Below the pieces are notes generated by a model. It saw only the letters and a program-made list of their open reading frames with translations. It did not search any database and had not been told where the DNA came from. Below, piece after piece: positions 1-64,000 of a DNA stretch of 64,000 bases. Every line of letters starts with the position of its first letter. Position 1 is the first letter of the stretch. Both the position numbers and the translations under genes were made by a program. This DNA is from Paracyclopina nana. Its lineage: Eukaryota; Arthropoda; Copepoda; Cyclopoida; Cyclopettidae. The stretch lies in assembly GCA_019096065.1 (NCBI GenBank), contig JAGUCH010000008.1, forward strand, positions 6,639,001 through 6,703,000. Reading direction: 5' to 3'.

Positions 1-292
1 CTCACACTTCATTCCCTCCAGGGCTGTAGGTAAGTGGCTGCCACCAGTTGTTGTGAATTTGGTGTCTATATATAAGCGATACCTGACTTCTCTCGTACAA
101 AGCCACAACTGAGTTTATTTCTCAACCAAGCACTGTATATACAATGTACTGTCAAGGTGAAATCGCATTGTACATCCTGCTAGGTGAAAGTGTGGTTAGG
201 CAGCGCGGCTCGTACTATGCTACTATACTACTATATTACTGAAGGACGACGCGCTAGCGCCATGAATGGTGAAAGTTATAAAAACATAACAA
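1..292. mobile_element. End of an unidentified insertion inside E2 pol
   Basis: E2 pol is collinear with E1 pol up to the bases ATGAG at 293-297 (plus strand) and then diverges abruptly, so 1-292 belongs to something inserted in E2. It looks like the 3' end of an LTR read on the plus strand: a TATA run near 66-76 and a possible terminal CA at 290-291. The other end lies outside the window, so a target duplication cannot be tested. The family is not recognised. The open frame running from pol into this piece adds about 23 unrelated residues. Confidence 0.45.
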
Positions 293-3200
293 ATGAGTAG
301 GTTGCGTGTAATTCCTGGTAAATGTGGCGATATTCGCCGTTTAACAGTGACTGTATCTACTCTTAAGTTATTTTCTATATGATTTACTGGTGAATCAAAA
401 TCAGCTTCACCATGAAATGAGTGAGATATTTTTGAAAGTATCTCTTCCTCAAGAAATTCCTCATCATCATGTTTCGCGTGGAGTAAGGTTGACGTGTCGT
501 CGTGTATAAATGGAGGTTTCGTGCCGATCATGTCTACCCATTTATCATTCAGGCAATGCAACCTTTTATGGAGTAGAGTCTTACTCATAGTTCCAGAATT
601 TACAAGTGTATCATACACGTGTGTAAGTAATTCCTGTGTCGTAAGCACCTTATCTTTGATCGCATCGGGCAGAGGGTATTTATTTGCATAAATATCCTTC
701 GTAATCTGTCCCGCAATAGAGTAGGGCGCATAAAATACAGTTTCACCTTCTGGTGTTTGATGGTATTTATTTAATAATACATCTACTACTTCTACCTCTG
801 TGCGAGGTACAGCTCTCAGTTTCCATGCTACAGGCAAGGAATATATGCGAGCTGCTAGTCTATGAGTAAATGCATCTTTACCCGTAAATGAACTAGCAAG
901 CACGCTAGCGATTGATAAGCAATCAGTAACTATTACCAATCGCTCATAGGCGAATAGTATGCTTTTAAAATGATTTATCATTGTTAAAACTCCTAATGCT
1001 TCACGTTGAAATGAGTGGTATGAGAGGCAAACCGATAGAGGAAAGCGTGCGCTGTGTGCACCAACACACACTGCTTTCCCATCCTCATTTACCTCCATTA
1101 ATAAAGCCGAGGTACTTATTACCCCAGAATCAACCACTAAATAACCTTCTTTAAAACGTGGTAGCGCCAACGACATACCCGTTTTAATCTCATCTATTAC
1201 TTTATAGAAACATTTTTCCTGGAAAGCAGAGAAGGTGAACTTTCCTGTTTTTCCTTGCGCTGTTTGTAATACATCTAGCAGTGGTGCTGTGTATGTGGCC
1301 ATATTGGGGCAGTACTGGCTTAACCAGTTTGTCATCCCAATAAACTTTTGCAGCTGTTTCTTGGTTGTAGGCATAGGGAAATCATCAAATGCAGACCTGA
1401 ATTTATCGGGCATTCGCATAGTCATAATCCCATTTTCGTCAATAGATATTAGGTGCCCTAAGACTGTAGCCTCTTTAACACCTAATTGGGTCTTTTTAAT
1501 TTGTAATAGGGCATTTAAGTCCTTAAGGCTTTGGAATAACTTCCTCAAATCACCCAAATGTCGTATGTAATCATCCAACGTAGCAGGCCTAGGCTTGCCA
1601 GGGTTCTTACAGGCCACAACCAAGTCATCTACATATACACATGTAAAGGGCAATATCTCAGGGTTAAGGGCCTGTTGGAGGAGCTCTGCGAACATTCTCG
1701 GAGCGATCGCGATCCCCTGGAGGCACGCCTTACTCTTCAAGAAGACCGACCTGTATATACTGCGAGGGGACGTTACCGCAAAGCAGCACATATCAGCACT
1801 ATCAGAGTCCACAGGTAAGTTATCGTATCCGGATGTAACATCAAAAGATGACATCAAACATGAATTAGATAACATCCCTAACAAGGTAGGGATAGGGGGC
1901 ACTATGTGCTCTGAGGTCGTAAATATCAGATTTTTATTAAAGGACGTTAAGTCGACTAATAGCCGAGGCTTGCGTTGCTTCATAGGCAGCTTTTCATCAT
2001 TTGGCCTTGAGGTCAAGAAACAAGGGCAAGCCGAGTACCTATTAAGTGACTTATCCACAATCTCAATTAATCCAGATGACAGCATTAATGCTATTTTATG
2101 GTCAACCTGGGTAGTTTCATACTCCGACATGTTAAATACTTTTGGTACCAACGGTTTATCGTCCTTTAGCTGGAACTTCATGGGTTCGACATTCCATAGC
2201 CTATATGATCTAGGATCTTCTGAGAAGATAGTCTTATATTCCAGTGAGAGGTCCCTAAAGTCTTCCCTAACTTCATCCGGAATGTGTTCCAAATCCATGT
2301 TCAAGATCGTTTCCGGTTTTAATGGAAATGTGTAACCTGCCACTCCATTCAAAATACGGAGAGGGTCAAATTCACTTGGAAATTTCAAAAGGAGATTATA
2401 AACCTCATCATATAGTTTTTGGTTATCTCTCTCATCCTTAGAAAGCTCCAGGCTAGCTGATACAAGGTCTAGTTCAGAAGGACTTTTCAGAACTGTTTGT
2501 CTGACACTGGTATCAACAATAGGACCTTCATAAATAGTAGTGAAACTTTTACGTGGCACTTTGATGCCCATGTTCTTTGCCAAGCAAGGTTTGCATGAGC
2601 AACCAGGTGGTTCAAGTACAAATGGTATAAATTTTCCGAATTTTGTTTTTATATCCTCCTTGGTAAGGTCATCTGGATACATTTGTAACCCAGATAACAC
2701 TAGCAATGCAGCAGTGGTTGCCATACAAAGTGGGTCACCTACATGCACGTCGCCATCCATAAGTGTTCTAATCCACACGTCGTCAGCCACATTTTGGTAT
2801 CGTAGCTGACCAATTATTATGTACATAAGCGTGGTTAGGTAGCCAACATTCTCTGCGTGTTCGCTAGGGACATGGAATATTAACTCAACATTGTTGGACA
2901 ACTTAAACATGATACCATGAGCTCCAAGAACATTTAGTTCAAAATACTTATCTAGTTCATTTCGTTGATAAGCAAGTGGGTAATTTTCATACTCATGTAT
3001 CATCATAGTTATTATAACCCTATCCATCCCAGTGAGGTAGGATTCAATAGGACACAAAGCAATGGTCATACATGGTGGGCAAATATACTTATATTTTAGC
3101 CATACTACTTTAAGTTTATTCACCATCATATTCATCTTGATTACAATGCGCTTTTGTTCGCCAGACAAAAGTTTGTGTCCTGGAACAATAACAGCCCACG

Positions 3201-4800
3201 GTAATTCATCCCATTTTTCTCGTTCCATAAACTTGCTAATTATTACATCAGTTATCTCCTCGTAACCATCACTTTGGTTAGATGAGATAAACACGTAATT
3301 TCCTTTTCTACTAATCAAAGGCTTGTGGCTTCCCCTTAGTGGCTCATAGGCATTAAAAACATGCATATCAGTAAAGGAAAGACCATTTATATCAGTAAAC
3401 TGCACAATTACGTGCGAATCTAAATAATTGCAGTAACATGATTCCATTTCATGCTCCAGGGCTTTTAAACTAATGTTAGCCACATGGGCTGAGACCGTAC
3501 TCTTGAATTTCTGTTTCTTGACAACCCTGGCTCGCCCAATCACTGCATGGGCATTTAAGTAGATGGGATCCTTAGTACTATTCCCTATATTTACTGGGAA
3601 AGTACCTTTACGAGAGACAGCTGTAAGTGCCCCCTCAGAGGTCACTCCGCGATACTCGTTACTAGGCTTAAAGTTTAAGTACTTATCCGCCAATCCGGAA
3701 TAGACATTTTTCTGGTGATAAGTATGACCAAGTTCGTCATCTTCGTCAGAGTCAGAATCTATTTGAATGTCATTACTGATGACAGGTAAATCATGAGGTA
3801 AGCTAGCCATGGTGGTCACTTCTTCTCCAGGGAGCAGAGTGATCCCTTCATTTATCGCCACTGGGTAGAAAGCCTCTTTTGATAGTAAGAGTGGAATTTT
3901 CTTATGTTTAGATTTTCCAGGAAAATCCATAAAGTGCTTTCTATCTTTACTAGTCATCCGGACATTATTATCCACTAATAACGAGTTTCCTATCATTAAT
4001 AATGTATCGCAATCAGATACGAGGAAAACAGCCTGTCTGATTAAAACACGATTTCCAAATGCAACTTGGATAGAGACAGCTTCATTCCCTGGGAATTCTT
4101 CCCCATTAAAGTTCTTAATTACATAATTAGTCTCAACCCAAGGCAAAATGTAACCAATTTTGTCTTCAATCAGTTTTACAAGGGTGCGTGATATTATTTG
4201 CACCATTGCTCCACTGTCAAATAAAGCATGTAAACGTATTTTTCCAGTTATCTCCACTGGTATAAAATACCTTTCACAAACATTATGTAACTTTAATGAG
4301 TATATACTTAGCATGTCATCTTCAAGTTTCGGATTCGGTAAAGGTTCAAAGTGTGTTACTGGCTCTGCCTCATTTGCATTTACTGAGGCCAGGTGTGTAA
4401 CAGTAACATCATTACTACAAGGTTTTTGCTTATTATTTGCACTACCTTTTACAAAGTAATACCATAAAGCTATTATTGCACTACTACAGATTACTGTAAT
4501 TGGCCAATAATTCCATCCAAATAAGCAATATTGACATATGGTTATCGCGATCAGTATTATGCTAATCTCAATCACCGTCATAGTATGCTGAGGAACAAAC
4601 CGACTTTTTCTACCCCTTATTGCAAGGACCAGAGCCTTTTCGTCCTCACTTCCACGAGTCACTATTTCAGCATTTTTTACAGATTGCTCCTTTAAATAGT
4701 CGAAATAAGCTCGTCCTACTTCTTTGTTACATTCTCCCCTCATAAAAGAAGGCAAGATGTAACTATCATTTTCATTGGGATTTTTTGCACTAGGTCCCAT
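293..4800 (-). CDS. pol: Pol polyprotein of E2 (PR-RT-RNase H), truncated by insertion
   Basis: The polyprotein starts at the ATG whose A is the last base of the gag stop (TAATG, 4802-4798). Order: a conserved block near residues 14-30 (LPSFMRGECNKEVGR); two hydrophobic segments at about 75-94 and 98-117; an aspartic protease with DSGA; about 500 residues of unknown function; Ty3-like reverse transcriptase with YVDD; RNase H with DSG, REALG and TDCLS. It stops being collinear with E1 at a HLPGITRN block, shortly before the integrase zinc region, where foreign DNA begins. The frame is otherwise open. The RT core is nearly identical to E1 Pol in protein but differs at many synonymous sites, so both lineages have been selected for function. 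Confidence 0.88.
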
Positions 4801-7367
4801 TATTGTTTACGAGTGGGTTGCGTCTTCCAACACGTTTCTCCTCTAAACTCAAGGTGTAATCCTTTACATAATGGGCACAATGTGCCATCATTTCTGATCG
4901 AGGTCAAGTTTGTGTTCGGGTAATTTGAACACTGCGTTGCATAATGCAGTTGGTTACAGAATAGACACCCACCAGTCTGAAGTGGGTTTCCTTCAGGCAA
5001 CTTAGCTGTATCAATGTTAAAAGTTTTACCCAGCCTATTTATTTTTTCGGATGGTGTTTCTGCTTTTAACATCGCTACTTCAACTGCTTGCCGACTTAAC
5101 TCAAAATTCGCTCGAGCTAGCTCACTTTGTAGCTCATTTATTATTTTTGCACTTTTCTGACTACGGCCAGAGGCTGCCGACATTGTGCTAGCACTATCTA
5201 ACACCTCTTCTTCAGTAGCTTCAACCATAGCAATTCTGGGCTTGGCACGCATATTGGGTACCATTGGTAGCCTTTCCTCTTTATGCACTCTATCATGGTC
5301 CCTTGGCACATAAGTGCCCAGGTCACTGCCTATCAGGTTCATCATGATATTGTAGGCATGCACACTCCTAGGCGGGATATTTGCCTTCAACAAGTAGTCA
5401 TTATATTTATTCACTAATGACTGATAATTTTGGGGCCAATGGAGCCTCAGAAGCGCAAATCCATCAGAGATGGATTCAGAGACAGCATGAGCATCTCCAT
5501 CATCCCCAATAGATGTTCTATGCATCTTTATTCGTAGTCGAAATATTTCCTTAAGTGTCGAAGTGAAGCTCCCAGTTGGCTTCCGGATCAACTCCTGAAT
5601 AAGGAAGTATGCATCCTCCTTATGCACGAACTGAGTGAAGTTAAATATGTCTTGCCAGAGCAACTCCATGCCATCTTTTCCTTCTCCAGCCATTCCCTTA
5701 AAATATTCAGCAGTATTCTGAGAGGCAGCCTCACACATAGCTGTTAACAGCGCGGCATGGGACCAATGGGACCTGCCGGCCTCAGTTGCCATATATTCTA
5801 AGAAAGATGTTATATTTTCAGCGGTTAATGAAGGACTGTGTAGGTCGAACTTCTTAGAGAACTTGTGCCTAATTTCCTTCATGGACTGCGAGCTAGCATA
5901 CTTAACATGACCATTTGTAGGGCATGCAATGTACCCTTTCATGGTAGTCGGGTCATAGATGCTCTTGGAAGTGTCGGCTGACACTCCTGCTGCTACACTT
6001 ATCTCGGGCGTTTTTAAATAACCTTCAGCCAATATTTGCTTCTGGAGTGAAGTAAATTCATCTCTCGTGCTAAGTACACTAAAAAGTTTCTGCATTTCAA
6101 TCATTTTCTTCCCTGGTGACAGGTTTGGGTCGACCATCTGAAGAACTACCCTTCTGGCTGAATCCACATCCTTAATCTCATCAGTGTTAATTAGTTTTAT
6201 CCTTTCTGAAATTGGAGCAGATTCATCATAGATGACGTCAGTTTCCGGAACCATACGTTCTTTTGATGCTGCATCAACTATTAATAGAGTCCTTTCCAAG
6301 TTCTTACTGAAGATGGAATCCACTTTTGCCCCAACCATATGCTTAGCTGTAATTTGTGCGGAGGCAATAATTTTGTTTGCCGTACTCGCATCATGCATTT
6401 TCGTATAATAAGCTTTTACTGTATTCAACTCTTGAATATTCAAGTGGCCTCCCGACAACATCTTTTGTACCATTCTTTGTACAACGTCCATTGGAGGAAG
6501 CGTAATCGAATTTGTTAAGTTGTGCAAATCTCGAGCATTCATTTTAGTCGAGGTCAGGACCGACTTATTTTGGCCATCCTGGTCAGCTCCTTCAGTGAAC
6601 TCATGATGGTTAGTTCCAGGTGGACTTGCTATCGAGGACATATCTGGTGCGGCATTACTCGTCTCATTATCAGGAAAATGTACATTCTGGCCCGGAACTT
6701 TTATCTGTGGCTTCAGCTTAAGCGGTTCTTTTAAGAAATAGTCGCTTTGTAACCCGTAAAGCCTCGCTACGATAGAAAATCCATCTCCAAATGTCCGTAT
6801 CTTTTGCCAATTCCTTGATATCAGTGACGCAACCACTTCCTGCGTCCCTGGCGTTAAATTAGTCATGAAGCTACCCTCAACTTCTTGCATTCGCTGTGTA
6901 ACTTTCTTTTCCTCAATACGAGTTAAAAACTCATCCAAACCAAAACAAATACATAACAAGGCACATGTAGTGCTTGTCAACGAAACAGGGTCAAGTGTGT
7001 CTATATACTTAACCACATTTACAACTTGGCCCACAGGATCCTTATGGGGCATAGTCCCGATGATTACCTTTATATGGTCATCCAAATGTCTAATTGGCTC
7101 CCTAGGGACAAGTACTATTTGAGTCCTCTCCCATACAGCTGCTATTTGTGCTTGAGTTACTGTGACAAACTCTAGTGCTTCTGGATAAGCAACGTGTGCC
7201 ATAAAATTTTGCAACTCAGCTCTACTAGTCCCATTTGGAGCACATTGGGACAGGTACCCTTGAAAGGTGGCCTCATTAGTCCCAAGGTGGTTCAACAATC
7301 GATCCTTTACTTTCGTAACTTCATCAACCAGTGTAGGTCCAGCGATCCTAGAATCCTGATTAGCCAT
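4800..7367 (-). CDS. gag: Gag polyprotein of E2
   Basis: 855 residues, intact. The C-terminus has a CX2CX3HX4C knuckle (CLFCNQLHYATQC) and a second CX2CX3H-type finger (CPLCKGLHLE) ending in a late Cys. A heptad-rich, probably coiled-coil stretch (INELQSELARANFELSRQ) lies just before them. Conserved capsid-like blocks are shared with E1 Gag, such as RRVVLQMVDPNLSPGKK and ARDLHNLTNS. The N-terminus is about 30 residues longer than E1 Gag and diverged. The stop overlaps the pol start by one base. The knuckle spacing resembles Bel/Pao-type Gag, while the RT is Ty3-like, so classification from Gag alone would mislead. Confidence 0.88.
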   Translation of the reverse strand: MANQDSRIAGPTLVDEVTKVKDRLLNHLGTNEATFQGYLSQCAPNGTSRAELQNFMAHVAYPEALEFVTVTQAQIAAVWERTQIVLVPREPIRHLDDHIKVIIGTMPHKDPVGQVVNVVKYIDTLDPVSLTSTTCALLCICFGLDEFLTRIEEKKVTQRMQEVEGSFMTNLTPGTQEVVASLISRNWQKIRTFGDGFSIVARLYGLQSDYFLKEPLKLKPQIKVPGQNVHFPDNETSNAAPDMSSIASPPGTNHHEFTEGADQDGQNKSVLTSTKMNARDLHNLTNSITLPPMDVVQRMVQKMLSGGHLNIQELNTVKAYYTKMHDASTANKIIASAQITAKHMVGAKVDSIFSKNLERTLLIVDAASKERMVPETDVIYDESAPISERIKLINTDEIKDVDSARRVVLQMVDPNLSPGKKMIEMQKLFSVLSTRDEFTSLQKQILAEGYLKTPEISVAAGVSADTSKSIYDPTTMKGYIACPTNGHVKYASSQSMKEIRHKFSKKFDLHSPSLTAENITSFLEYMATEAGRSHWSHAALLTAMCEAASQNTAEYFKGMAGEGKDGMELLWQDIFNFTQFVHKEDAYFLIQELIRKPTGSFTSTLKEIFRLRIKMHRTSIGDDGDAHAVSESISDGFALLRLHWPQNYQSLVNKYNDYLLKANIPPRSVHAYNIMMNLIGSDLGTYVPRDHDRVHKEERLPMVPNMRAKPRIAMVEATEEEVLDSASTMSAASGRSQKSAKIINELQSELARANFELSRQAVEVAMLKAETPSEKINRLGKTFNIDTAKLPEGNPLQTGGCLFCNQLHYATQCSNYPNTNLTSIRNDGTLCPLCKGLHLEFRGETCWKTQPTRKQ

Positions 7368-7373
7368 TTCTTA

Positions 7374-7445
7374 TCTTTTAAAAAGCGTGACGGAGTCACA
7401 CGGAGTATTTCTTATCTTTTAGAGGTGCAACGGAGTCACACGCAA
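7374..7445 (-). repeat. Short tandem duplication just upstream of E2 gag
   Basis: Two copies of about 45-50 bp containing GTGTGACTCCGT and AAAAGATAAGAAAT lie directly before the gag ATG on the minus strand. E1 has an analogous imperfect duplication before its gag (around 10771-10848: CTCT...GAAAC...GGA twice) with a different sequence. A duplicated segment at this spot in both elements suggests a leader function such as ribosome loading or packaging. Confidence 0.5.
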
Positions 7446-7456
7446 TATTCTGGTCT

Positions 7457-7497
7457 TAGTACACTACTGTGTGTACTAAATTCGGCAGTACCGAATT
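7457..7497 (-). other. Two consecutive stem-loops in E2 leader
   Basis: On the plus strand 7457-7464/7471-7478 form an 8-bp perfect stem (TAGTACAC with GTGTACTA), and 7479-7485/7491-7497 form a 7-bp perfect stem (AATTCGG with CCGAATT). They lie about 90-130 nt upstream of the gag ATG, where retroelements often carry packaging or dimerisation structures. E1 has a hairpin at the matching place (10651-10672, TTAAAAGC with GCTTTTAA). Confidence 0.45.
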
Positions 7498-8597
7498 AAA
7501 AGCTATACGCTGTTCAAAGCACAGGGAAGCTTGTCCTATTTACTACGCCGTGTCAAGTGACACAGAGAAAAAGGTTGCAATTACTAAGCTCGTTTATTTT
7601 TTATTTTTTGTCAAGGCTATGAGCGGCCAAGACAAAACACACACACACACACGCACAGATACAAATACACTCACTTATTATATTATAGGGAACAGTCAAG
7701 GGTTTAGCACTACTGGTGCCACAGATGGTAGGTTTTTTCTAAGTCTCTGAAACAAAGGTGCATCAACTTTTTACGCAAAAAAGGTATGCCACTTCGCCAA
7801 CCAGTGTCGACTCAGTGGATGAAGATTTAAAGTTTGCCCACTCCTCCTCGAGTTGCGGGCCGGCCAACCTTCCCTGTGCCCTCGGCATCTTGTCCAAGGT
7901 TAGCCAGTTTTTTGGGCCCCAAACACGCATTTTCCTTTGTGGCTCCCACTCTGGCTCCATGCATGGCCTATTTGGGGTTCGTTGACTCACAGCGGGGTCA
8001 TGGATTACATCATCTTCTTCCATCTGTGTGGCCATACCCACGGACGAGACCCACTAGTGGCGCACCACTCTTGCGCTCACTCGCCCCATAATGGATAGGC
8101 AACAGAGGCTCAGGTCGCAACCTGCACCTTGGCTGGCTTTCCGGCTGCCATGGCACCCATACTCCAAGCTATGCCATGCGGAGCCTGCACGCATGCATTC
8201 ACCTCCGGGAAAGACAGTGTCATTGTTACTTTGTGTAGGCCCATCATCATAACAATGGTCCATGGAAGACATCATCAATGGGCTGGTGGTATGTCACGGC
8301 CTGTACCTCCTTGCACTCCCCGCGCGCCAATTCCAACCCGCCAACGGCATCGATGCGCACTTTAGGCCTAAGGGAATATAAAGCACGAGCACCTCAAAGG
8401 CCCAAAATGCCATCGGATTGACCCCCATCGGCTCGTCAGCCTTCGGGATTTTTTTACTGTATTTGTCACACCCTGATCGCAATCAGCGTGCCGCCCAACC
8501 TGCGCCGCAGAGCAGGAATCCTGATACACACCAAGACATTTTCCGGGACTTCATGGGCTTTTGGTCATCAAACCTTTAGGAGAGAAAGTGGCCTTCA

Positions 8598-8615
8598 ATC
8601 CCTCCGGGGCCTCCA
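8598..8615 (-). other. Primer binding site of E2
   Basis: Reading the minus strand, the LTR ends in CACACCA at 8619, then TTT, then TGGAGGCCCCGGAGGGAT. The same 18 bases follow the E1 5' LTR. A TGG start and pairing with a ...GGGGCCTCCA tRNA 3' end fit a tRNA primer; from memory this acceptor resembles tRNA-Thr. Confidence 0.75.
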
Positions 8616-8618
8616 AAA

Positions 8619-8850
8619 TGGTGTGCGACGGTCACACCCTCTGAAGCCTAGGATGGTTAGCATCGGCTTCATGGTAGCGGTACCGTTCGCAGCCTCCGGG
8701 TGCTGGCCGGATGTCTACCCGCCTTGGACCCAAAGCCGCAGCCTCAGTGCTCCAACTCTGGCGAGATACATCACATGGCAAGCTTCAGTGCTGTAGACCA
8801 GTAATTGGGCCTCCTACCCAAGTCCTCAACGGCCTCAACAGCCTCAGACT
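8619..8850 (-). repeat. 3' part of the split E2 5' LTR
   Basis: 232 bp corresponding to the last part of the 926-bp LTR at 36960-37885, in reverse orientation, with a few percent differences. It ends on the minus strand in CGCACACCA at 8619. The break at 8850/8851 is the E1 insertion point. Confidence 0.9.
8847..8850. other. Target-site duplication of E1, left copy (GACT)
   Basis: GACT at 8847-8850 immediately precedes the E1 5' LTR. The matching GACT at 33650-33653 immediately follows the E1 3' LTR. Both lie inside the same E2 LTR sequence, so this is a true duplication of the target. Confidence 0.93.
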
Positions 8851-9558
8851 TGATGGACGACAAGTTCATCATGGCGTTATGATATGGAAATGGGATGACA
8901 GAAACAGAAGGAAGAAGAAGATGACTATTCAACGCAAAAATATCAACCATAACCTCGCAACCTCCTGTTGAATTGCATCAGAAATATGGGAAGGAAGATG
9001 AAGCTACCTGGTGAAGGGAGGTTAGCCTTGGGAGGACAAGGCAGGATTGCGAGGAGAAGGGGAGTTCTTCAGGGGACTTCAGAGAAGCAACATGTCAACC
9101 TTATAGCTAGAGGTTGACTGGTGTGAACTCTGCCAGCAGCTGGAACCTGAAGATCCTCGCTAAGTTTGATGTGTGCAGCACTGAAGAGACAGCCGCAGAG
9201 AAGAAACTTTATTGTCATATACATTGTTTTGAGCTCTGATTAGAAGCAGCTGTTATGTTGTGTTGTGCCAGCTAATGAATAGAAAATACCATCAGACCTT
9301 AATGAAGTATATTAGTGCTCAACTCATAGCGAGGTCCTGATCCCTGGAATGATCAGGGTGAAAGGGCGAGCCTTAACCACTGGTCAACTGTACATAAGCG
9401 TGCCGAGAGGTTCCTTGCCAGAAGCTGTGTACGTGAGGCTGCGGCCTCTGCATAGCGGCTTGTGAGACCTGGCAGCTCCGGTGTTGCGAATGAGTACTGG
9501 ACTTGGGACCGATGCTTAACCTTCCTAGGTTCCTGAAGAGAGTACAAATTGTACACCA
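8851..9558 (+). repeat. 5' LTR of E1 (708 bp)
   Basis: Starts TGATGGACGACAAG and ends TTGTACACCA. By eye it matches the 3' LTR everywhere except one position (A at about 9546, G at about 33637). The E2/E3 LTRs start with the related TGATGGGCAATAAG and also end in ACACCA, showing common ancestry. Confidence 0.95.
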
Positions 9559-9561
9559 TTT

Positions 9562-9579
9562 TGGAGGCCCCGGAGGGAT
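9562..9579 (+). other. Primer binding site of E1
   Basis: TGGAGGCCCCGGAGGGAT after a TTT spacer following the LTR end, identical to the E2 site. It is complementary to a tRNA 3' end of the form ...GGGGCCTCCA, probably tRNA-Thr (from memory of vertebrate tRNAs, not checked). Confidence 0.8.
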
Positions 9580-10848
9580 CGAATGGCCACTCTCTCTCTA
9601 GTGGTTTGAAGACCAAAAAGAAGTCCTGGAAAAAGATGGATGGATGCGTCCTGAAGTTACCCATTTGTGGCTGTGAATTGCCGAGGGCGAGGCTGCAATG
9701 GTTAGGCGGCACTTTAGTTGCGACTGGGGTGTGTCAATACTGTAAAAGTCCTGAGGCTGACGAGCCAAGAAGGCCATCCCGGTGGAAGTGTCTATGTGTA
9801 GTCTAGCGGTAAATGCAATGAAAAAGGCACACGTACATTTCGCATCGTTGCCACATTTAGAGGTTGTGCCTAAAAGAGACTATATCTATTAATGGACAGC
9901 CCTAGTTTGTGATGAAAATTCCATGGACCCTAGCCAGACAAATTTCCTACGTTGTGTGGCCTGGAACTATCATTTCCTAAGGGAGAAGGCCCGTGGGGAC
10001 GTCCTTGCTTGGCTTAAGCTGGAAAATGGGAGCCAAGCAGCCGGAAATGGTAGCTGGGTGGTGGCATGCGTGTCATTGCCTCTGTGGGCTTTAATGGGTC
10101 AATGGAGCTCAAGATGGGAGCCATTTTGGAAAGTTGAACCCGTTAGAAGCTGAAGCAGATGGAAGAACAAAAACCTGGAGCGCGTAGGGCGTGCATGGAG
10201 CTTGAGGTGGAAGCCACCTTGGAAAGTGTATGGTGCTCTGGACCAGGGCTCTTCTAGGGCGCAAAGAATGCGCGCCTGGGCGAGCTTCGTATACCTGTGT
10301 GTGTGTGTACCTCTTTCTCTTTCCATTCACTTTGTTGAGCTTGCTCAGCTTAGTGGCGTTCAAAATTGGTAAAAGTGAATGCAACCCTTGTTTTTCAGCT
10401 TGTGGGCACTTAGGATTCTGTTGGACATCTGGTGCCTAGGTTTGGTAATATCTCTTCTGAGCAAGTGCTCATCTTTATTCCTGTGTGTGTGTGTGTGTAT
10501 ATTTGTGTGCGTGTGGGTCTTTGGTGAAGACTACTTAGGTAAAAGTGGTCCTAATCATTGAAATAAAAACTTGTCATAGTAATTGCAACTTTTTCTCCGA
10601 GTCACTTGACCGGCGTAAGTAGGAAGCTAACTGTGCTTTGAACAGTATTACGATTAAAAGCTTTAGCTTTTAATTGAGTGCGATTAGAGGCCTAGTGCTT
10701 TTAAGTCGTGCGACGTAGCCCTGTACGAAAAGTTAGCATTTGTGTTAACTTAGTACAAAAACCTAGTTGAGTCTTAGAGATTAACTTCTCTGACGAAACT
10801 AAAGGACAAGTTGAGTTAAAGAGAACCTCTCTTTAGCGAAACGGAAGG
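9580..10848 (+). other. Leader of E1
   Basis: 1.27 kb with no convincing gene. It holds GT-dinucleotide runs (about 10299-10312 and 10482-10500), a strong candidate splice donor (GGC|GTAAGT, intron start 10615), an AATAAA near 10561 and a hairpin at 10651-10672. The donor region is homologous to the E2 leader near 7540, but the E2 copy lacks the GTAAGT. A leader donor would allow spliced subgenomic RNAs for downstream genes. Confidence 0.6.
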
Positions 10849-13335
10849 ATGTCTCGTGATTTGAAAAATGCACTTTTAGTGCAATTGGAAGTCACTGAGA
10901 ATGCTTTGGGAAAACTGCTGAAACCTTGCACTCCTACTGGGGAAAGCAGGGAGGCAGTGAAGGACTTCTTATCATGGGTTAAGTACCCGTCGACTACTGG
11001 TGCCTTGAATGTCAATAGGGCAGGGGTAATAAGAGCTTGGAATGCTCTGGAAATCATTGTCTTAAGCACTGAGGAGCCCCGTTCTCTTGATTTGCATATT
11101 ATGAAAATCATAGAACAAATGCCTCAAGATGATCCCGTTGGACAGATTCTGGTGGTGGTCAGGTATGTCAATGCAATTGACCCTCCTGATCGCAATTCAG
11201 CTACGTGTGCTTTGCTCCTCTATTGTTTTGGTATGGAGTATTTGAATAAAGCATTCAGGGAGAAAAAGACGATCATTCTTAGCAGATCTACTGATGCTGA
11301 GGAAGGGGAGACTGCTAGTTCCACTGAGGAATTGGAGCCAATAATAATAGCCTTGAGCACGATGATTAATAAAGAGAAACTTACTAACCCAGCAGCAGGC
11401 TTAGATGCTGTTGCTGCTTTGTTTGGATTAAGGCCTGACTTCTTCTTAGAACCTGATGAGGAAGAAGGACTCGTGGTCTCCACCTCGTTTACTGTGGAGG
11501 ATCCACCAAAGGATGCCAATAAAAACAAGTCACTGGACCTGTCGGCCATCCCCAAGAAAGTTGGGTTCCAAGACGGTCAAAAATCAATTCTTACGTCCAC
11601 TAAAATGACTTTGAAGGACTTGACTGTCCTAAATAATTCGGTGGTTCTGCCCCCTGGTAAGGTGGTAGAAACCACAGTGATGAAATTGTTGAAAGGAAAG
11701 ACCTTGAGTCCATATGACTTGGGAGTGGTGCGAGCCCATTACACTGCGTTGCATGATGCGAGCACTGCTAATAAAATAATAGCTACTGCCCAAATGACTG
11801 CAAAGCACATGTTTGGGGCTGACCCGAATGATATTTACGAACGAAACCTTGAACGGATCTTGAAATTAGCTGATGCTGCGTCCAAGGATTCATTAGTACC
11901 AGTGGCTGAGTCGGTCTACCATGAAGATGCCCCACTGGATGAAAGGATTGAAGCTATCAATATTAATGAAATAGTAGATGTTGAATCTGCTAGGCGAGTT
12001 GTGTTGCAAATGGTGGATCCGGATTTGTCACCTGGAAAAAAGGTCATTGAGATGCAAAAACTATTTCAGGCCTTGCAGACCAGACCTGAGTTCACCCCAT
12101 TGCAGCGCAAAATCTTTGTGGAATGTCACTTAAAAAGCCCTGAGGTGAGCTATGCGGTTCCCTCGTACTCCGAACATTCGAAAAGTGTGTATGATCCTAA
12201 ATACAATAAGGATTATATACCTTTGCCCCCTAATGGGCATCTGAAATTTGCCAATACTAGTGCCCTCAAAGAGATCAGAGCAAAGTACTCTAAGAGGTTC
12301 GATATGCAAAGTTCTTCTAATACTGCTGATAGTGTGTTAGAATTCTTGCGCACAGTAAGTACACTGGCCCGCCGGTATGATTGGAGCCATGATGCTATAA
12401 TTGAAGGTTTATGCGAAGGGGCTACTGCAAGCACAGCTGAGTACTTCAGAGGTGTGGCAAGTGAAGGCGTAGAGATCCTTTGGAATGACATCTATGCTTA
12501 CACCAAGAATGTCCAGGAGGTAGATGAGTTTATAAGAATACATAACATCATCAGGAATCCCACCCAGACTTTTGACCAATCCGTTAGGGAATTGTATAAA
12601 CTCAGGTTGCGAATCCATAGAGACTCTATGGATGGAGATGGCAAAGCACATGCCATTTCTGAGACGATCACTGATGCACATGCCCTACTGAAAAGGCATT
12701 GGCCTCAACAATACCAAGGGTATATCAATATATACCATGAGCATCTGTTGAAGCAAGGCACGCCCCTGAGGAGCATGGCTGCTCTATCGGAGATGGTCAA
12801 GGTAATTGGGGGCCATGTGGGGACTCACATACCGAAATCTGAGCGAGACAGAGGGGCTAGAGATGCTAGACTACCCATGGCCCCAGCTGTTAAACACAAA
12901 GCTCATCTTGCTATGGTTGAAGTTGATGAGGACAATTTGGATAGTGCTAGCGTGCTATCAGTGATGTCACATGTTAGCTCAAAGAGTGCCAAAATAATAA
13001 GTGCTCTGCATGGTGAGTTGGCTAGAAAGAATACAGAATTGGAACGCCAAACTGCTGAAGTAGCGGCGTTAAAAGCCGAGACTGAGGCTGAGCGATCTAA
13101 AAGAATTGCAGCTACCTTTAATATTGACATTAGTAAGCTGCCGGCGGGAAACCCATTTGAAACAGGTGGATGCCTGTTCTGCAATGGGACCCACTATGCC
13201 AAAAGTTGCGAGAACTATCCAGGTGTTTCACTGGATGAGTTAAAAAAGGATGGCACTGTGTGTATATCTTGTAAAGGATTACACAAGGTCATAAATGGAT
13301 TACCGTGCTGGAAGTCGCGACAAGCACGAAGGTAA
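10849..13335 (+). CDS. gag: Gag polyprotein of E1
   Basis: 828 residues, intact, ATG in context aaggATGt. N-terminal and capsid-like regions align throughout with E2 Gag. A heptad-rich segment lies at about 715-755. The C-terminus has a CX2CX3HX4C knuckle (CLFCNGTHYAKSC, about 775-787) and a second finger starting CISCKGLH with a final Cys before the end. It is expected to form the particle and bind genomic RNA. The -1 frame behind an A-rich run at 13242 meets a stop at 13272, so a frameshift there cannot reach pol; pol begins instead on the overlapping TAATG. Confidence 0.9.
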   Translation: MSRDLKNALLVQLEVTENALGKLLKPCTPTGESREAVKDFLSWVKYPSTTGALNVNRAGVIRAWNALEIIVLSTEEPRSLDLHIMKIIEQMPQDDPVGQILVVVRYVNAIDPPDRNSATCALLLYCFGMEYLNKAFREKKTIILSRSTDAEEGETASSTEELEPIIIALSTMINKEKLTNPAAGLDAVAALFGLRPDFFLEPDEEEGLVVSTSFTVEDPPKDANKNKSLDLSAIPKKVGFQDGQKSILTSTKMTLKDLTVLNNSVVLPPGKVVETTVMKLLKGKTLSPYDLGVVRAHYTALHDASTANKIIATAQMTAKHMFGADPNDIYERNLERILKLADAASKDSLVPVAESVYHEDAPLDERIEAININEIVDVESARRVVLQMVDPDLSPGKKVIEMQKLFQALQTRPEFTPLQRKIFVECHLKSPEVSYAVPSYSEHSKSVYDPKYNKDYIPLPPNGHLKFANTSALKEIRAKYSKRFDMQSSSNTADSVLEFLRTVSTLARRYDWSHDAIIEGLCEGATASTAEYFRGVASEGVEILWNDIYAYTKNVQEVDEFIRIHNIIRNPTQTFDQSVRELYKLRLRIHRDSMDGDGKAHAISETITDAHALLKRHWPQQYQGYINIYHEHLLKQGTPLRSMAALSEMVKVIGGHVGTHIPKSERDRGARDARLPMAPAVKHKAHLAMVEVDEDNLDSASVLSVMSHVSSKSAKIISALHGELARKNTELERQTAEVAALKAETEAERSKRIAATFNIDISKLPAGNPFETGGCLFCNGTHYAKSCENYPGVSLDELKKDGTVCISCKGLHKVINGLPCWKSRQARR

Positions 13336-13337
13336 TG
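13333..13337 (+). promoter_or_regulatory. UAAUG stop-start overlap between gag and pol
   Basis: The gag stop TAA (13333-13335) and pol ATG (13335-13337) share one base. The same TAATG is present in E2 (4802-4798) although surrounding codons differ. The arrangement is known for coupled termination-reinitiation (for example influenza B segment 7 and SART1-type LINEs). It implies that Pol is made as a separate protein, not a Gag-Pol fusion. Confidence 0.75.
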
Positions 13338-16300
13338 TCTGAAATGGAAGAAGAACCTAAAATAGACACTACACATGATGAATGTTATGTTCTGCCCTCA
13401 TTTATGCGTGGAGAATGTAACAAAGAAGTAGGGAGAGTGTATTTTGATCATCTAAAAGCACTCTCAGAAAAGAGAAAACAGTGCGCAAAGAGGCCTGATG
13501 AAAAAACCTCAAGTGCCATTGTTTTGGCCATATCTGGTTCTCAGTACATAAATGAGACTAAAGGTGGGTTAACCCCGCCTAGGATGTGGAAAGGAATATT
13601 ATTATGGACAATTATTATGCTAGCTTTGGTGCTGTGGCTAAGAAATTATGACCAAGTCGTGCCTGTAGCGATAGTATACATTATAATAATGGTATGCTTG
13701 TGTATGTGCTGGCTTTTTGCAGACACATCCCACAAGTATGATGTACCTGTACATGTGGCGAAGCTAAATGCTGGCTGCATTGAATCTCCGGATGAAAAAG
13801 TACAGCCAGAAGGGATTGTTAAAGATGATGACACGCTAAGTGTATTTTCTTTAAAACTACACAATGTGTGTGAAAGGTACTACATACCTGTCCAAGTTAC
13901 TGGCCAGATAAGACTTCATGCCTTATTTGACAGTGGAGCAATGGTTCAAATCATATCTCGCACGCTAGTAAGGTTAATTGAAGAAAAATTGGGTTACTCA
14001 TTACCGCGAGTTCAAACCAATTATCTTATTAAGAATTTCAATGGGGAAGAATTTCCCAGCACTGAAGGCGTGGTTCTGCAAGTCGCCTTTAACAATAGAG
14101 TATTGATTAGACAAGCAGTGTTCTTAGTCTCTGACTGTGAGACCCTGCTTATGATTGGGAATTCGTTATTAGTAGATAATAACATACGCTTGACTAGTAG
14201 GGATGGAAGTCATTTTATTGATTTCCCAGGGCGAATAAAATATAAAAAAATTCCCCTAGTCCTTACTAAGGAAGCATTTTACCCTGTAGCTATAAATGAA
14301 AGTATCACTGTGCTACCTGGAAGGGAAGTGACAGTTAATGCTAGCTTTCCGCATGAGATACCTTTGGTAGCTGAGCCCAGTCTTGGTGATTCAGACGCCG
14401 AAGTGGACTATGATGAAGTTAAAGTAAAGCCAGAAAGTAAAAGCGTTTACTCTAGCTTTCATGATAAGTGTTTGGAATTTAGTCCGGATGAGGATTATAC
14501 CAGCGCTACTGCTGAAGGATGTGTTACTTCTGTGACCCGGAAGGGCACTTTTCCAGTACAGATAGGTAATAATTCCGATGAGCCCATTTACATTGAGGCT
14601 CATTCTATCATAGGAAAGGCTAATATTGTTAAGAAACAACGCTATAAGCCTACCCAAATTGTGCATAAGTTAAACCTCAGTTTAAAGTCTTTGAAACATA
14701 TAGTGGACACTTGCTATTGTGAGTTTATTGACACGCATATATTGGTGCAATTTGTTGATATAAATGGATTAGCTTTCACTGACATGCACACCTTTAATGA
14801 ACAAGTTCACATAAAGGGTAATGTTAAACAAAAGCTAACCAGACATTGGAACCATGTTTTCATTGCCTCTAACCAATCTGATGGTTTTGAGGAAATCACT
14901 GATGACCTATTGATAGAGTTTGTCAGTAAATGGAACTGGAATAGCCTACCATGGGTAGTTGTTGTCCCTAGTGATAAATTATTGTCTGGGGAACAAAAGC
15001 GGATTATATTAAAGCTCAACTCTATAGTTGAAAAACTAAGTGTAGTTTGGGTAAAATACAAAAACGTTCATGATAAATGTAGGACTATAGCTCTCACTCC
15101 TATAGAGGATTACCTGGCTGGTATGGAGAGAGTGGTGCTAACTATCATGGTTCATAGTTATGATTGCTTTCCTGTTGCTTACCAAAGAAATGGAAATGAT
15201 AAATACTATGAATACACTATCTTGGGTGCTCCTACCTTTATGTATAAGATAGCAAATGATATAGAACTAATGGTTCATGTGCCTTGCTCCAAATCAAAGG
15301 ATGTTGGCTACATGGCTACCTTAGTTTACAATATATTTGGCCATTTACGTTACAAATGTGTGGCTGATAATATATGGGTGAGAACCTTAATGGATGGTGA
15401 TGTGTCAGTAGAAGAACCGGTGTGTTTAGCAGTGTCTTCTGCATTGTTATTACTATCGGGCTTGCCTATGTATCCACATGAATCTACATTTGAGGATATA
15501 AAGACGAAGTTTGGTGGTTTTATACCTTTTGAGTTTAAGCCAGATAATTGTGCTTGTGCCCTTTGTCTAGCTAAGCGTGCTGGGTCTAAGATAGTGTGTA
15601 AAAGTTACACTACTATATATGAAGGCCCTATAGCTGATCTCTGTGTCAGGCAAACGGTAATTAAAAACCCATCTGAATTGGACTTAGTGTCCGCCTCTTT
15701 AGAAATAACGCAAGACGAGGCAAAGAATCAGAGGCTGTATGAAGAGGTTTATAACCTTTTATTGCAGTTCCCTAGCGAATTTGACCCACATCGAGTTCTA
15801 AATGGAGTAGCTGGCTACACCTTCCCATTGGAACTTGACACCGTCTTAAAGTTTGACCTGGACCACATACCAGTGGAAGTCAGAGAAGACTACAGGAATA
15901 TATTGATAGAATATAAGGACATCTTCTCTGATGATCCGAGATCTTTTAGGTTATGGAATGTGGACCCCGTAAAATTTCAATTGAAGGACAATAAACCCCT
16001 GGTACCGAAGGTGTTTAACATGTCTGAATATGAAACCACTCAAGTGGATAGAAAGATATCATTGATGTTATCTTCTGGTCTAATTGAGATAGTAGATAAG
16101 TCTTTGAATAGGTACTCTGCATGTCCTTGCTTCTTAACATCAAGGCCAAACGATGAAAAGTTACCTATGAAACAACGTAAACCTAGGTTATTAGTGGACC
16201 TGACGTCCTTTAATAAGAACCTAATTTTCACGCCATCTGAACATATTGTTCCACCCATTCCTACATTATTAGGGATGCTTTCGAACTCATGTTTGATGTC

Positions 16301-17190
16301 ATCTTTTGATGTCACCTCAGGATATGACAATTTACCTGTCGATTCTGACAGTGCAGATATGTGCTGCCTGGCTGTGACGTCACCACGGTCTAGGTATAGA
16401 GGCCTTTATTTGAAAAGTAAGGCTATATTGCAGGGTACGGCCTTGGCTGTGAGAGAATTTTCATCTTTATTAATTCAGGCAATTAATCCTGAAATATTAC
16501 CTTTCACTTGTGTCTATGTAGACGATTTATTGGTCTCTTGCAAGAATCCGGACAAACCGAAGCCGGCAACTCTAGACGATTATAAGAGGCATTTAGGTGA
16601 TCTCAGGAAACTGTTTGACAGTTTAAGGGAACTAAATGCATTATTACAAATCAAAAAGACTCAATTAGGGGTCAAGGAAGCTACAGTCCTTGGACACCTC
16701 ATAAAAATTGATGAGCATGGAGTTATGACGATGCAGATGCCTGATAAATACAGGACTGCATTTGATGACTTCCCGATGCCTTCAACAAAGAAGCAATTAC
16801 AAAAGTTCATTGGTATGACCAACTGGTTAAGCCAATACTGTCCTAACATGGCCACTTACACGGCACCTCTATTGGATGTAATGGCAACTAAGCAAGGGAA
16901 AACAGGGAAGTTTAACTTCTCTCCTTTTCAAGAAAAATGCTTTTACAAGGTTATAGAGGAAATAAAGACAGGCATGTCCTTGACCTTGCCTAACTTCAAG
17001 GAAGCGTATTTAGTAGTAGACTCGGGTGTAATAAGTACCTCAGCTCTACTCATGGAAATTGATGCCAATGGGAAGGCTGTGTGTGTTGGGGCTCACAGTG
17101 CTAGATTCCCACTGTCAGTGTGCTTGTCTTACCACTCGTTTCAGCGAGAAGCATTAGGTGTATTAATGATGATACACCACTATAAAAGTA
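13335..17190 (+). CDS. pol: Pol of E1, 5' part (PR-RT-start of RNase H), interrupted by a MITE
   Basis: Starting at the ATG of TAATG: conserved LPSFMRGECNKEVGR block (about 20-34), two membrane segments (about 86-102 and 108-128), aspartic protease DSGA (199-202), a region of roughly 500 residues shared with E2 and more distantly E4, then Ty3-like RT with YVDD at about residue 1061 and the start of RNase H (VDSG, REALG). The frame runs into the MITE and stops at 17198. Removing the MITE and one TA copy restores the frame into the 3' part. An upstream in-frame ATG at 13305 lies inside gag and is less likely, because only the TAATG ATG is conserved in E2. Confidence 0.9.
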
Positions 17191-17292
17191 CCGATTGAGT
17201 CATGAGAAACGGTATGCGCTGGCTGCACTGTCGCACTAAATAAACCGGCCGAATTGGCCATAGCGCTTACCCGGTTTTGATGACTCAATCGG
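17191..17292. mobile_element. 102-bp MITE, copy 1, in E1 RNase H
   Basis: Terminal inverted repeats CCGATTGAGTCAT/ATGACTCAATCGG, TA duplicated at 17189-17190 and 17293-17294, an almost complete imperfect palindrome. A second copy of the same length lies in opposite orientation at 43558-43659, differing at about 4 positions. The TA target and small size fit a Tc1/mariner-type non-autonomous element. It separates the RNase H REALG block from the TDCLS block. Confidence 0.93.
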
Positions 17293-17294
17293 TA

Positions 17295-19462
17295 TACTCT
17301 TTGCGTATGAGCGGTTAGTGATAGTAACTGATTGTCTATCCATTGCCAGTATACTGGCTAGCTCATTCACTGGTAAAGATGCTTTTACGCACAGACTTGC
17401 AGCTAGAATATATTCTTTGCCTGTGGCATGGAAGATACGAGCTGTGCCAAGAACTGAGATTGAAATTGTTGATATATTATTGAATAAGTATCATCAAACT
17501 GAGGGAAATACAGTGTTCTTTGCACCATATTCCATACAATCGCAAATTACTAAGGACATTTATGCTGGTGTTTACCCACTTCCGGAGGAAATTTCCTCTA
17601 AAGTAATAACCACGCAGGAACTTTTGACACATGTATTTGACACTTTGGTTAATTCAGGTACTATGTCAAAGTCTTTGCTACAAAAAAGGTTACAATGTCT
17701 GAATGATAAGTGGGTTGAACTAATAGGTTCCTCGCTGCCTTTTGTTCATGATGACACTTCTACCATTCTCCATGCGCGTCATAAGGATGATGATGAGGTT
17801 GACAGATTAACTGAGGTTTCGCATTCATTTGAAGGTGAAGCTAACCCTGAATCTCCCGTCTTTGACATAGAAAACAATGTTATTGTTGACGCAATTACTG
17901 TTAAGCGTAAAATATCGGTACATTTACCAGGAATTACACGCAACCTTCTCATACGTTTGCAACAAAACTGTGAGGAAACACAAAAACTAGTGAACATGTT
18001 AGTTCTCACTCCTGAACACGAGGAACCTACCAGTATTGCGGCTAGATACCGTGTCATTGATTGTGCACTACTTGTTATTAGAAAGAATGTAAAATTACCT
18101 TTTACGAAGGCCACTAACACTAAAGTGTATATGAGCATGCAAAATTGTGTGTACTTGATGGCCTGTATTCACCTCTTACATAACCATTTAGGAAGTAAGA
18201 AGGTGAATACCTTGTTTACGCAGTCTATGTTTTCAACTTATTCTGCTAGAATAAGTAGAATAATAGTTGGTGCATGCATGCACTGTGCACTGTATAGACA
18301 AGCAAATACAAGGTTTGTGGGTAAGGGCAGATTCCGCATTCCGGATAAGCCCTTTGACCTTGTTATGATTGACCTTGCTTACTTTGATCAAACATTAGTC
18401 AAAGGAAAAGATGCCAAAGTATGCCTAGTCATTATTGATGTTTATTCAAAGATGATAATAGCTAAACCTTTGTTAAATTCCACTTACAGGGAAGTAGCTA
18501 ATGCTATGGAAGAAGTAACTTCCTTATTTGGTGTGCCTAAAACCTTATTGGCTGATAATGGAGCGCAGCTTACTAGTAATCATGCCCTCCAGCGCTTGAT
18601 TGACAAGTATAAAATACAGGAATTGTGCCAATACAGAACACTGTCCCCAAACAAACATTCAAATGCTTATGCTGAAAACAGTGTCCGTGTTCTGAGGAAT
18701 GCTTTGATACTGAACTCCAAGTCATATAAGCGGCCTATGAGTGAAGTTTTTAAACTGTCTGTATATGCTATAAATAACCGCCCGCTAACTTATTTATCAT
18801 ATACTGACCCTAATGGAGTTAAAGTAATACCTACTCCGTTCTCTCTATTCTTTGACAAAATGCCAGGTTACCACCTTGGACGTGATGTCTTTGAAATATT
18901 GAGTGAAAGTGAGGACATCATACATAAAGCTGAATGGCAGGATGTCATGAGGAAGTATGATGAGGAAGAGCAAAGACGTTTTGAACTAATGAAAGCCACT
19001 GAAAGGCCTTCGTTTAAACCTGAAATTGGTTCATTAGTCTTAGTTATTAAACATCCTGTAAATAAGCATGGGTACAAATTCATGCAGGATCTATTTGAGG
19101 TGATTGATGTGGGGTCCCACTCCACTGTGACAGTAAAACCTTATTTGCATGACGGACTAACTCATGAAGTCAGTCTGGACCATGAAAAACTATACCGTTT
19201 TCATGAGTTATATAAGTTCTTACCTGAAAAGATAACTCATTTGCTTATGCGGCCTTACACCCCTGATGAGATGCTACAACGTCTCTCCAGGAATGAAATG
19301 CTTAAATTCTTAGAGGAGGATGAGCCTGAAGTAAATGAGTATGCATTACGAAATCGAGTGTCACAAAGTATTGCCGCTCGAGATGAAGCGAAAAGCGAAT
19401 GGGCTTCAAATTTAACAGAAGAGCTTATTACTGCTACTTCTTCGTTAGGAACTTTACTATAA
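17295..19462 (+). CDS. pol: Pol of E1, 3' part (RNase H end, integrase)
   Basis: Continues the Pol frame after the MITE: VTDCLS of RNase H, a linker, the integrase zinc-region cysteines (CMHC), then the DDE core with MIDLAYFD, LADNGAQ and YAENSVR, and a basic C-terminal domain. It stops at 19460-19462 with acidic ORF3 open in the -1 frame. The sequence of the core is of Ty3/retrovirus type. E2 lacks this part in the window because of the insertion at 292. Confidence 0.88.
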
Positions 19463-20919
19463 GGGATCACCAAACCTTGAAACATTCTGGATCTATACTG
19501 CGGAAGAAGGCTACAGACTTGTTTAAGCCCTCTGATGTGCGTCGCATTCAGGAGGAAAATCGTAGAATTGTTAAGCAGCAGTGGGACAATTATGTACCTA
19601 AACCACCGCCTAATGAAGGTGTGACTGATTCTGCTGATTCTGCTCATACAAGGGAAAGTTCGTACCTTTCTCCGGATGAGCAGAAAGCTGATAAACTCAT
19701 TGACCAGTTACTTGAGTCTAGTAGCAAAACCTATGAGACTACTCTCTACGAGGAGCTTAAGTCTCTACAATCGGAAGATTTACCCACGTTCAAAGACCTG
19801 GCTGCAAAGGGGAAGGTATTCTTAGAAGTACCAAAACCCACTCGACCATGCAGCCCCAGTCAAATAAGTACACCTACTAACGTGACTGGGACAATATTGA
19901 ATGATGATGTCAGCCCAGTTCCTCGTGCTTTTAGAGGTCGAAGGTCACCACGCCCAAGCCCCAAAAGCCCGGAACAGGAGGAAGCTGACATCTCAAAAGT
20001 AGTGAGCGAGGCCTCGTTGCTCATAAATCAAGATAAGTTTGATACGGATCTTGAATCGCTAGCTTCGGCACTAGAAAATGTAGGTGAATTCATAGATGAT
20101 GAATATATGGACAGCCAGCCACTTTATCAGCCTACAATTGCTGATGTGCTGGAAACTTTTGAATCTGAGAAAGATTTTGAAGAGACTCTGTCTAAAGTGA
20201 TGGCAGAGAACAGAAAGTTCTCTCCAGATACAAAAAACCGATTTTTAGATGCCTTTAAGCGAGGATCACAATTACTGAAGAAAAAACTCTCTATGTCGCC
20301 AAAGAAGAATGACAAAGACGAGGATGGAGATCTGAGTATAAAAAGTAATATAATTCCATCAGCCCCCACACGGGAGCAAATATACGAGACTGATATGTTA
20401 CAAGATGATAACGAGTCTTCTAGTATTAGTTCTCCGGAAGGTGAATTGTTGTCGCCAATTAAGGAAGCCACAGTGCCTGAGGCCAGCGATGAAGTTGAGC
20501 CGAAAGGTGCTGCTGCAGCGACGCCTCTAAGGATTCTCCAGCGTCCTCGTGAAGGACTACGAGACAAACCTAGGATAGATTATAAAGCGATGGTAACGCG
20601 CCAATATAATAGAAAATTACCTATCCACTATAATCCTGGATATCCACGTGATGCTGCGCTTACCCCAGGTGAACGTGAATTGGCCCGGCTCAAATATTCG
20701 TTCAGGAATCCCAGGCCAAAACCTAATGAAAAATATATTTTACAGAAGTTTATTCCAGCTTGGAGGAACGATACTAACGTGGCAACGGTCCAAGATTACT
20801 CCAAGTTCCTGGAAGCAGGTGGTTTAGACCACCTGAATGACAGTTTTGTACAAGAGCTGAAAAAGTTGAGGCTGAACCGCCATGAACTCTATCTGCTAGT
20901 ACATAAACAATTCAAGTAA
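19399..20919 (+). CDS. ORF3: acidic C-terminal extension of Pol, reached by -1 frameshift
   Basis: The open frame is -1 relative to pol and overlaps its end. A heptamer A-AAT-TTA sits in the right register at 19408-19414, the same heptamer as the Rous sarcoma virus gag-pol site (established knowledge), so the fusion would start at about 19414. The roughly 500 residues are Ser/Glu/Asp/Pro-rich, mostly disordered, with a lysine patch (LLKKKLSMSPKKND) and an RDKPRIDY motif. E4 has the same two features (LSRALSSLKRSSPKND and RRGPKLDY) at the end of its in-frame integrase ORF, supporting ORF3 as an integrase tail. Its role is unknown; chromatin targeting is a guess. Confidence 0.7.
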   Translation: MGFKFNRRAYYCYFFVRNFTIRDHQTLKHSGSILRKKATDLFKPSDVRRIQEENRRIVKQQWDNYVPKPPPNEGVTDSADSAHTRESSYLSPDEQKADKLIDQLLESSSKTYETTLYEELKSLQSEDLPTFKDLAAKGKVFLEVPKPTRPCSPSQISTPTNVTGTILNDDVSPVPRAFRGRRSPRPSPKSPEQEEADISKVVSEASLLINQDKFDTDLESLASALENVGEFIDDEYMDSQPLYQPTIADVLETFESEKDFEETLSKVMAENRKFSPDTKNRFLDAFKRGSQLLKKKLSMSPKKNDKDEDGDLSIKSNIIPSAPTREQIYETDMLQDDNESSSISSPEGELLSPIKEATVPEASDEVEPKGAAAATPLRILQRPREGLRDKPRIDYKAMVTRQYNRKLPIHYNPGYPRDAALTPGERELARLKYSFRNPRPKPNEKYILQKFIPAWRNDTNVATVQDYSKFLEAGGLDHLNDSFVQELKKLRLNRHELYLLVHKQFK

Positions 20920-22676
20920 TCAGACAAAGTGGCCAGGAGCTGGTCTTATTTGGTATTCATGATGTGCTACATTAGAGTATAATATGTACTGTGGCCATGC
21001 TTTTTACGAAAGCAACATTACTAGCTAGTAGCAGGTAATGGAATACTTAAATTGGTGAAGAAAAATGTTATACTTTGCCTTAGTTTGGATATTAACCAAG
21101 TGTGGTCATGCTTTCTAAATATATACATTTGTACCATGAGGCGCGTGTGTATATGAGAAATTGTGATGCACATAGGCTAAATACTCCCATGGCAACTGCC
21201 AGAAAGTATGTAAATACAGTAAACAAAATATTGCTGCATCTGATTTACCGAAATCAGTGCGTAGGGTAATATGTCATCACCAGGGAATGGAGCCTTTTAT
21301 TAGGCCCCTGATACTGTTATGGCCAGTAAACTAAGAGCGTCAGGAAAATAAAAATCTGAATTGGCGCAACTTAGAATGCTAGCATAAGAATGGTGTATGA
21401 TAAGAGGTTTACGAACTTTGCCTCTAGCAATTGAGAGTTGCAAGTGGGGGTGGTCAAAGTGATCAGTGGGGCGAAGCTTCTATGCCGCTCCCACTGACGA
21501 TATTACTATAAAATTTTTAAAGTGCCTGATGCACTGTGGCTATGTTCAAATGGAACCCTTGAACAACGCATAGATGCGAATGGTACGATGTGTGGAACTG
21601 TTTTCAAGCTTATACCTTGAAAATAACCCAAATAAAGGGAGTAATTGTCACGAATGATTACAATTTGCTCGTGTACTTTTTTACCCACCAGTGAAATGCT
21701 TAGCCAGCACAATGGCACTGGCGTCAGCATTACAATATGATAAAATATAAGGCATTTATGTCTTGCTACCATTTTTTTTGGAAACACTCTTTGTCTCCAA
21801 AAGATGATAAGTGAAAACCATTTGCGAGCTTTTGGGGGCAGCACTGGTGTGACTTGCTCCATACCAGTGTGTGCGACTGCAAGTGCAAATGGGGGTGATT
21901 AAGGTACCCTGAATGCCTTGCAATCTATTTGCTACGGCATCTCGGGGCATAATTAAACAAAAACTTGCTTCCATTATGGAATTCAGAGTTGAACGCCTCT
22001 TTGACAAAATCTTAATGAGGCTATATAAGAGATCAGCATAAAGGAAAATTGCTGGAATTCTACGCTTGAGTTCCACGAAGGTGGTAAACTCAAGCTATAA
22101 ACTAACGGAAATGCGTATTGTACGCCACCCTCAGACTGAACTGAACTTGGGCATTCGCATAACATTATCACTACTATTGGCCACATGGCACGTAGTGTAA
22201 GGAAAAATAAAATATGTGATAAAATAAGGTGTGAGCCAACCAATTGGGGCACATCAATTTTTAACATCATGGACGAGAAGTACCAGGATGCCACCTGATA
22301 CTTCCATACTATATGGTATTGTTGTTTTGGATAAAAAGAACAAAAATAAAATGGAGGAGCTCAGTAGCGCCTTTTGACTACTTCTTGTCCCACGTACAGC
22401 TCGTTCGACTGAGCGTGTACTGTACAATATTAATAAAATACATTAGCGATTCACGAAAACGGGTCGCCATTCTTTAATCGCAACGCTGCCCAGCCCTTGG
22501 TGGATGTGGGCTAGCGCAATAATAGCCTATGTTCATATAACAAAATTATAAAACAAAACTGAAGGATGCGACTCCCTTGCAAGCGGGTCGCCGTTCTTCA
22601 TGCACTGCTCTGCCCGAATTGGACTTGAGCAAGCGCGATAATAGATTACGTTGCATTAAGCAACTTTAGAAACGTT
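20920..22676. other. ORF-less region of E1, first part
   Basis: No coding region is supported. There are scattered strong stem-loops: 21463-21497 (TCAGTGGG...CCCACTGA), an AAATTTTTAA run followed by an AGTGC/GCACT hairpin at 21511-21535, and 22390-22416. An imperfect duplication (GGGTCGCC-TTCTT...CTGCCC...AGCGC-ATAATAG) lies at about 22460-22540 and 22580-22660. These resemble weaker versions of the modules further right. Confidence 0.5.
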
Positions 22677-22702
22677 CATGGCCACAGCGTCCTGTGGCCA
22701 TG
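22677..22702. other. Perfect 11-bp hairpin
   Basis: CATGGCCACAG (22677-22687), loop CGTC, CTGTGGCCATG (22692-22702), followed by a T/A-rich run. It stands about 45 nt upstream of the U1-like sequence. It could be a transcript 3' end structure or a protein site. Confidence 0.5.
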
Positions 22703-22747
22703 TTTATTTAAAAAATTATTATTATTTTATTAGTACTGAGCAAAAGG

Positions 22748-22911
22748 ATACTTACCTGAAGACTGCCAAGTTTTGGAAGGATTTTCCTCCCAAAACCTGA
22801 GCTTCTTGGGTAGGGGGGGTACCCAGAGCCAGAGCACGCACAAGCCAGAGAGCGAGTGCGCGCTGTCACTAAAAATTCCAAAAAATTGGAGGCGTCCTTA
22901 AAACAGACGCG
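22748..22911 (+). ncRNA. Candidate U1-like snRNA
   Basis: Begins with ATACTTACCTG, identical to the U1 snRNA 5' end that recognises splice donors. A strong stem follows (AAGTTTTGGAAGG/CCTCCCAAAACCT with outer GAAG/CTTC), then a GC-rich stem region, an A-run with AATTGG where U1 has its Sm site, and a terminal GCGTC/GACGC hairpin ending at 22910. The length of 164 nt equals canonical U1. The U1-70K and U1A loop sequences are not seen and the Sm site is poor. The alternative is that the motif is a perfect splice donor (CAG|GTAAGTAT) on the minus strand. Confidence 0.35.
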
Positions 22912-23098
22912 ACCACATCTAGTTTGAGGCGGTTTTACCCCTTTGTTAAAGCAAGCTGAAGTCTAGACCGAAACAGCCCAAGATTTCCAAAGGCACAGTA
23001 TGCCATAAAGCTATATCAAAGCACACCAATAGGAAAAGCGTAGCGCTTATATTATAACATCCTGGCCCGCGTCAGGGTGCAATCACATAAGGGGTGTG

Positions 23099-23109
23099 GC
23101 GCCACCTAG
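23099..23109 (-). promoter_or_regulatory. CTCF-like core, minus strand
   Basis: CTAGGTGGCGC on the minus strand fits the core SYAGRKGGCGC. It is a lone site upstream of the four-module array and points opposite to the others. Confidence 0.45.
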
Positions 23110-23495
23110 AGACTAAGGGGCCCGCGCCCGCATTGAAAACGTTTCCGCTAAATTAGCAGATATTTTTGCAAAATAAGCAGACTGCAAACTATACATTGTA
23201 GTTATGCTCAGGAAAAAGAAATCCAAAAGTGATTGGATTTGTCAAAATTCTGCCAAACTCTAATAAATGCTGAGTAGCCTTTGCAGAATTTTCCCTACAA
23301 CATATGTACACGTATGGAAACTTGAGCATTAAGGTAAACTAAGCTAAAGTATTTGCTCTGTCAGCTAAACAAGCTTCTATATAGAAAAAGCTGACTTAAT
23401 ATAAAAATTCTGTTTATGATATTCTGGGTGCAGTGACCACTGAACCCATTAGTAAAAGTGTGCTGGTTGCAACGTATGTGACGTAGCTGTAGCCA

Positions 23496-23945
23496 CCAGG
23501 GGGCGCGACTAACCCTATATAACTGTGGCAAGAATGATACATATTTTATGCAATAAACTAGTACCTGAAACAGTACATCATTGGTGCCATTATGCATGGC
23601 TTAATAAGTTGACCAGACCAATACTAGGTTTGGCAAGGAGTTTATAGAAAACATCCGGACCTGATTATGTATTCAAAGATAGATATCATGATGCTTGGTC
23701 ATGAATTGAGCTAGAACCTACTGGAGACCATACTTTATTATCTTTTTGTTCCTCGTCTGGTTCTATGGTTTTGCCCTGGGACCAGATTGAGTTGCAAATG
23801 TGACTGATGCCGCAGAGTACGCGCCTTATAAAAAGGCCGATAATTGCTCTAGTAGCTCTTGCTTTTCCGTCCTATAACCGAGCTATCTGTACTGGTACTC
23901 AGTCACAAATAAGCGCACAATTTTTATGTGGCCCCATTTTGGGCC
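23496..23945 (+). ncRNA. Structured RNA module M1
   Basis: A CTCF-like core (CCAGGGGGCGC, 23496-23506, in a near-consensus 19-mer context) is followed 259 bp later by hairpin 1 (23755-23785, TCTGGT...ACCAGA with GGTTTTGCC inside). The U-run CAATTTTTATG (from 23919) and hairpin 2 (GGCCC/GGGCC, 23930-23945) follow. A conserved lead-in (ACCAT...CTTTTTGTTCCT) precedes hairpin 1. From hairpin 1 to hairpin 2 end is 191 nt. A candidate Sm-class RNA gene by analogy with viral U RNAs; a TATAAAAA at about 23825 lies inside. Confidence 0.45.
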
Positions 23946-24324
23946 TTTAATGATAACTAGACAAAGCTATAAGGTAAAGCTTTACAATGAAAACAATAAA
24001 CAGTGAGTGCTCGTTTACCATTGCATGGAAACAAATAAATAGTACTCAAACAGGTTATGTGTCTGCGCCTAAAGTTGGCTTTTAGCGAGCCAGAAGTCTT
24101 GGGTTGGATGAGGGACAATGACCCTTCCGAACAGACAATGAACTGCCATGAGTTGAGTAATGGTTATTGCTTGGCAAAAAACATTATTGAACGTCTTCCC
24201 CGCTGTGTGGTTTTGCTAGAAGATGAGAATAATGGCAGACACTGCCCATAAAAAGTAATGGTACGGCAGACAGTAAATGGTTAAAACGTTACAAACGTTG
24301 CGGTTAATAGTACTGAGGTTTGCG

Positions 24325-24756
24325 CCAGAGGGCGCTCCATGACTCGTTGACTATGCTGCACCTGAAAATTACTGCCTGCCTGCAAAGCGAAACCCGAAAT
24401 AATAGCTTTGCAGGTATGTGCTTGGGGCTGTAATATATAGCCTTCTTTACTGTAGCTGCAGGTGGCTTGAAAATGGCTATTCATGCTACAAGTATGAGAA
24501 TGTTCAATGTATATGAGAAAATGGTTTAATGGTTGCTAAACAAAAATGTACGAACAAACCATTATTTTATGACAACTTTGTGCTTGTCTGCTTCTGGGGT
24601 TCTGTCCCCAGGAGTAGGTACCGTGCAGTAGCAGTCAGTGGTCTGTCATGTAGCAGTACACTGGAAGCTTCCAGTTAGAAAGCGCTTAATATAAACTTAT
24701 GGCCATATGACCACTGTCTGCTAAAGGTCACACAATTTTTATAGGGCTTCGAGCCC
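24325..24756 (+). ncRNA. Structured RNA module M2
   Basis: Same order as M1: CTCF-like core CCAGAGGGCGC (24325-24335); hairpin 1 starting 266 bp later (24591-24613, CTTCTGGGG/CCCCAGGAG); CAATTTTTATAGGG; hairpin 2 GGGCT/AGCCC (24744-24756). The stem bases differ from M1 but still pair. A 64-codon open frame at 24057-24251, between M1 and M2, is not conserved and not called. Confidence 0.45.
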
Positions 24757-25141
24757 ATTATAATGTATTATGTGTGGCCTAAGAACACTTATGATGCTTA
24801 TAAAAAACTTGAAGAAAAATTCATGTTCTATGAGCAATAATGTTAAGCGTGGAGGCTAGTAAAGCTAGCTGACATGATGCTACTATAATTTTGCACTTCC
24901 TGTAAATCGTTCGATTTTAGGGCTTGACCACTGTGCAAAAGGGGGCGATCTGATCTGGAACGTGTTAATGAGGCTCCAGACTTAGCTGAAAATAACTTTC
25001 TCAGTGAAAGAAGTAAGCTTGCCCACCAACAAAATGATCGCTAAGATAATGGCGATAAAGAATGCGAGATAAGCTGTGTACGCTGGCATTTTACTTGCTT
25101 GCGCCTTATAAGCATAAAGGTTAGTACAGCAGTGAAGCTCG

Positions 25142-25569
25142 CTAGATGGTGCCGCTAGCCAAAGGAGTGGCTGGAACGGACAGTAAAGTTCGCAATATAC
25201 AGAAGGTGTAGCAAAGGAACTATTTCCATTTGCTTCATCGACAAAATATGACCTAGAGGGATCATGAATGCGCACATGCTTTGTGGATAAGAACTACGTA
25301 GCACGCTATAACTTGAGAAGTGTGCAAACGAGGAGCTTATCGCCACATTGTACGTAAAGAAAATGTGCATCAATAAAGGCATTTAACTTTGTGACTCTTT
25401 TTGTGCTTGGGGTTCTGCCCCCTACAAGCCAAATGAGACGCTGCCGTAATAGTGGCCATAAGCTGAGTAGTTGCCTCTCCACCTCAGGTTAGACTCATAA
25501 ATGAGCTCTTGGCAAATGGCGCTAATTACACGAAGGCAGTTAATTTTTGTGGGGCTCAAAAGCGAGCCC
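25142..25569 (+). ncRNA. Structured RNA module M3
   Basis: Degenerate CTCF-like core CTAGATGGTGC (one mismatch, 25142-25152); hairpin 1 263 bp later (25405-25428, GCTTG...GGGG/CCCC...CAAGC with loop TTCTG); an Sm-consensus run AATTTTTGTGG (from 25542); hairpin 2 GGGCTC/GAGCCC (25552-25569). Of the four modules it has the best Sm-like site. Confidence 0.45.
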
Positions 25570-25747
25570 TATCATTAAAATGTAAAATATGAGGGCATTG
25601 ACTTGGAAAGGTTCTGAGAATGCTGATGTGAAAAAGAGCTCATGATAATAACTGATGCCGCTTATGCGCCAATGAGGATGCAAATATCTTCTTAGCATTC
25701 AGTCTAAGAACGAAACGTTGTGAATATAAATTATCCCTGTGTTAGTG

Positions 25748-26199
25748 CTAGGGGGCGCCACGGGTGGTAATCGTGAATCATAAATTTCACTAGTAACACC
25801 ATGCCACTATAGCGTAGAGGCATAAAAGCCAAGGAGCAGTACATTAATGTGGACCTATTATTAATGTGCTTTGGGGACCTTGTCGAAGCCTTGAAAGGCG
25901 TCGAGACTAATGTGTACTGTTTCTTTTACCAAAAGAGAAAATAAGACTGATGAAAAGATGGTACCTTGGTGCGTGCTAAACAGACCATCTTTTTGTTCAC
26001 TTTTTGTTCCTAGTCTCAGTTTGGGTTTTGCCCCTTTCTTGAGCTAAGGTGCGTAAGGCATCTGGGATCAGAAGAATAAAGCAATGCTCCAGGGGCTAGT
26101 CCCTTGGTTTATGGGCTTGAACTTTCTTCTTTTCTCTGCTTATGACACCTGATTTCGGATCCCTCCACGCACCCGTATTTTTGTTGGGCGTTAGCGCCC
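25748..26199 (+). ncRNA. Structured RNA module M4
   Basis: CTCF-like core CTAGGGGGCGC (25748-25758); hairpin 1 267 bp later (26015-26042, CTCA...GGG/CCC...TTGAG); ATTTTTGTTGGG; hairpin 2 GGGCG/CGCCC (26186-26199), followed by TTAATAAAAC. The lead-in ACCATCTTTTTGTTC...TTTTTGTTCCT before hairpin 1 matches M1. Confidence 0.45.
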
Positions 26200-26815
26200 C
26201 TTAATAAAACTAATATGGAAGAAAACAATGCTGCATTGTACAGAATATTATGTGCGAGCGCTGAATCGTGTACGAGAAGGTTATTGTTATTACCTGCTCA
26301 CGTGAGGTGACGAGATATGATCTTAACCTCAGATATATAGCTATGGTTTTCTACCTGCTGAGCTGCTTATGATGTGCGTGTTGGAGAAATTGTAAGCGTA
26401 GCTTTTCGCTGAGATGCGTGAAAAAGTGCGAATTAGCTATATACGAACATGAGAATATTGTAGTCGGCAAGGCTCAAGTTATGCCATGCTAACGTAAATA
26501 TGATATGATAAGATGAGGCAGGCAAAGCAATTCGGCACTTGAAGAAGCCGTAGTTTTTGCTGAGGCCCAGACAATGAATGGATGAGTCAGCGAAGTGATA
26601 AGTTGCTCAGCTCAGAAAACGCGAAATGATTTGCGAAAACTCAGATATCAAAAGTAAGGTGGAACTGGCTTTATTGCCTGAAAGGAGGCGAGGCCGGGCC
26701 CGGCGGAAGGGTGGGCCGGGGGTGCGCCCTGTCGCCCCTCCTCGAAACCAGACAGTTCTGCAAAAATAAAAGACAGTGTCAAGGGTGATTTCATTAATCC
26801 TGATATGGACACTTA
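26200..26815. other. Spacer between RNA modules and GC-rich exons
   Basis: No gene is supported. The composition switches at about 26690 from AT-rich to strongly GC-rich sequence that continues to about 27245, unlike anything else in E1. Confidence 0.5.
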
Positions 26816-27261
26816 CTATACCACGCCCTCGAGGGGGTCCTCGGTCTCGGGGATCCCGAGGAGGCCGAGGACCCAGCGGGTCACCCGGGGGAGCTCCTCT
26901 GGCTCGGCCCAGACTCGGCTGACGAGCCGGTACAGCCCCCGGGGCTTGGCCCGGTTGACCCAGACCAAGCCCGGGAGCACCACCCCATAATAGGTGGCCG
27001 CCGCTGCCACGTTTATGGCGATGCCCTAGAGAATCTCTTCGGCCTGCAATGTAAAGGAAGATCGCTAATGGAATCTAATCTGTTACGAAAAGAACTTACA
27101 ACACCATCCCCCTGGCAGGTCTGGCCTTGAAGGCCCGCTAGCTGGCCTGCGGGCTCCTGGGGCAGCAGGACCGCGGACTCGGCCGCGGCCTGCCCCCCTT
27201 CGACGGGAAAGTGGGCGGGGGCAGCCGTTGCTGCTGCTGCTGCTGTTGATTGTTCTTGAGA
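26816..27261 (-). pseudogene. Two GC-rich exons of an unidentified spliced gene
   Basis: Minus strand. Exon a spans 27261-27100: acceptor ttttatgttttacag before 27261, donor GTAAGT from 27099, 54 codons, Ala/Gln/Pro-rich with a CAG-type alanine run. Exon b starts at 27043 after ttacattgcag and in the same phase meets TAG at 27028-27026, then stays open to TAG at 26816-26818. The post-TAG frame has very high G/C at third codon positions, so it looks truly coding (about 70 residues including YYGVVLPGLVWVN). Either the TAG is a mutation or read through, or another acceptor (CTCTAG at 27026) is used. All phases equal those of the upstream membrane-protein gene, so these could be alternative 3' exons of it. 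Confidence 0.4.
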
Positions 27262-27741
27262 CTGTAAAACATAAAATGTTGTTTTACGAATAAGATTGCA
27301 CTGGAATTTGAAGATTTCTGTTTGCACTTACGAAAAAACCGTCCAAAAATGGGGCCATCTTGGAAAGAATGCTAACTGTAGCGCTACCAAGTAATTTGTT
27401 ACTTATATGAGTAGGAAGTTAACTAAAAGTGCCAAAATAAATGGAATACTTGCGTTAGCCCATAAAGCAGCCCTGACTGCTATGCCGGCATTCTTGGTTG
27501 ATGTAACTATCACACTTGGCGGTATCGAACTTGTGTTATGAATATATGACTATTAGGGCATTAGTGCTTTTATTAGTTTATTGGATCTGTCAATGCTTAT
27601 GTAAATAAAAACAATAACATAGTGCTAAAACAGACCGCATAAAATGAAGAATTTCCACCCGGAAAGTTGAACTTGACGAGTGGGATGACTAAGTGTAAGA
27701 CTATTGGGCCCCGCGAGGTCTGATGAGGTCGCCATGGATCA
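27262..27741 (-). terminator. 3' flank and poly(A) signals of the antisense membrane-protein gene
   Basis: On the minus strand two AATAAA signals lie at 27582-27577 and 27573-27568, about 160 nt after the stop codon at 27744-27742. Nothing else is recognised in this stretch. Confidence 0.6.
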
Positions 27742-28750
27742 CTAATTGGTGGGCTCTGCAATAGTGCTTGACAATGCGTGGGTGGCCTCGCTTGGAAGTT
27801 CTTGGATCACTGCCCCAGTGGTCCTCGGGACATTGACGTAGAACTGGCTCCGGTTGCGGCGCCTTTTGTTCCTTCTCCGCTTAGAGCGTTGGCTTTCATC
27901 TGGTTGCCCCTGTAAAAAAGGCACATGATGAGGATCCAAGGTACACCAAACGCATGGAGTAGACATCTTCATTGAGCTTTGATCCCATTAAGGAAACGAA
28001 CGATTACTTACTTGTCCCAGTGGCCGCAGCACATCATAGATGGGCTCGTTCAATGATGGGCGTGAAAAGGTGGTGACATGGTAAGGGGGCGTGCCTCCAC
28101 GTACCAAGATCATGTTATCAAAATTGGACAATGGCACTGAAGGCAACGGTCTCCTACTCATAGTATCGTAAATTTCCGGGAAGGAGGGGTTTGCCAATGG
28201 CAAGGCCAGAGGCTCCAGCTCAACCTGGTCAATGACCTCTGCGTTCTCAACGCAGGCTCGGCATAGACAGCACCGCTTGCACCTCTTGTACAGGCGGTAC
28301 ATGAAGCATGTGACCATGATTAGGAGAAGCTGCAATGGCGAGGAAAAGCATTAATGTCTAGCCTTGCTTAAATTCAATGGTCATAATTGGACTCACCAAA
28401 ATGATCACTAGGGCCGCTACCAGGCCAACCCAATCCTGAACACTGTACCGATCGAATTCGAAGAAACTTCGGGATGACGGTACAGAGGGGTCGACCTCCG
28501 CAGTATCCTTTGGAGCGGACTCCATAGAGGTTGCAACCTCGGGGAGAGGACTAGTAGAGGCCGTGGTAACCCTAGTTGGGGGTGCTGCAGTCGCCATTGT
28601 TGAAGTTCTTGTCCAAGACTCGGGCAAGGTCCACCTAGTGGTGGTTGCAAGGGTCTTTGCAGTGGGACGAACAGTCGTTGGCAATGTGCTAGTCATTGCT
28701 GTTGTAGTTGTAGCCGCCGTAGTGGTGGTGGGCAACTGGAGAAAACCCAT
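27742..28750 (-). CDS. Antisense spliced mucin-like membrane protein of E1 (3 exons)
   Basis: Exons 28750-28397 (donor GTGAGT), 28329-28012 (acceptor CAG, donor GTAAGT) and 27909-27742 (acceptor tttttacag), all phase 0, giving at most 279 residues. Exon 1 encodes a Thr/Ser/Pro-rich mucin-like stretch and the first half of a transmembrane helix; exon 2 completes the helix, then a Cys/Lys-rich juxtamembrane segment (CKRCCLCRAC) and a tail with two YxxPhi motifs (YDTM, YDVL). Exon 3 adds a very basic patch (KRRRNKRRR). There is no signal peptide, an in-frame stop lies just upstream of the ATG, and a good acceptor (ttttctccag) ends at 28736, so the true 5' exon is probably elsewhere on the right. 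No known family recognised. A host-cell signalling or surface role is inference. Confidence 0.65.
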
Positions 28751-29058
28751 GACTTATGTATATAAACAACTGTAAAGTTGGGCTATTATAAGTTCAAGGG
28801 TTGATATGCTGCTGAAGACTGCGTGAAAGCTGACCAGGGCATTGCCTTTTATGCAAGAGAGCTTGACGTATGTCGCAAGACCGAGTCTTGAGCAGTGGAA
28901 TTTGTTGACTCAGCATCTTGGAGACAAGAGCAACGAATTCAGCGGGGAGAAATGATTCACCTCGGCAATGAGAAAATTGCGCACTATAATATGAACGTGC
29001 TGGAGAAATTATCGTAATAATAACGCTGTGAGGCGCTGTTGGTTACCTGGTTGAGAGC
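28751..29058. other. Divergent intergenic region
   Basis: About 300 bp between the antisense membrane gene and the sense accessory ORF. On the minus strand a CTTATAATAG box lies near 28793-28784. On the plus strand a TATA box starts at 29059. It could be a bidirectional promoter. Confidence 0.4.
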
Positions 29059-29066
29059 TATAAAAG
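29059..29066 (+). promoter_or_regulatory. TATA box of accessory ORF A
   Basis: TATAAAAG at 29059-29066, 12 nt before the ATG at 29078. A start site about 30 nt downstream would fall past that ATG and favour the tandem ATGs at 29096/29099, 6 codons later. Confidence 0.5.
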
Positions 29067-29077
29067 AAGGGGTGGAA

Positions 29078-30676
29078 ATGAGCAGGTTCCAGTCTATGAT
29101 GAACACCGCTGCCGATACCACCCTCCCCAGCCTTGCCAAACTTGGTGAAGCTTTGCCTGAAAACGAGATGGACCCGAAAAAGAACGGTGAAGTCCGAAAG
29201 GTTGACGTAGTCATGATCCCGCAACTGGAGGATCATGAACATGAGGCTCTACTTATGGAAGAGGTACCTGAGGGTGTGGCCCCTAGTACCATTGATCAGG
29301 ATGCATACCGGGCTAATGCCCAGTTTTGGGACGAAGAAAGTGCTGGATTAGACCAGATGGCGCTCTTTGCTGATACCCAAACTGGTGACGAAGCTGACGA
29401 GGCTGAGGGACCTCCCTTACTTGTGAGGGGAGGTGAGGCTTCAAGGAAGAACTCTGGTGACCAGGTTATCCACGAGAATGCAGAACATGAAGTTGCAATT
29501 GTGACTCAGGCTCTTAATGCTAGAGTTATGACTGAAAAAATGGATCAGGACGATGATGGCTCAGCACCTACTCACAATGGTGAGGTAGCCCGTGCTGACC
29601 CGAGATTGATGAGGCCTTGCATTGTTGAACTCCCCCTTGGGGATGAAGCTGTGAGGCTAAGGTATCCCGTGGCGTATCAGGACTTGATCCGCCCTCCCTT
29701 TCCGGACACTGTCAAGACGTATAACCGTCAAGCGATGGCAGTACGAGAATTGGTCCAGAGGGGCTTTAACGAGGCCATGTTAAAAGTGGCTATCAGTAAT
29801 ACTCCGTTGGTTAGCCGTGAGAGAGCCTTTGATATCACGGTACGCTGCAATGGAGAGGTTCTGGAGCAACCGGACTTCCGCCGCCCATTAAAGGTGTGTA
29901 ACTTTGAGACTTTCGAGTTACAATTGAAGCCAGTTAGCGAGGGAGGACCGCTACCAGACTTTGTGGTGGTCTTCTTGATGTTGGGGACGCTCCCGGTCTT
30001 CAATTTGCCAAAGGAGGCTGCGTTCAATGACACCTATCATCGACGCACTAATGTCAGGGATTGGGCTGCGATTCAAAGTCCCTCTGCACTCAGCTACGCA
30101 GTCTACAATGTCCAAGGAAGGAACGGTGCCAGGGTACCTGTTGTGGTATCCAAGCATCTGGCTAAACATGGTGTTGTTCAATTGAAGCCAACTCTGGATA
30201 GGTCTTTTGCCAATGCCAGGCTATTTATGGATGTGAGTTCACCTTACTTCCAATTGCACGTTGGAACCCCATCTTGCCTTATGCATGAGGTTGCTCAAGC
30301 CCCACGAAGAATCGATATCAAAGTCGACATGACTGCCATGCTACCTCGCGAGGTAGGCAGGTTTGTGGAAAGAGTAGAGCGCTCTAACCCCCAAGCGATG
30401 CGTTTCATCTCTGGGGCCCGCTCACTGAAGGTAGCCGAAATACAGGATCGGCCACAGAAAAACCGTCGAGGTACCCGCACTTACTTGGAGGCGGCGACCA
30501 ATCAATCTGCTGGGGCCATGTCTATAAAACAAGGAGCTCCAAAAGCGAAACGTACCAAGGGCGACAAGGAAAAGGCTCGATTGGGCCAATTAATTGTAGC
30601 CAAGATGGAGACGCTATCATCAACTGACTTGAAGTCCTTTGGAGCGGCGATAAATGAGTTTGTTGACCAATTCTAA
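29078..30676 (+). CDS. Accessory ORF A, unknown function, paired with the glycoprotein
   Basis: About 532 residues from ATG 29078. The first 150 or so residues are acidic and probably disordered. The remainder looks like a globular core, then a lysine-rich segment (KAKRTKGDKEKAR) and a short helix ending INEFVDQF. A diverged 3' half of the same gene is present in E3 (34348-34731) with the same ending (INGFVGQF), directly before the same type of glycoprotein gene, so the pair is inherited as a unit. It has its own TATA box and AATAAA (30820-30825). A matrix or nucleocapsid role is suggested only by size, charge pattern and the glycoprotein neighbour. I do not recognise the family. Confidence 0.75.
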   Translation: MSRFQSMMNTAADTTLPSLAKLGEALPENEMDPKKNGEVRKVDVVMIPQLEDHEHEALLMEEVPEGVAPSTIDQDAYRANAQFWDEESAGLDQMALFADTQTGDEADEAEGPPLLVRGGEASRKNSGDQVIHENAEHEVAIVTQALNARVMTEKMDQDDDGSAPTHNGEVARADPRLMRPCIVELPLGDEAVRLRYPVAYQDLIRPPFPDTVKTYNRQAMAVRELVQRGFNEAMLKVAISNTPLVSRERAFDITVRCNGEVLEQPDFRRPLKVCNFETFELQLKPVSEGGPLPDFVVVFLMLGTLPVFNLPKEAAFNDTYHRRTNVRDWAAIQSPSALSYAVYNVQGRNGARVPVVVSKHLAKHGVVQLKPTLDRSFANARLFMDVSSPYFQLHVGTPSCLMHEVAQAPRRIDIKVDMTAMLPREVGRFVERVERSNPQAMRFISGARSLKVAEIQDRPQKNRRGTRTYLEAATNQSAGAMSIKQGAPKAKRTKGDKEKARLGQLIVAKMETLSSTDLKSFGAAINEFVDQF

Positions 30677-30819
30677 ACATTGTATTTTGACTTTGGTGTA
30701 GATATGGATTATGAGTTTTGATCAACTTTGCTAAATGGACCTCGGGTTCTAAGTAGGTTAGACTCGAGATATACGGTATTATAAAGTAAGATATGGTCTT
30801 GTGCGCACCTGACTATACT

Positions 30820-30825
30820 AATAAA
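30820..30825 (+). terminator. Poly(A) signal of accessory ORF A
   Basis: AATAAA 144 nt after the stop codon, followed within 30 nt by a GTGTGGTGGGG downstream element, and before the glycoprotein promoter. E3 has AATAAA at the matching place (34836-34841). Confidence 0.65.
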
Positions 30826-30882
30826 TGTGTGGTGGGGAAGGCAGGCTCGCTTGCCTTACCTGAAACAAGTACCTGTTGTACA

Positions 30883-30916
30883 TATAAAGGCGGCGTAGGC
30901 CTGGGGCCTAGTCAGT
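30883..30916 (+). promoter_or_regulatory. TATA plus initiator of the E1 glycoprotein gene
   Basis: TATAAAG at 30883-30889 and TCAGT at 30912-30916. From the first T to the initiator A is 31 nt, the canonical spacing. The predicted start at 30914 leaves a 30-nt leader before the ATG at 30944. Confidence 0.65.
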
Positions 30917-30943
30917 TTTTACTTGACATTCGCTGAGTTAATA

Positions 30944-32827
30944 ATGTTGGTACTTGTGCTTTTGACTTTGTCCTTGCCCATAATCAACAGCCGGGCTGCA
31001 TCTAACGCACTATTAGATGGACCGGTATGTCACAAAGGGCATGCCTTGGTCCCTGTGCGCGTGGTTTATCATCCTAAGCCTGATAAAAAGGCTATGATCA
31101 TTGACACTGGTAATTTCCGCCAGCTCCTTGAAAAGACCCTTGACTCGGTGAATGTGCTCGAGGATGGTGTGGGACGATTAACAGAGGAGGTTCCTACAAC
31201 TCAGACTCCCACTGATGTAGTGACCTACCAAGATAGAGAATATGTGGGTGTTAAGGCTCCGCCAACGAAATTGGATGAGGAGTGTAAAACACTAGGACTT
31301 GATTTTAACTCGTTTATTCCGGAAAACCAAGTTGACATGGACAGAACATTAGAACTTTTGACTCAAGCAGCAGATTCTAATACTGCGACTACCTTCACGT
31401 TTTGCTTGAAGTTTCGTTTCATTGGGAACTCTCCAGTTTCACTGGATGGACATGTTCCTTTTGATAGAATTCCATGGAAAGAAGTTCCTAAAGCTTCCAT
31501 CAAACCTGGATTCCCATGCATAACAGGGAAGTTTGCTGATAAAAAACTAGTAGAGGCCACGTCACATCTTTTTGACGGCACAAGCCCGGTGGGAACTATT
31601 TGTGTACGGCATAAATACGCCATTAATCATAAGGGCCAGATAAGCCATAAATTGTCCAAGGCCAAAAGTATGGTCAACCATGCTTTGACCGCTCTTAAAA
31701 ACCTTGCTGAAGCTGGTCGCACTACAAAATTTACTGAAGGAATGATGAAGAAAGTCAAACTTCTGGTCATTCCGGATAATATTAGTTTAGCAGTACACAT
31801 GCTACGAAAGGTTAGTGACGCATTTGTAAAACTTGGCTACTTGCCCGGGGATTACAAGGAAGTGCTAGCGATGGTGGAACAAATAGTTACCTTTGCTAGA
31901 AACATTAGGCAGGTTGACAAGCGATTCAGTCTGCCCCGAGTTAACATAGCTAGCGATTTGGAGAACCAAGCTGTGACAAATAGTGTGTATGATCCACTAA
32001 CTAATACTGAAGTGGTGGGCGATAGTGTATCTCAGGGAATGATGAGTTTCCACAGTCTGGATCCTGAACCTGAAGTGACATTTAAAGTAGTGTCTAGAAG
32101 TGTTCATGGACAAGTGTTAGCGGACACATTCTTAACAAAATATAAAGATATGGCTTATGTCACTAAGGATCTACCTATTTATGGAGATTGCTATATGCAT
32201 GATGCCAATGTCACTGTGTGTGGTAATAAGCATGTTACAATGCCATACGGAGCCCAACAGTGTGCCAAGTTATTATTGGGCTTAGCTTTGGGTGACCCTT
32301 TTTCCGAGTGTAACATGGTCCCACTGACTGATAATACATTGGAAGAAGTGGCTTGCCAGGAGTACAGAGGGTTCCTGAATGTCATCAAGGACACCTCTAT
32401 AAACAGGACTTGCTTAAATGACTTTAAGAATTCCATAGCTTTAGTGCCTGGCTCGTACCAAGTGCTAAGCCAATGCCTGGTCACGATGGGAAGTTATAGT
32501 ACTGGGTATGAAGACTCCCCATGGGAAAGTGACATTTTGAAGTTCTTTACAAAGTTTCCAGAGGAAGAGCCACTGGGTTTGTTTGACCATTGGAAAATCA
32601 TACTAATTATAAGCACACTTTCAGGCTTCATTATAATTTTGTTAGTCTGCATCCTAGTGTGGAAACGTCGGGCACTAATCCGCAGATGCTGTGGAGAGCC
32701 TGATTATGTTGAACCAAGAACTGGGCGTCGGCGGATAAATGCCAGGCGCCTTGATAATGGAAAGGACCCCATGGAAATGGGACTGATGGGTGGAAAAAAC
32801 AAGCTTGGAGCTGCTACGTTAGTATAA
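30944..32827 (+). CDS. Envelope-like glycoprotein G1 of E1
   Basis: 627 residues from the ATG 30944; an upstream TTG extension is not needed. Signal peptide of about 20 residues; ectodomain of about 550 residues with conserved CHKGHALVPVRVVYHP near its start, several cysteines, N-glycosylation sites (NVTVC, NRTC) and a membrane-proximal YEDSPWESD block; one transmembrane helix (about 565-590); a basic tail ending ATLV, a class I PDZ-ligand type end. I see no furin site. The paralogue G2 in E3 shares this layout at roughly 45% identity by eye. It probably mediates cell attachment or fusion as a retroelement Env, by position next to the 3' LTR. Sequence family not recognised. Confidence 0.8.
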   Translation: MLVLVLLTLSLPIINSRAASNALLDGPVCHKGHALVPVRVVYHPKPDKKAMIIDTGNFRQLLEKTLDSVNVLEDGVGRLTEEVPTTQTPTDVVTYQDREYVGVKAPPTKLDEECKTLGLDFNSFIPENQVDMDRTLELLTQAADSNTATTFTFCLKFRFIGNSPVSLDGHVPFDRIPWKEVPKASIKPGFPCITGKFADKKLVEATSHLFDGTSPVGTICVRHKYAINHKGQISHKLSKAKSMVNHALTALKNLAEAGRTTKFTEGMMKKVKLLVIPDNISLAVHMLRKVSDAFVKLGYLPGDYKEVLAMVEQIVTFARNIRQVDKRFSLPRVNIASDLENQAVTNSVYDPLTNTEVVGDSVSQGMMSFHSLDPEPEVTFKVVSRSVHGQVLADTFLTKYKDMAYVTKDLPIYGDCYMHDANVTVCGNKHVTMPYGAQQCAKLLLGLALGDPFSECNMVPLTDNTLEEVACQEYRGFLNVIKDTSINRTCLNDFKNSIALVPGSYQVLSQCLVTMGSYSTGYEDSPWESDILKFFTKFPEEEPLGLFDHWKIILIISTLSGFIIILLVCILVWKRRALIRRCCGEPDYVEPRTGRRRINARRLDNGKDPMEMGLMGGKNKLGAATLV

Positions 32828-32930
32828 AGCTAAAGTTTTGTTGTATCACTTATCATTTACTATTGAGCAATCTAGTCACCTTTTTTCATATTTTAGTTCA
32901 TAAAATGATGACAAAAGCTGAAAAAGTTTG

Positions 32931-32941
32931 GGCCGGGGTAA
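32931..32941 (+). other. Polypurine-like tract of E1
   Basis: Purine-rich GGCCGGGGTAA directly before the 3' LTR. E3 has AGGGCTGGGGAA in the same place, both preceded by AAAAGCTGAAAAAGTT. Expected primer for plus-strand DNA synthesis. Confidence 0.6.
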
Positions 32942-33649
32942 TGATGGACGACAAGTTCATCATGGCGTTATGATATGGAAATGGGATGACAGAAACAGAA
33001 GGAAGAAGAAGATGACTATTCAACGCAAAAATATCAACCATAACCTCGCAACCTCCTGTTGAATTGCATCAGAAATATGGGAAGGAAGATGAAGCTACCT
33101 GGTGAAGGGAGGTTAGCCTTGGGAGGACAAGGCAGGATTGCGAGGAGAAGGGGAGTTCTTCAGGGGACTTCAGAGAAGCAACATGTCAACCTTATAGCTA
33201 GAGGTTGACTGGTGTGAACTCTGCCAGCAGCTGGAACCTGAAGATCCTCGCTAAGTTTGATGTGTGCAGCACTGAAGAGACAGCCGCAGAGAAGAAACTT
33301 TATTGTCATATACATTGTTTTGAGCTCTGATTAGAAGCAGCTGTTATGTTGTGTTGTGCCAGCTAATGAATAGAAAATACCATCAGACCTTAATGAAGTA
33401 TATTAGTGCTCAACTCATAGCGAGGTCCTGATCCCTGGAATGATCAGGGTGAAAGGGCGAGCCTTAACCACTGGTCAACTGTACATAAGCGTGCCGAGAG
33501 GTTCCTTGCCAGAAGCTGTGTACGTGAGGCTGCGGCCTCTGCATAGCGGCTTGTGAGACCTGGCAGCTCCGGTGTTGCGAATGAGTACTGGACTTGGGAC
33601 CGATGCTTAACCTTCCTAGGTTCCTGAAGAGAGTACGAATTGTACACCA
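32942..33649 (+). repeat. 3' LTR of E1 (708 bp)
   Basis: Same length as the 5' LTR with one difference seen. It is followed at once by the GACT duplication and E2 LTR sequence. Confidence 0.95.
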
Positions 33650-34347
33650 GACTAGGATGCATAACTGCCCAGGAAACCACTATACAAGTTATGGTCAAAC
33701 AAAGTTCAACAGAGTTGTCTTATTCACTCAGCTTTTAACACCACACAAATTAATGGCTACTAACACAAAGCAATAAGTACTGCAGTAAATATTCTTGTGG
33801 CCATCTTCTTCATGCCTCAGCACACTTTGGAGAACTCTGGTGGGACAATAGCAGGGCAGAGCTCACTCAATGGGCCTTGTGCACTAGGTCCATGTCTTGC
33901 TTCTCTGAAGTCCCCCATCGAACTCGCCGAGTCTTCTCCTTCTTCTCCCCTCGATGCATCGCAGCAAGTTCCATCAGCTTCCATCTGCTTCTCTCCGTTA
34001 TCATGCAGCCGCAGGTCCTCTCTATAAAGCAGCTAGCAACTCCTCCACACAATGGCTAGCAACTTCTCCACTCAAGGTCAGGTGAATTGCCATAGGTTAG
34101 GCTCAACGTATAGGTAGTAGCAGCAGCGACAGCAATAATCAGAGAGTTGGAGGAGATGAAAAAGTGGTTTTTAAGAAAGGAGGTTTTGTGATTTTGAGGT
34201 GGTGATGTAGCGGTGAATAGGCAACCTTCCGGACTTCTGGTGGCTCCACGGGTTCCACGGTTTCCACAGGTTCCACTGGAGGGGTCCAATCAAGTCCTAT
34301 TCTGGTCGTAATGTGCACCAGAGACATGATGTACTTATTGCCCATCA
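33650..34347 (-). repeat. 5' part of the split E2 5' LTR
   Basis: 698 bp; on the minus strand it starts TGATGGGCAATAAG at 34347. It matches 36960-37657 in reverse orientation. The first four bases at the left (33650-33653, GACT) are the E1 duplication. Open frames inside it are chance. Confidence 0.93.
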
Positions 34348-34731
34348 GCTCCACGTAAGATTGATGTTAAGATCGACATGACTGCACTTCTGCCTGCCAT
34401 GGTAGCCCAGTTTGCCGATCGAGCCATTGGGACGTACCCGCAGTGTGTGAGGTACACAGCTGGAGCTAGGCCCCAAAAGCTAGCCGCATTTGTAGAGAAG
34501 GCCTGGCAACAAAAGCCAAGGCGAGGATCACGACTGTATGCTGATGTAGCTTGCGGGCGCCCTTTTGGTGCAGGAGCAAATGGACCTGACATACTGCACG
34601 CCAAGCGCTCCAAAGTCGATAAGAATAAGGAGCGTGTGAGCCTACTCCTCCAGACAAAAATGGAGGAAATGACCCCCAGCGATATCAAGGTATTCACTGA
34701 GGCGATTAATGGATTTGTTGGGCAGTTCTGA
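34348..34731 (+). pseudogene. Accessory ORF A of E3, 3' fragment
   Basis: In frame from the first base after the E2 LTR: aligns with E1 ORF A from APRRIDIK to the C-terminus (ending FVGQF) with roughly half the residues conserved. The 5' half has been displaced by E2 and is not in the window. No internal stop. Confidence 0.85.
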
Positions 34732-34835
34732 AAAATGAATTTACCCTTTGAAAGTTGAATTGTACATATTGATGTAATACCTGGTGGTGGGCCAATACTC
34801 GTAATTTTTTACCATACATGTCAACATGTTATGAT

Positions 34836-34841
34836 AATAAA
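34836..34841 (+). terminator. Poly(A) signal after accessory ORF A of E3
   Basis: AATAAA 105 nt after the stop, in the same position relative to the glycoprotein gene as in E1. Confidence 0.6.
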
Positions 34842-34907
34842 AGCCAATGGCAAAAAGCAATGAGTGTCTAGCCATAGCCCAATGGCGTGCCCACGCTCGT
34901 CTGGGCT

Positions 34908-34954
34908 TATAAGGAAAGTTAGTTGTCTGGAGGCCCACATAGTTTCTGATCAGT
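34908..34954 (+). promoter_or_regulatory. TATA-like promoter of G2
   Basis: TTATAAGG at 34908, with TCAGT at 34950-34954. The 44-nt spacing is longer than ideal, so the actual start may be nearer 34938. It is the positional counterpart of the G1 promoter. Confidence 0.45.
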
Positions 34955-34969
34955 ATTCGTGCTGGTAAG

Positions 34970-36856
34970 ATGTTGTTTGAATTGGCCTACATATTTACCC
35001 TTCTTGGGTCTGGCACTTGGGGCCTATCCAACTACCCAAATACTCAGTTTGTGCTGGATGAGGCACTTTGCCATTCTGGACATGCCCTAGTTCCAGTCAG
35101 GGTGGTCTATCACCCTAGAATGGTGAAAAAGGCTATGGTGTTAGATACAAAGGATTACAGTGGCCTTTTGCAATCAACAATTGGCGTGCTGGATAGTATC
35201 GACACTATGGTAAAGGGAGTTAAAGAAAATGAGAAAATGGTGCATATTGGAAATATGGTGGCAATTGGCGAACCAAGCACCCCAAATACCATCGACCAGT
35301 CTTGTTCCAAATATCAAGGGTTTGTGCCACTTGCCATTAAATCTAATGAAGACATGGATGTTTTCCTAGAACTGTTACGTTACACTGCAAAGCAAAGCCC
35401 ACTTGCTCCAAAGGTAACTTTATGTGTAAAATTTCAAATTGTCAACGAGGTTCCTATGTCTCTGGATGGAAAAACCACATTTCCCCAAGTTACGTATGAG
35501 AAAAAACCGAACGATCAGGTTATCGCGGGTTACCCGTGTATCACGGGGTACTTCACCTTGGAACCAGGACAGAGGACCATGACCTCAGTTAAAGCCCATA
35601 CAGCACATAGTGATGGAAAGGCAACGTTGTGTGTCCAAAATGACTTTGTTGTTACGCATAAGGACTTTGTCAAATCAGAATTGTCTGGGAGGAAAAGCTT
35701 CCTTGAAAAGGCCTACAATGCCGTTATGGCCTTAGCAGAATCAGGTAAATCGACTAGATTCACCGATGCTATGCTAGCTAATGCCACTCCATTAAGAGTC
35801 CCGCCGAAAGTTTCTTTGGCCTTACGATTACTGAACAGGTTTAGCAAGGTCTTTTTGAAGTCGGGATTATTACCAAATGATCTCCAGCAAGCATTAACCT
35901 ACGCTGACACTGTTGTGCAATTTGCCAGGAATTTTGGACAAGTGGGTACACGTTTCAGCATACCCACCCTGGCGCATAATAGTGACAGAAATGCTGCCAC
36001 TATTACAAATGTTTACGAGCCTTTGGCGAACACTGAGGGTAGTGGAGATTTTGTCTCTCAGGGTATAGTCGGGTATAAGGAAATGGACCCTACCCCTGAG
36101 GTCACATACCACATTGTGTCACGAAGCAAAAACGGACTTTTGTTGCGTGATAGATATCTGACTCGCCGAAATGATTTAGTATTTGTGTCTCGGGAAATAC
36201 CCACTTATAGCGATTGCTTTATCCATGACCATAATTTAACCGTGTGTGAAAATAAGGACTTTGACTTGACTGAAAGAGCCCAACACTGTGCTAAAGTACT
36301 TTTAGGGCTATCTCTGGGTGACCCATTTGACGCCTGTGATTTAGAAGCACTAAAGACTAACACGCTCACCGATGTGGGATGTGCAAATTATAAAGGATTC
36401 TTAAATTTGGCCTCAAGTGCCCTGATCAATAGGACTTGTTTAAATGACTTTAAGAATTCGATGGTGTTGGAGCCAGGGTCCTACCAGATTCTTAGCAACT
36501 GTAAGGTTTCCCTTGGACTTCAAAGTATTGGATATGAGGACTCTCCTTGGGAAAGTGATATGGTAAAATTCTTTACTAAATTCCCTGAAGATGAAATTGG
36601 AGGTATATTCAATAATTGGGAAATAATCCTGACGGTGGGCCTATTGTCTGCTGCCCTGGGATTCACGTGTATGGGCATATTGATTTGGAAAAGGCGGCGA
36701 GTGTGCAGCCGCTGCTACGATGATGGAGGCTATGTGAGACCTAATACGTCCCGCTCACGGCTTCGCTACAATAGAGGAGATCGCAAGAAAGACGCTGACC
36801 AAAATCAGCGCCTTACTGTGCGAATGAGTGGCTTGGGTGGTGCTACGTTAGTATAA
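34970..36856 (+). CDS. Envelope-like glycoprotein G2 of E3
   Basis: 628 residues, intact. Signal peptide (LFELAYIFTLLGSG), the HALVPVRVVYHP block, NLTVC and NRTC glycosylation motifs, YEDSPWESD, a transmembrane helix near 565-590 and a basic tail ending ATLV as in G1. It is far more diverged from G1 than the RT genes of E1 and E2 are from each other, as expected for an Env under host pressure or exchanged by recombination. Its gene lies directly before the 3' LTR and is probably polyadenylated in it. Confidence 0.8.
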   Translation: MLFELAYIFTLLGSGTWGLSNYPNTQFVLDEALCHSGHALVPVRVVYHPRMVKKAMVLDTKDYSGLLQSTIGVLDSIDTMVKGVKENEKMVHIGNMVAIGEPSTPNTIDQSCSKYQGFVPLAIKSNEDMDVFLELLRYTAKQSPLAPKVTLCVKFQIVNEVPMSLDGKTTFPQVTYEKKPNDQVIAGYPCITGYFTLEPGQRTMTSVKAHTAHSDGKATLCVQNDFVVTHKDFVKSELSGRKSFLEKAYNAVMALAESGKSTRFTDAMLANATPLRVPPKVSLALRLLNRFSKVFLKSGLLPNDLQQALTYADTVVQFARNFGQVGTRFSIPTLAHNSDRNAATITNVYEPLANTEGSGDFVSQGIVGYKEMDPTPEVTYHIVSRSKNGLLLRDRYLTRRNDLVFVSREIPTYSDCFIHDHNLTVCENKDFDLTERAQHCAKVLLGLSLGDPFDACDLEALKTNTLTDVGCANYKGFLNLASSALINRTCLNDFKNSMVLEPGSYQILSNCKVSLGLQSIGYEDSPWESDMVKFFTKFPEDEIGGIFNNWEIILTVGLLSAALGFTCMGILIWKRRRVCSRCYDDGGYVRPNTSRSRLRYNRGDRKKDADQNQRLTVRMSGLGGATLV

Positions 36857-36959
36857 CAACTCTATCATACCTAATGTTATGTAAGCGGTCAATGACACCT
36901 TTTTTATATTTTTAGAGCCTGAAAATATTTCAAAAGCTGAAAAAGTTAGGGCTGGGGAA

Positions 36960-37885
36960 TGATGGGCAATAAGTACATCATGTCCCTGGTGCACGTTACG
37001 ACCAGAATAGGACTTGATTGGACTCTTCCAGTGGAACCAGTGGAAACCGTGGAACCCGTGGAGCCCCCAGATGCCCGGAAGGTTGCCTATTCACCGCTAC
37101 ATCACCACCTCAAAATCACAAAACCTCCTTTCTTAAAAACCACTTTTTCATCTCCTCCAACTCTCTGATTATTGCTGTCGCTGCTGCTACTACCTATACG
37201 TTGAGCCTAACCTATGGCAATTCACCTGACCTTGAGTAGAGGAGTTGCTAGCCATTGTATGGAGGAGTTGCTAGCTGCTCTATAGGGAGGGCCTGCTGCT
37301 GCATGATGATGGAGAGAAGCAGATGGAAGCTGATGGAACTTGCTGCCATGGATCGAGGGAAGAAGAAGGAGAAGACTCGAGGAGTTCGAGGGGGGACTTC
37401 AGAGAAGCAAGACATGGACCTAGTGCACAAGGCCCATTGAGTGAGCTCTGCCTTGCTATTGTCCCACCAAAGTTCTCCAAAGTGTGCTGAGGCATGAAGA
37501 AGATGGCCACAAGAATATTTACTGCAGTATTTATTGCTTTGTGTTAGTAGCCATTAATTTGTGTGGTGTTAAAAGCTGAGTGAATAAGACAACTCTGTTG
37601 AACTTTGTTTGACCATGACTTGTATAGTGGTTTCCTGGGCAGTTATGCATCCAAGTCTGAGGCTGTTGAGGTCGTTGAGGACTTGGGTAGGAGGCCCAAT
37701 CACTGGTCTACAGCACTGAAGTTTGCCATGTGATGTATCTCGCCATAGTTGGAGCACTGAAGCTGTGGCTTTGGGTCCAAGGCGGGTAGACATCCGGCCA
37801 GCACCCGGAGGCTGCGAACGGTACCGCGACCATAAAGCCGATGCTAACCATCCTAGGCTTTAGAGGGTGTGACCGTCGCACACCA
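36960..37885 (+). repeat. 3' LTR of E3 (926 bp)
   Basis: Starts TGATGGGCAATAAG after a purine-rich AGGGCTGGGGAA and ends CGCACACCA. It corresponds to the two E2 LTR pieces joined. Any 4-bp duplication would be TAAA (37886-37889), but its partner lies outside the window. Confidence 0.93.
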
Positions 37886-38322
37886 TAAATGTCATAGATG
37901 TCAAACAAAAGTTAAAGAATCCTGAAAGTGGGCAAAATTGGCTGTTCTACTGATTTCCCTCATGGAAACTATTTCAAACAAATTTTCAGCTTAGAGGTGA
38001 ATTTCAACCTTTTCTGTCATTTTTCACTAATTTGAGCTATTTTCGAGGCTAACAAGTTCTCCCAAAAAGAATCTGAAAATCTGTGTCAAAATGAGAATTT
38101 GGCGATTTAGCAGAATTTCACATGAGCGTGAAAACAGCTTTTTGAACCACCGTGTGTTGTTACATAAAAGCCAAACAGAAGTTGCCCCCAAAAAGTAGTA
38201 CTTTTTGGCTCCCAAGATGTCAAAAAGGAGTTGAAAAATAATGGTTAACAAGAGACTTTTAACCGTTTTCCAAAGTCCTTGCGAAGTGTATTGTTATCTC
38301 ATGCTTTTCATGCATTAAAAAG

Positions 38323-38800
38323 ATAAGCTGTGCCCTAAAGCTGCTGCATTGCTCTGCTCATCTCAATTGTGAAGAAAATGCTCGATCTTAAAAAAACTTG
38401 TATAAAAATGTAATGTTACGAGTTCTTTGAGGCGTGCTAAACATGCTGAATACCACAAATTGTTCAAATTGTTCAAATTTCAAGACAACAAACCCAAAAA
38501 ATGCAGCTTAAGAAAGTTTTCTTGCATTGAAAAAATAAGCTGTGTCCTAAAGCTGCCACATTGCGCTGCTCATATCATTTGTGAAGAAAATGCTCGATCT
38601 TAAAAAAACAAAAACAACTTGCATAAAGCTGTAATGTTAGGAGTTCTTTAACGCCTGCTAAACTTGCTGAATATCACAAATTGTTCAAATTGTTCAAATT
38701 TCAAGACAACTAACCCAAATAATGCAACTTAAGAAAGTTTTCTTGCATTGAAAAAATAAGCTGTGCCCTAAAGCTGCCACACCGAACTGCATATCTCACT
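38323..38800. repeat. Tandem repeat of about 212-221 bp
   Basis: ATAAGCTGTG(T/C)CCTAAAGCTGC recurs at 38323, 38535 and 38756; units one and two also share GAAGAAAATGCTCGATCTTAAAAAAA and two adjacent ATTGTTCAA words. The third unit is cut short. Confidence 0.8.
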
Positions 38801-39810
38801 TGTGATTAAAATAGGATCAATTAACCCCGACTGTAACAAAAATGCACAAATATCTGAATATTGCACTCCCAAAGTAATTATTAAATGTTAAAATGGAGTT
38901 CTATGCTGACACTGCTATAAAATTTCCCAGATCAAAGCCAAAAAGGAGCTAAAAAGTACTAATTTCAGGGGGATATGGGGTTTTGGCAACACCGGCATCA
39001 TCTCCAGGTTTTGGCTAGCATTCTGTTCCAAACATGTACATGCAGTTTCATGTAAACTTGTTCCTGAAGGAGAAAGAAAAATATCTTAAACTTGTTTATT
39101 ACAGGTACAAGTTAACGCCATATTTCTAACACTCTCAAATGTCAGCAAAATTGGGGTTGGGGGGTTGGAGCTACAAAAAAATTATTAGAATTGACATCAA
39201 AAACTTGTACATGTTTTCGCTGCTGATTCTAACAATTATTTGCACTGGCAAAAACCTGTCTTTGCATGTCCAGAACCTGCTTAGCATCCAAAAAAATTTC
39301 CTAGTTGGGCATATTTTGGGTGGGCAATTTTTCTGGGCTGCGTCTGAAGAGCCAGCCTTCAAATGCAATGAAAACTTGCCGTTCTGTGCTTTGACACATG
39401 GTTAAACATAACAAGAATTTATCAGGCACAAAATCACACAACATTTCATTTTTACCGAGGTCAAGTGAACTGAGGTTAGCTGAGCGATTTGCGGCCAAAC
39501 ATATTTGCCTGAGTACCTGACTCTGGTATTTTTTATCTGTCTTTCTTTTTAGGTGGGATCTTTGGGATCATTTGGGATCAATTTTTATAATGCATGGTGT
39601 AGGATGGCTTTTGGTACCATAGACCGATTCTTTTGTCAAAATCTAAAAAAATCATTTTACAAATACCAGATATTTGCAAATATCAGCATAACAGCGCGAC
39701 TTATTTTGTTAATATTATCGCAGGTGAACAGGGCCTTAATTGCGCATGTCAAAAATACATTTTCAGCTTTATTACTATGTTGTACTACATAAGCATGCAG
39801 TTAAGTAGAA

Positions 39811-40260
39811 GTACCGCGCGATGTGCAAGCTTTCTCTCTTGCAAATTCAAAATGAGTCTAAAGTTTGACTTTGCCTTGCCTCATACTTTGAGTCAAGTTG
39901 ACTCAATTTATCGCCTGCAACTGATATTTTGACTGAAATTTGACTTGGTCAAGAATTTCGTGTTTTATTAGCAGTAAAATAGAAGTACCGCGCGATGACT
40001 TTGACTTTGCCTTGCCTCATACTTTGAGTCAAGTTGACTCAATTTATCGCCTGCAACTGATATTTTGACTGAAATTTGACTTGGTCAAGAATTTCGTGTT
40101 TTATTAGCAGTAAAATAGAAGTACCGCGCGATGCGCAGGTTTTCTCTCTTGCAAATTCAAAAATAAATCAAATGTTTGACTTTGTCTCATATTTTGAGTC
40201 AAATTGACTTAAACTATCAACTGGAACTGCCACTTTGACTGAAATTTGACTTGGTCAAGA
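39811..40260. repeat. Tandem repeat with GTACCGCGCGATG
   Basis: GTACCGCGCGATG occurs at 39811, 39985 and 40121. Units share TTTGAC...GTCAA and GAAATTTGACTTGGTCAAGAATTTCGTG. The middle unit lacks about 40 bp (the CTTTCTCTCTTGCAAATTCAAA segment). TTTGACTTG/CAAGTTGAC inverted words make each unit hairpin-prone. Confidence 0.8.
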
Positions 40261-40352
40261 ATTTCGTGTCAAGGACTCCTTTGATAGGGTCAAAACTGGG
40301 ACCCTGACCTTAATGGAGAACTTCTCACCTTTGGAGAACACCCCCATCACTC

Positions 40353-40795
40353 TTGTTGCCGCGGGTAAACTGCCCAGAGGTCCAGGAATTGGCCAAGAAT
40401 GAAGCCTACCAATTTATGGTAAAGCGCCGATTTGTACACTGGCTCATCAAGACTATCAAGTTGCAGGTTGTGGCCCAAGAATACACCAAATTGGAAGATA
40501 TAGTTGGCTTCGCATCAAGAGTGGAAGCTTCATTTTCCAATGACAAGAAGGCTTCAGTACCACCACCAGAGGTTAATGCCATCAACATTCAAGGAAGATC
40601 AACCGGCCCAACTCAAAAATCAAGAGAGCCTCGAAAATACAGTGGAGAAATTCATCGACCTTGTCAAAGGTCGCCTTGGAGAATGCCGACCACCTAGGAC
40701 CTCACAGGCTAATCGCCTCAAGTGCTGGTACTGTGACATTCCAGGCCACCGAGAGACAGAGTGTTTCAGCAAGAAGAGAGATCAGAAGAACAATA
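40353..40795 (+). pseudogene. gag: Gag remnant of E5
   Basis: Two overlapping frames carry one protein: a capsid-like helical part in the first and a CX2CX4HX4C knuckle (CWYCDIPGHRETEC, 40723-40764) in the second, so a frameshift lies near 40550-40620. It is cut off by a MITE at 40796. Confidence 0.75.
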
Positions 40796-40797
40796 TA

Positions 40798-41374
40798 TAC
40801 AGTCTGTTTCAGAGATTTCTACGCACTTTGAAATCAAAAGTTTGTGTTACGGATTTGATAAATGCTAGACATAATGGATATCGTTGGAAACCTTGAAACT
40901 CTGGTCTTCTTTTTTATTAATATCACTTTTGATAAAAATTAATTAAGATTTGGATTAAAAGCCTAAAATAAAAAAGCACTCAAAAATGGCACCCATTTTT
41001 TTGATGGCAATGCACACATTTCAAAATGCTCAAAATTGCGAATTTTGACGTTGTTTTTTTTTCGATAAAGGATTAATTATTTTTCTCAGCATCAAAATAC
41101 TAATGGTTCATCAGTGATTTTGATTTTATTATGAAAATGCTTGATTTTAGTTGCATTCAGTAGGTGAAAAATTGCACTTTTGTTCTAAAAAAGTTGCCAC
41201 GGAAAAATTTAATTTTCTTATCTTTTTTACTTTTATTTTGGGATTTTCACTCCTACAAAATAGATGGCAAAAGATTCAAGCTTTCCAACGATATCCATTT
41301 TGTACAGCATTTCTCAAATCCGCAACACAAACTTTTGTTTTCAAAGTGCGTAGAATTCTCTGAAACAGGCTGTA
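40798..41374. mobile_element. 577-bp MITE with about 100-bp inverted repeats
   Basis: 40798-40900 (TACAGTCTGTTTCAGAG...) and 41276-41374 (...CTGAAACAGGCTGTA) are inverted repeats of about 100 bp with roughly 90% match; TA flanks at 40796-40797 and 41375-41376. The AT-rich middle is non-coding. A non-autonomous TA-target element, different from the 102-bp family. Confidence 0.85.
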
Positions 41375-41571
41375 TAAACCCAAGCCTGGAAGCAAGAGGG
41401 CCAGTGAGGGCAAGCAAGCTCATGAAGTTCAAGGTGATTTAAACTGGTAGGCAGCCGTCCCGTGCTCCAGCCGACACGCCGCCCTGGTCTGGCCGCTTCA
41501 ACATTCTTGATGCTACTCTCATACTTCACAACCATGACTGTAAGTTGACCTGATACCAATAAACGGCCATT

Positions 41572-42208
41572 TCTGACTGTAACCTGCCATGGAGCAAACT
41601 TCACCTGCCTTTACGATACCGGTGCTAATATCAGCTTGTTGTCACGCACCGTCTTTAGAAAGATTCCCCCTGGACTTTATCAGCTGCCATGTGACATCAA
41701 AGGAAAACAATCTCTGTGTGACTTTTATGTTTGTGACTCCCTAAATGTAGAAGGTATCCTGGGGGTAGACATTATCCATGCTGCTGGTTTGCACTTCGAC
41801 CCCGTTTCTATGGCCATTCACTATAAGAAAACCTCGCCAACTGCTGCTGTTGTTCAAAATGACACTTTTCTGCCTGCCAGAAGCATTGCGACTGTCAAAC
41901 TCTTAATTACTGGCAAAGAAGGCAAACGACAACCTAATTTTGAAGGATGTTTCAAACTCAGAAATTATGAGGATTCCACGGTGTGCGCAGACGACTGCCT
42001 TCTTCAAACAGATGGATTTGGAATCGCTACTATGAGGATCACCAACCCTGGATTGGAGCCCACTACACTGAAGAAGGGGCTAAAAATTGGTGAACTCGTC
42101 AACATTGATTTATCCAATTTTGTACCGTTTAATGATGCATTTGCTTGTGTTTCCAGCATTTCTACTTCGGGACAGCCACCTAGGCATGATCCCATGGTGA
42201 AGGAGTAA
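41572..42208 (+). pseudogene. pol: Protease region of E5 pol
   Basis: The frame contains the aspartic protease motif DTGA (about 41615-41626) followed by LLGVDII-like GILGVDII, then a linker to the stop at 42206-42208. No ATG precedes it, as expected for a processed polyprotein. Confidence 0.8.
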
Positions 42209-42235
42209 ATTAACAAGCATGCCAGACTAGACCAC

Positions 42236-43557
42236 TTGACTCCTAATGAGCGTCAGAATTATTTAAAACTGCTCTTGAACAATTCTGATGTTATTTCCAT
42301 TTCAGAATATGACTTGGGTAAATGTACTCTAATGAAGCACAAGATCAATCTGACTAACAAGAACCCAGTGTTCAACAAACAATTTCCGATCCCTCAGAAA
42401 CATTTGGAGCACATCAGTGAAAGTGTTGACGAATGGCTGAAAATGGGAATCATTGAGCCATCTGACTCCGAATGGAATTCCTCAATATTCTGTGTTCCAA
42501 GGAAACTACCAGATGGACTAACAGGCTGGAGACCAGTGATTGATTATAGAGGACTGAATCCCAAAACAGAGCCATCAAGCTATCGCCTCCCACTCATCTC
42601 AAAATGCATCAATGACATTGGAAGGTCAGGAACCCAACTTTTCTCAAAATTAGACCTCCGCAATGGCTTTCACCAAATGCAAATGGATGAATCGCCTAAA
42701 CACTTGACTGCGTTTACTATCCCTGGAAGAGGCCAATTTCAATACTGCAGGGCACTGTTTGGACTTTGCAACATGCCCCTATCATTTCAGTGTATGATGA
42801 TGAAAGTGTTTGAACACCTGACTCCCAAGCGAGTTTTGCTTTATTTGGATGATATAAGTCAAGGGAATTGATCACAAAGACATGATTGCAGGTTTGGATG
42901 AATGCTTTGAGCGGCTTCGGAGAGCAAATCTGAAAGTCAACCTCCCCAAGTGCTCCTTTGGAACTACGGTATGCACTTATCTAGGTTTCACCTTAACACC
43001 TACAGGTTATCAACCCAATAAGAGGAAATTACAAGCCATAGAAGATGCTCCTCCACCAACTACTGTCCGTGAGATAAGGCAATTTCTGGGATTATGCAAT
43101 TTCTTTCGGTCCTGCATTCCAAAGTTTAGCAAGCACTCACATGCTTTATCACAGTTAACCTGCAAGGACTCCAGCTGGCGCTCTGGCCCTTTGCCCCCTC
43201 AAGCCTTACAATCTTTTCAGAAATTGAAGGAGCTCTTGTGCAGTGAGCCTGTGTTGGCTTCCCCAAGCCCGAGCTCAACTACCATTTATACGTGGATGCT
43301 TCCCAAGGCACTGTAGACAACAGTTTGGATGGTGGACTGGGCGCTGTGTTGATCTAGTACCAAAACAATGAGCCTAGAGTAATCAGCTATGCATCAAGGA
43401 GTCTCCTAAAGCATGAGAAGAACTACACACCTACATCTACTTTTTATTCTATTGGCGTGCACCTGGGCAATTGAACACTGTTCTGTCTACCTTACTGGAA
43501 CCAAGTTTACATTGTACAGTGATCACAAACCCTTGGAGAAACTCAACAAGACCCATA
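42236..43557 (+). pseudogene. pol: RT and RNase H of E5 pol, frameshifted
   Basis: 42236-42871 has RT motifs up to YLDD (LLYLDDI near 42840); the frame is lost just after, and 42882-43316 continues with KCSFG, YLGF and REIRQFLGLCNFFR. RNase H (YVDAS) follows in another frame with stops around 43350-43550. A 102-bp MITE follows at 43558. Confidence 0.85.
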
Positions 43558-43659
43558 CCGATTGAGTCATCAAAACCGGGTAAGCGCTATGGCCAATTCG
43601 GCCGGTTTATTTAGTGCCGCAGTGCAGCCAGCGCATTGCGTTTCTCATGACTCAATCGG
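43558..43659. mobile_element. 102-bp MITE, copy 2, in E5 RNase H/integrase linker
   Basis: Reverse orientation relative to copy 1, same length and ends; TA duplicated at 43556-43557 and 43660-43661. Taking out the MITE and one TA makes the E5 reading frame continuous. The long open frame starting at 43562 begins inside the MITE and is an artefact. Confidence 0.93.
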
Positions 43660-44844
43660 TACTCGCACTCTTTCTCGCCTCCAGGACCTCATGATACAGC
43701 ATTCATTTACGGTCCAATATTGTCCAGGTGACAAAAATCCTGCTGATTTTTGTTCTAGAAATGTGCCCGAGGCCTTGTGCCAAATCAACGCCTGTGTGTA
43801 TGGGGTCTCTACAGAAGCCCTTGAGGATTTGGAAATCATGAAGCAGCTGCAGAATTCAGACACGGTGCTTTCCGCTCTGATCTCCAAGATCAAGACTGGT
43901 TTGATGCCATCTACACCCGAACTAAAGCGAATTGTGAATAGGTACGCCAAACACTGTGAACTCAAGGATGACATCTTGCTGATGACAATTGGGCAACTAG
44001 GCCGCCAGGTTATTTGCGCACCGGCTATATGCCAGGCTGACATCATTAGTGCTGCTCATGCTGCCATTGGCCACAAAGGAGTTTACAAAATGTGCAAACG
44101 ATTACGAGAACTGTATTTCTGGCCAAAGATGGTGGCTGATGTGGAAATGCTGGAAATGTGATAAAAGCAAGCAAAAATCACAATTTTCGAACACTCCCTT
44201 AAACCCGCTGTCACAACCTAGAGGGCCGTTTGAACGAGTGCACTGTGATCTCTTTGGGCCACTACGAACATCAGGTCAACAAAAGAAGTTTATCCTAGTC
44301 ATCACGGATGCTTTCACAAAATATGCCAAATTTGTGGCATTGCCAGACAAAACTCCAGAAGCAGTTAGTCGAGGCACTTTTAACAGGTGGATTTTGCGCT
44401 ATGGATCACCGTGCATTTTAGTGACTGACGGTGGTAAGGAATTTACAGCAAAGGTCAATGATGAACTGTTCTAGTTACTACAAATTGATAAGAAGAAAAC
44501 AAGCCCCAGACACCCCCAAACTAACGCCGCGGCTGAAGTAATTAATAATCATATCATTAGCTATTTGCAGAAAACGCTAGACTTGGATTCGACGCTTGAC
44601 TGGGAAGAAATATTACCAGCACTGCAACTGAGCAACAATGTGGGTGTTAGTAAGGCAACAAAAATGAGCCCGTTTTTCCTTCTGTTTGGGGTACACCCCA
44701 GGACCCCATACATGGATCCAAACGTGGTAGACCACAAGTATTACGGTGATAGCTACAAGGACGAAATTGGAAAACGTCTCCAAATTGTGCTATGAGTGGC
44801 CTCAGAAAACAACATTCACTACAAAGAGTTATACACTGCACAGC
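43660..44844 (+). pseudogene. pol: Integrase of E5, N-terminal and core parts
   Basis: HAAIGHKGV...YFWPKM zinc-region sequence up to 44161, a frame change, then the DDE core: HCDLFGPL, TDGGKEF and PQTNAAAEV. Stops at 44472-44474 and 44793-44795 interrupt it. The frame reads on to 44844, where E4 is inserted. Confidence 0.82.
44840..44844. other. Target-site duplication of E4, left copy (ACAGC)
   Basis: ACAGC directly before the E4 5' LTR, repeated at 60776-60780 directly after the 3' LTR. The E5 integrase frame joins across once one copy is counted. Confidence 0.93.
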
Positions 44845-45491
44845 TGGAAAGGATGTAATCTCAAGATGTGAATAATGATTCTTTAGCTCTTTTCTAAATA
44901 TTGTTAATTAATTTTGTAAGGGGTTCTCTCTGGAAAATTCCACTATACTGGGATTTGGGGATCTTTAGCTGTGTAGCAGTACTGTTGCTGCACAGGTGAA
45001 CTTCCCTACAGCTCCACTGTAGGGAGTTTTCCACAGAAAACCTCAGTCTGATTCTGTACCTTGCAGAGTGCAAAGAGAGAAAAATACAAGAGTGAAAATT
45101 ACATCAGTGTTCCTTTGTTTAAAGTGTCTGATCTTTAAGCAGATCATCCTTTGTTGTCCCATCCTCAGGTGTATAGTCCAAGTGTGGCTCTGGGGGTTCA
45201 ACAAGGCACACTCCTTTTCAGTGTTGGTTTGGGCCTAGTGCTGCGACTTAGGTTAATGAAGACCCAAAGTTTAGAGGTAGAGGCCAAACCAGAAAAGGTT
45301 TAGAGTGTGTTGGAGATTTGGAAACACTGGCCATTATCGATGAAGAAAACAGGCATTCGTGGCTAGAACCTGCAAGTTGAGAATGAGGCTCATATGTGAA
45401 ATACTGTAAGTACGAATTTTGTATAAAGTACTATTTATAGGTTTGCACTTTTGAGTCTTTTATCACCACAGCAAAATCAAATTCATTTACA
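44845..45491 (+). repeat. 5' LTR of E4 (647 bp)
   Basis: Starts TGGAAAGGATGTAATC and ends CATTTACA. The same 647 bp recur at 60129-60775. Confidence 0.95.
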
Positions 45492-45492
45492 T

Positions 45493-45509
45493 TGGCGCCC
45501 AACTTCGAG
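45493..45509 (+). other. Primer binding site of E4
   Basis: TGGCGCCCAACTTCGAG one base after the LTR end. The first 11 bases match the classic lysine-tRNA primer site; the rest do not, so priming may rely on a short match or a variant tRNA. Confidence 0.65.
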
Positions 45510-45954
45510 TGCCATTTTTTCTTCATTTTTGAAAAAACTTTTGACTCAAAAATTTTCTCAAAACTGCAAATCTGTGTAATTTCTCCTGCAATTTGAAATT
45601 GTAAACAACTTGTTTTTCTGTTCTGTCAGGGGGGAGGATTATAGATAATGATCTAACGGTCAAAAAGTGACCATTTTTCCAGACAACCCCTGGTCAAATT
45701 CCTTTTGAATACAGTGCCAGAAATCTCTATTGTAAAATAAGATTATTCAAATAGCAAATTAGGACTCTGATTTAAGTACTAGTTCCAAGTGACCATTTTT
45801 CCAACCAATTTCTGGCCAATTTTCCTTTGAGTACAGTGCCAGAAATCTCTGTTGTAAAATACATTTTTCAAATAACCTAAAATTTTATTAGGGCATTTAA
45901 TTGTATAGCATCTTTCACCAAATCTGTGAATATTTTTCAATCATTATTTTCAAC
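45510..45954 (+). repeat. E4 leader with 122-bp tandem duplication
   Basis: GTGACCATTTTTCCA...CAGTGCCAGAAATCTCT(A/G)TTGTAAAAT occurs at 45667 and 45789 (period 122). No gene. Like E1 and E2, it has a duplication just ahead of gag, with unrelated sequence. Confidence 0.75.
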
Positions 45955-47751
45955 ATGGAGGGATCACTATTTAACCTAAGACTACGATCAAAAGCCATAG
46001 AGCAAGGAAAACAGCTTGTCACACCACAGGAGAGAGATGAATTGTTAAGATTGACTAATTTGGCTGATAATAAAGACCTAACTGAAGAGCAAAATGAGAG
46101 ATTTGTGTTCCTTTATGGAATAAACCAGGCTGAACTAGCCTATCAACAAAAAACCAATATGGAACATGAGATCAGAATGCTAAGGGAGGAGGCCAAGAAT
46201 CTGAGGGCAAAAACCAATGCAGGTGCTACACCTCCCCCTCAAACCTTTTTGGCACCAAATGCTCCAGTAGCTTCAGCTGATACCAATCAGCAAATCAGCA
46301 CATTGTGTGCCACCATAGCTGCTTTGGCATCGAACAAGGAGAGCTCAAAATCATTTGGGAAACCGGCTCCACAGCCAGTCCAGGCACCTGTGACACAAAA
46401 TGCGGAAGTGGTACAAGGCCTCACTACTGCCTTTGAAGCACTACTAAGGGCTACTGCGGATACTTCTCTGTCAGCAACCCTTAGTGCTCAGTTGCAGCAA
46501 CTCAACCTGCAGGACAGATTCAATCAGGAAATATTCAAACCACTTCATGACGTGGAAGCGGTTTCGCAGCGCGTGGCGATGCACACTTACCAACAGGTGG
46601 CGGCGCACGGGATCACTAATCCTGATTTCATCACGTGCCCCTCTTTTAAGCCTAACGCAATTCATCGGCTAAACAGAGAGGGCATTGCCGCATTCAATAA
46701 GGTCTTCAAAGGCATAAAATACCATGATGAGACAAATAACAACATGAATATCCGGGACCTGCTACAACAAGTGGCGGATTTTGTTGAGGAGAATAACCTC
46801 AGTCGTACAGCCACAGTTGACATCTTACGCAAGCTAATGCCTGACCACTCCAAGGCAGGACAATTATTGGAAGACTATGCGGACGAAGAAGAATCCAAGG
46901 CTTCCATTCAAGACTTCTTTAATCAGGCGGTTATCGTATTTAAACCGAAAGTCAATCCAGATTACGAAGAGTCCCGATTGAACAACATCATCTCGAATCC
47001 GCAGAAAAAACCTCTAATGGACGTTCTTCTCGACATCCAGTTGGCCTGCCAGCGAATCTACGTGAACACAGACAAATCTATGCAGATGGAATTGAAGTCA
47101 TCCCGCACGCAGAGCGCAATAATGGCATACCTCAACAAATTTTATCCAGCAACAGAGGTAATGAAAATCAAACACCTTTTCCACTCGTATGTGAAGAACA
47201 ATCACATCTCCATCTTCACCAAGAACGCCACATTACATCTCATCAATCTAACGCATCAGACTTTCCAAGCCATGGAACCAACAGTGCAACCACAGGTTCC
47301 AAACTATCTGGTGAAAAGAGAGGACAACAAAACTGTCTCACATAACGGCCATCGCAATTCTCACCAGGCCCACAGTAAGCAGTTGCCTTTGTTACTTCAG
47401 TCGGTGGAGCAGAGTGCAGAAGGCATTGATCATGGGTCCTCTACCAACATGATTGATGAAATACGGCTACTTCAGAATGCGCAGCGCCAAAATCCGCATT
47501 ACAACATGGCGCCCAACGCATTTCAGCCTCAGGGTCAGACTGGCGCTCGTCCCAAGAATCGCATCATTGAGGGACGATGCTCCTTTGTAACTGCGCTTAG
47601 AAAGACCCAGATGCGCACTCTCCATTCTTCTACAAGAATTGTACATATTTTCCGCATCAAAAACCACAGTACGGCAGACAACCTCAACAGTGTTGCGGAG
47701 GATTTCATCCGGACCAACCGAATGGATTCTGCCCGAGGCTGGCAAAATTGA
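45955..47751 (+). CDS. gag: Gag of E4, C-terminus frame-damaged
   Basis: 598 residues from ATG 45955. The N-terminal third is helical, the middle Ala/Pro/Gln-rich, and a capsid-like region spans about 46550-47250. After CSF at about 47577 the annotated frame loses its character, while the -1 frame reads Cys/Pro/Gln-rich (CSFCNC...) with stops at about 47596 and 47763. The knuckle region has therefore probably suffered a frameshift, or is reached by recoding. No overlap with pol as in E1. Confidence 0.78.
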   Translation: MEGSLFNLRLRSKAIEQGKQLVTPQERDELLRLTNLADNKDLTEEQNERFVFLYGINQAELAYQQKTNMEHEIRMLREEAKNLRAKTNAGATPPPQTFLAPNAPVASADTNQQISTLCATIAALASNKESSKSFGKPAPQPVQAPVTQNAEVVQGLTTAFEALLRATADTSLSATLSAQLQQLNLQDRFNQEIFKPLHDVEAVSQRVAMHTYQQVAAHGITNPDFITCPSFKPNAIHRLNREGIAAFNKVFKGIKYHDETNNNMNIRDLLQQVADFVEENNLSRTATVDILRKLMPDHSKAGQLLEDYADEEESKASIQDFFNQAVIVFKPKVNPDYEESRLNNIISNPQKKPLMDVLLDIQLACQRIYVNTDKSMQMELKSSRTQSAIMAYLNKFYPATEVMKIKHLFHSYVKNNHISIFTKNATLHLINLTHQTFQAMEPTVQPQVPNYLVKREDNKTVSHNGHRNSHQAHSKQLPLLLQSVEQSAEGIDHGSSTNMIDEIRLLQNAQRQNPHYNMAPNAFQPQGQTGARPKNRIIEGRCSFVTALRKTQMRTLHSSTRIVHIFRIKNHSTADNLNSVAEDFIRTNRMDSARGWQN

Positions 47752-47935
47752 GACAAAGTCAATGACAACGATCTAAGCTCCCAGTGGAAAGTGTGCAAGA
47801 TGTCTCGAATGAAATGGACAACGGTGATTGGCAAAAACATTCTCGAGACACCAGTGACAATGTTCCCATCACATACTTGAACAAATGTGCTTCAACCGAC
47901 ATATGTCCGTCACATGACACTTTGTACAGTGATAA

Positions 47936-50926
47936 TGTAGTGAAAATAGCAATGACTTTTCTTTTCAGAACAGTGATTCTTTTCAGAACAGTGATTCTTT
48001 TCAGGACAGTGATTATCATATTGACAACATTGCTTTTCAGCACAGTGATTCTTTTCAGGACAGTGATTATCATGCTGACATAAATTCTTTTCAGGATAGT
48101 GTCCCGCAATTTAAAGACTATTTATTTCAGGAAAGTAAAGTGCCACCTAACGACTCTACCTTTCAAGCTCAGCACAGTGATACAGACATACGAAATTTGC
48201 CAGAACGGTTATGTGACACAGACAATTTCAGTGCTGCCACGGCAGAAAGTTCACAAACATGTGCGAAGAATTCCAACACTGATAATGCAGAAGAGCTTGA
48301 TGCCGCATCAAAGCAGGGCGAGGGGGTACTAGTAGAATCTCCTGAAAATTTTGAATGCGCCATCCAAGCCATTTCAGTGGACATGCAAGTGAAACAGATC
48401 TACGACCTGCAAGAAATTCTCTATGTGGAAGAGATCAATACTTCGACTTGTGTTCAGGACTCCAACAGACTAGAATTCATCGTCACTTTCCCAACAAATC
48501 GACCTCATCTACACATCAAGTTTGCAGAGGAAGCAAAGCCTGAACAAATACTTCTAGACTCTGGATCTTACCATAACATCATGACCATAGACAATCTCCG
48601 CAGAATTGAAAATCTTCAAGGATCAATTGCAGCACTTACTCCAGTGCAAATCTATCTGAGAAGTCACACCAATCATGACATTGAAGTGCTTGGACAAGCT
48701 TCACTCAACCTCACCTTGCTGGGAACAGCGATTTCTAAACGGATTTGTTCAGTGCCTTTCATTGTCACAAATGGCACGGGCAAAATTCTTCTTGGTGCAA
48801 ACTTTGTAGCTTCAAAAAATGCTCATCTCAAGTTTGGTAAGGCAGAAGACCAAACTTTGAATGCAATTTTGAGCATGCCACAGGAGTCTCTGGCACAGGA
48901 AGAAACCGTTAGCACCAGTGAACAGATCTCGCCTGTGAATATTGTCAATCTAATGTTAAAAAAGAAGCTGAGATTAGCTCCGAAGCAGAGAAAGATGGTC
49001 CGATGTCTAGCAGTGACTGAGAATGAACATTTGATGTCTAGGATCTCCAAAACTTCATTTATAGCAACTTATGTCTCAGAACTTCTGGAGTACTCGGGAG
49101 AAGGATTCTTTGAGTTGGATGAAAACATGGAGACAAATCTCATCGTTCAGAATTGCACAGACATGCCCATGTGTTTTCCAAAAGAGCAGAACATTGCTGA
49201 ACTCACCATCCTGGATGAACATGACTCTCAGATTGTTTGTGAAGTATCCTCTTTTGTTGAGACAGTATTTGCTGCCCGAGAGATCCAAACTCTAGAATTC
49301 AATGATTGCTTTTGTACCATCAAAGACACTACAACCATCAAATTGGTGCCATGTGACAGATGGGGCTCCTCTGACATCCCCGAGCTTAATCTGAATACCT
49401 GGACTGCTCCATCACCATTTGTCAAAGCATATAAGAAGCTTCATGAAGATGACAGCATTTACCTATTCATTCGCCCAGACAAATTGTCCATGAAACAAGT
49501 GAGAGACATTGTGAGAAATTTGACTTCTTTCAGAAATTGGCTGTGGATTCTCACCTCAATAGAACCTCATCTGAAGGAGACCACCGTCATGAATTTCTTC
49601 AATGCAGCATGCAAAGAAAAAAATCTCTCGTTTGCTTGCTTGATTCCCACTTTGTGCATGAACCATCAAAGACCTGCGTCTTTGGAGGCTAACAGAATGA
49701 TTGTTCATGTGGAAGTGGAGAACAGCAAACCTGCATTTCATTTCTGTCCAGGACATCGGAGACCAAAAGTTAAAGACCACTTTAAATTGGATAGAGCAAA
49801 CATTCAATGGTCTCATCCAATAAAAGAAGAACTAAGCTTGATCTCAGTGAGACTAAGTCTGGGGCTGATCATTGATGAAAAGGCATGCAGATCCACCCTA
49901 AGACAGGTAATGAAGGTCATAAACATCTTGAATTCAAAGGCCAAAATCTCTTTCATTGTGAATCACAATCCGCACAATTCCACCATTGTCGATGCTTTGT
50001 GCGATGAAGTGACAAAGGCCAATTTGATGCTAGTTGAGCTTGCGGAAAATTGGACGCACCTGCATTGCCAGATACCCCGCAATGTGAGTGAGATCGAAAT
50101 GACAGAGATGGAGGTTGACTGCCTCGAACATGAAGATGAGCCAAATCCCAGTTTTTTAAATCAAATATCAATGGTTCAATCTTTGGTGGAAACAGGATTT
50201 CCAGACATTTCCACCATAAGAGGAAAGAAACAAGTACTGAAACTTGGGAGTGAATTCCAGGATTCTCCTGATTTCAACAAGGATCTAGACACTTTTGAAG
50301 CCAACATTGAGAACGATCCTTTAGAAGCCAGGGCAATCGACGACAAGTCCATAGTCTCTGTCCACACCTTGGCTCCAGGAGAGGTTCATTTGCCACAACC
50401 CATGGACAAGGAGGATGGCATCACCCATTGGAGTCAGCTGAAAATGCCTTTCCCTGACGACTTTTCTCAGGAAGCCAAGGAACATTACCTGAAACTGTTC
50501 GATGAATACTCAGATATCATACAACTAAAGAAAGGACAAATCAGACCTATCAACTGTCAACCTGTAAGCCTAAACATCACTGCTAAACAACTCATCCAGA
50601 AACCCTATCCCATGAATCCCCATTTGACAAAAGTTGCAACCAAATTGGCTGAATGCATGGTGACCGAAGGCTTTTTGGAAAGAGTTGAAACCAGTTCCTT
50701 CGTAAGTCCGTGTTTCCTGGTAATCAGGAATTCACACATCAAGCATGTCACAGATGAAGAAAGAAAGGAACTGGAATTGACCAAACCCTGTGACTATTTC
50801 AGGCTTGTGGCGGATTATACAAAAGTGAACAGTCTGTATCCTGACTTGGCGTCTGAACTTCCTTCCATCTCGGACTACCTTTCGATCCTGGGGGGGGGGG
50901 ATGTTGGTTTGCATCAGTGGACTTAA
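47936..50926 (+). CDS. pol: Pol of E4, part 1 (N-term repeats, PR, spacer domain, RT start)
   Basis: The frame opens at 47936 with no ATG for well over 100 codons. First come imperfect FQxSDS repeats, then an aspartic protease motif LLDSGS (from 48551), a long spacer domain with a segment (IYLFIRPDKLSMKQVRDIV) resembling the E1 LPWVVVVPSDKLLSGEQ block, and RT motifs up to a run of 11 G at 50890-50900. There the frame changes and stops at 50924-50926. Initiation is unexplained: six TTTTCAG acceptor-like sites in 47959-48094 suggest a spliced pol mRNA. Confidence 0.75.
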   Translation, partial: CSENSNDFSFQNSDSFQNSDSFQDSDYHIDNIAFQHSDSFQDSDYHADINSFQDSVPQFKDYLFQESKVPPNDSTFQAQHSDTDIRNLPERLCDTDNFSAATAESSQTCAKNSNTDNAEELDAASKQGEGVLVESPENFECAIQAISVDMQVKQIYDLQEILYVEEINTSTCVQDSNRLEFIVTFPTNRPHLHIKFAEEAKPEQILLDSGSYHNIMTIDNLRRIENLQGSIAALTPVQIYLRSHTNHDIEVLGQASLNLTLLGTAISKRICSVPFIVTNGTGKILLGANFVASKNAHLKFGKAEDQTLNAILSMPQESLAQEETVSTSEQISPVNIVNLMLKKKLRLAPKQRKMVRCLAVTENEHLMSRISKTSFIATYVSELLEYSGEGFFELDENMETNLIVQNCTDMPMCFPKEQNIAELTILDEHDSQIVCEVSSFVETVFAAREIQTLEFNDCFCTIKDTTTIKLVPCDRWGSSDIPELNLNTWTAPSPFVKAYKKLHEDDSIYLFIRPDKLSMKQVRDIVRNLTSFRNWLWILTSIEPHLKETTVMNFFNAACKEKNLSFACLIPTLCMNHQRPASLEANRMIVHVEVENSKPAFHFCPGHRRPKVKDHFKLDRANIQWSHPIKEELSLISVRLSLGLIIDEKACRSTLRQVMKVINILNSKAKISFIVNHNPHNSTIVDALCDEVTKANLMLVELAENWTHLHCQIPRNVSEIEMTEMEVDCLEHEDEPNPSFLNQISMVQSLVETGFPDISTIRGKKQVLKLGSEFQDSPDFNKDLDTFEANIENDPLEARAIDDKSIVSVHTLAPGEVHLPQPMDKEDGITHWSQLKMPFPDDFSQEAKEHYLKLFDEYSDIIQLKKGQIRPINCQPVSLNITAKQLIQKPYPMNPHLTKVATKLAECMVTEGFLERVETSSFVSPCFLVIRNSHIKHVTDEERKELELTKPCDYFRLVADYTKVNSLYPDLASELPSISDYLSILGGGDVGLHQWT
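47959..48094 (+). repeat. Array of six TTTTCAG repeats at the start of E4 pol
   Basis: TTCTTTTCAG(A/G)ACAGTGA-type units, six in 136 bp, encode FQNSDS/FQDSDYH repeats in the pol frame. Each unit is also a good pyrimidine tract plus AG. Confidence 0.7.
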
Positions 50927-52677
50927 GCGAATTCTATCATACTATAAGAATAGAAGAAGACAGTCAAAAATACTTTACCTTTGGCATCGGAGACAAACTG
51001 TATAGGCCGAAATATTGCCTGGAAGGCGCGAAAGCTCTCCCAATACTATCATCTCAAATTTCCACACAGATTCCTAAATTGTCAAAAGGCTTGGCTTACA
51101 TTGATGATATTGCCATTCATGCCAACACCAAAGAGGAAATCAGAGAAAAAACTAGGTTACTGTTTCAAGACATTAGAATTGCTAACGCCTATGTATCACT
51201 CCCAAAGACACAACTTGAGAGCAGGGAGCTGAAATTTCTGGGATACCTTGTCAGTTCACTACCTACACCAGGAGATGATCCAGACATTCCCGTGGTCAGA
51301 TTCCGACCACTTTCAGACAAACTGAGAATCTTTGCGGATCCTAAACTTCCCACCAAACTCGTGGAATTGCAAAAGGTACTCGGCATGGTGGCTTTTTGTT
51401 CATCTTTTGTACATGGACTAGCATACATCTGCAGTCCCCTCTTTGCCATTGTCTCCCGACATAAGGATCTACCGAAAAATCAGGCAATCGAGTGGAAACC
51501 GGTGGAAGAGAGAGCCTTCAAACTGCTATGTCACAAAATGAAGTCGATGGAACAGCTCTGCGTCATCCCAGAAAATGCGGAGTTGACATTCATTGTTGAT
51601 AGCAGTACAGTAGGCGTGGGTGGAATAGTTCTTGCCCAATTTGGTAACGAGAAGAAAATCTGCCGATTCTTCTCAAAACGATTCCCCAGTTCTTTCATAC
51701 GAAACCAAAGTGCTTTCGCAAAAGAAACTTTTGGACTGTTGACATTTCTCACAAAGTTTCACAGGGAAATATTGCTTGCAAAATCAGTTGTGGTCATCAA
51801 TGATTGTCGATCACTCATTGCTTTATTGGTCAAAGCCTCAGCAAGTGCCAATCTCATCTACAGCCGCTGGATTTTTGTGATCAGCAGTTTCAATGTGACC
51901 TTCCAACATAACTCCCGAGTTGACACACTTGCTGCTGATTACTTGGCTAAAATTTATGAGGATGAAGCACCTTGCTCACTTGAACATCTTGGCAAATATG
52001 CCTACAAGAAACTTGCCAAGCATCAAGTCAAAACCGACATTTTGGAAGAAGGAAAGACATACCGCATCGAAGAATTGAAGCAAATGATCACTGATCAGGA
52101 TCCCTTGGAAGAGCATCCACCCTCCTGTTCAGGATGCATGGAAGAAGAAAAGCTCAAAAAGTGTAGTGCAAGCTCGTGCAAAGACTTTAATTCTGAATTT
52201 GAACTTGAAGAGATTTCAGGTGACACGCTTGGAGAGATCATTTCTGGTTTTCAGGACATTTATATGCCACCGGAAACATTCTCGCCATCAGACATACCTT
52301 GTTCCAGGTCCAACGTGTTTATTGAAAGTCTTGAGGAATACAGCCTTCACAGCATCATCAGTGCGCAAAATGAAGATGAAGAGCTAAGCAAAGTTAAACA
52401 AGAATTGTTGACTTGTGCAGTCACACCTGAACGCTTGTCGCGATTATGTCTATACAAAGGTGTGATCCTCACCAGGAAGAAGGACAAAACAGCTGGAGCC
52501 AAGTTGTCAAATCTACAAATTGTCTTGCCTCGACCTCTGATCACCCGACTCACATTTTCGAGCCATCACAACATGGGCCACCCGAGTGCTAAAAGATGCT
52601 CTGAAATAATCTCAAAGCATTATTTTAGCCCAGATGCATCCAGAATTGTGAAAGAAATCACAAATGCATGTCTTTAG
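50917..52677 (+). CDS. pol: Pol of E4, part 2 (RT, RNase H, integrase zinc region)
   Basis: In the frame entered at the G-run: ASVDLSEFYHTI, YIDDI of RT, RNase H (IVDSSTVGVGGIV, INDCRSL), then integrase HHNMGHPS. The frame is stopped by TAG at 52675-52677, which occupies one of the two positions between the cysteines of the CxxC zinc motif (CL*C). The coding frame continues beyond the TAG without shift. Confidence 0.83.
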   Translation: MDLSEFYHTIRIEEDSQKYFTFGIGDKLYRPKYCLEGAKALPILSSQISTQIPKLSKGLAYIDDIAIHANTKEEIREKTRLLFQDIRIANAYVSLPKTQLESRELKFLGYLVSSLPTPGDDPDIPVVRFRPLSDKLRIFADPKLPTKLVELQKVLGMVAFCSSFVHGLAYICSPLFAIVSRHKDLPKNQAIEWKPVEERAFKLLCHKMKSMEQLCVIPENAELTFIVDSSTVGVGGIVLAQFGNEKKICRFFSKRFPSSFIRNQSAFAKETFGLLTFLTKFHREILLAKSVVVINDCRSLIALLVKASASANLIYSRWIFVISSFNVTFQHNSRVDTLAADYLAKIYEDEAPCSLEHLGKYAYKKLAKHQVKTDILEEGKTYRIEELKQMITDQDPLEEHPPSCSGCMEEEKLKKCSASSCKDFNSEFELEEISGDTLGEIISGFQDIYMPPETFSPSDIPCSRSNVFIESLEEYSLHSIISAQNEDEELSKVKQELLTCAVTPERLSRLCLYKGVILTRKKDKTAGAKLSNLQIVLPRPLITRLTFSSHHNMGHPSAKRCSEIISKHYFSPDASRIVKEITNACL

Positions 52678-54027
52678 TGTGCAACACAAAAAATCAGGAC
52701 AAACTCAGACATTCCCATGGGCTGCTTGAGAAAACCAAAAAGACCCTTGGAAATGCTGTACATTGACTTTGCTCATTTTGACCCCATTACGCGAAACGGA
52801 ACGGAATATCAAAGTGTGCTCGTCATGGTTTGTCCCTTTTCACTCTACCAAATTGCCTACCCTGCTCGTAACCAAAAGACTGCGACCATCATCGACATTT
52901 TGAAGACCTCCATTCCACAAACACCAGGTCTAGATACCATCATCGCCGATAATCAAAGCAGTTTTGTATCGGCCCAAATGCGTGAATTCCTTCATCAAAA
53001 CAACATTGACCTAATTACCACCATTCCTTACTCCTCTCGATCCAACCTTGCTGAAAATGGAATTCGACTTTTAAGATCCTCTTTGAGATTACTTTGTGCC
53101 AAAAACAAAAGAAAGTGGATAGACAATCTGCATCAGGCTGTGCAAATGATCAACTCCATCAACCATTTGCCAGAACAGGCACAATTCAAAGGTTGGACTC
53201 CCTATTCCTTGGTCCATGGTGTCCCTAACCCTTTTGATCCTTTTGAAACCTTAACTTCACGCGAAGACACTGAGGAGCAGCGGCAAAAGATTCGTAATGT
53301 GATCGAAGATTTCAAACGAGCTAGAGCTGAGGCCATAGAAGCTCACATTGCGGCAAGACAACAAATGTCCAGAATTCAGAAACACAGCCTTGTTGTAATC
53401 AAGAAAACCCCAATCGAGCGAACAAGCAAGGATACAGCGCATTACCACTCAAAGCTTTTCCAAGTGGTGGACAGACGAAATCATTTGGTGAGAATCGTTG
53501 ATCCTGAGAAACCTGAAAAGGTATTCAGGATTAATGTAAATCATTGCAAGCCTGTCAACCGATTGCCAAGATCAATCTATGGTGATTTGGATGACCACCA
53601 AAAGGAATTGACAGGATATTTGCCTCCTGACACATCATCTTGTTCCTCAAGCACGACATCTTCCTCAGCTCAACCTGTTGTGCCCAAAACACCAATTATT
53701 CCTGCTTTGCCTGATCCAACACCATTGGTTACCAAACCTGCTGATCCTCCAGTTGATCAACACCCACAGGCAGAACAAGATAATAGGGCGAGATTGGCGG
53801 AACAAAACAAACATCTTTCAGATTCTCCCAAGAAATCACCAATGCGCAAACTTTTGTCAAGGGCACTCTCTTCATTAAAACGCTCTTCACCGAAAAACGA
53901 CAAAACTGTAACATCCCATCAATCCGCAATGGCTCCTTCAGAAACTCAAACCAATTCAGATTCATCTCGTTCAACAGAACATAATCAACGACCTCGACGA
54001 GGCCCCAAATTAGACTATGCTATCTGA
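52678..54027 (+). CDS. pol: Pol of E4, part 3 (integrase core and acidic/basic tail)
   Basis: Same frame as part 2 after the TAG. DDE core: YIDFAHFD, IADNQSS and LAENGIR; then a C-terminal domain and a Ser/Pro-rich tail with KLLSRALSSLKRSSPKND and RRGPKLDYAI at the end, matching features of E1 ORF3. An in-frame ATG at 52717 exists, but initiation there is unlikely. Confidence 0.82.
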   Translation, partial: CATQKIRTNSDIPMGCLRKPKRPLEMLYIDFAHFDPITRNGTEYQSVLVMVCPFSLYQIAYPARNQKTATIIDILKTSIPQTPGLDTIIADNQSSFVSAQMREFLHQNNIDLITTIPYSSRSNLAENGIRLLRSSLRLLCAKNKRKWIDNLHQAVQMINSINHLPEQAQFKGWTPYSLVHGVPNPFDPFETLTSREDTEEQRQKIRNVIEDFKRARAEAIEAHIAARQQMSRIQKHSLVVIKKTPIERTSKDTAHYHSKLFQVVDRRNHLVRIVDPEKPEKVFRINVNHCKPVNRLPRSIYGDLDDHQKELTGYLPPDTSSCSSSTTSSSAQPVVPKTPIIPALPDPTPLVTKPADPPVDQHPQAEQDNRARLAEQNKHLSDSPKKSPMRKLLSRALSSLKRSSPKNDKTVTSHQSAMAPSETQTNSDSSRSTEHNQRPRRGPKLDYAI

Positions 54028-55136
54028 CACAAAACTGGAAAGAAAATTGCAAAATGAAAAACCTGATGACACAAAACAGCATTATTTAACTGCCATTCTT
54101 ATGGATTTTTGGTTTTATGATGCTGTTTTCTTCTCATCTGCTTGGCTATACCTTAATTGCCCTATATCATTGTGTCAATTAAATATTACTTAATTTAATT
54201 AATATTTAACAGGGGGATGGGTAGGTAGTGTAGTAATTAATTTCTGGCTCATTTTTCTCAATTTTCGGCACTTAACGCTAAAAGCGTTCGCTTCGCGTAT
54301 TTGCGCCTTTATGACAGAACAGAAAAACATTAAAACACTATTTATTCATCGAAAACGCTCATAACTTTGCCAATATTTGTCCTAGAATACACCACAATAT
54401 GTCAAAATGACCAGAAAAGCGTGAGCTTTAAGCTCATGTTGTCGGCAACGCAGCCAAAGGTCACGTTTTTCCAATATTTCACAAAATAATGTTTAATGCT
54501 CCATTTTCATTGCAAAATTCTCCTAGTTCAATTCAATTCACGAAAATGAGGACTTAACAATTTTAATCTTAAATGCAAAATTGACAACTCCTCATTTTCT
54601 ATTGTTCATTTTCTGCTATTGTAGTAAAAAGTAGAGCTGGAGTCAAAATGGCGGAGGAATTCACAACAAAATAGTACTTTCAAAATTCACTCATATCTTC
54701 ACATGCCTCGTGGATTTCATGAGAAAACACAAATTACTCATCATGTTTATACCGAATTCAGCATAATTCATTCATTTTCCCAAGCATCTAGGATCCAGAT
54801 CAACATTTCAAAATTGTTACCATGCTCAAATAACGAATCTTCTGTCATAGGCGAAACCAGAACACAAAATTTTGGGCACTCTCTTCACTTCAAAATTAAT
54901 AAATTTTGAAATTCATCAAATAATTTTACATAATTTGTAATATTTAAAACATGTTGAATTTAAATATATAAATAACTCTAGTTTCACTAACAAAGCAGCT
55001 CAAAAATTGGGTGAATGAAGCCAGTCATGCTCCTAGTATGTTGGCTTGGGTTCAAATTTCGATCCATTGCCGACGACGGCCATCTTGAAAAATCAAAACA
55101 AAATCCATGGCTGAAGTTCTCAGCTTTTTCTGGCCC
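54028..55136. other. Non-coding stretch of E4 after pol
   Basis: AT-rich, no gene supported. A GGGGGATGGGT purine stretch at about 54211-54221 follows AT-rich sequence and could be an internal polypurine tract. The last part leads into a strong TATA box at 55137. Confidence 0.5.
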
Positions 55137-55144
55137 TATAAAAG
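55137..55144 (+). promoter_or_regulatory. TATA box of the 118-residue membrane-protein gene
   Basis: TATAAAAG in context CCCTATAAAAGGCC. The first ATG downstream of the expected start (about 55167) is that of the ORF at 55276. Confidence 0.65.
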
Positions 55145-55275
55145 GCCAACCTCGTGGTTTTCTGGCTGCATTCAAGTTTTCCCATCATCACGAGACCCAT
55201 TGCTGCCATTTTTACACCAGTTTGACCGCCATTTCATAGCCAAAGTCAAGGAGAAAAGGCCAAAAGCAGTTCATC

Positions 55276-55632
55276 ATGAAGGCTGTTGTGAATGCAAGCC
55301 TTGTGGATCTGGAGCAAATCTGTCAAAGCCAACAAATAAAGGCCACAGGAGGGTGCGAAACTGGCCTTGTCATTGGCCTAGTTCTCACCATCTTCATCAG
55401 CTCCTGCCTGATTTGCCTGTTCTGCTATTTGAGATCCAGTAGAAGGCCAATACCCTCTCATCAAAGGCCAAACAATCCAACTGTCATCCCACCACAAAGG
55501 CCACCCAGAAATCTTGCAGTTGATGAAGGCCATGAAGAAATCCACACCAATCTAGCCCTGACTCTGGAAGAAAGGCCAGCTGTTTCAGAACTTCATCAAC
55601 TCCCTAATATCACCTTTGAAGATTGCCTGTAA
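55276..55632 (+). CDS. Small single-pass membrane protein of E4 (118 aa)
   Basis: Short extracellular N-terminus with two cysteines, transmembrane helix at about 29-51 ending in CLICLFC (likely palmitoylated), Arg-rich stop-transfer, then a proline-rich cytosolic tail (IPPQRPPR). No classical signal peptide. It has its own TATA box and AATAAA (55782-55787). Its layout (TM, Cys cluster, basic then Pro-rich tail) resembles the antisense membrane protein of E1, without clear sequence similarity. Function unknown. Confidence 0.65.
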   Translation: MKAVVNASLVDLEQICQSQQIKATGGCETGLVIGLVLTIFISSCLICLFCYLRSSRRPIPSHQRPNNPTVIPPQRPPRNLAVDEGHEEIHTNLALTLEERPAVSELHQLPNITFEDCL

Positions 55633-57266
55633 GCCTGGCCTTTATCCCCTGTGACCTCTGCTCTTTCAAGGCCAAATCTTGGCCTTCACCTTGACCAAGT
55701 AAGGAGCCATGAGCTCCTTGTTTCCTATAACAATCATCAAGAATATCTGTGATTCCATAAATTAATCCTATGTAGAATTAATAAAAGAATAGCCAAGGCC
55801 ATTAATTGGCCTTTCTCAAACTCTTTTTGGCCTTTTCAATCAAGATTCAAGTGCCACTTTGAAGTGCCACTTCTTAATTAAGTTTTTATACTAATATTCA
55901 TGTAGGAAATGGGTCTCCAGCAGCACATCTTCCTTTGTCCATGGCCTTCATTTGGCCTTGCCTGACCTTTGTTTATCAATCCAAAATGTCACTACACTTT
56001 GCTGAATTCATACAAGACTTTTCAAAAGCTTACAAATTAAATTTGTCAAAAATCGTCAATTTGCGCTCATCGCGCTTTCCGCTCAGATCCGGATTCAAGA
56101 AAACTTGGCCAAAAATTTTTAAAACTTCAAAATTCAATATCTCGGCCATCTTTAGGAGTACAGCAAAGTGCTTTACACCATTGGAATCCTCCTGTCAAGC
56201 TCTATTCGACCAAGCCACTCAAATTCACGTGAATTGAAGTTCTAACTTCGACAACTGCAGAGTTGAAGTTGTTACTCCAATTCCAAAATGACCCTCCTGT
56301 CCAGTCAAAACTTGCTTGAGACCCATCACACAAAATAAGGGACATAAAAAGCTGCATAATTTAATTAAATCTGAAGAGAGTTTCCCAAAATCCTCATGAT
56401 TTGTGTTCTGCTTTTCATCATTAATCTAAAAGCATTTAACAATCAGCTCCAATTTTTCATAAAACCATCCTCTTCTCTTGGTGAATTCAGGAACCACCAT
56501 CAAACATTCCAGCTCTCTTCAATTACTAATAAGAAAAGTCAGTATTCAGAAATCAGGAACCGTTCATGCCTTTCAATTGCCTGATGCACCCATTTTTGGC
56601 ACACATCTCATGATACAGATCATCTTCTTGAAAGTCAGGAGTACAGAGCTTGCCCAGCAATGCAAAGAATGTTGCCATAAGCCTGTTGCCTCGGATCATT
56701 GCTGACTTTCAGGTGAAGATCATGGAATCTTGATCAACAAAATTGAAAATTCACTTCTTTCAATCTAAAACTTAACAAAAAAGATGCAGGACGTCGAGAG
56801 CTTTCAAATGACGTCGACCAAAGATCTGTAAGTCAACCCAGTCCAAAGTTATTCCTTGACGAGACTTAGGCGGCCTTTGCCAGCTTGAGCGGCCTTTACG
56901 ACCATCCCGGATGGCCTTCGTTTTGGTCTTCAACGCCAAACTCGGAATTTTGAGCGTCACCCAGACATGTGGGTACTCAAAATGCTCGAAATTATGAGCG
57001 GATCACAAAAGAGGGCTCAAATCCTTCGTAAATTTCGAATTATTTTTAACATATTTTTCATTCCAGGCATTTTCTTCTTATAAACGTGGTATCTTAAGCA
57101 TTTGCCCTTTTTCACTCAAAATTCGATAGGAAAATTTTACATAAAACTCACAAAACCTTTCTAAAGACTTGGATTTTCTGATCCATTTTTACTAAAGTTT
57201 CAAACAAAATCACCTTTGGGGGCAGTGCATAAGATATCATATTTTAAAGTAATTTTTGTTTTAAAC
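55633..57266. other. Poly(A) signal and spacer between sense and antisense genes of E4
   Basis: AATAAA at 55782-55787 ends the 118-residue gene. The region up to about 56160 is unusually rich in GGCC words. No further gene supported. The antisense genes are polyadenylated towards this spacer, so it is a convergent 3' region. Confidence 0.55.
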
Positions 57267-57272
57267 TTTATT
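57267..57272 (-). terminator. Poly(A) signal of the 142-residue antisense gene
   Basis: AATAAA on the minus strand about 43 nt after the stop codon at 57315. Confidence 0.65.
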
Positions 57273-57314
57273 CAAAATCAATCATAAAAACTCAAAAACT
57301 TATTTCCAATTTCC

Positions 57315-57743
57315 TCATTCCTCATTCTCCAGATTCATTTGGCCTGTGGCCATAATCAACAACTTCACTTCCTCAATCAAATGATTGATCTTCACCATTT
57401 CCTGGCTCAACACCATCTTCATCACTAAAGAGCCAAAGCATGCAAATGGAACCACCACAAACATGCTAATCAAAACCAATGCCATCATCTCCACCAGCAC
57501 CATCTGATTTCTTAGTGGAGAAAGACACTCATGAGGATCTCCAGAAACCTTCACTTCAGTTAACTGATCATGTTCAATTTCAGACTGCTCTTCAATCTTA
57601 ACTGGCCTCAGTGAAGTGGTAGCTATAACCTCATCTGGCTCTCTTACAGTCCACTCCAACTTGGCAGCATCCAACAAAGTAATGCCAAGCATGAACCAAA
57701 TTGCAAAAGCTCTCATCTTGTTGGCAGTGAAATAGTGTGACAA
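57315..57743 (-). CDS. Antisense small membrane protein of E4 (142 aa)
   Basis: Signal peptide best predicted from the second Met (57716: RAFAIWFMLGITLLDA), short acidic ectodomain with one Cys, a long hydrophobic transmembrane segment (about 82-110) and a C-terminal helix with heptad pattern (MVKINHLIEEVKLLI). Sits directly downstream of the antisense glycoprotein and has its own AATAAA. It could be an accessory subunit of the glycoprotein. No family recognised. Confidence 0.65.
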   Translation of the reverse strand: MSHYFTANKMRAFAIWFMLGITLLDAAKLEWTVREPDEVIATTSLRPVKIEEQSEIEHDQLTEVKVSGDPHECLSPLRNQMVLVEMMALVLISMFVVVPFACFGSLVMKMVLSQEMVKINHLIEEVKLLIMATGQMNLENEE

Positions 57744-57828
57744 GTGTCTGAATACTTCTGGAGCTCAAGTGCAACTGCAAATAGTCTTGGAGGAAAGGCA
57801 TCATAAAATCTTACAGTAAGCAACAAAC

Positions 57829-57834
57829 TTTATT
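57829..57834 (-). terminator. Poly(A) signal of the antisense glycoprotein
   Basis: AATAAA on the minus strand about 74 nt after the glycoprotein stop at 57908, upstream of the 142-residue ORF, so the two antisense genes are separable units. Confidence 0.65.
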
Positions 57835-57907
57835 TCTCTTTGTAGCTAGCAACTAATGGCTCTACTCACATTTTCATCTTATTGGCAATGCAAAAGAAAA
57901 ATTCAAT

Positions 57908-59647
57908 TTATGCTTTTCTTGGCTGAGGTAGTTGAACAGAATTCCCAGGGTGATTCAAGGACCTTGTTTCAAGCACATCTTGGATTTCATTGCTAATGGT
58001 CTCTCCTTTCTTGCATAGCCAGTTAATCAACTTTCTTCTTGACAACCACAATGCAATCAAAAATATCACTCCAAGAATCACTGAGCCAGCTATGATCCCA
58101 ATATTAATCAATAGTTCTTTTGTGGCACTATCTTGAAACATCAACTCAGAATGATGCTCAAAACTTCCTTCAGTGTTCCTCACATGAATGTCTTGGCCAC
58201 TAATGGAAAATTCCATGTCACAGCTAGTGAGTCTTGATCCAGATGATCTCTGAGTATTGATGGCACAACTTGACACACTCTTTGAGAAGAAAGGAGTGTG
58301 CAATGAGAGATCACTGGTCTCATAAATCATGAGATTGGCTGGATTATCCACTGAAATGGTAGGACAATCTTCTTCAACCTTGACCCCAATATGTAAGCTC
58401 ATACAGCAATCCTCTGTCAATCGGAAAAAACTCTTGGTATGCCCCATCTCAAAGCCACAATTCTCTGGGTGACTTTTCGAAAATGCAAATGTGTCAAAAA
58501 GCAGCCTTTTCCCATCACTGGTAGGCCTCACAGCCAATAACTGCTTTATCCAAATGTGATCCTCTGAGAGCTCCAAACACTTCAGCTTAGAGGAAGGCAC
58601 TGAGCTGATCTCACATGTAACTCCTGATAAGACCAACACATTCTGGTTGATCAGTTCAGTGTCCAAAAGAATCTCCATGGTAATATCTTGCAAGGTAACT
58701 GGAGATGTCAGCAAATCATGAACTGCCTCCAGATCTCCAGCTGAGTCCAGTGCCTCAAACAAAATAGCTGTTAGGGGAGCAAACCATTTAGGCATTTTCT
58801 GAACTCTCTTCTCAGCCAAATCCTCTTTTCTCCCCACCTTGACCATGCTGAATCCTTTGGCATAAAGGTGATCCAGATATGATTTCAAAGCCCTCTCCAC
58901 TTGTGCCACATCATAGAAGAACATTTTTGCCAGTTCTTGGGCATAATCATCATTTCCTCCCAGCAAAGAGCCAATTTTCACAGGAACCACACAGATCTGA
59001 TAGGTCCTTTTGTTCACATCAGGGATCTCTTTGTAGATTTCACTTTCCAAATCAACTCCCCTCAGTAATGAGTACTCACTCACCAGGAAGGATTTCAAGG
59101 TCTTGGGGCTTGGCTCAGCTGAAACTTGCCTCTTTTTCCTCAGAGTGAAAGTGATGTTTGGCTTGTCCAAGAAAGATAATCCATTGGGGTACACCAAATT
59201 TCCTCCCTTCAAGTCAATGTCCAAAAGCTGAATTTTCTCATTTTTTGGGGCCAGAATTTTTCTCAAAAAAGCCAATTCCTCTGAATTTGTGGGTGTGGGC
59301 AATACTCCCTTCAATTTTGAACATTCCTTCTGGGCATCCACATAAGTGGTCTCAATCAAAACAATCTGTTTCCCACTGAGCCATGGCAAAGCTTGTCTCT
59401 GTTGAAAACTCAAAGGAATAATTTCTAGCCTGGTGTTAAAAATTTCAATGTTTTCCTTTTGACCAATCAAAAATTCAGCATCTTCAATCAGCAAGCTGAT
59501 TACATCAATAAAAGTAGCAGGATTGAAGGGCACAAATGTCTCCTTCTTCTCATGACCTTTTCTCATTGGAATTTGACTAATTTTTCTAATTTCTGCAGAG
59601 ATGCTGCAGAACAATAGCAGACACAGAAAATTTTGTGTGAACTTCAT
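57908..59647 (-). CDS. Antisense envelope-like glycoprotein of E4 (579 aa)
   Basis: Signal peptide (1-18); residues about 108-165 resemble a C-type-lectin-like half domain (YVDAQKECSKLKGVLP...NSEELAFL); furin-type site RKKR at 170-173; a long cysteine-containing region; one transmembrane helix at about 512-535; tail of about 45 residues. Cleavage would give a receptor-binding-like N-terminal and a membrane-anchored C-terminal subunit, the classical Env plan, but the peptide after the cleavage is not clearly a fusion peptide. Unusually it lies antisense to gag-pol. Upstream on the minus strand, TCAGT at 59672-59668 and a weak TAATAG box fit a core promoter. Not clearly related to G1/G2. Confidence 0.78.
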   Translation of the reverse strand: MKFTQNFLCLLLFCSISAEIRKISQIPMRKGHEKKETFVPFNPATFIDVISLLIEDAEFLIGQKENIEIFNTRLEIIPLSFQQRQALPWLSGKQIVLIETTYVDAQKECSKLKGVLPTPTNSEELAFLRKILAPKNEKIQLLDIDLKGGNLVYPNGLSFLDKPNITFTLRKKRQVSAEPSPKTLKSFLVSEYSLLRGVDLESEIYKEIPDVNKRTYQICVVPVKIGSLLGGNDDYAQELAKMFFYDVAQVERALKSYLDHLYAKGFSMVKVGRKEDLAEKRVQKMPKWFAPLTAILFEALDSAGDLEAVHDLLTSPVTLQDITMEILLDTELINQNVLVLSGVTCEISSVPSSKLKCLELSEDHIWIKQLLAVRPTSDGKRLLFDTFAFSKSHPENCGFEMGHTKSFFRLTEDCCMSLHIGVKVEEDCPTISVDNPANLMIYETSDLSLHTPFFSKSVSSCAINTQRSSGSRLTSCDMEFSISGQDIHVRNTEGSFEHHSELMFQDSATKELLINIGIIAGSVILGVIFLIALWLSRRKLINWLCKKGETISNEIQDVLETRSLNHPGNSVQLPQPRKA

Positions 59648-60128
59648 GGCTTGATAGTAGGAAGCAAACTGAAAAACATGTTTTGGTATACCATCTATTA
59701 TCCAGCCATGACCTTGAACTTAAACTACGACGCAATATGCACTTCCTCCATTTAATAAAATAAAATGCATGGCCAAAATTTATCTCAAAATATGTACTTT
59801 TTACTTTATACAATTAATTTAATATGTTTTGCCAATTCAATGACTTCTATGTTTTTTTTTTTTTTAATTTGTAAGTCAAGAAAGAAGATTCATTTTTCAA
59901 TGAAGACACTGGAAAGATGTCTCGCTCTACGAGTAGTTTGTTAGAAAGCCCATGTGCACTGAAGTGATGAAAGGTTTTTTAGCTACAGGCATAAGGAGCT
60001 GCACCACATCATGAAATAAGCTGACAACAGACAATGAAGGGGGCCATTGTACTGTAACATGACAGCCTGGCCAATCTGATCTAAAGTGCACTATAAGTGG
60101 TTAGTAAAGAGCAAAAGTAGGGCGCGAG
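59648..60128. other. Promoter-proximal spacer of the antisense glycoprotein, up to the 3' LTR
   Basis: Contains the presumed antisense promoter and a 13-T run at about 59853-59865. The bases before the LTR (AGCAAAAGTAGGGCGCGAG) are only partly purine, so the polypurine tract is weak. No gene. Confidence 0.55.
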
Positions 60129-60775
60129 TGGAAAGGATGTAATCTCAAGATGTGAATAATGATTCTTTAGCTCTTTTCTAAATATTGTTAATTAATTTTG
60201 TAAGGGGTTCTCTCTGGAAAATTCCACTATACTGGGATTTGGGGATCTTTAGCTGTGTAGCAGTACTGTTGCTGCACAGGTGAACTTCCCTACAGCTCCA
60301 CTGTAGGGAGTTTTCCACAGAAAACCTCAGTCTGATTCTGTACCTTGCAGAGTGCAAAGAGAGAAAAATACAAGAGTGAAAATTACATCAGTGTTCCTTT
60401 GTTTAAAGTGTCTGATCTTTAAGCAGATCATCCTTTGTTGTCCCATCCTCAGGTGTATAGTCCAAGTGTGGCTCTGGGGGTTCAACAAGGCACACTCCTT
60501 TTCAGTGTTGGTTTGGGCCTAGTGCTGCGACTTAGGTTAATGAAGACCCAAAGTTTAGAGGTAGAGGCCAAACCAGAAAAGGTTTAGAGTGTGTTGGAGA
60601 TTTGGAAACACTGGCCATTATCGATGAAGAAAACAGGCATTCGTGGCTAGAACCTGCAAGTTGAGAATGAGGCTCATATGTGAAATACTGTAAGTACGAA
60701 TTTTGTATAAAGTACTATTTATAGGTTTGCACTTTTGAGTCTTTTATCACCACAGCAAAATCAAATTCATTTACA
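60129..60775 (+). repeat. 3' LTR of E4 (647 bp)
   Basis: Identical in length to the 5' LTR and with no mismatch noticed; followed by ACAGC and the E5 integrase continuation. Confidence 0.95.
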
Positions 60776-61514
60776 ACAGCACAATGCCAAGGAAAAACAA
60801 GAAGACTTTAGGTAAGGTATGCTAGTGTGGCTACACAGACCTGAATTACGTAAGGTTAACCCTAAAATTAATTCACCTTGGGAAGGCATGTATGTTATTG
60901 TGGGTCTGCAAGATGAGAATGCGCTCATCTTGCACATGCAGACAAAGAAAACAAGATATGTGCACAAAGACAGATTGCGGATTTGCAAATCTGCAGCCAA
61001 CATGCCTAGGCCTCCTCAGTCAAGCGCCTTGCCCGAAAAGCCAAAGCCAGACGTCGCAACTCGTGGATAAGAAAATGAAATGCACGCCTCAGAGACGAAG
61101 TCTGGCTATATAAGGATTGAAGACGACAACATCCCCATTCTTAACCCTCTGGCACCTCCGCCACAGCCCATCCCAATCAAGACTGATAATACTGATCAGC
61201 CCTCTACAACTGACTTCACTCGGCCTATCATTAAAGAGGAACCACCAAGCCCAGAATCTTCTACTGACAGTCAACCCACAGGGCTGTTTCAACGGTTACA
61301 ACAAGGTATTTCACCGTTATCTGATTTTGGTACAGAGCCAGGCAACCTGGTTGTTCCCCTCGACCCTGAAGCACAACGCCAAGCCCGTTCCTATAAGAAG
61401 GCTCCTGCTCCCACCGAACAACCCGCTACCAACCGTAGAGCTGCGGCTGCAATGTCAGAGATCAAAGCTCCACCACACTTGAGGCTTGACAGCACTCACA
61501 TTTCCATGGAATGA
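60776..61514 (+). pseudogene. pol: Integrase C-terminal part of E5
   Basis: Continues the E5 integrase after E4: HNAKEKQEDFR, then a frameshift into a Ty3-type C-terminal module (WLHRPEL...YVIVGLQDENALIL...HKDRLRICK), a stop near 61070, and a Pro/Ser-rich tail in another frame to 61514. The end of E5 is not defined. Confidence 0.8.
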
Positions 61515-61802
61515 AACGTGAATCAAGACGAGGACAATGACAATGAACTCCAAGAGGAAAATAACTCGCAAAAGAGCCATTATGATGATAATTACAGAGG
61601 CAGAGGCCGTGGACGAGGACAAGGCAGAGGCAATTGTCATCGCCACAACAATCAAAACCAGACCTCCAATTACTCATCGTCCTCATCAGAGGAGGAGGAA
61701 GAGGAATATGTACAGGTCAAAATGGAGAAGCACTTCAATTCGAATAAAATGTAGGCAGAAACAGTCTCCAGCTGGTCAGACCTGTACAAAAGGTCGTTCA
61801 AA

Positions 61803-62366
61803 TTGAGTCAAATCTTCAAAGAAAAGAAAGAGAAAATGCCAAATGAGTCTGACATCCCCAAACTGAAGTTCAAGGGTGACATGGGCGAGTACCAGGAATT
61901 CAAAGAAAGATTCTTTCTAAAGGTCATCAAAAATGTGACCATCTCACCCTCAAACAAGTTAATGATATTGACATACTGCCTTGAGGGCAAAGCTTTGACT
62001 GAAGTCAAAGACTTCAAGCCCTGGAACTTGAAAAACTCAGCAATGGCTCTTGAAAGACTAGACGCTTTATTCGCTGATCAAAAAGGCAGCGACCCGGGAT
62101 GAATCCCTCAATGACTGTCCAATCTGCAATAAAAATAGTCACAAATTATACCAATGCAGAACTTTCTTCTGTCTGCCAAAGACAAGTATGCAAAATGCAT
62201 CGAAAAAGGAGTCTGCATGCAGTGCTTGGACTCTAAACACAGACATGTCTCTTGCAAAGCCAAAAAGTGTAAATGCGGCAACCCGCATCACAGCATAATG
62301 CACAGAGCTTTTGACAAGAAAAAAGAAAACAAGTCTACTCAAGACTTAAATAAAAAACTAGAGTAA
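61803..62366 (+). pseudogene. gag: Gag of E6 (Bel/Pao type)
   Basis: 61803-62102 carries the DUF1759-like block (PKLKFKGDMGEYQEFKERF...LEGKAL). A stop and a frameshift follow; 62110-62310 has CPICNKNSHKLYQC, CMQCLDSKHRHVSC and CKCGNPHHSIMH, the classic Bel/Pao triple-knuckle set spread over two frames. Confidence 0.83.
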
Positions 62367-62526
62367 CTCGAGTCAACACTCAACACTGTCCTGGAAAAAG
62401 CAAGTTTTTTAGAACAGAGCCCCCAGACAGCGACTCAAACGTAGCATTAAATATGCCAAAAGAAGTTGCCATGCAAATGATCGAAATCAAAAGACAACTC
62501 AAGCTACCAAAAAAGTCAGCACAAAA

Positions 62527-63315
62527 ATGCTTTTTAGAGTAGTTCCTGTCATTGTCACTAATGGCGACAAGCAAGTACATACAAATATGGTCCTCGATGA
62601 AGCATCGAGTAATACTTTCATCAGCACTAGCCTCTTTAAAGCTCTGAACATTGCAGGACAAAAAGTCCAATACGATGTTTCAACTATAAATGACAAAGTG
62701 CAAAGAATGAAAAGTTACAAATGCCAAATTAACATCAAGCCGACCCATGCAACAAAGCAAAACTTTGACATCAGCGCATATACATCTTACGGCATCAACA
62801 AGCTCATAAAGTTGTCAAATTACGAGAAGCTGAAGCGAAAATTTCCGTTCATGAGAGACATAGACTTTCCAAAGCTACATAACGGCCCAGTTGAAATACT
62901 GCTAGGGATTAACTATCCAGCCTTACATACAAGCTTTAAAGACTTGTCTTCCAGCGATCCAAACTCGCCCCTTGTAAGGGAAACAGTCTTTGGCTACACA
63001 GCCACTAATTCCAATCCGGATTCATCGTCAAAAGGCGAGACAACACTACTGACTAATGAAATCATACAAAATGAATGTCCAGAACTTAAGCAAATCATAT
63101 GCGCATTATTTGATGATGACAGTCAGGGACTAAAACTAGTAGAAAGCTCTGAATTCCTCACAGCTGATGAAATAAAAGCTAAAGAGATCATACAGAACTC
63201 CATCCACACTAATGCCAAAGGCAATAAAGAAATGGATTTTCCATGGTACTCATACCCCGATCCACCACCTCTTCCTAATAACTACTATCAAGTATATACC
63301 TTTGAAAAGAAATAA
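62527..63315 (+). pseudogene. pol: Protease and linker of E6 pol
   Basis: 262 residues: VTNGDKQVHTNMVLDEASSNTFIS, where the protease DSG/DTG motif reads DEAS, so the catalytic Gly is lost or the region is degenerate; then ILLGINY and a Bel/Pao linker before RT. Confidence 0.75.
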
Positions 63316-64000
63316 GAGGACAAACTTGGATCAGAAAACATGAAACAAGTAGACAAAGCCATTGATGACATGGTCAAGCATGGCGCTTTACGATTACTTC
63401 GAGACGATGAAGACAAGCTCGTAGGCTTCTACATACCTTGAGTAATGGTAGTCAAACTTGACAGACTGACAATGAAAGTCAGAGTCTGCATGGATGCAGC
63501 TAGGCCTTTTCAAAAAGACAAGGTCTCACTAAATTCTCAGGTCATGACTGGCCAAAAATTACAAGGAGACATCTGGTCTATCTGGCTACACTTCCAGATG
63601 GGCCTAAAAGGTTATATAGCAGACACTGAAAAGGTGTTTTTAAACGTACATCTTAGTGAAAAAGACAAAAAATTCCACAGACTCATTCACAGAGGCCAAG
63701 CTTATCAGTTTGAGTCCTGGGTCTTTGGAAATGCAGCCTCTCCTTATGCTGTTTTGTATACTATGAAGGAAATTTCAAAGGAGGGCAAATTACACCCCTT
63801 AACAGAATATGTATTCAACGAATGCCTCTACATGGACGATATTTTGATCAGCTGCAATGACACGAAAGATGCTCTTGCAGTCTATCAAGACATCAAAAAA
63901 GTCCACGCCAAGTCAAAAATGGTCTTAAAAGAGTGGGTCAGTAATGACAAAGAATTAATGGCTCAAGTAAACACAGAAGACTGGCATCCAACGTTTGACT
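63316..64000 (+). pseudogene. pol: Reverse transcriptase of E6 (partial)
   Basis: Bel/Pao RT motifs: VRVCMDAARPF, a SLNSQVMTGQKLQGDIW block, IADTEKVFLNV, FGNAASPYAVLY and YMDDIL (about 63832). A TGA at about 63439 interrupts the frame before the first motif. The end lies beyond the window. Confidence 0.83.

What the first reader, a model, noticed from the sequence alone, without database searches (positions are those of the whole stretch)
8851..33649. A 24.8-kb, very young retroelement carrying a virus-like accessory gene set
Two 708-bp LTRs with one mismatch and a perfect 4-bp duplication enclose gag, pol, ORF3, 6 kb of structured non-coding DNA, an antisense spliced membrane gene, an unknown ORF and a glycoprotein. 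This size and gene content far exceed ordinary Ty3/gypsy or simple retroviral genomes.
Basis: partly seen in the sequence, partly recalled or inferred. Interest (0 to 1): 0.9.

Follow-up and report, generated by a model that had tools for sequence, protein, structure and literature searches.

The report
Giant retrovirus-like element with reverse-strand gene
A roughly 25,000-base retrovirus-like element, present in several young copies in a compact, probably animal, genome, carries, besides the usual genes, an envelope-like gene and a conserved spliced membrane-protein gene on the opposite strand, which makes it an unusually complex retroelement.

Summary
E1 (8851-33649) has 708-bp LTRs with one mismatch and a GACT target duplication. 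A second family, B (mostly about 23.2 kb), has the same 3' gene set at 57 loci.

Corrections: 'ORF3' is the C-terminal part of a 2513-residue Pol frame in four other copies. E1's pol is broken; so is pol in most A copies and env in about half. The 'structured' spacer folds no better than pol.

The remarkable part is the antisense gene: three exons, introns at the same places in A and B, next to ORF6 in 56 of 57 B loci (the exception is cut off), mostly constrained in B. ORF6 and env are constrained too. A protein search gave no relative of env. Giant env-bearing Ty3-like elements are known; this gene set is a new variant.

The parts
8851..9558 (+). 5' LTR, 708 bp, TG...CA
32942..33649 (+). 3' LTR, 1 mismatch to the 5' LTR
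8847..8850 (.). target site duplication GACT (second copy 33650-33653); 4-bp duplications also at three other copies (TTAT, ACTA, TAAT)
9561..9580 (+). primer binding site candidate just behind the 5' LTR, shared by A and B families (tRNA not identified)
   Evidence: read from sequence
10849..13335 (+). gag, 828 aa, two CX2CX3H...C knuckles near its end; no Pfam match
13335..17198 (+). pol part 1: two hydrophobic segments (residues 84-129), aspartic protease (weak match), RT with YVDD, start of RNase H; its ATG overlaps the gag stop (TAATG)
17188..17294 (.). ~105-bp inverted-repeat (MITE-like) insertion with TA duplication that interrupts pol; absent in the 10 other copies readable there; second copy at 43555-43663
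17264..19462 (+). pol part 2: rest of RNase H, integrase (rve)
19387..20919 (+).
20920..27741 (.). spacer without long frames; 23000-25000 is 88-96% identical to E1 in the other 11 A copies, only short islands match in the diverged copies
28397..28750 (-). antisense gene exon 1: S/T-rich (39% of the first 100 residues), start of the membrane span; donor GTGAGT
28012..28329 (-). antisense gene exon 2: end of the membrane span, tail with YDTM and YDVL; donor GTAAGT
27742..27909 (-). antisense gene exon 3: basic stretch, stop; AATAAA downstream (only a sub-cut-off Pfam match, Ourmia_CP, E 0.0025)
29078..30676 (+). ORF6, 532 aa from its first ATG, no relative found in PDB, Pfam or NCBIfam; in all 15 LTR pairs (uninterrupted in 13); dN/dS 0.07-0.10 in five A pairs
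30944..32827 (+). env-like membrane protein, 627 aa: hydrophobic N-terminus, C-terminal membrane span, C-terminal ATLV in A and B; dN/dS 0.07-0.17 in five A pairs
33650..34347 (-). first part of the 5' LTR of B-family copy B#1 (the rest is 8618-8850); E1 lies inside it
223..7370 (-). gag and pol of B#1 (pol 67% identical in amino acids to E1's over 1278 residues)
34340..37886 (+). 3' part of a second B copy: end of ORF6, env-like frame 34943-36856, 3' LTR 36960-37886

Best explanation
E1 is one copy of a recently active lineage of giant (mostly 23-25 kb) retrovirus-like Ty3/gypsy-type elements. Shown from sequence: LTRs, target duplications, gag, a long Pol, ORF6, a membrane protein in the env position, and a three-exon membrane-protein gene on the opposite strand, in the same order in two families; ORF6, env and (in B) the antisense gene show purifying selection; gag and pol were not tested. 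Inferred: the element replicates by reverse transcription of a full-length sense RNA. Pol is made apart from Gag by stop-restart at the overlapping TAATG and may be membrane-anchored by its two N-terminal hydrophobic segments. ORF6 and env are made from spliced sense RNAs and serve enveloped, cell-to-cell spread. The antisense gene has its own promoter near 28.8-29.1 kb; its introns survive retrotransposition because the sense genomic RNA cannot be spliced at them. Its S/T-rich outer part, single span and tyrosine-bearing tail suggest a receptor- or decoy-like surface protein that manages host cells. E1 itself is no longer autonomous, because its pol is broken; other copies with complete frames exist.
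For: LTR pairs: letters compared in 4 of 15 pairs, 0/0/0/1 mismatch, each with a 4-bp duplication. 15 of 15 pairs collinear, with the antisense exon always on the other strand. Family B: antisense exon 0.9-1.4 kb upstream of ORF6 in 56 of 57 loci, the exception being the copy cut off in this window. Intron positions and phase (0, 0) shared by A and B although the products are only 24% identical over 181 residues. GT-AG at both introns in 8 of 8 B loci read, of 56. dN/dS: ORF6 0.07-0.10 in 6 computed pairs, env 0.07-0.17 in 7, antisense gene 0.07-0.44 in 20 of 21 B pairs. Best solved relative of RT is Ty3 (E 5.7e-21; retroviral chains 1.2e-10 or weaker). Recombinant copies: a10 and a9 are 99-100% identical across 29.2-31.0 kb but 55-74% across the antisense gene, where a10 is 97-99% identical to E1. 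TAATG in A and B. Frames of 2513 residues for Pol in four A copies.
Against: No transcript, protein or particle data. Env and ORF6 have no detectable relative, so 'env' rests on position, hydrophobic ends and constraint; only 3-4 glycosylation motifs and no R-X-K/R-R site. Many copies are damaged in spite of near-identical LTRs: the 2513-residue Pol frame is listed for only 4 of 12 A copies and stops were confirmed in 6 of 6 others looked at; env is split or holds stops in 7 of 15 pairs. dN/dS for ORF6 and env was computed on the best-scoring copies, which favours intact ones. The antisense gene's upstream exons, promoter and signal peptide were not found, and in A its constraint is weakly measured (one pair, 14 changes, dN/dS 0.60; five further A loci were not measured because the script's splice pattern missed them). 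The RT tree does not place the lineage (11 of 14 inner branches unsupported, no retroviral outgroup). Integrase has only a very weak PDB match (E 0.76).
Confidence: 0.72

Rival explanations
1. The 20.9-32.8 kb block is a separate mobile unit or host segment that inserted once into an ordinary gag-pol element and was then copied along.
For: The ORF6-env pair occurs in two families with different LTRs, and most of the spacer is not matched in the diverged copies.
Against: 15 of 15 LTR pairs have it at the same place. In B the same genes lie at the same place before the 3' LTR, the pol of A and B diverged alongside, and no copy of the antisense exon away from ORF6 was found. No insertion junctions were seen, but none were systematically sought.
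Confidence: 0.05
2. The antisense gene is a chance set of open frames with splice-like sites, or a one-time captured host gene without function.
For: No Pfam match above cut-off for any exon; dN/dS 0.60 in the one A pair measured; low-complexity outer part.
Against: Same three-exon plan, intron phases and motifs in A and B at 24% identity; present in 15 of 15 A-type pairs and 56 of 57 B loci; 6 of 8 B loci without a stop in the compared part, dN/dS 0.07-0.44 in 20 of 21 B pairs.
Confidence: 0.08
3. The elements are purely intracellular retrotransposons; 'env' and the antisense protein serve inside the cell or control the host, with no infectious stage. Many copies move in trans.
For: No similarity of env to any known fusion protein; no furin-type site; many copies with near-identical LTRs have broken pol or env.
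Against: Constraint on env within both families and 44% identity between them and the membrane-protein plan. The recombinants fit either reading.
Confidence: 0.25

Closest known systems
Burro giant gypsy-like elements of planarians (read: passages of PMC6431247)
   Same: Gypsy-like, up to 25 kb between LTRs, animal host, env-like part, extra genes
   Different: In Burro env lies in frame between gag and pol in a huge polyprotein with apoptosis and ubiquitin domains; here env is a separate 3' gene, Pol starts at its own ATG, no such domains in Pfam, and an antisense gene is present
Retand and Ogre plant Ty3 elements (read: passages of PMC11963269, and of PMC6431247)
   Same: Long internal region; in Retand conserved antisense frames between pol and the 3' LTR
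   Different: Retand's antisense frames mostly encode TRP28 proteins and no env was seen there; Ogre's size is largely long LTRs (1.9-6.5 kb) against 0.7-0.9 kb here; introns in the antisense frames are not mentioned in the passages seen
Env-bearing LTR elements of bdelloid rotifers, TelKA/Vesta (read: passages of PMC5408684)
   Same: Young copies, extra ORFs shared between element families
   Different: In the passages seen TelKA env is paramyxovirus-F-like and its variation looks neutral; here env has no relative and is constrained
Antisense genes of complex retroviruses such as HBZ of HTLV-1 (named in passages of PMC11963269; its splicing is recalled)
   Same: Opposite-strand gene in a gag-pol-env genome
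   Different: HBZ is a nuclear protein; here the predicted product is a single-span membrane protein with two introns
Insect errantiviruses / gypsy ERVs (recalled; search listing only)
   Same: Ty3-type pol with env
   Different: Known ones are about a third of this size and have a recognisable F-like env (recalled)

Membership tests
LTR retroelements (retrovirus/Metaviridae type) | direct LTRs TG...CA with short target duplication | tested here: met
   four pairs with 4-bp duplications
LTR retroelements (retrovirus/Metaviridae type) | primer binding site matching a tRNA 3' end | tested here: inconclusive
   TGG-starting site behind the LTR shared by A and B; host tRNAs were not searched
Ty3/gypsy (Metaviridae) | gene order PR-RT-RH-IN | tested here: met
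   Pfam: weak protease, RVT_1, weak RT_RNaseH_2, rve in E1; Peptidase_A2B (Ty3, weak), RVT_1 and RNase H in B#1
Ty3/gypsy (Metaviridae) | RT falls in the Ty3 clade of a tree | tested here: inconclusive
   Ty3 is the best PDB match but the tree of 17 rows has no support for the placement and no retroviral outgroup
Burro | env in frame between gag and pol, apoptosis/ubiquitin domains | tested here: not met
   env is a separate 3' frame; no such Pfam domain in the frames scanned
Retand | antisense TRP28 (PF04195) frame | tested here: not met
   All three E1 antisense exons scanned against Pfam without a TRP28 match; product is a membrane protein
Errantivirus | F-like env | tested here: not met
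   no Pfam, PDB sequence or protein relative; a fold comparison was not possible, so a very distant F-like fold is not excluded
Retroviridae | RT closest to retroviruses | tested here: inconclusive
   retroviral chains score 1.2e-10 or weaker against 5.7e-21 for Ty3; no tree with retroviruses was made

The most novel reading that the evidence does not exclude
An undescribed lineage of giant animal retrovirus-like elements with genes on both strands: Gag, a membrane-anchored Pol made by stop-restart, an envelope of unknown fold with a partner ORF6, and a fast-evolving, spliced, receptor-like membrane protein from an internal antisense promoter that is exchanged between copies by recombination.
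Probability: 0.45. Interest if true: 0.78.

Novelty: new variant of a known kind. Interest (0 to 1): 0.62.

Why it matters
It shows that a Ty3-like element in a 92-Mb, probably animal, genome can keep a 23-25 kb, two-strand, intron-bearing gene set over the divergence of two families. It makes testable how giant retroelements express and package such genomes, how introns persist in a reverse-transcribed element, and whether retroelements use antisense membrane proteins against hosts or rivals. If Pol really is membrane-anchored and made apart from Gag, it is another solution to a step that most retroviruses solve by Gag-Pol fusion (recalled).

Tried and rejected
Rejected: a TIR transposon around E1. 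The 700-bp inverted repeats (33648-34347 / 36960-37659) first looked like one (note); searches show that they are LTRs of two B copies in opposite orientation.

Rejected: the pol interruption as an intron. The inserted piece has terminal inverted repeats and a TA duplication and is absent in 10 of 10 other copies with readable sequence there (an eleventh fetched piece, L055, gave no match).

Rejected: 'structured' spacer as special; only weak repeats there. No Rfam family reached its gathering score in the window and no tRNA was found in it.

Doubted and checked: whether the shorter Pol frames listed for plus-strand A copies are an artefact. In six of six such copies stops lie where the listing puts the frame's start, so they are real in the assembly. 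The four copies with the 2513-residue frame are all on the minus strand of their contigs; I have no explanation.

Led nowhere: relatives of env (8000 candidates scored, none at E 0.01 or better), env and pol in viral contigs, PDB relatives of ORF6 and the Pol C-terminus, NCBIfam (weak transposase matches to the integrase and one weak match of the Pol C-terminus), Pfam for antisense exons. Papers: searches; no listing showed this gene set.

Full report
What is there. Window positions 8851-9558 and 32942-33649 are 708-bp direct repeats with one mismatch, starting TG and ending CA, flanked by GACT on both outer sides. The window is part of a 92-Mb genome in 10 contigs. It has several HSP90-family genes, one ending in KDEL, so the host is a eukaryote; that it is an animal is my inference from the GRP94 sequence and the env-bearing elements, not a result.

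Copies. The LTR finds 47 stretches. From them I formed 15 LTR pairs by hand: 12 close (95-100% identical to E1's LTR) and 3 diverged. Left unpaired: C4:266412, C9:709404, C7:4864036, C7:2549145, C6:6517191 and pieces at C7:5701322-5701815, C9:898259-898970 and C9:906767-907360. Laid against the hits, all 15 pairs hold leader, Pol C-terminus, spacer match, antisense exon (on the other strand), ORF6 and env in the same order. Thirteen spans are 23.4-24.8 kb; two are 37.2 and 34.1 kb, with the extra length between leader and Pol C-terminus. In the three diverged copies the spacer match is only a ~180-bp island. Letters were compared in 4 LTR pairs: 0, 0, 0 and 1 mismatches, with 4-bp duplications GACT, TTAT, ACTA, TAAT. 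In 11 of 15 pairs both LTRs have equal bit scores in all their pieces, as expected of identical LTRs. So the family was recently active, and the block 20.9-32.8 kb is part of it.

Damage. Not all copies are whole. ORF6 is in one uninterrupted row in 13 of the 15 pairs; it is split in a3 and holds a stop in a11. Env is in one row without stops in 8 of 15 (E1, a3, a5, a7-a11); it is split or holds stops in a2, a4, a6, a12 and the three diverged copies. The Pol C-terminus lies in a 2513-residue frame in a2, a4, a9 and a11, a 2231-residue frame in a7 (with damage behind it), and frames of 945-1559 residues in a3, a5, a6, a8, a10 and a12; stops were confirmed in these six. Whether this is real damage or assembly error was not tested.

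Family B. ORF6 and env have a second set of homologues, mostly at 44-50% and 43-53% identity. They belong to another LTR element with 927-bp LTRs. Of 13 LTR pairs formed, from 39 of the 41 rows, nine span 23.1-23.4 kb, one 22.3 kb and three 29-36 kb. One search scored only 40 of 127 candidates, 80 of 107 and 70 of 120, so counts are lower bounds. In the window, B#1 lies on the minus strand (gag 7370-4800, pol from 4806 down to 223, 5' LTR at 34347-33650 plus 8850-8618), E1 sits inside that LTR, and B#1 abuts the 3' part of a plus-strand B copy (34340-37886).

Pol. Since the frame holding the '19387-20919' protein is 2513 residues long in four A copies and 2646-2669 in about a dozen B loci (my count), Pol has a C-terminal extension of about 490 residues and there is no separate ORF3. 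E1's pol is interrupted by the ~105-bp inverted-repeat insertion at 17188-17294, absent in 10 of 10 other copies with readable sequence, and shows a frame change before 19462. The pol ATG overlaps the gag stop as TAATG in A and in B, which suggests termination-reinitiation; the frame relation would also allow frameshifting, and neither was tested. Both families have two hydrophobic segments near the Pol N-terminus: residues 84-102 and 111-129 in A, 68-86 and 99-117, weaker, in B. The weak protease match lies at about residues 185-280 and the RT match starts at about 920, leaving some 600 residues with no known domain.

Antisense gene. On the minus strand E1 reads 28750-28397, 28329-28012, 27909-27742 as three exons with GTGAGT..TTGCAG and GTAAGT..TTACAG introns of 67 and 102 nt, both phase 0, giving 279 residues. 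Family B has 369 and 336 nt exons plus a third, with introns of 67-69 and 68 nt, also phase 0. The two products are 24% identical over 181 residues (pairwise BLAST of two sequences without composition correction, E 4e-9); the first intron splits the membrane span in both and the second follows an IYDV motif in both. In L018-L022 the script's acceptor pattern failed; one search shows a TAG acceptor there for the plus-strand ones. Of 8 B loci read, all 8 have GT-AG at both introns and 6 are free of stops in the compared part (the third exon was cut short by the compared stretch). In one search the exon merges to 56 loci, each next to ORF6 on the other strand; of 57 ORF6 loci of the B type only the truncated one in this window lacks it. 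In one search all 16 matches (E up to 1) lie just upstream of an ORF6 hit. So it is a standing gene of the lineage, with no host copy found. Introns in antisense orientation are not spliced from the sense RNA, which explains why they survive (inference). No exon has a Pfam match above cut-off.

Constraint and recombination. Nei-Gojobori dN/dS: ORF6 0.07-0.10 in 6 computed pairs (5 A, 1 B); env 0.07-0.17 in 7 (5 A, 2 B); A against B is saturated. These are chosen pairs among the best-scoring copies, not all pairs. Antisense gene in B: 0.07-0.44 in 20 of 21 pairs among seven loci, 0.61 in the other (L042-L043; L042 has a frame change); pairs with L045 are saturated. In A one pair was measured: 0.60 from 14 changes. 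The antisense gene is therefore constrained in B, and its constraint in A is open. Copies are mosaics: L023 (a10) and L024 (a9) are 99-100% identical over 29.2-31.0 kb but 55-74% over the antisense gene, where L023 is 97-99% identical to E1. Template switching between co-packaged RNAs would explain it (inference).

What it is. RT's best solved relatives are Ty3 (5.7e-21), then an 'enzymatic polyprotein' (4.5e-11; a caulimovirus by recall) and retroviral enzymes (1.2e-10 or weaker). In a tree of 17 rows A and B form one clade on a long branch with unsupported placement. So it works like an env-bearing Ty3-type retroelement; membership in a named clade was not shown. Env has a hydrophobic N-terminus in A, a C-terminal span, many conserved cysteines and a C-terminal ATLV in both families; no relatives. 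ORF6 has none in PDB, Pfam or NCBIfam; it was not searched in the large protein collection.

Novelty. Giant gypsy-like elements (Burro, Ogre), extra ORFs, and antisense ORFs in plant Retand are in print (passages read). In the paper searches made no listing showed an animal element with a spliced antisense membrane gene. The library lacks most subscription papers, so this is weak evidence. I rate it a new variant of a known kind.

Noticed in passing
44845-60775: A third LTR element: 647-bp LTRs that are identical, 5-bp duplication ACAGC, gag, pol in pieces, and on the minus strand a 603-aa membrane glycoprotein-like frame (57908-59719, sub-cut-off C-type lectin match, RKKR site) plus a 149-aa membrane frame; the glycoprotein was found at only one other place in the genome, on contig C2.
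   Followed up: partly
17188-17294 and 43555-43663: Two 96% identical copies of a ~105-bp inverted-repeat element with TA duplication, each apparently inside the pol gene of a different LTR element.
   Followed up: partly
8618-8850 and 33650-34347; L002 and L028: E1 and copy a10 (contig C4) both lie inside B-family LTRs, at different positions; among the 8 upstream and 8 downstream flanks checked only these two copies showed a B LTR. Possibly a nesting preference.
   Followed up: partly
contigs C1, C2, C3, C4, C7, C8 (A copies): The four A copies with the full 2513-residue Pol frame are all on the minus strand of their contigs, the other eight, with shorter frames, on the plus strand; unexplained, perhaps chance.
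   Followed up: partly
40314-44795: A gypsy-type pol in broken frames, next to short tandem duplications at 38305-38812 and 39797-40269.
   Followed up: no
L045 (contig C9:718000-726000): A more diverged B-like copy (antisense exon 55%, env 39% to the queries) that hints at a third family.
   Followed up: partly
10929-11528: The N-terminal part of gag varies more among the A copies compared (87-94% to E1) than its surroundings (94-100%).
   Followed up: no
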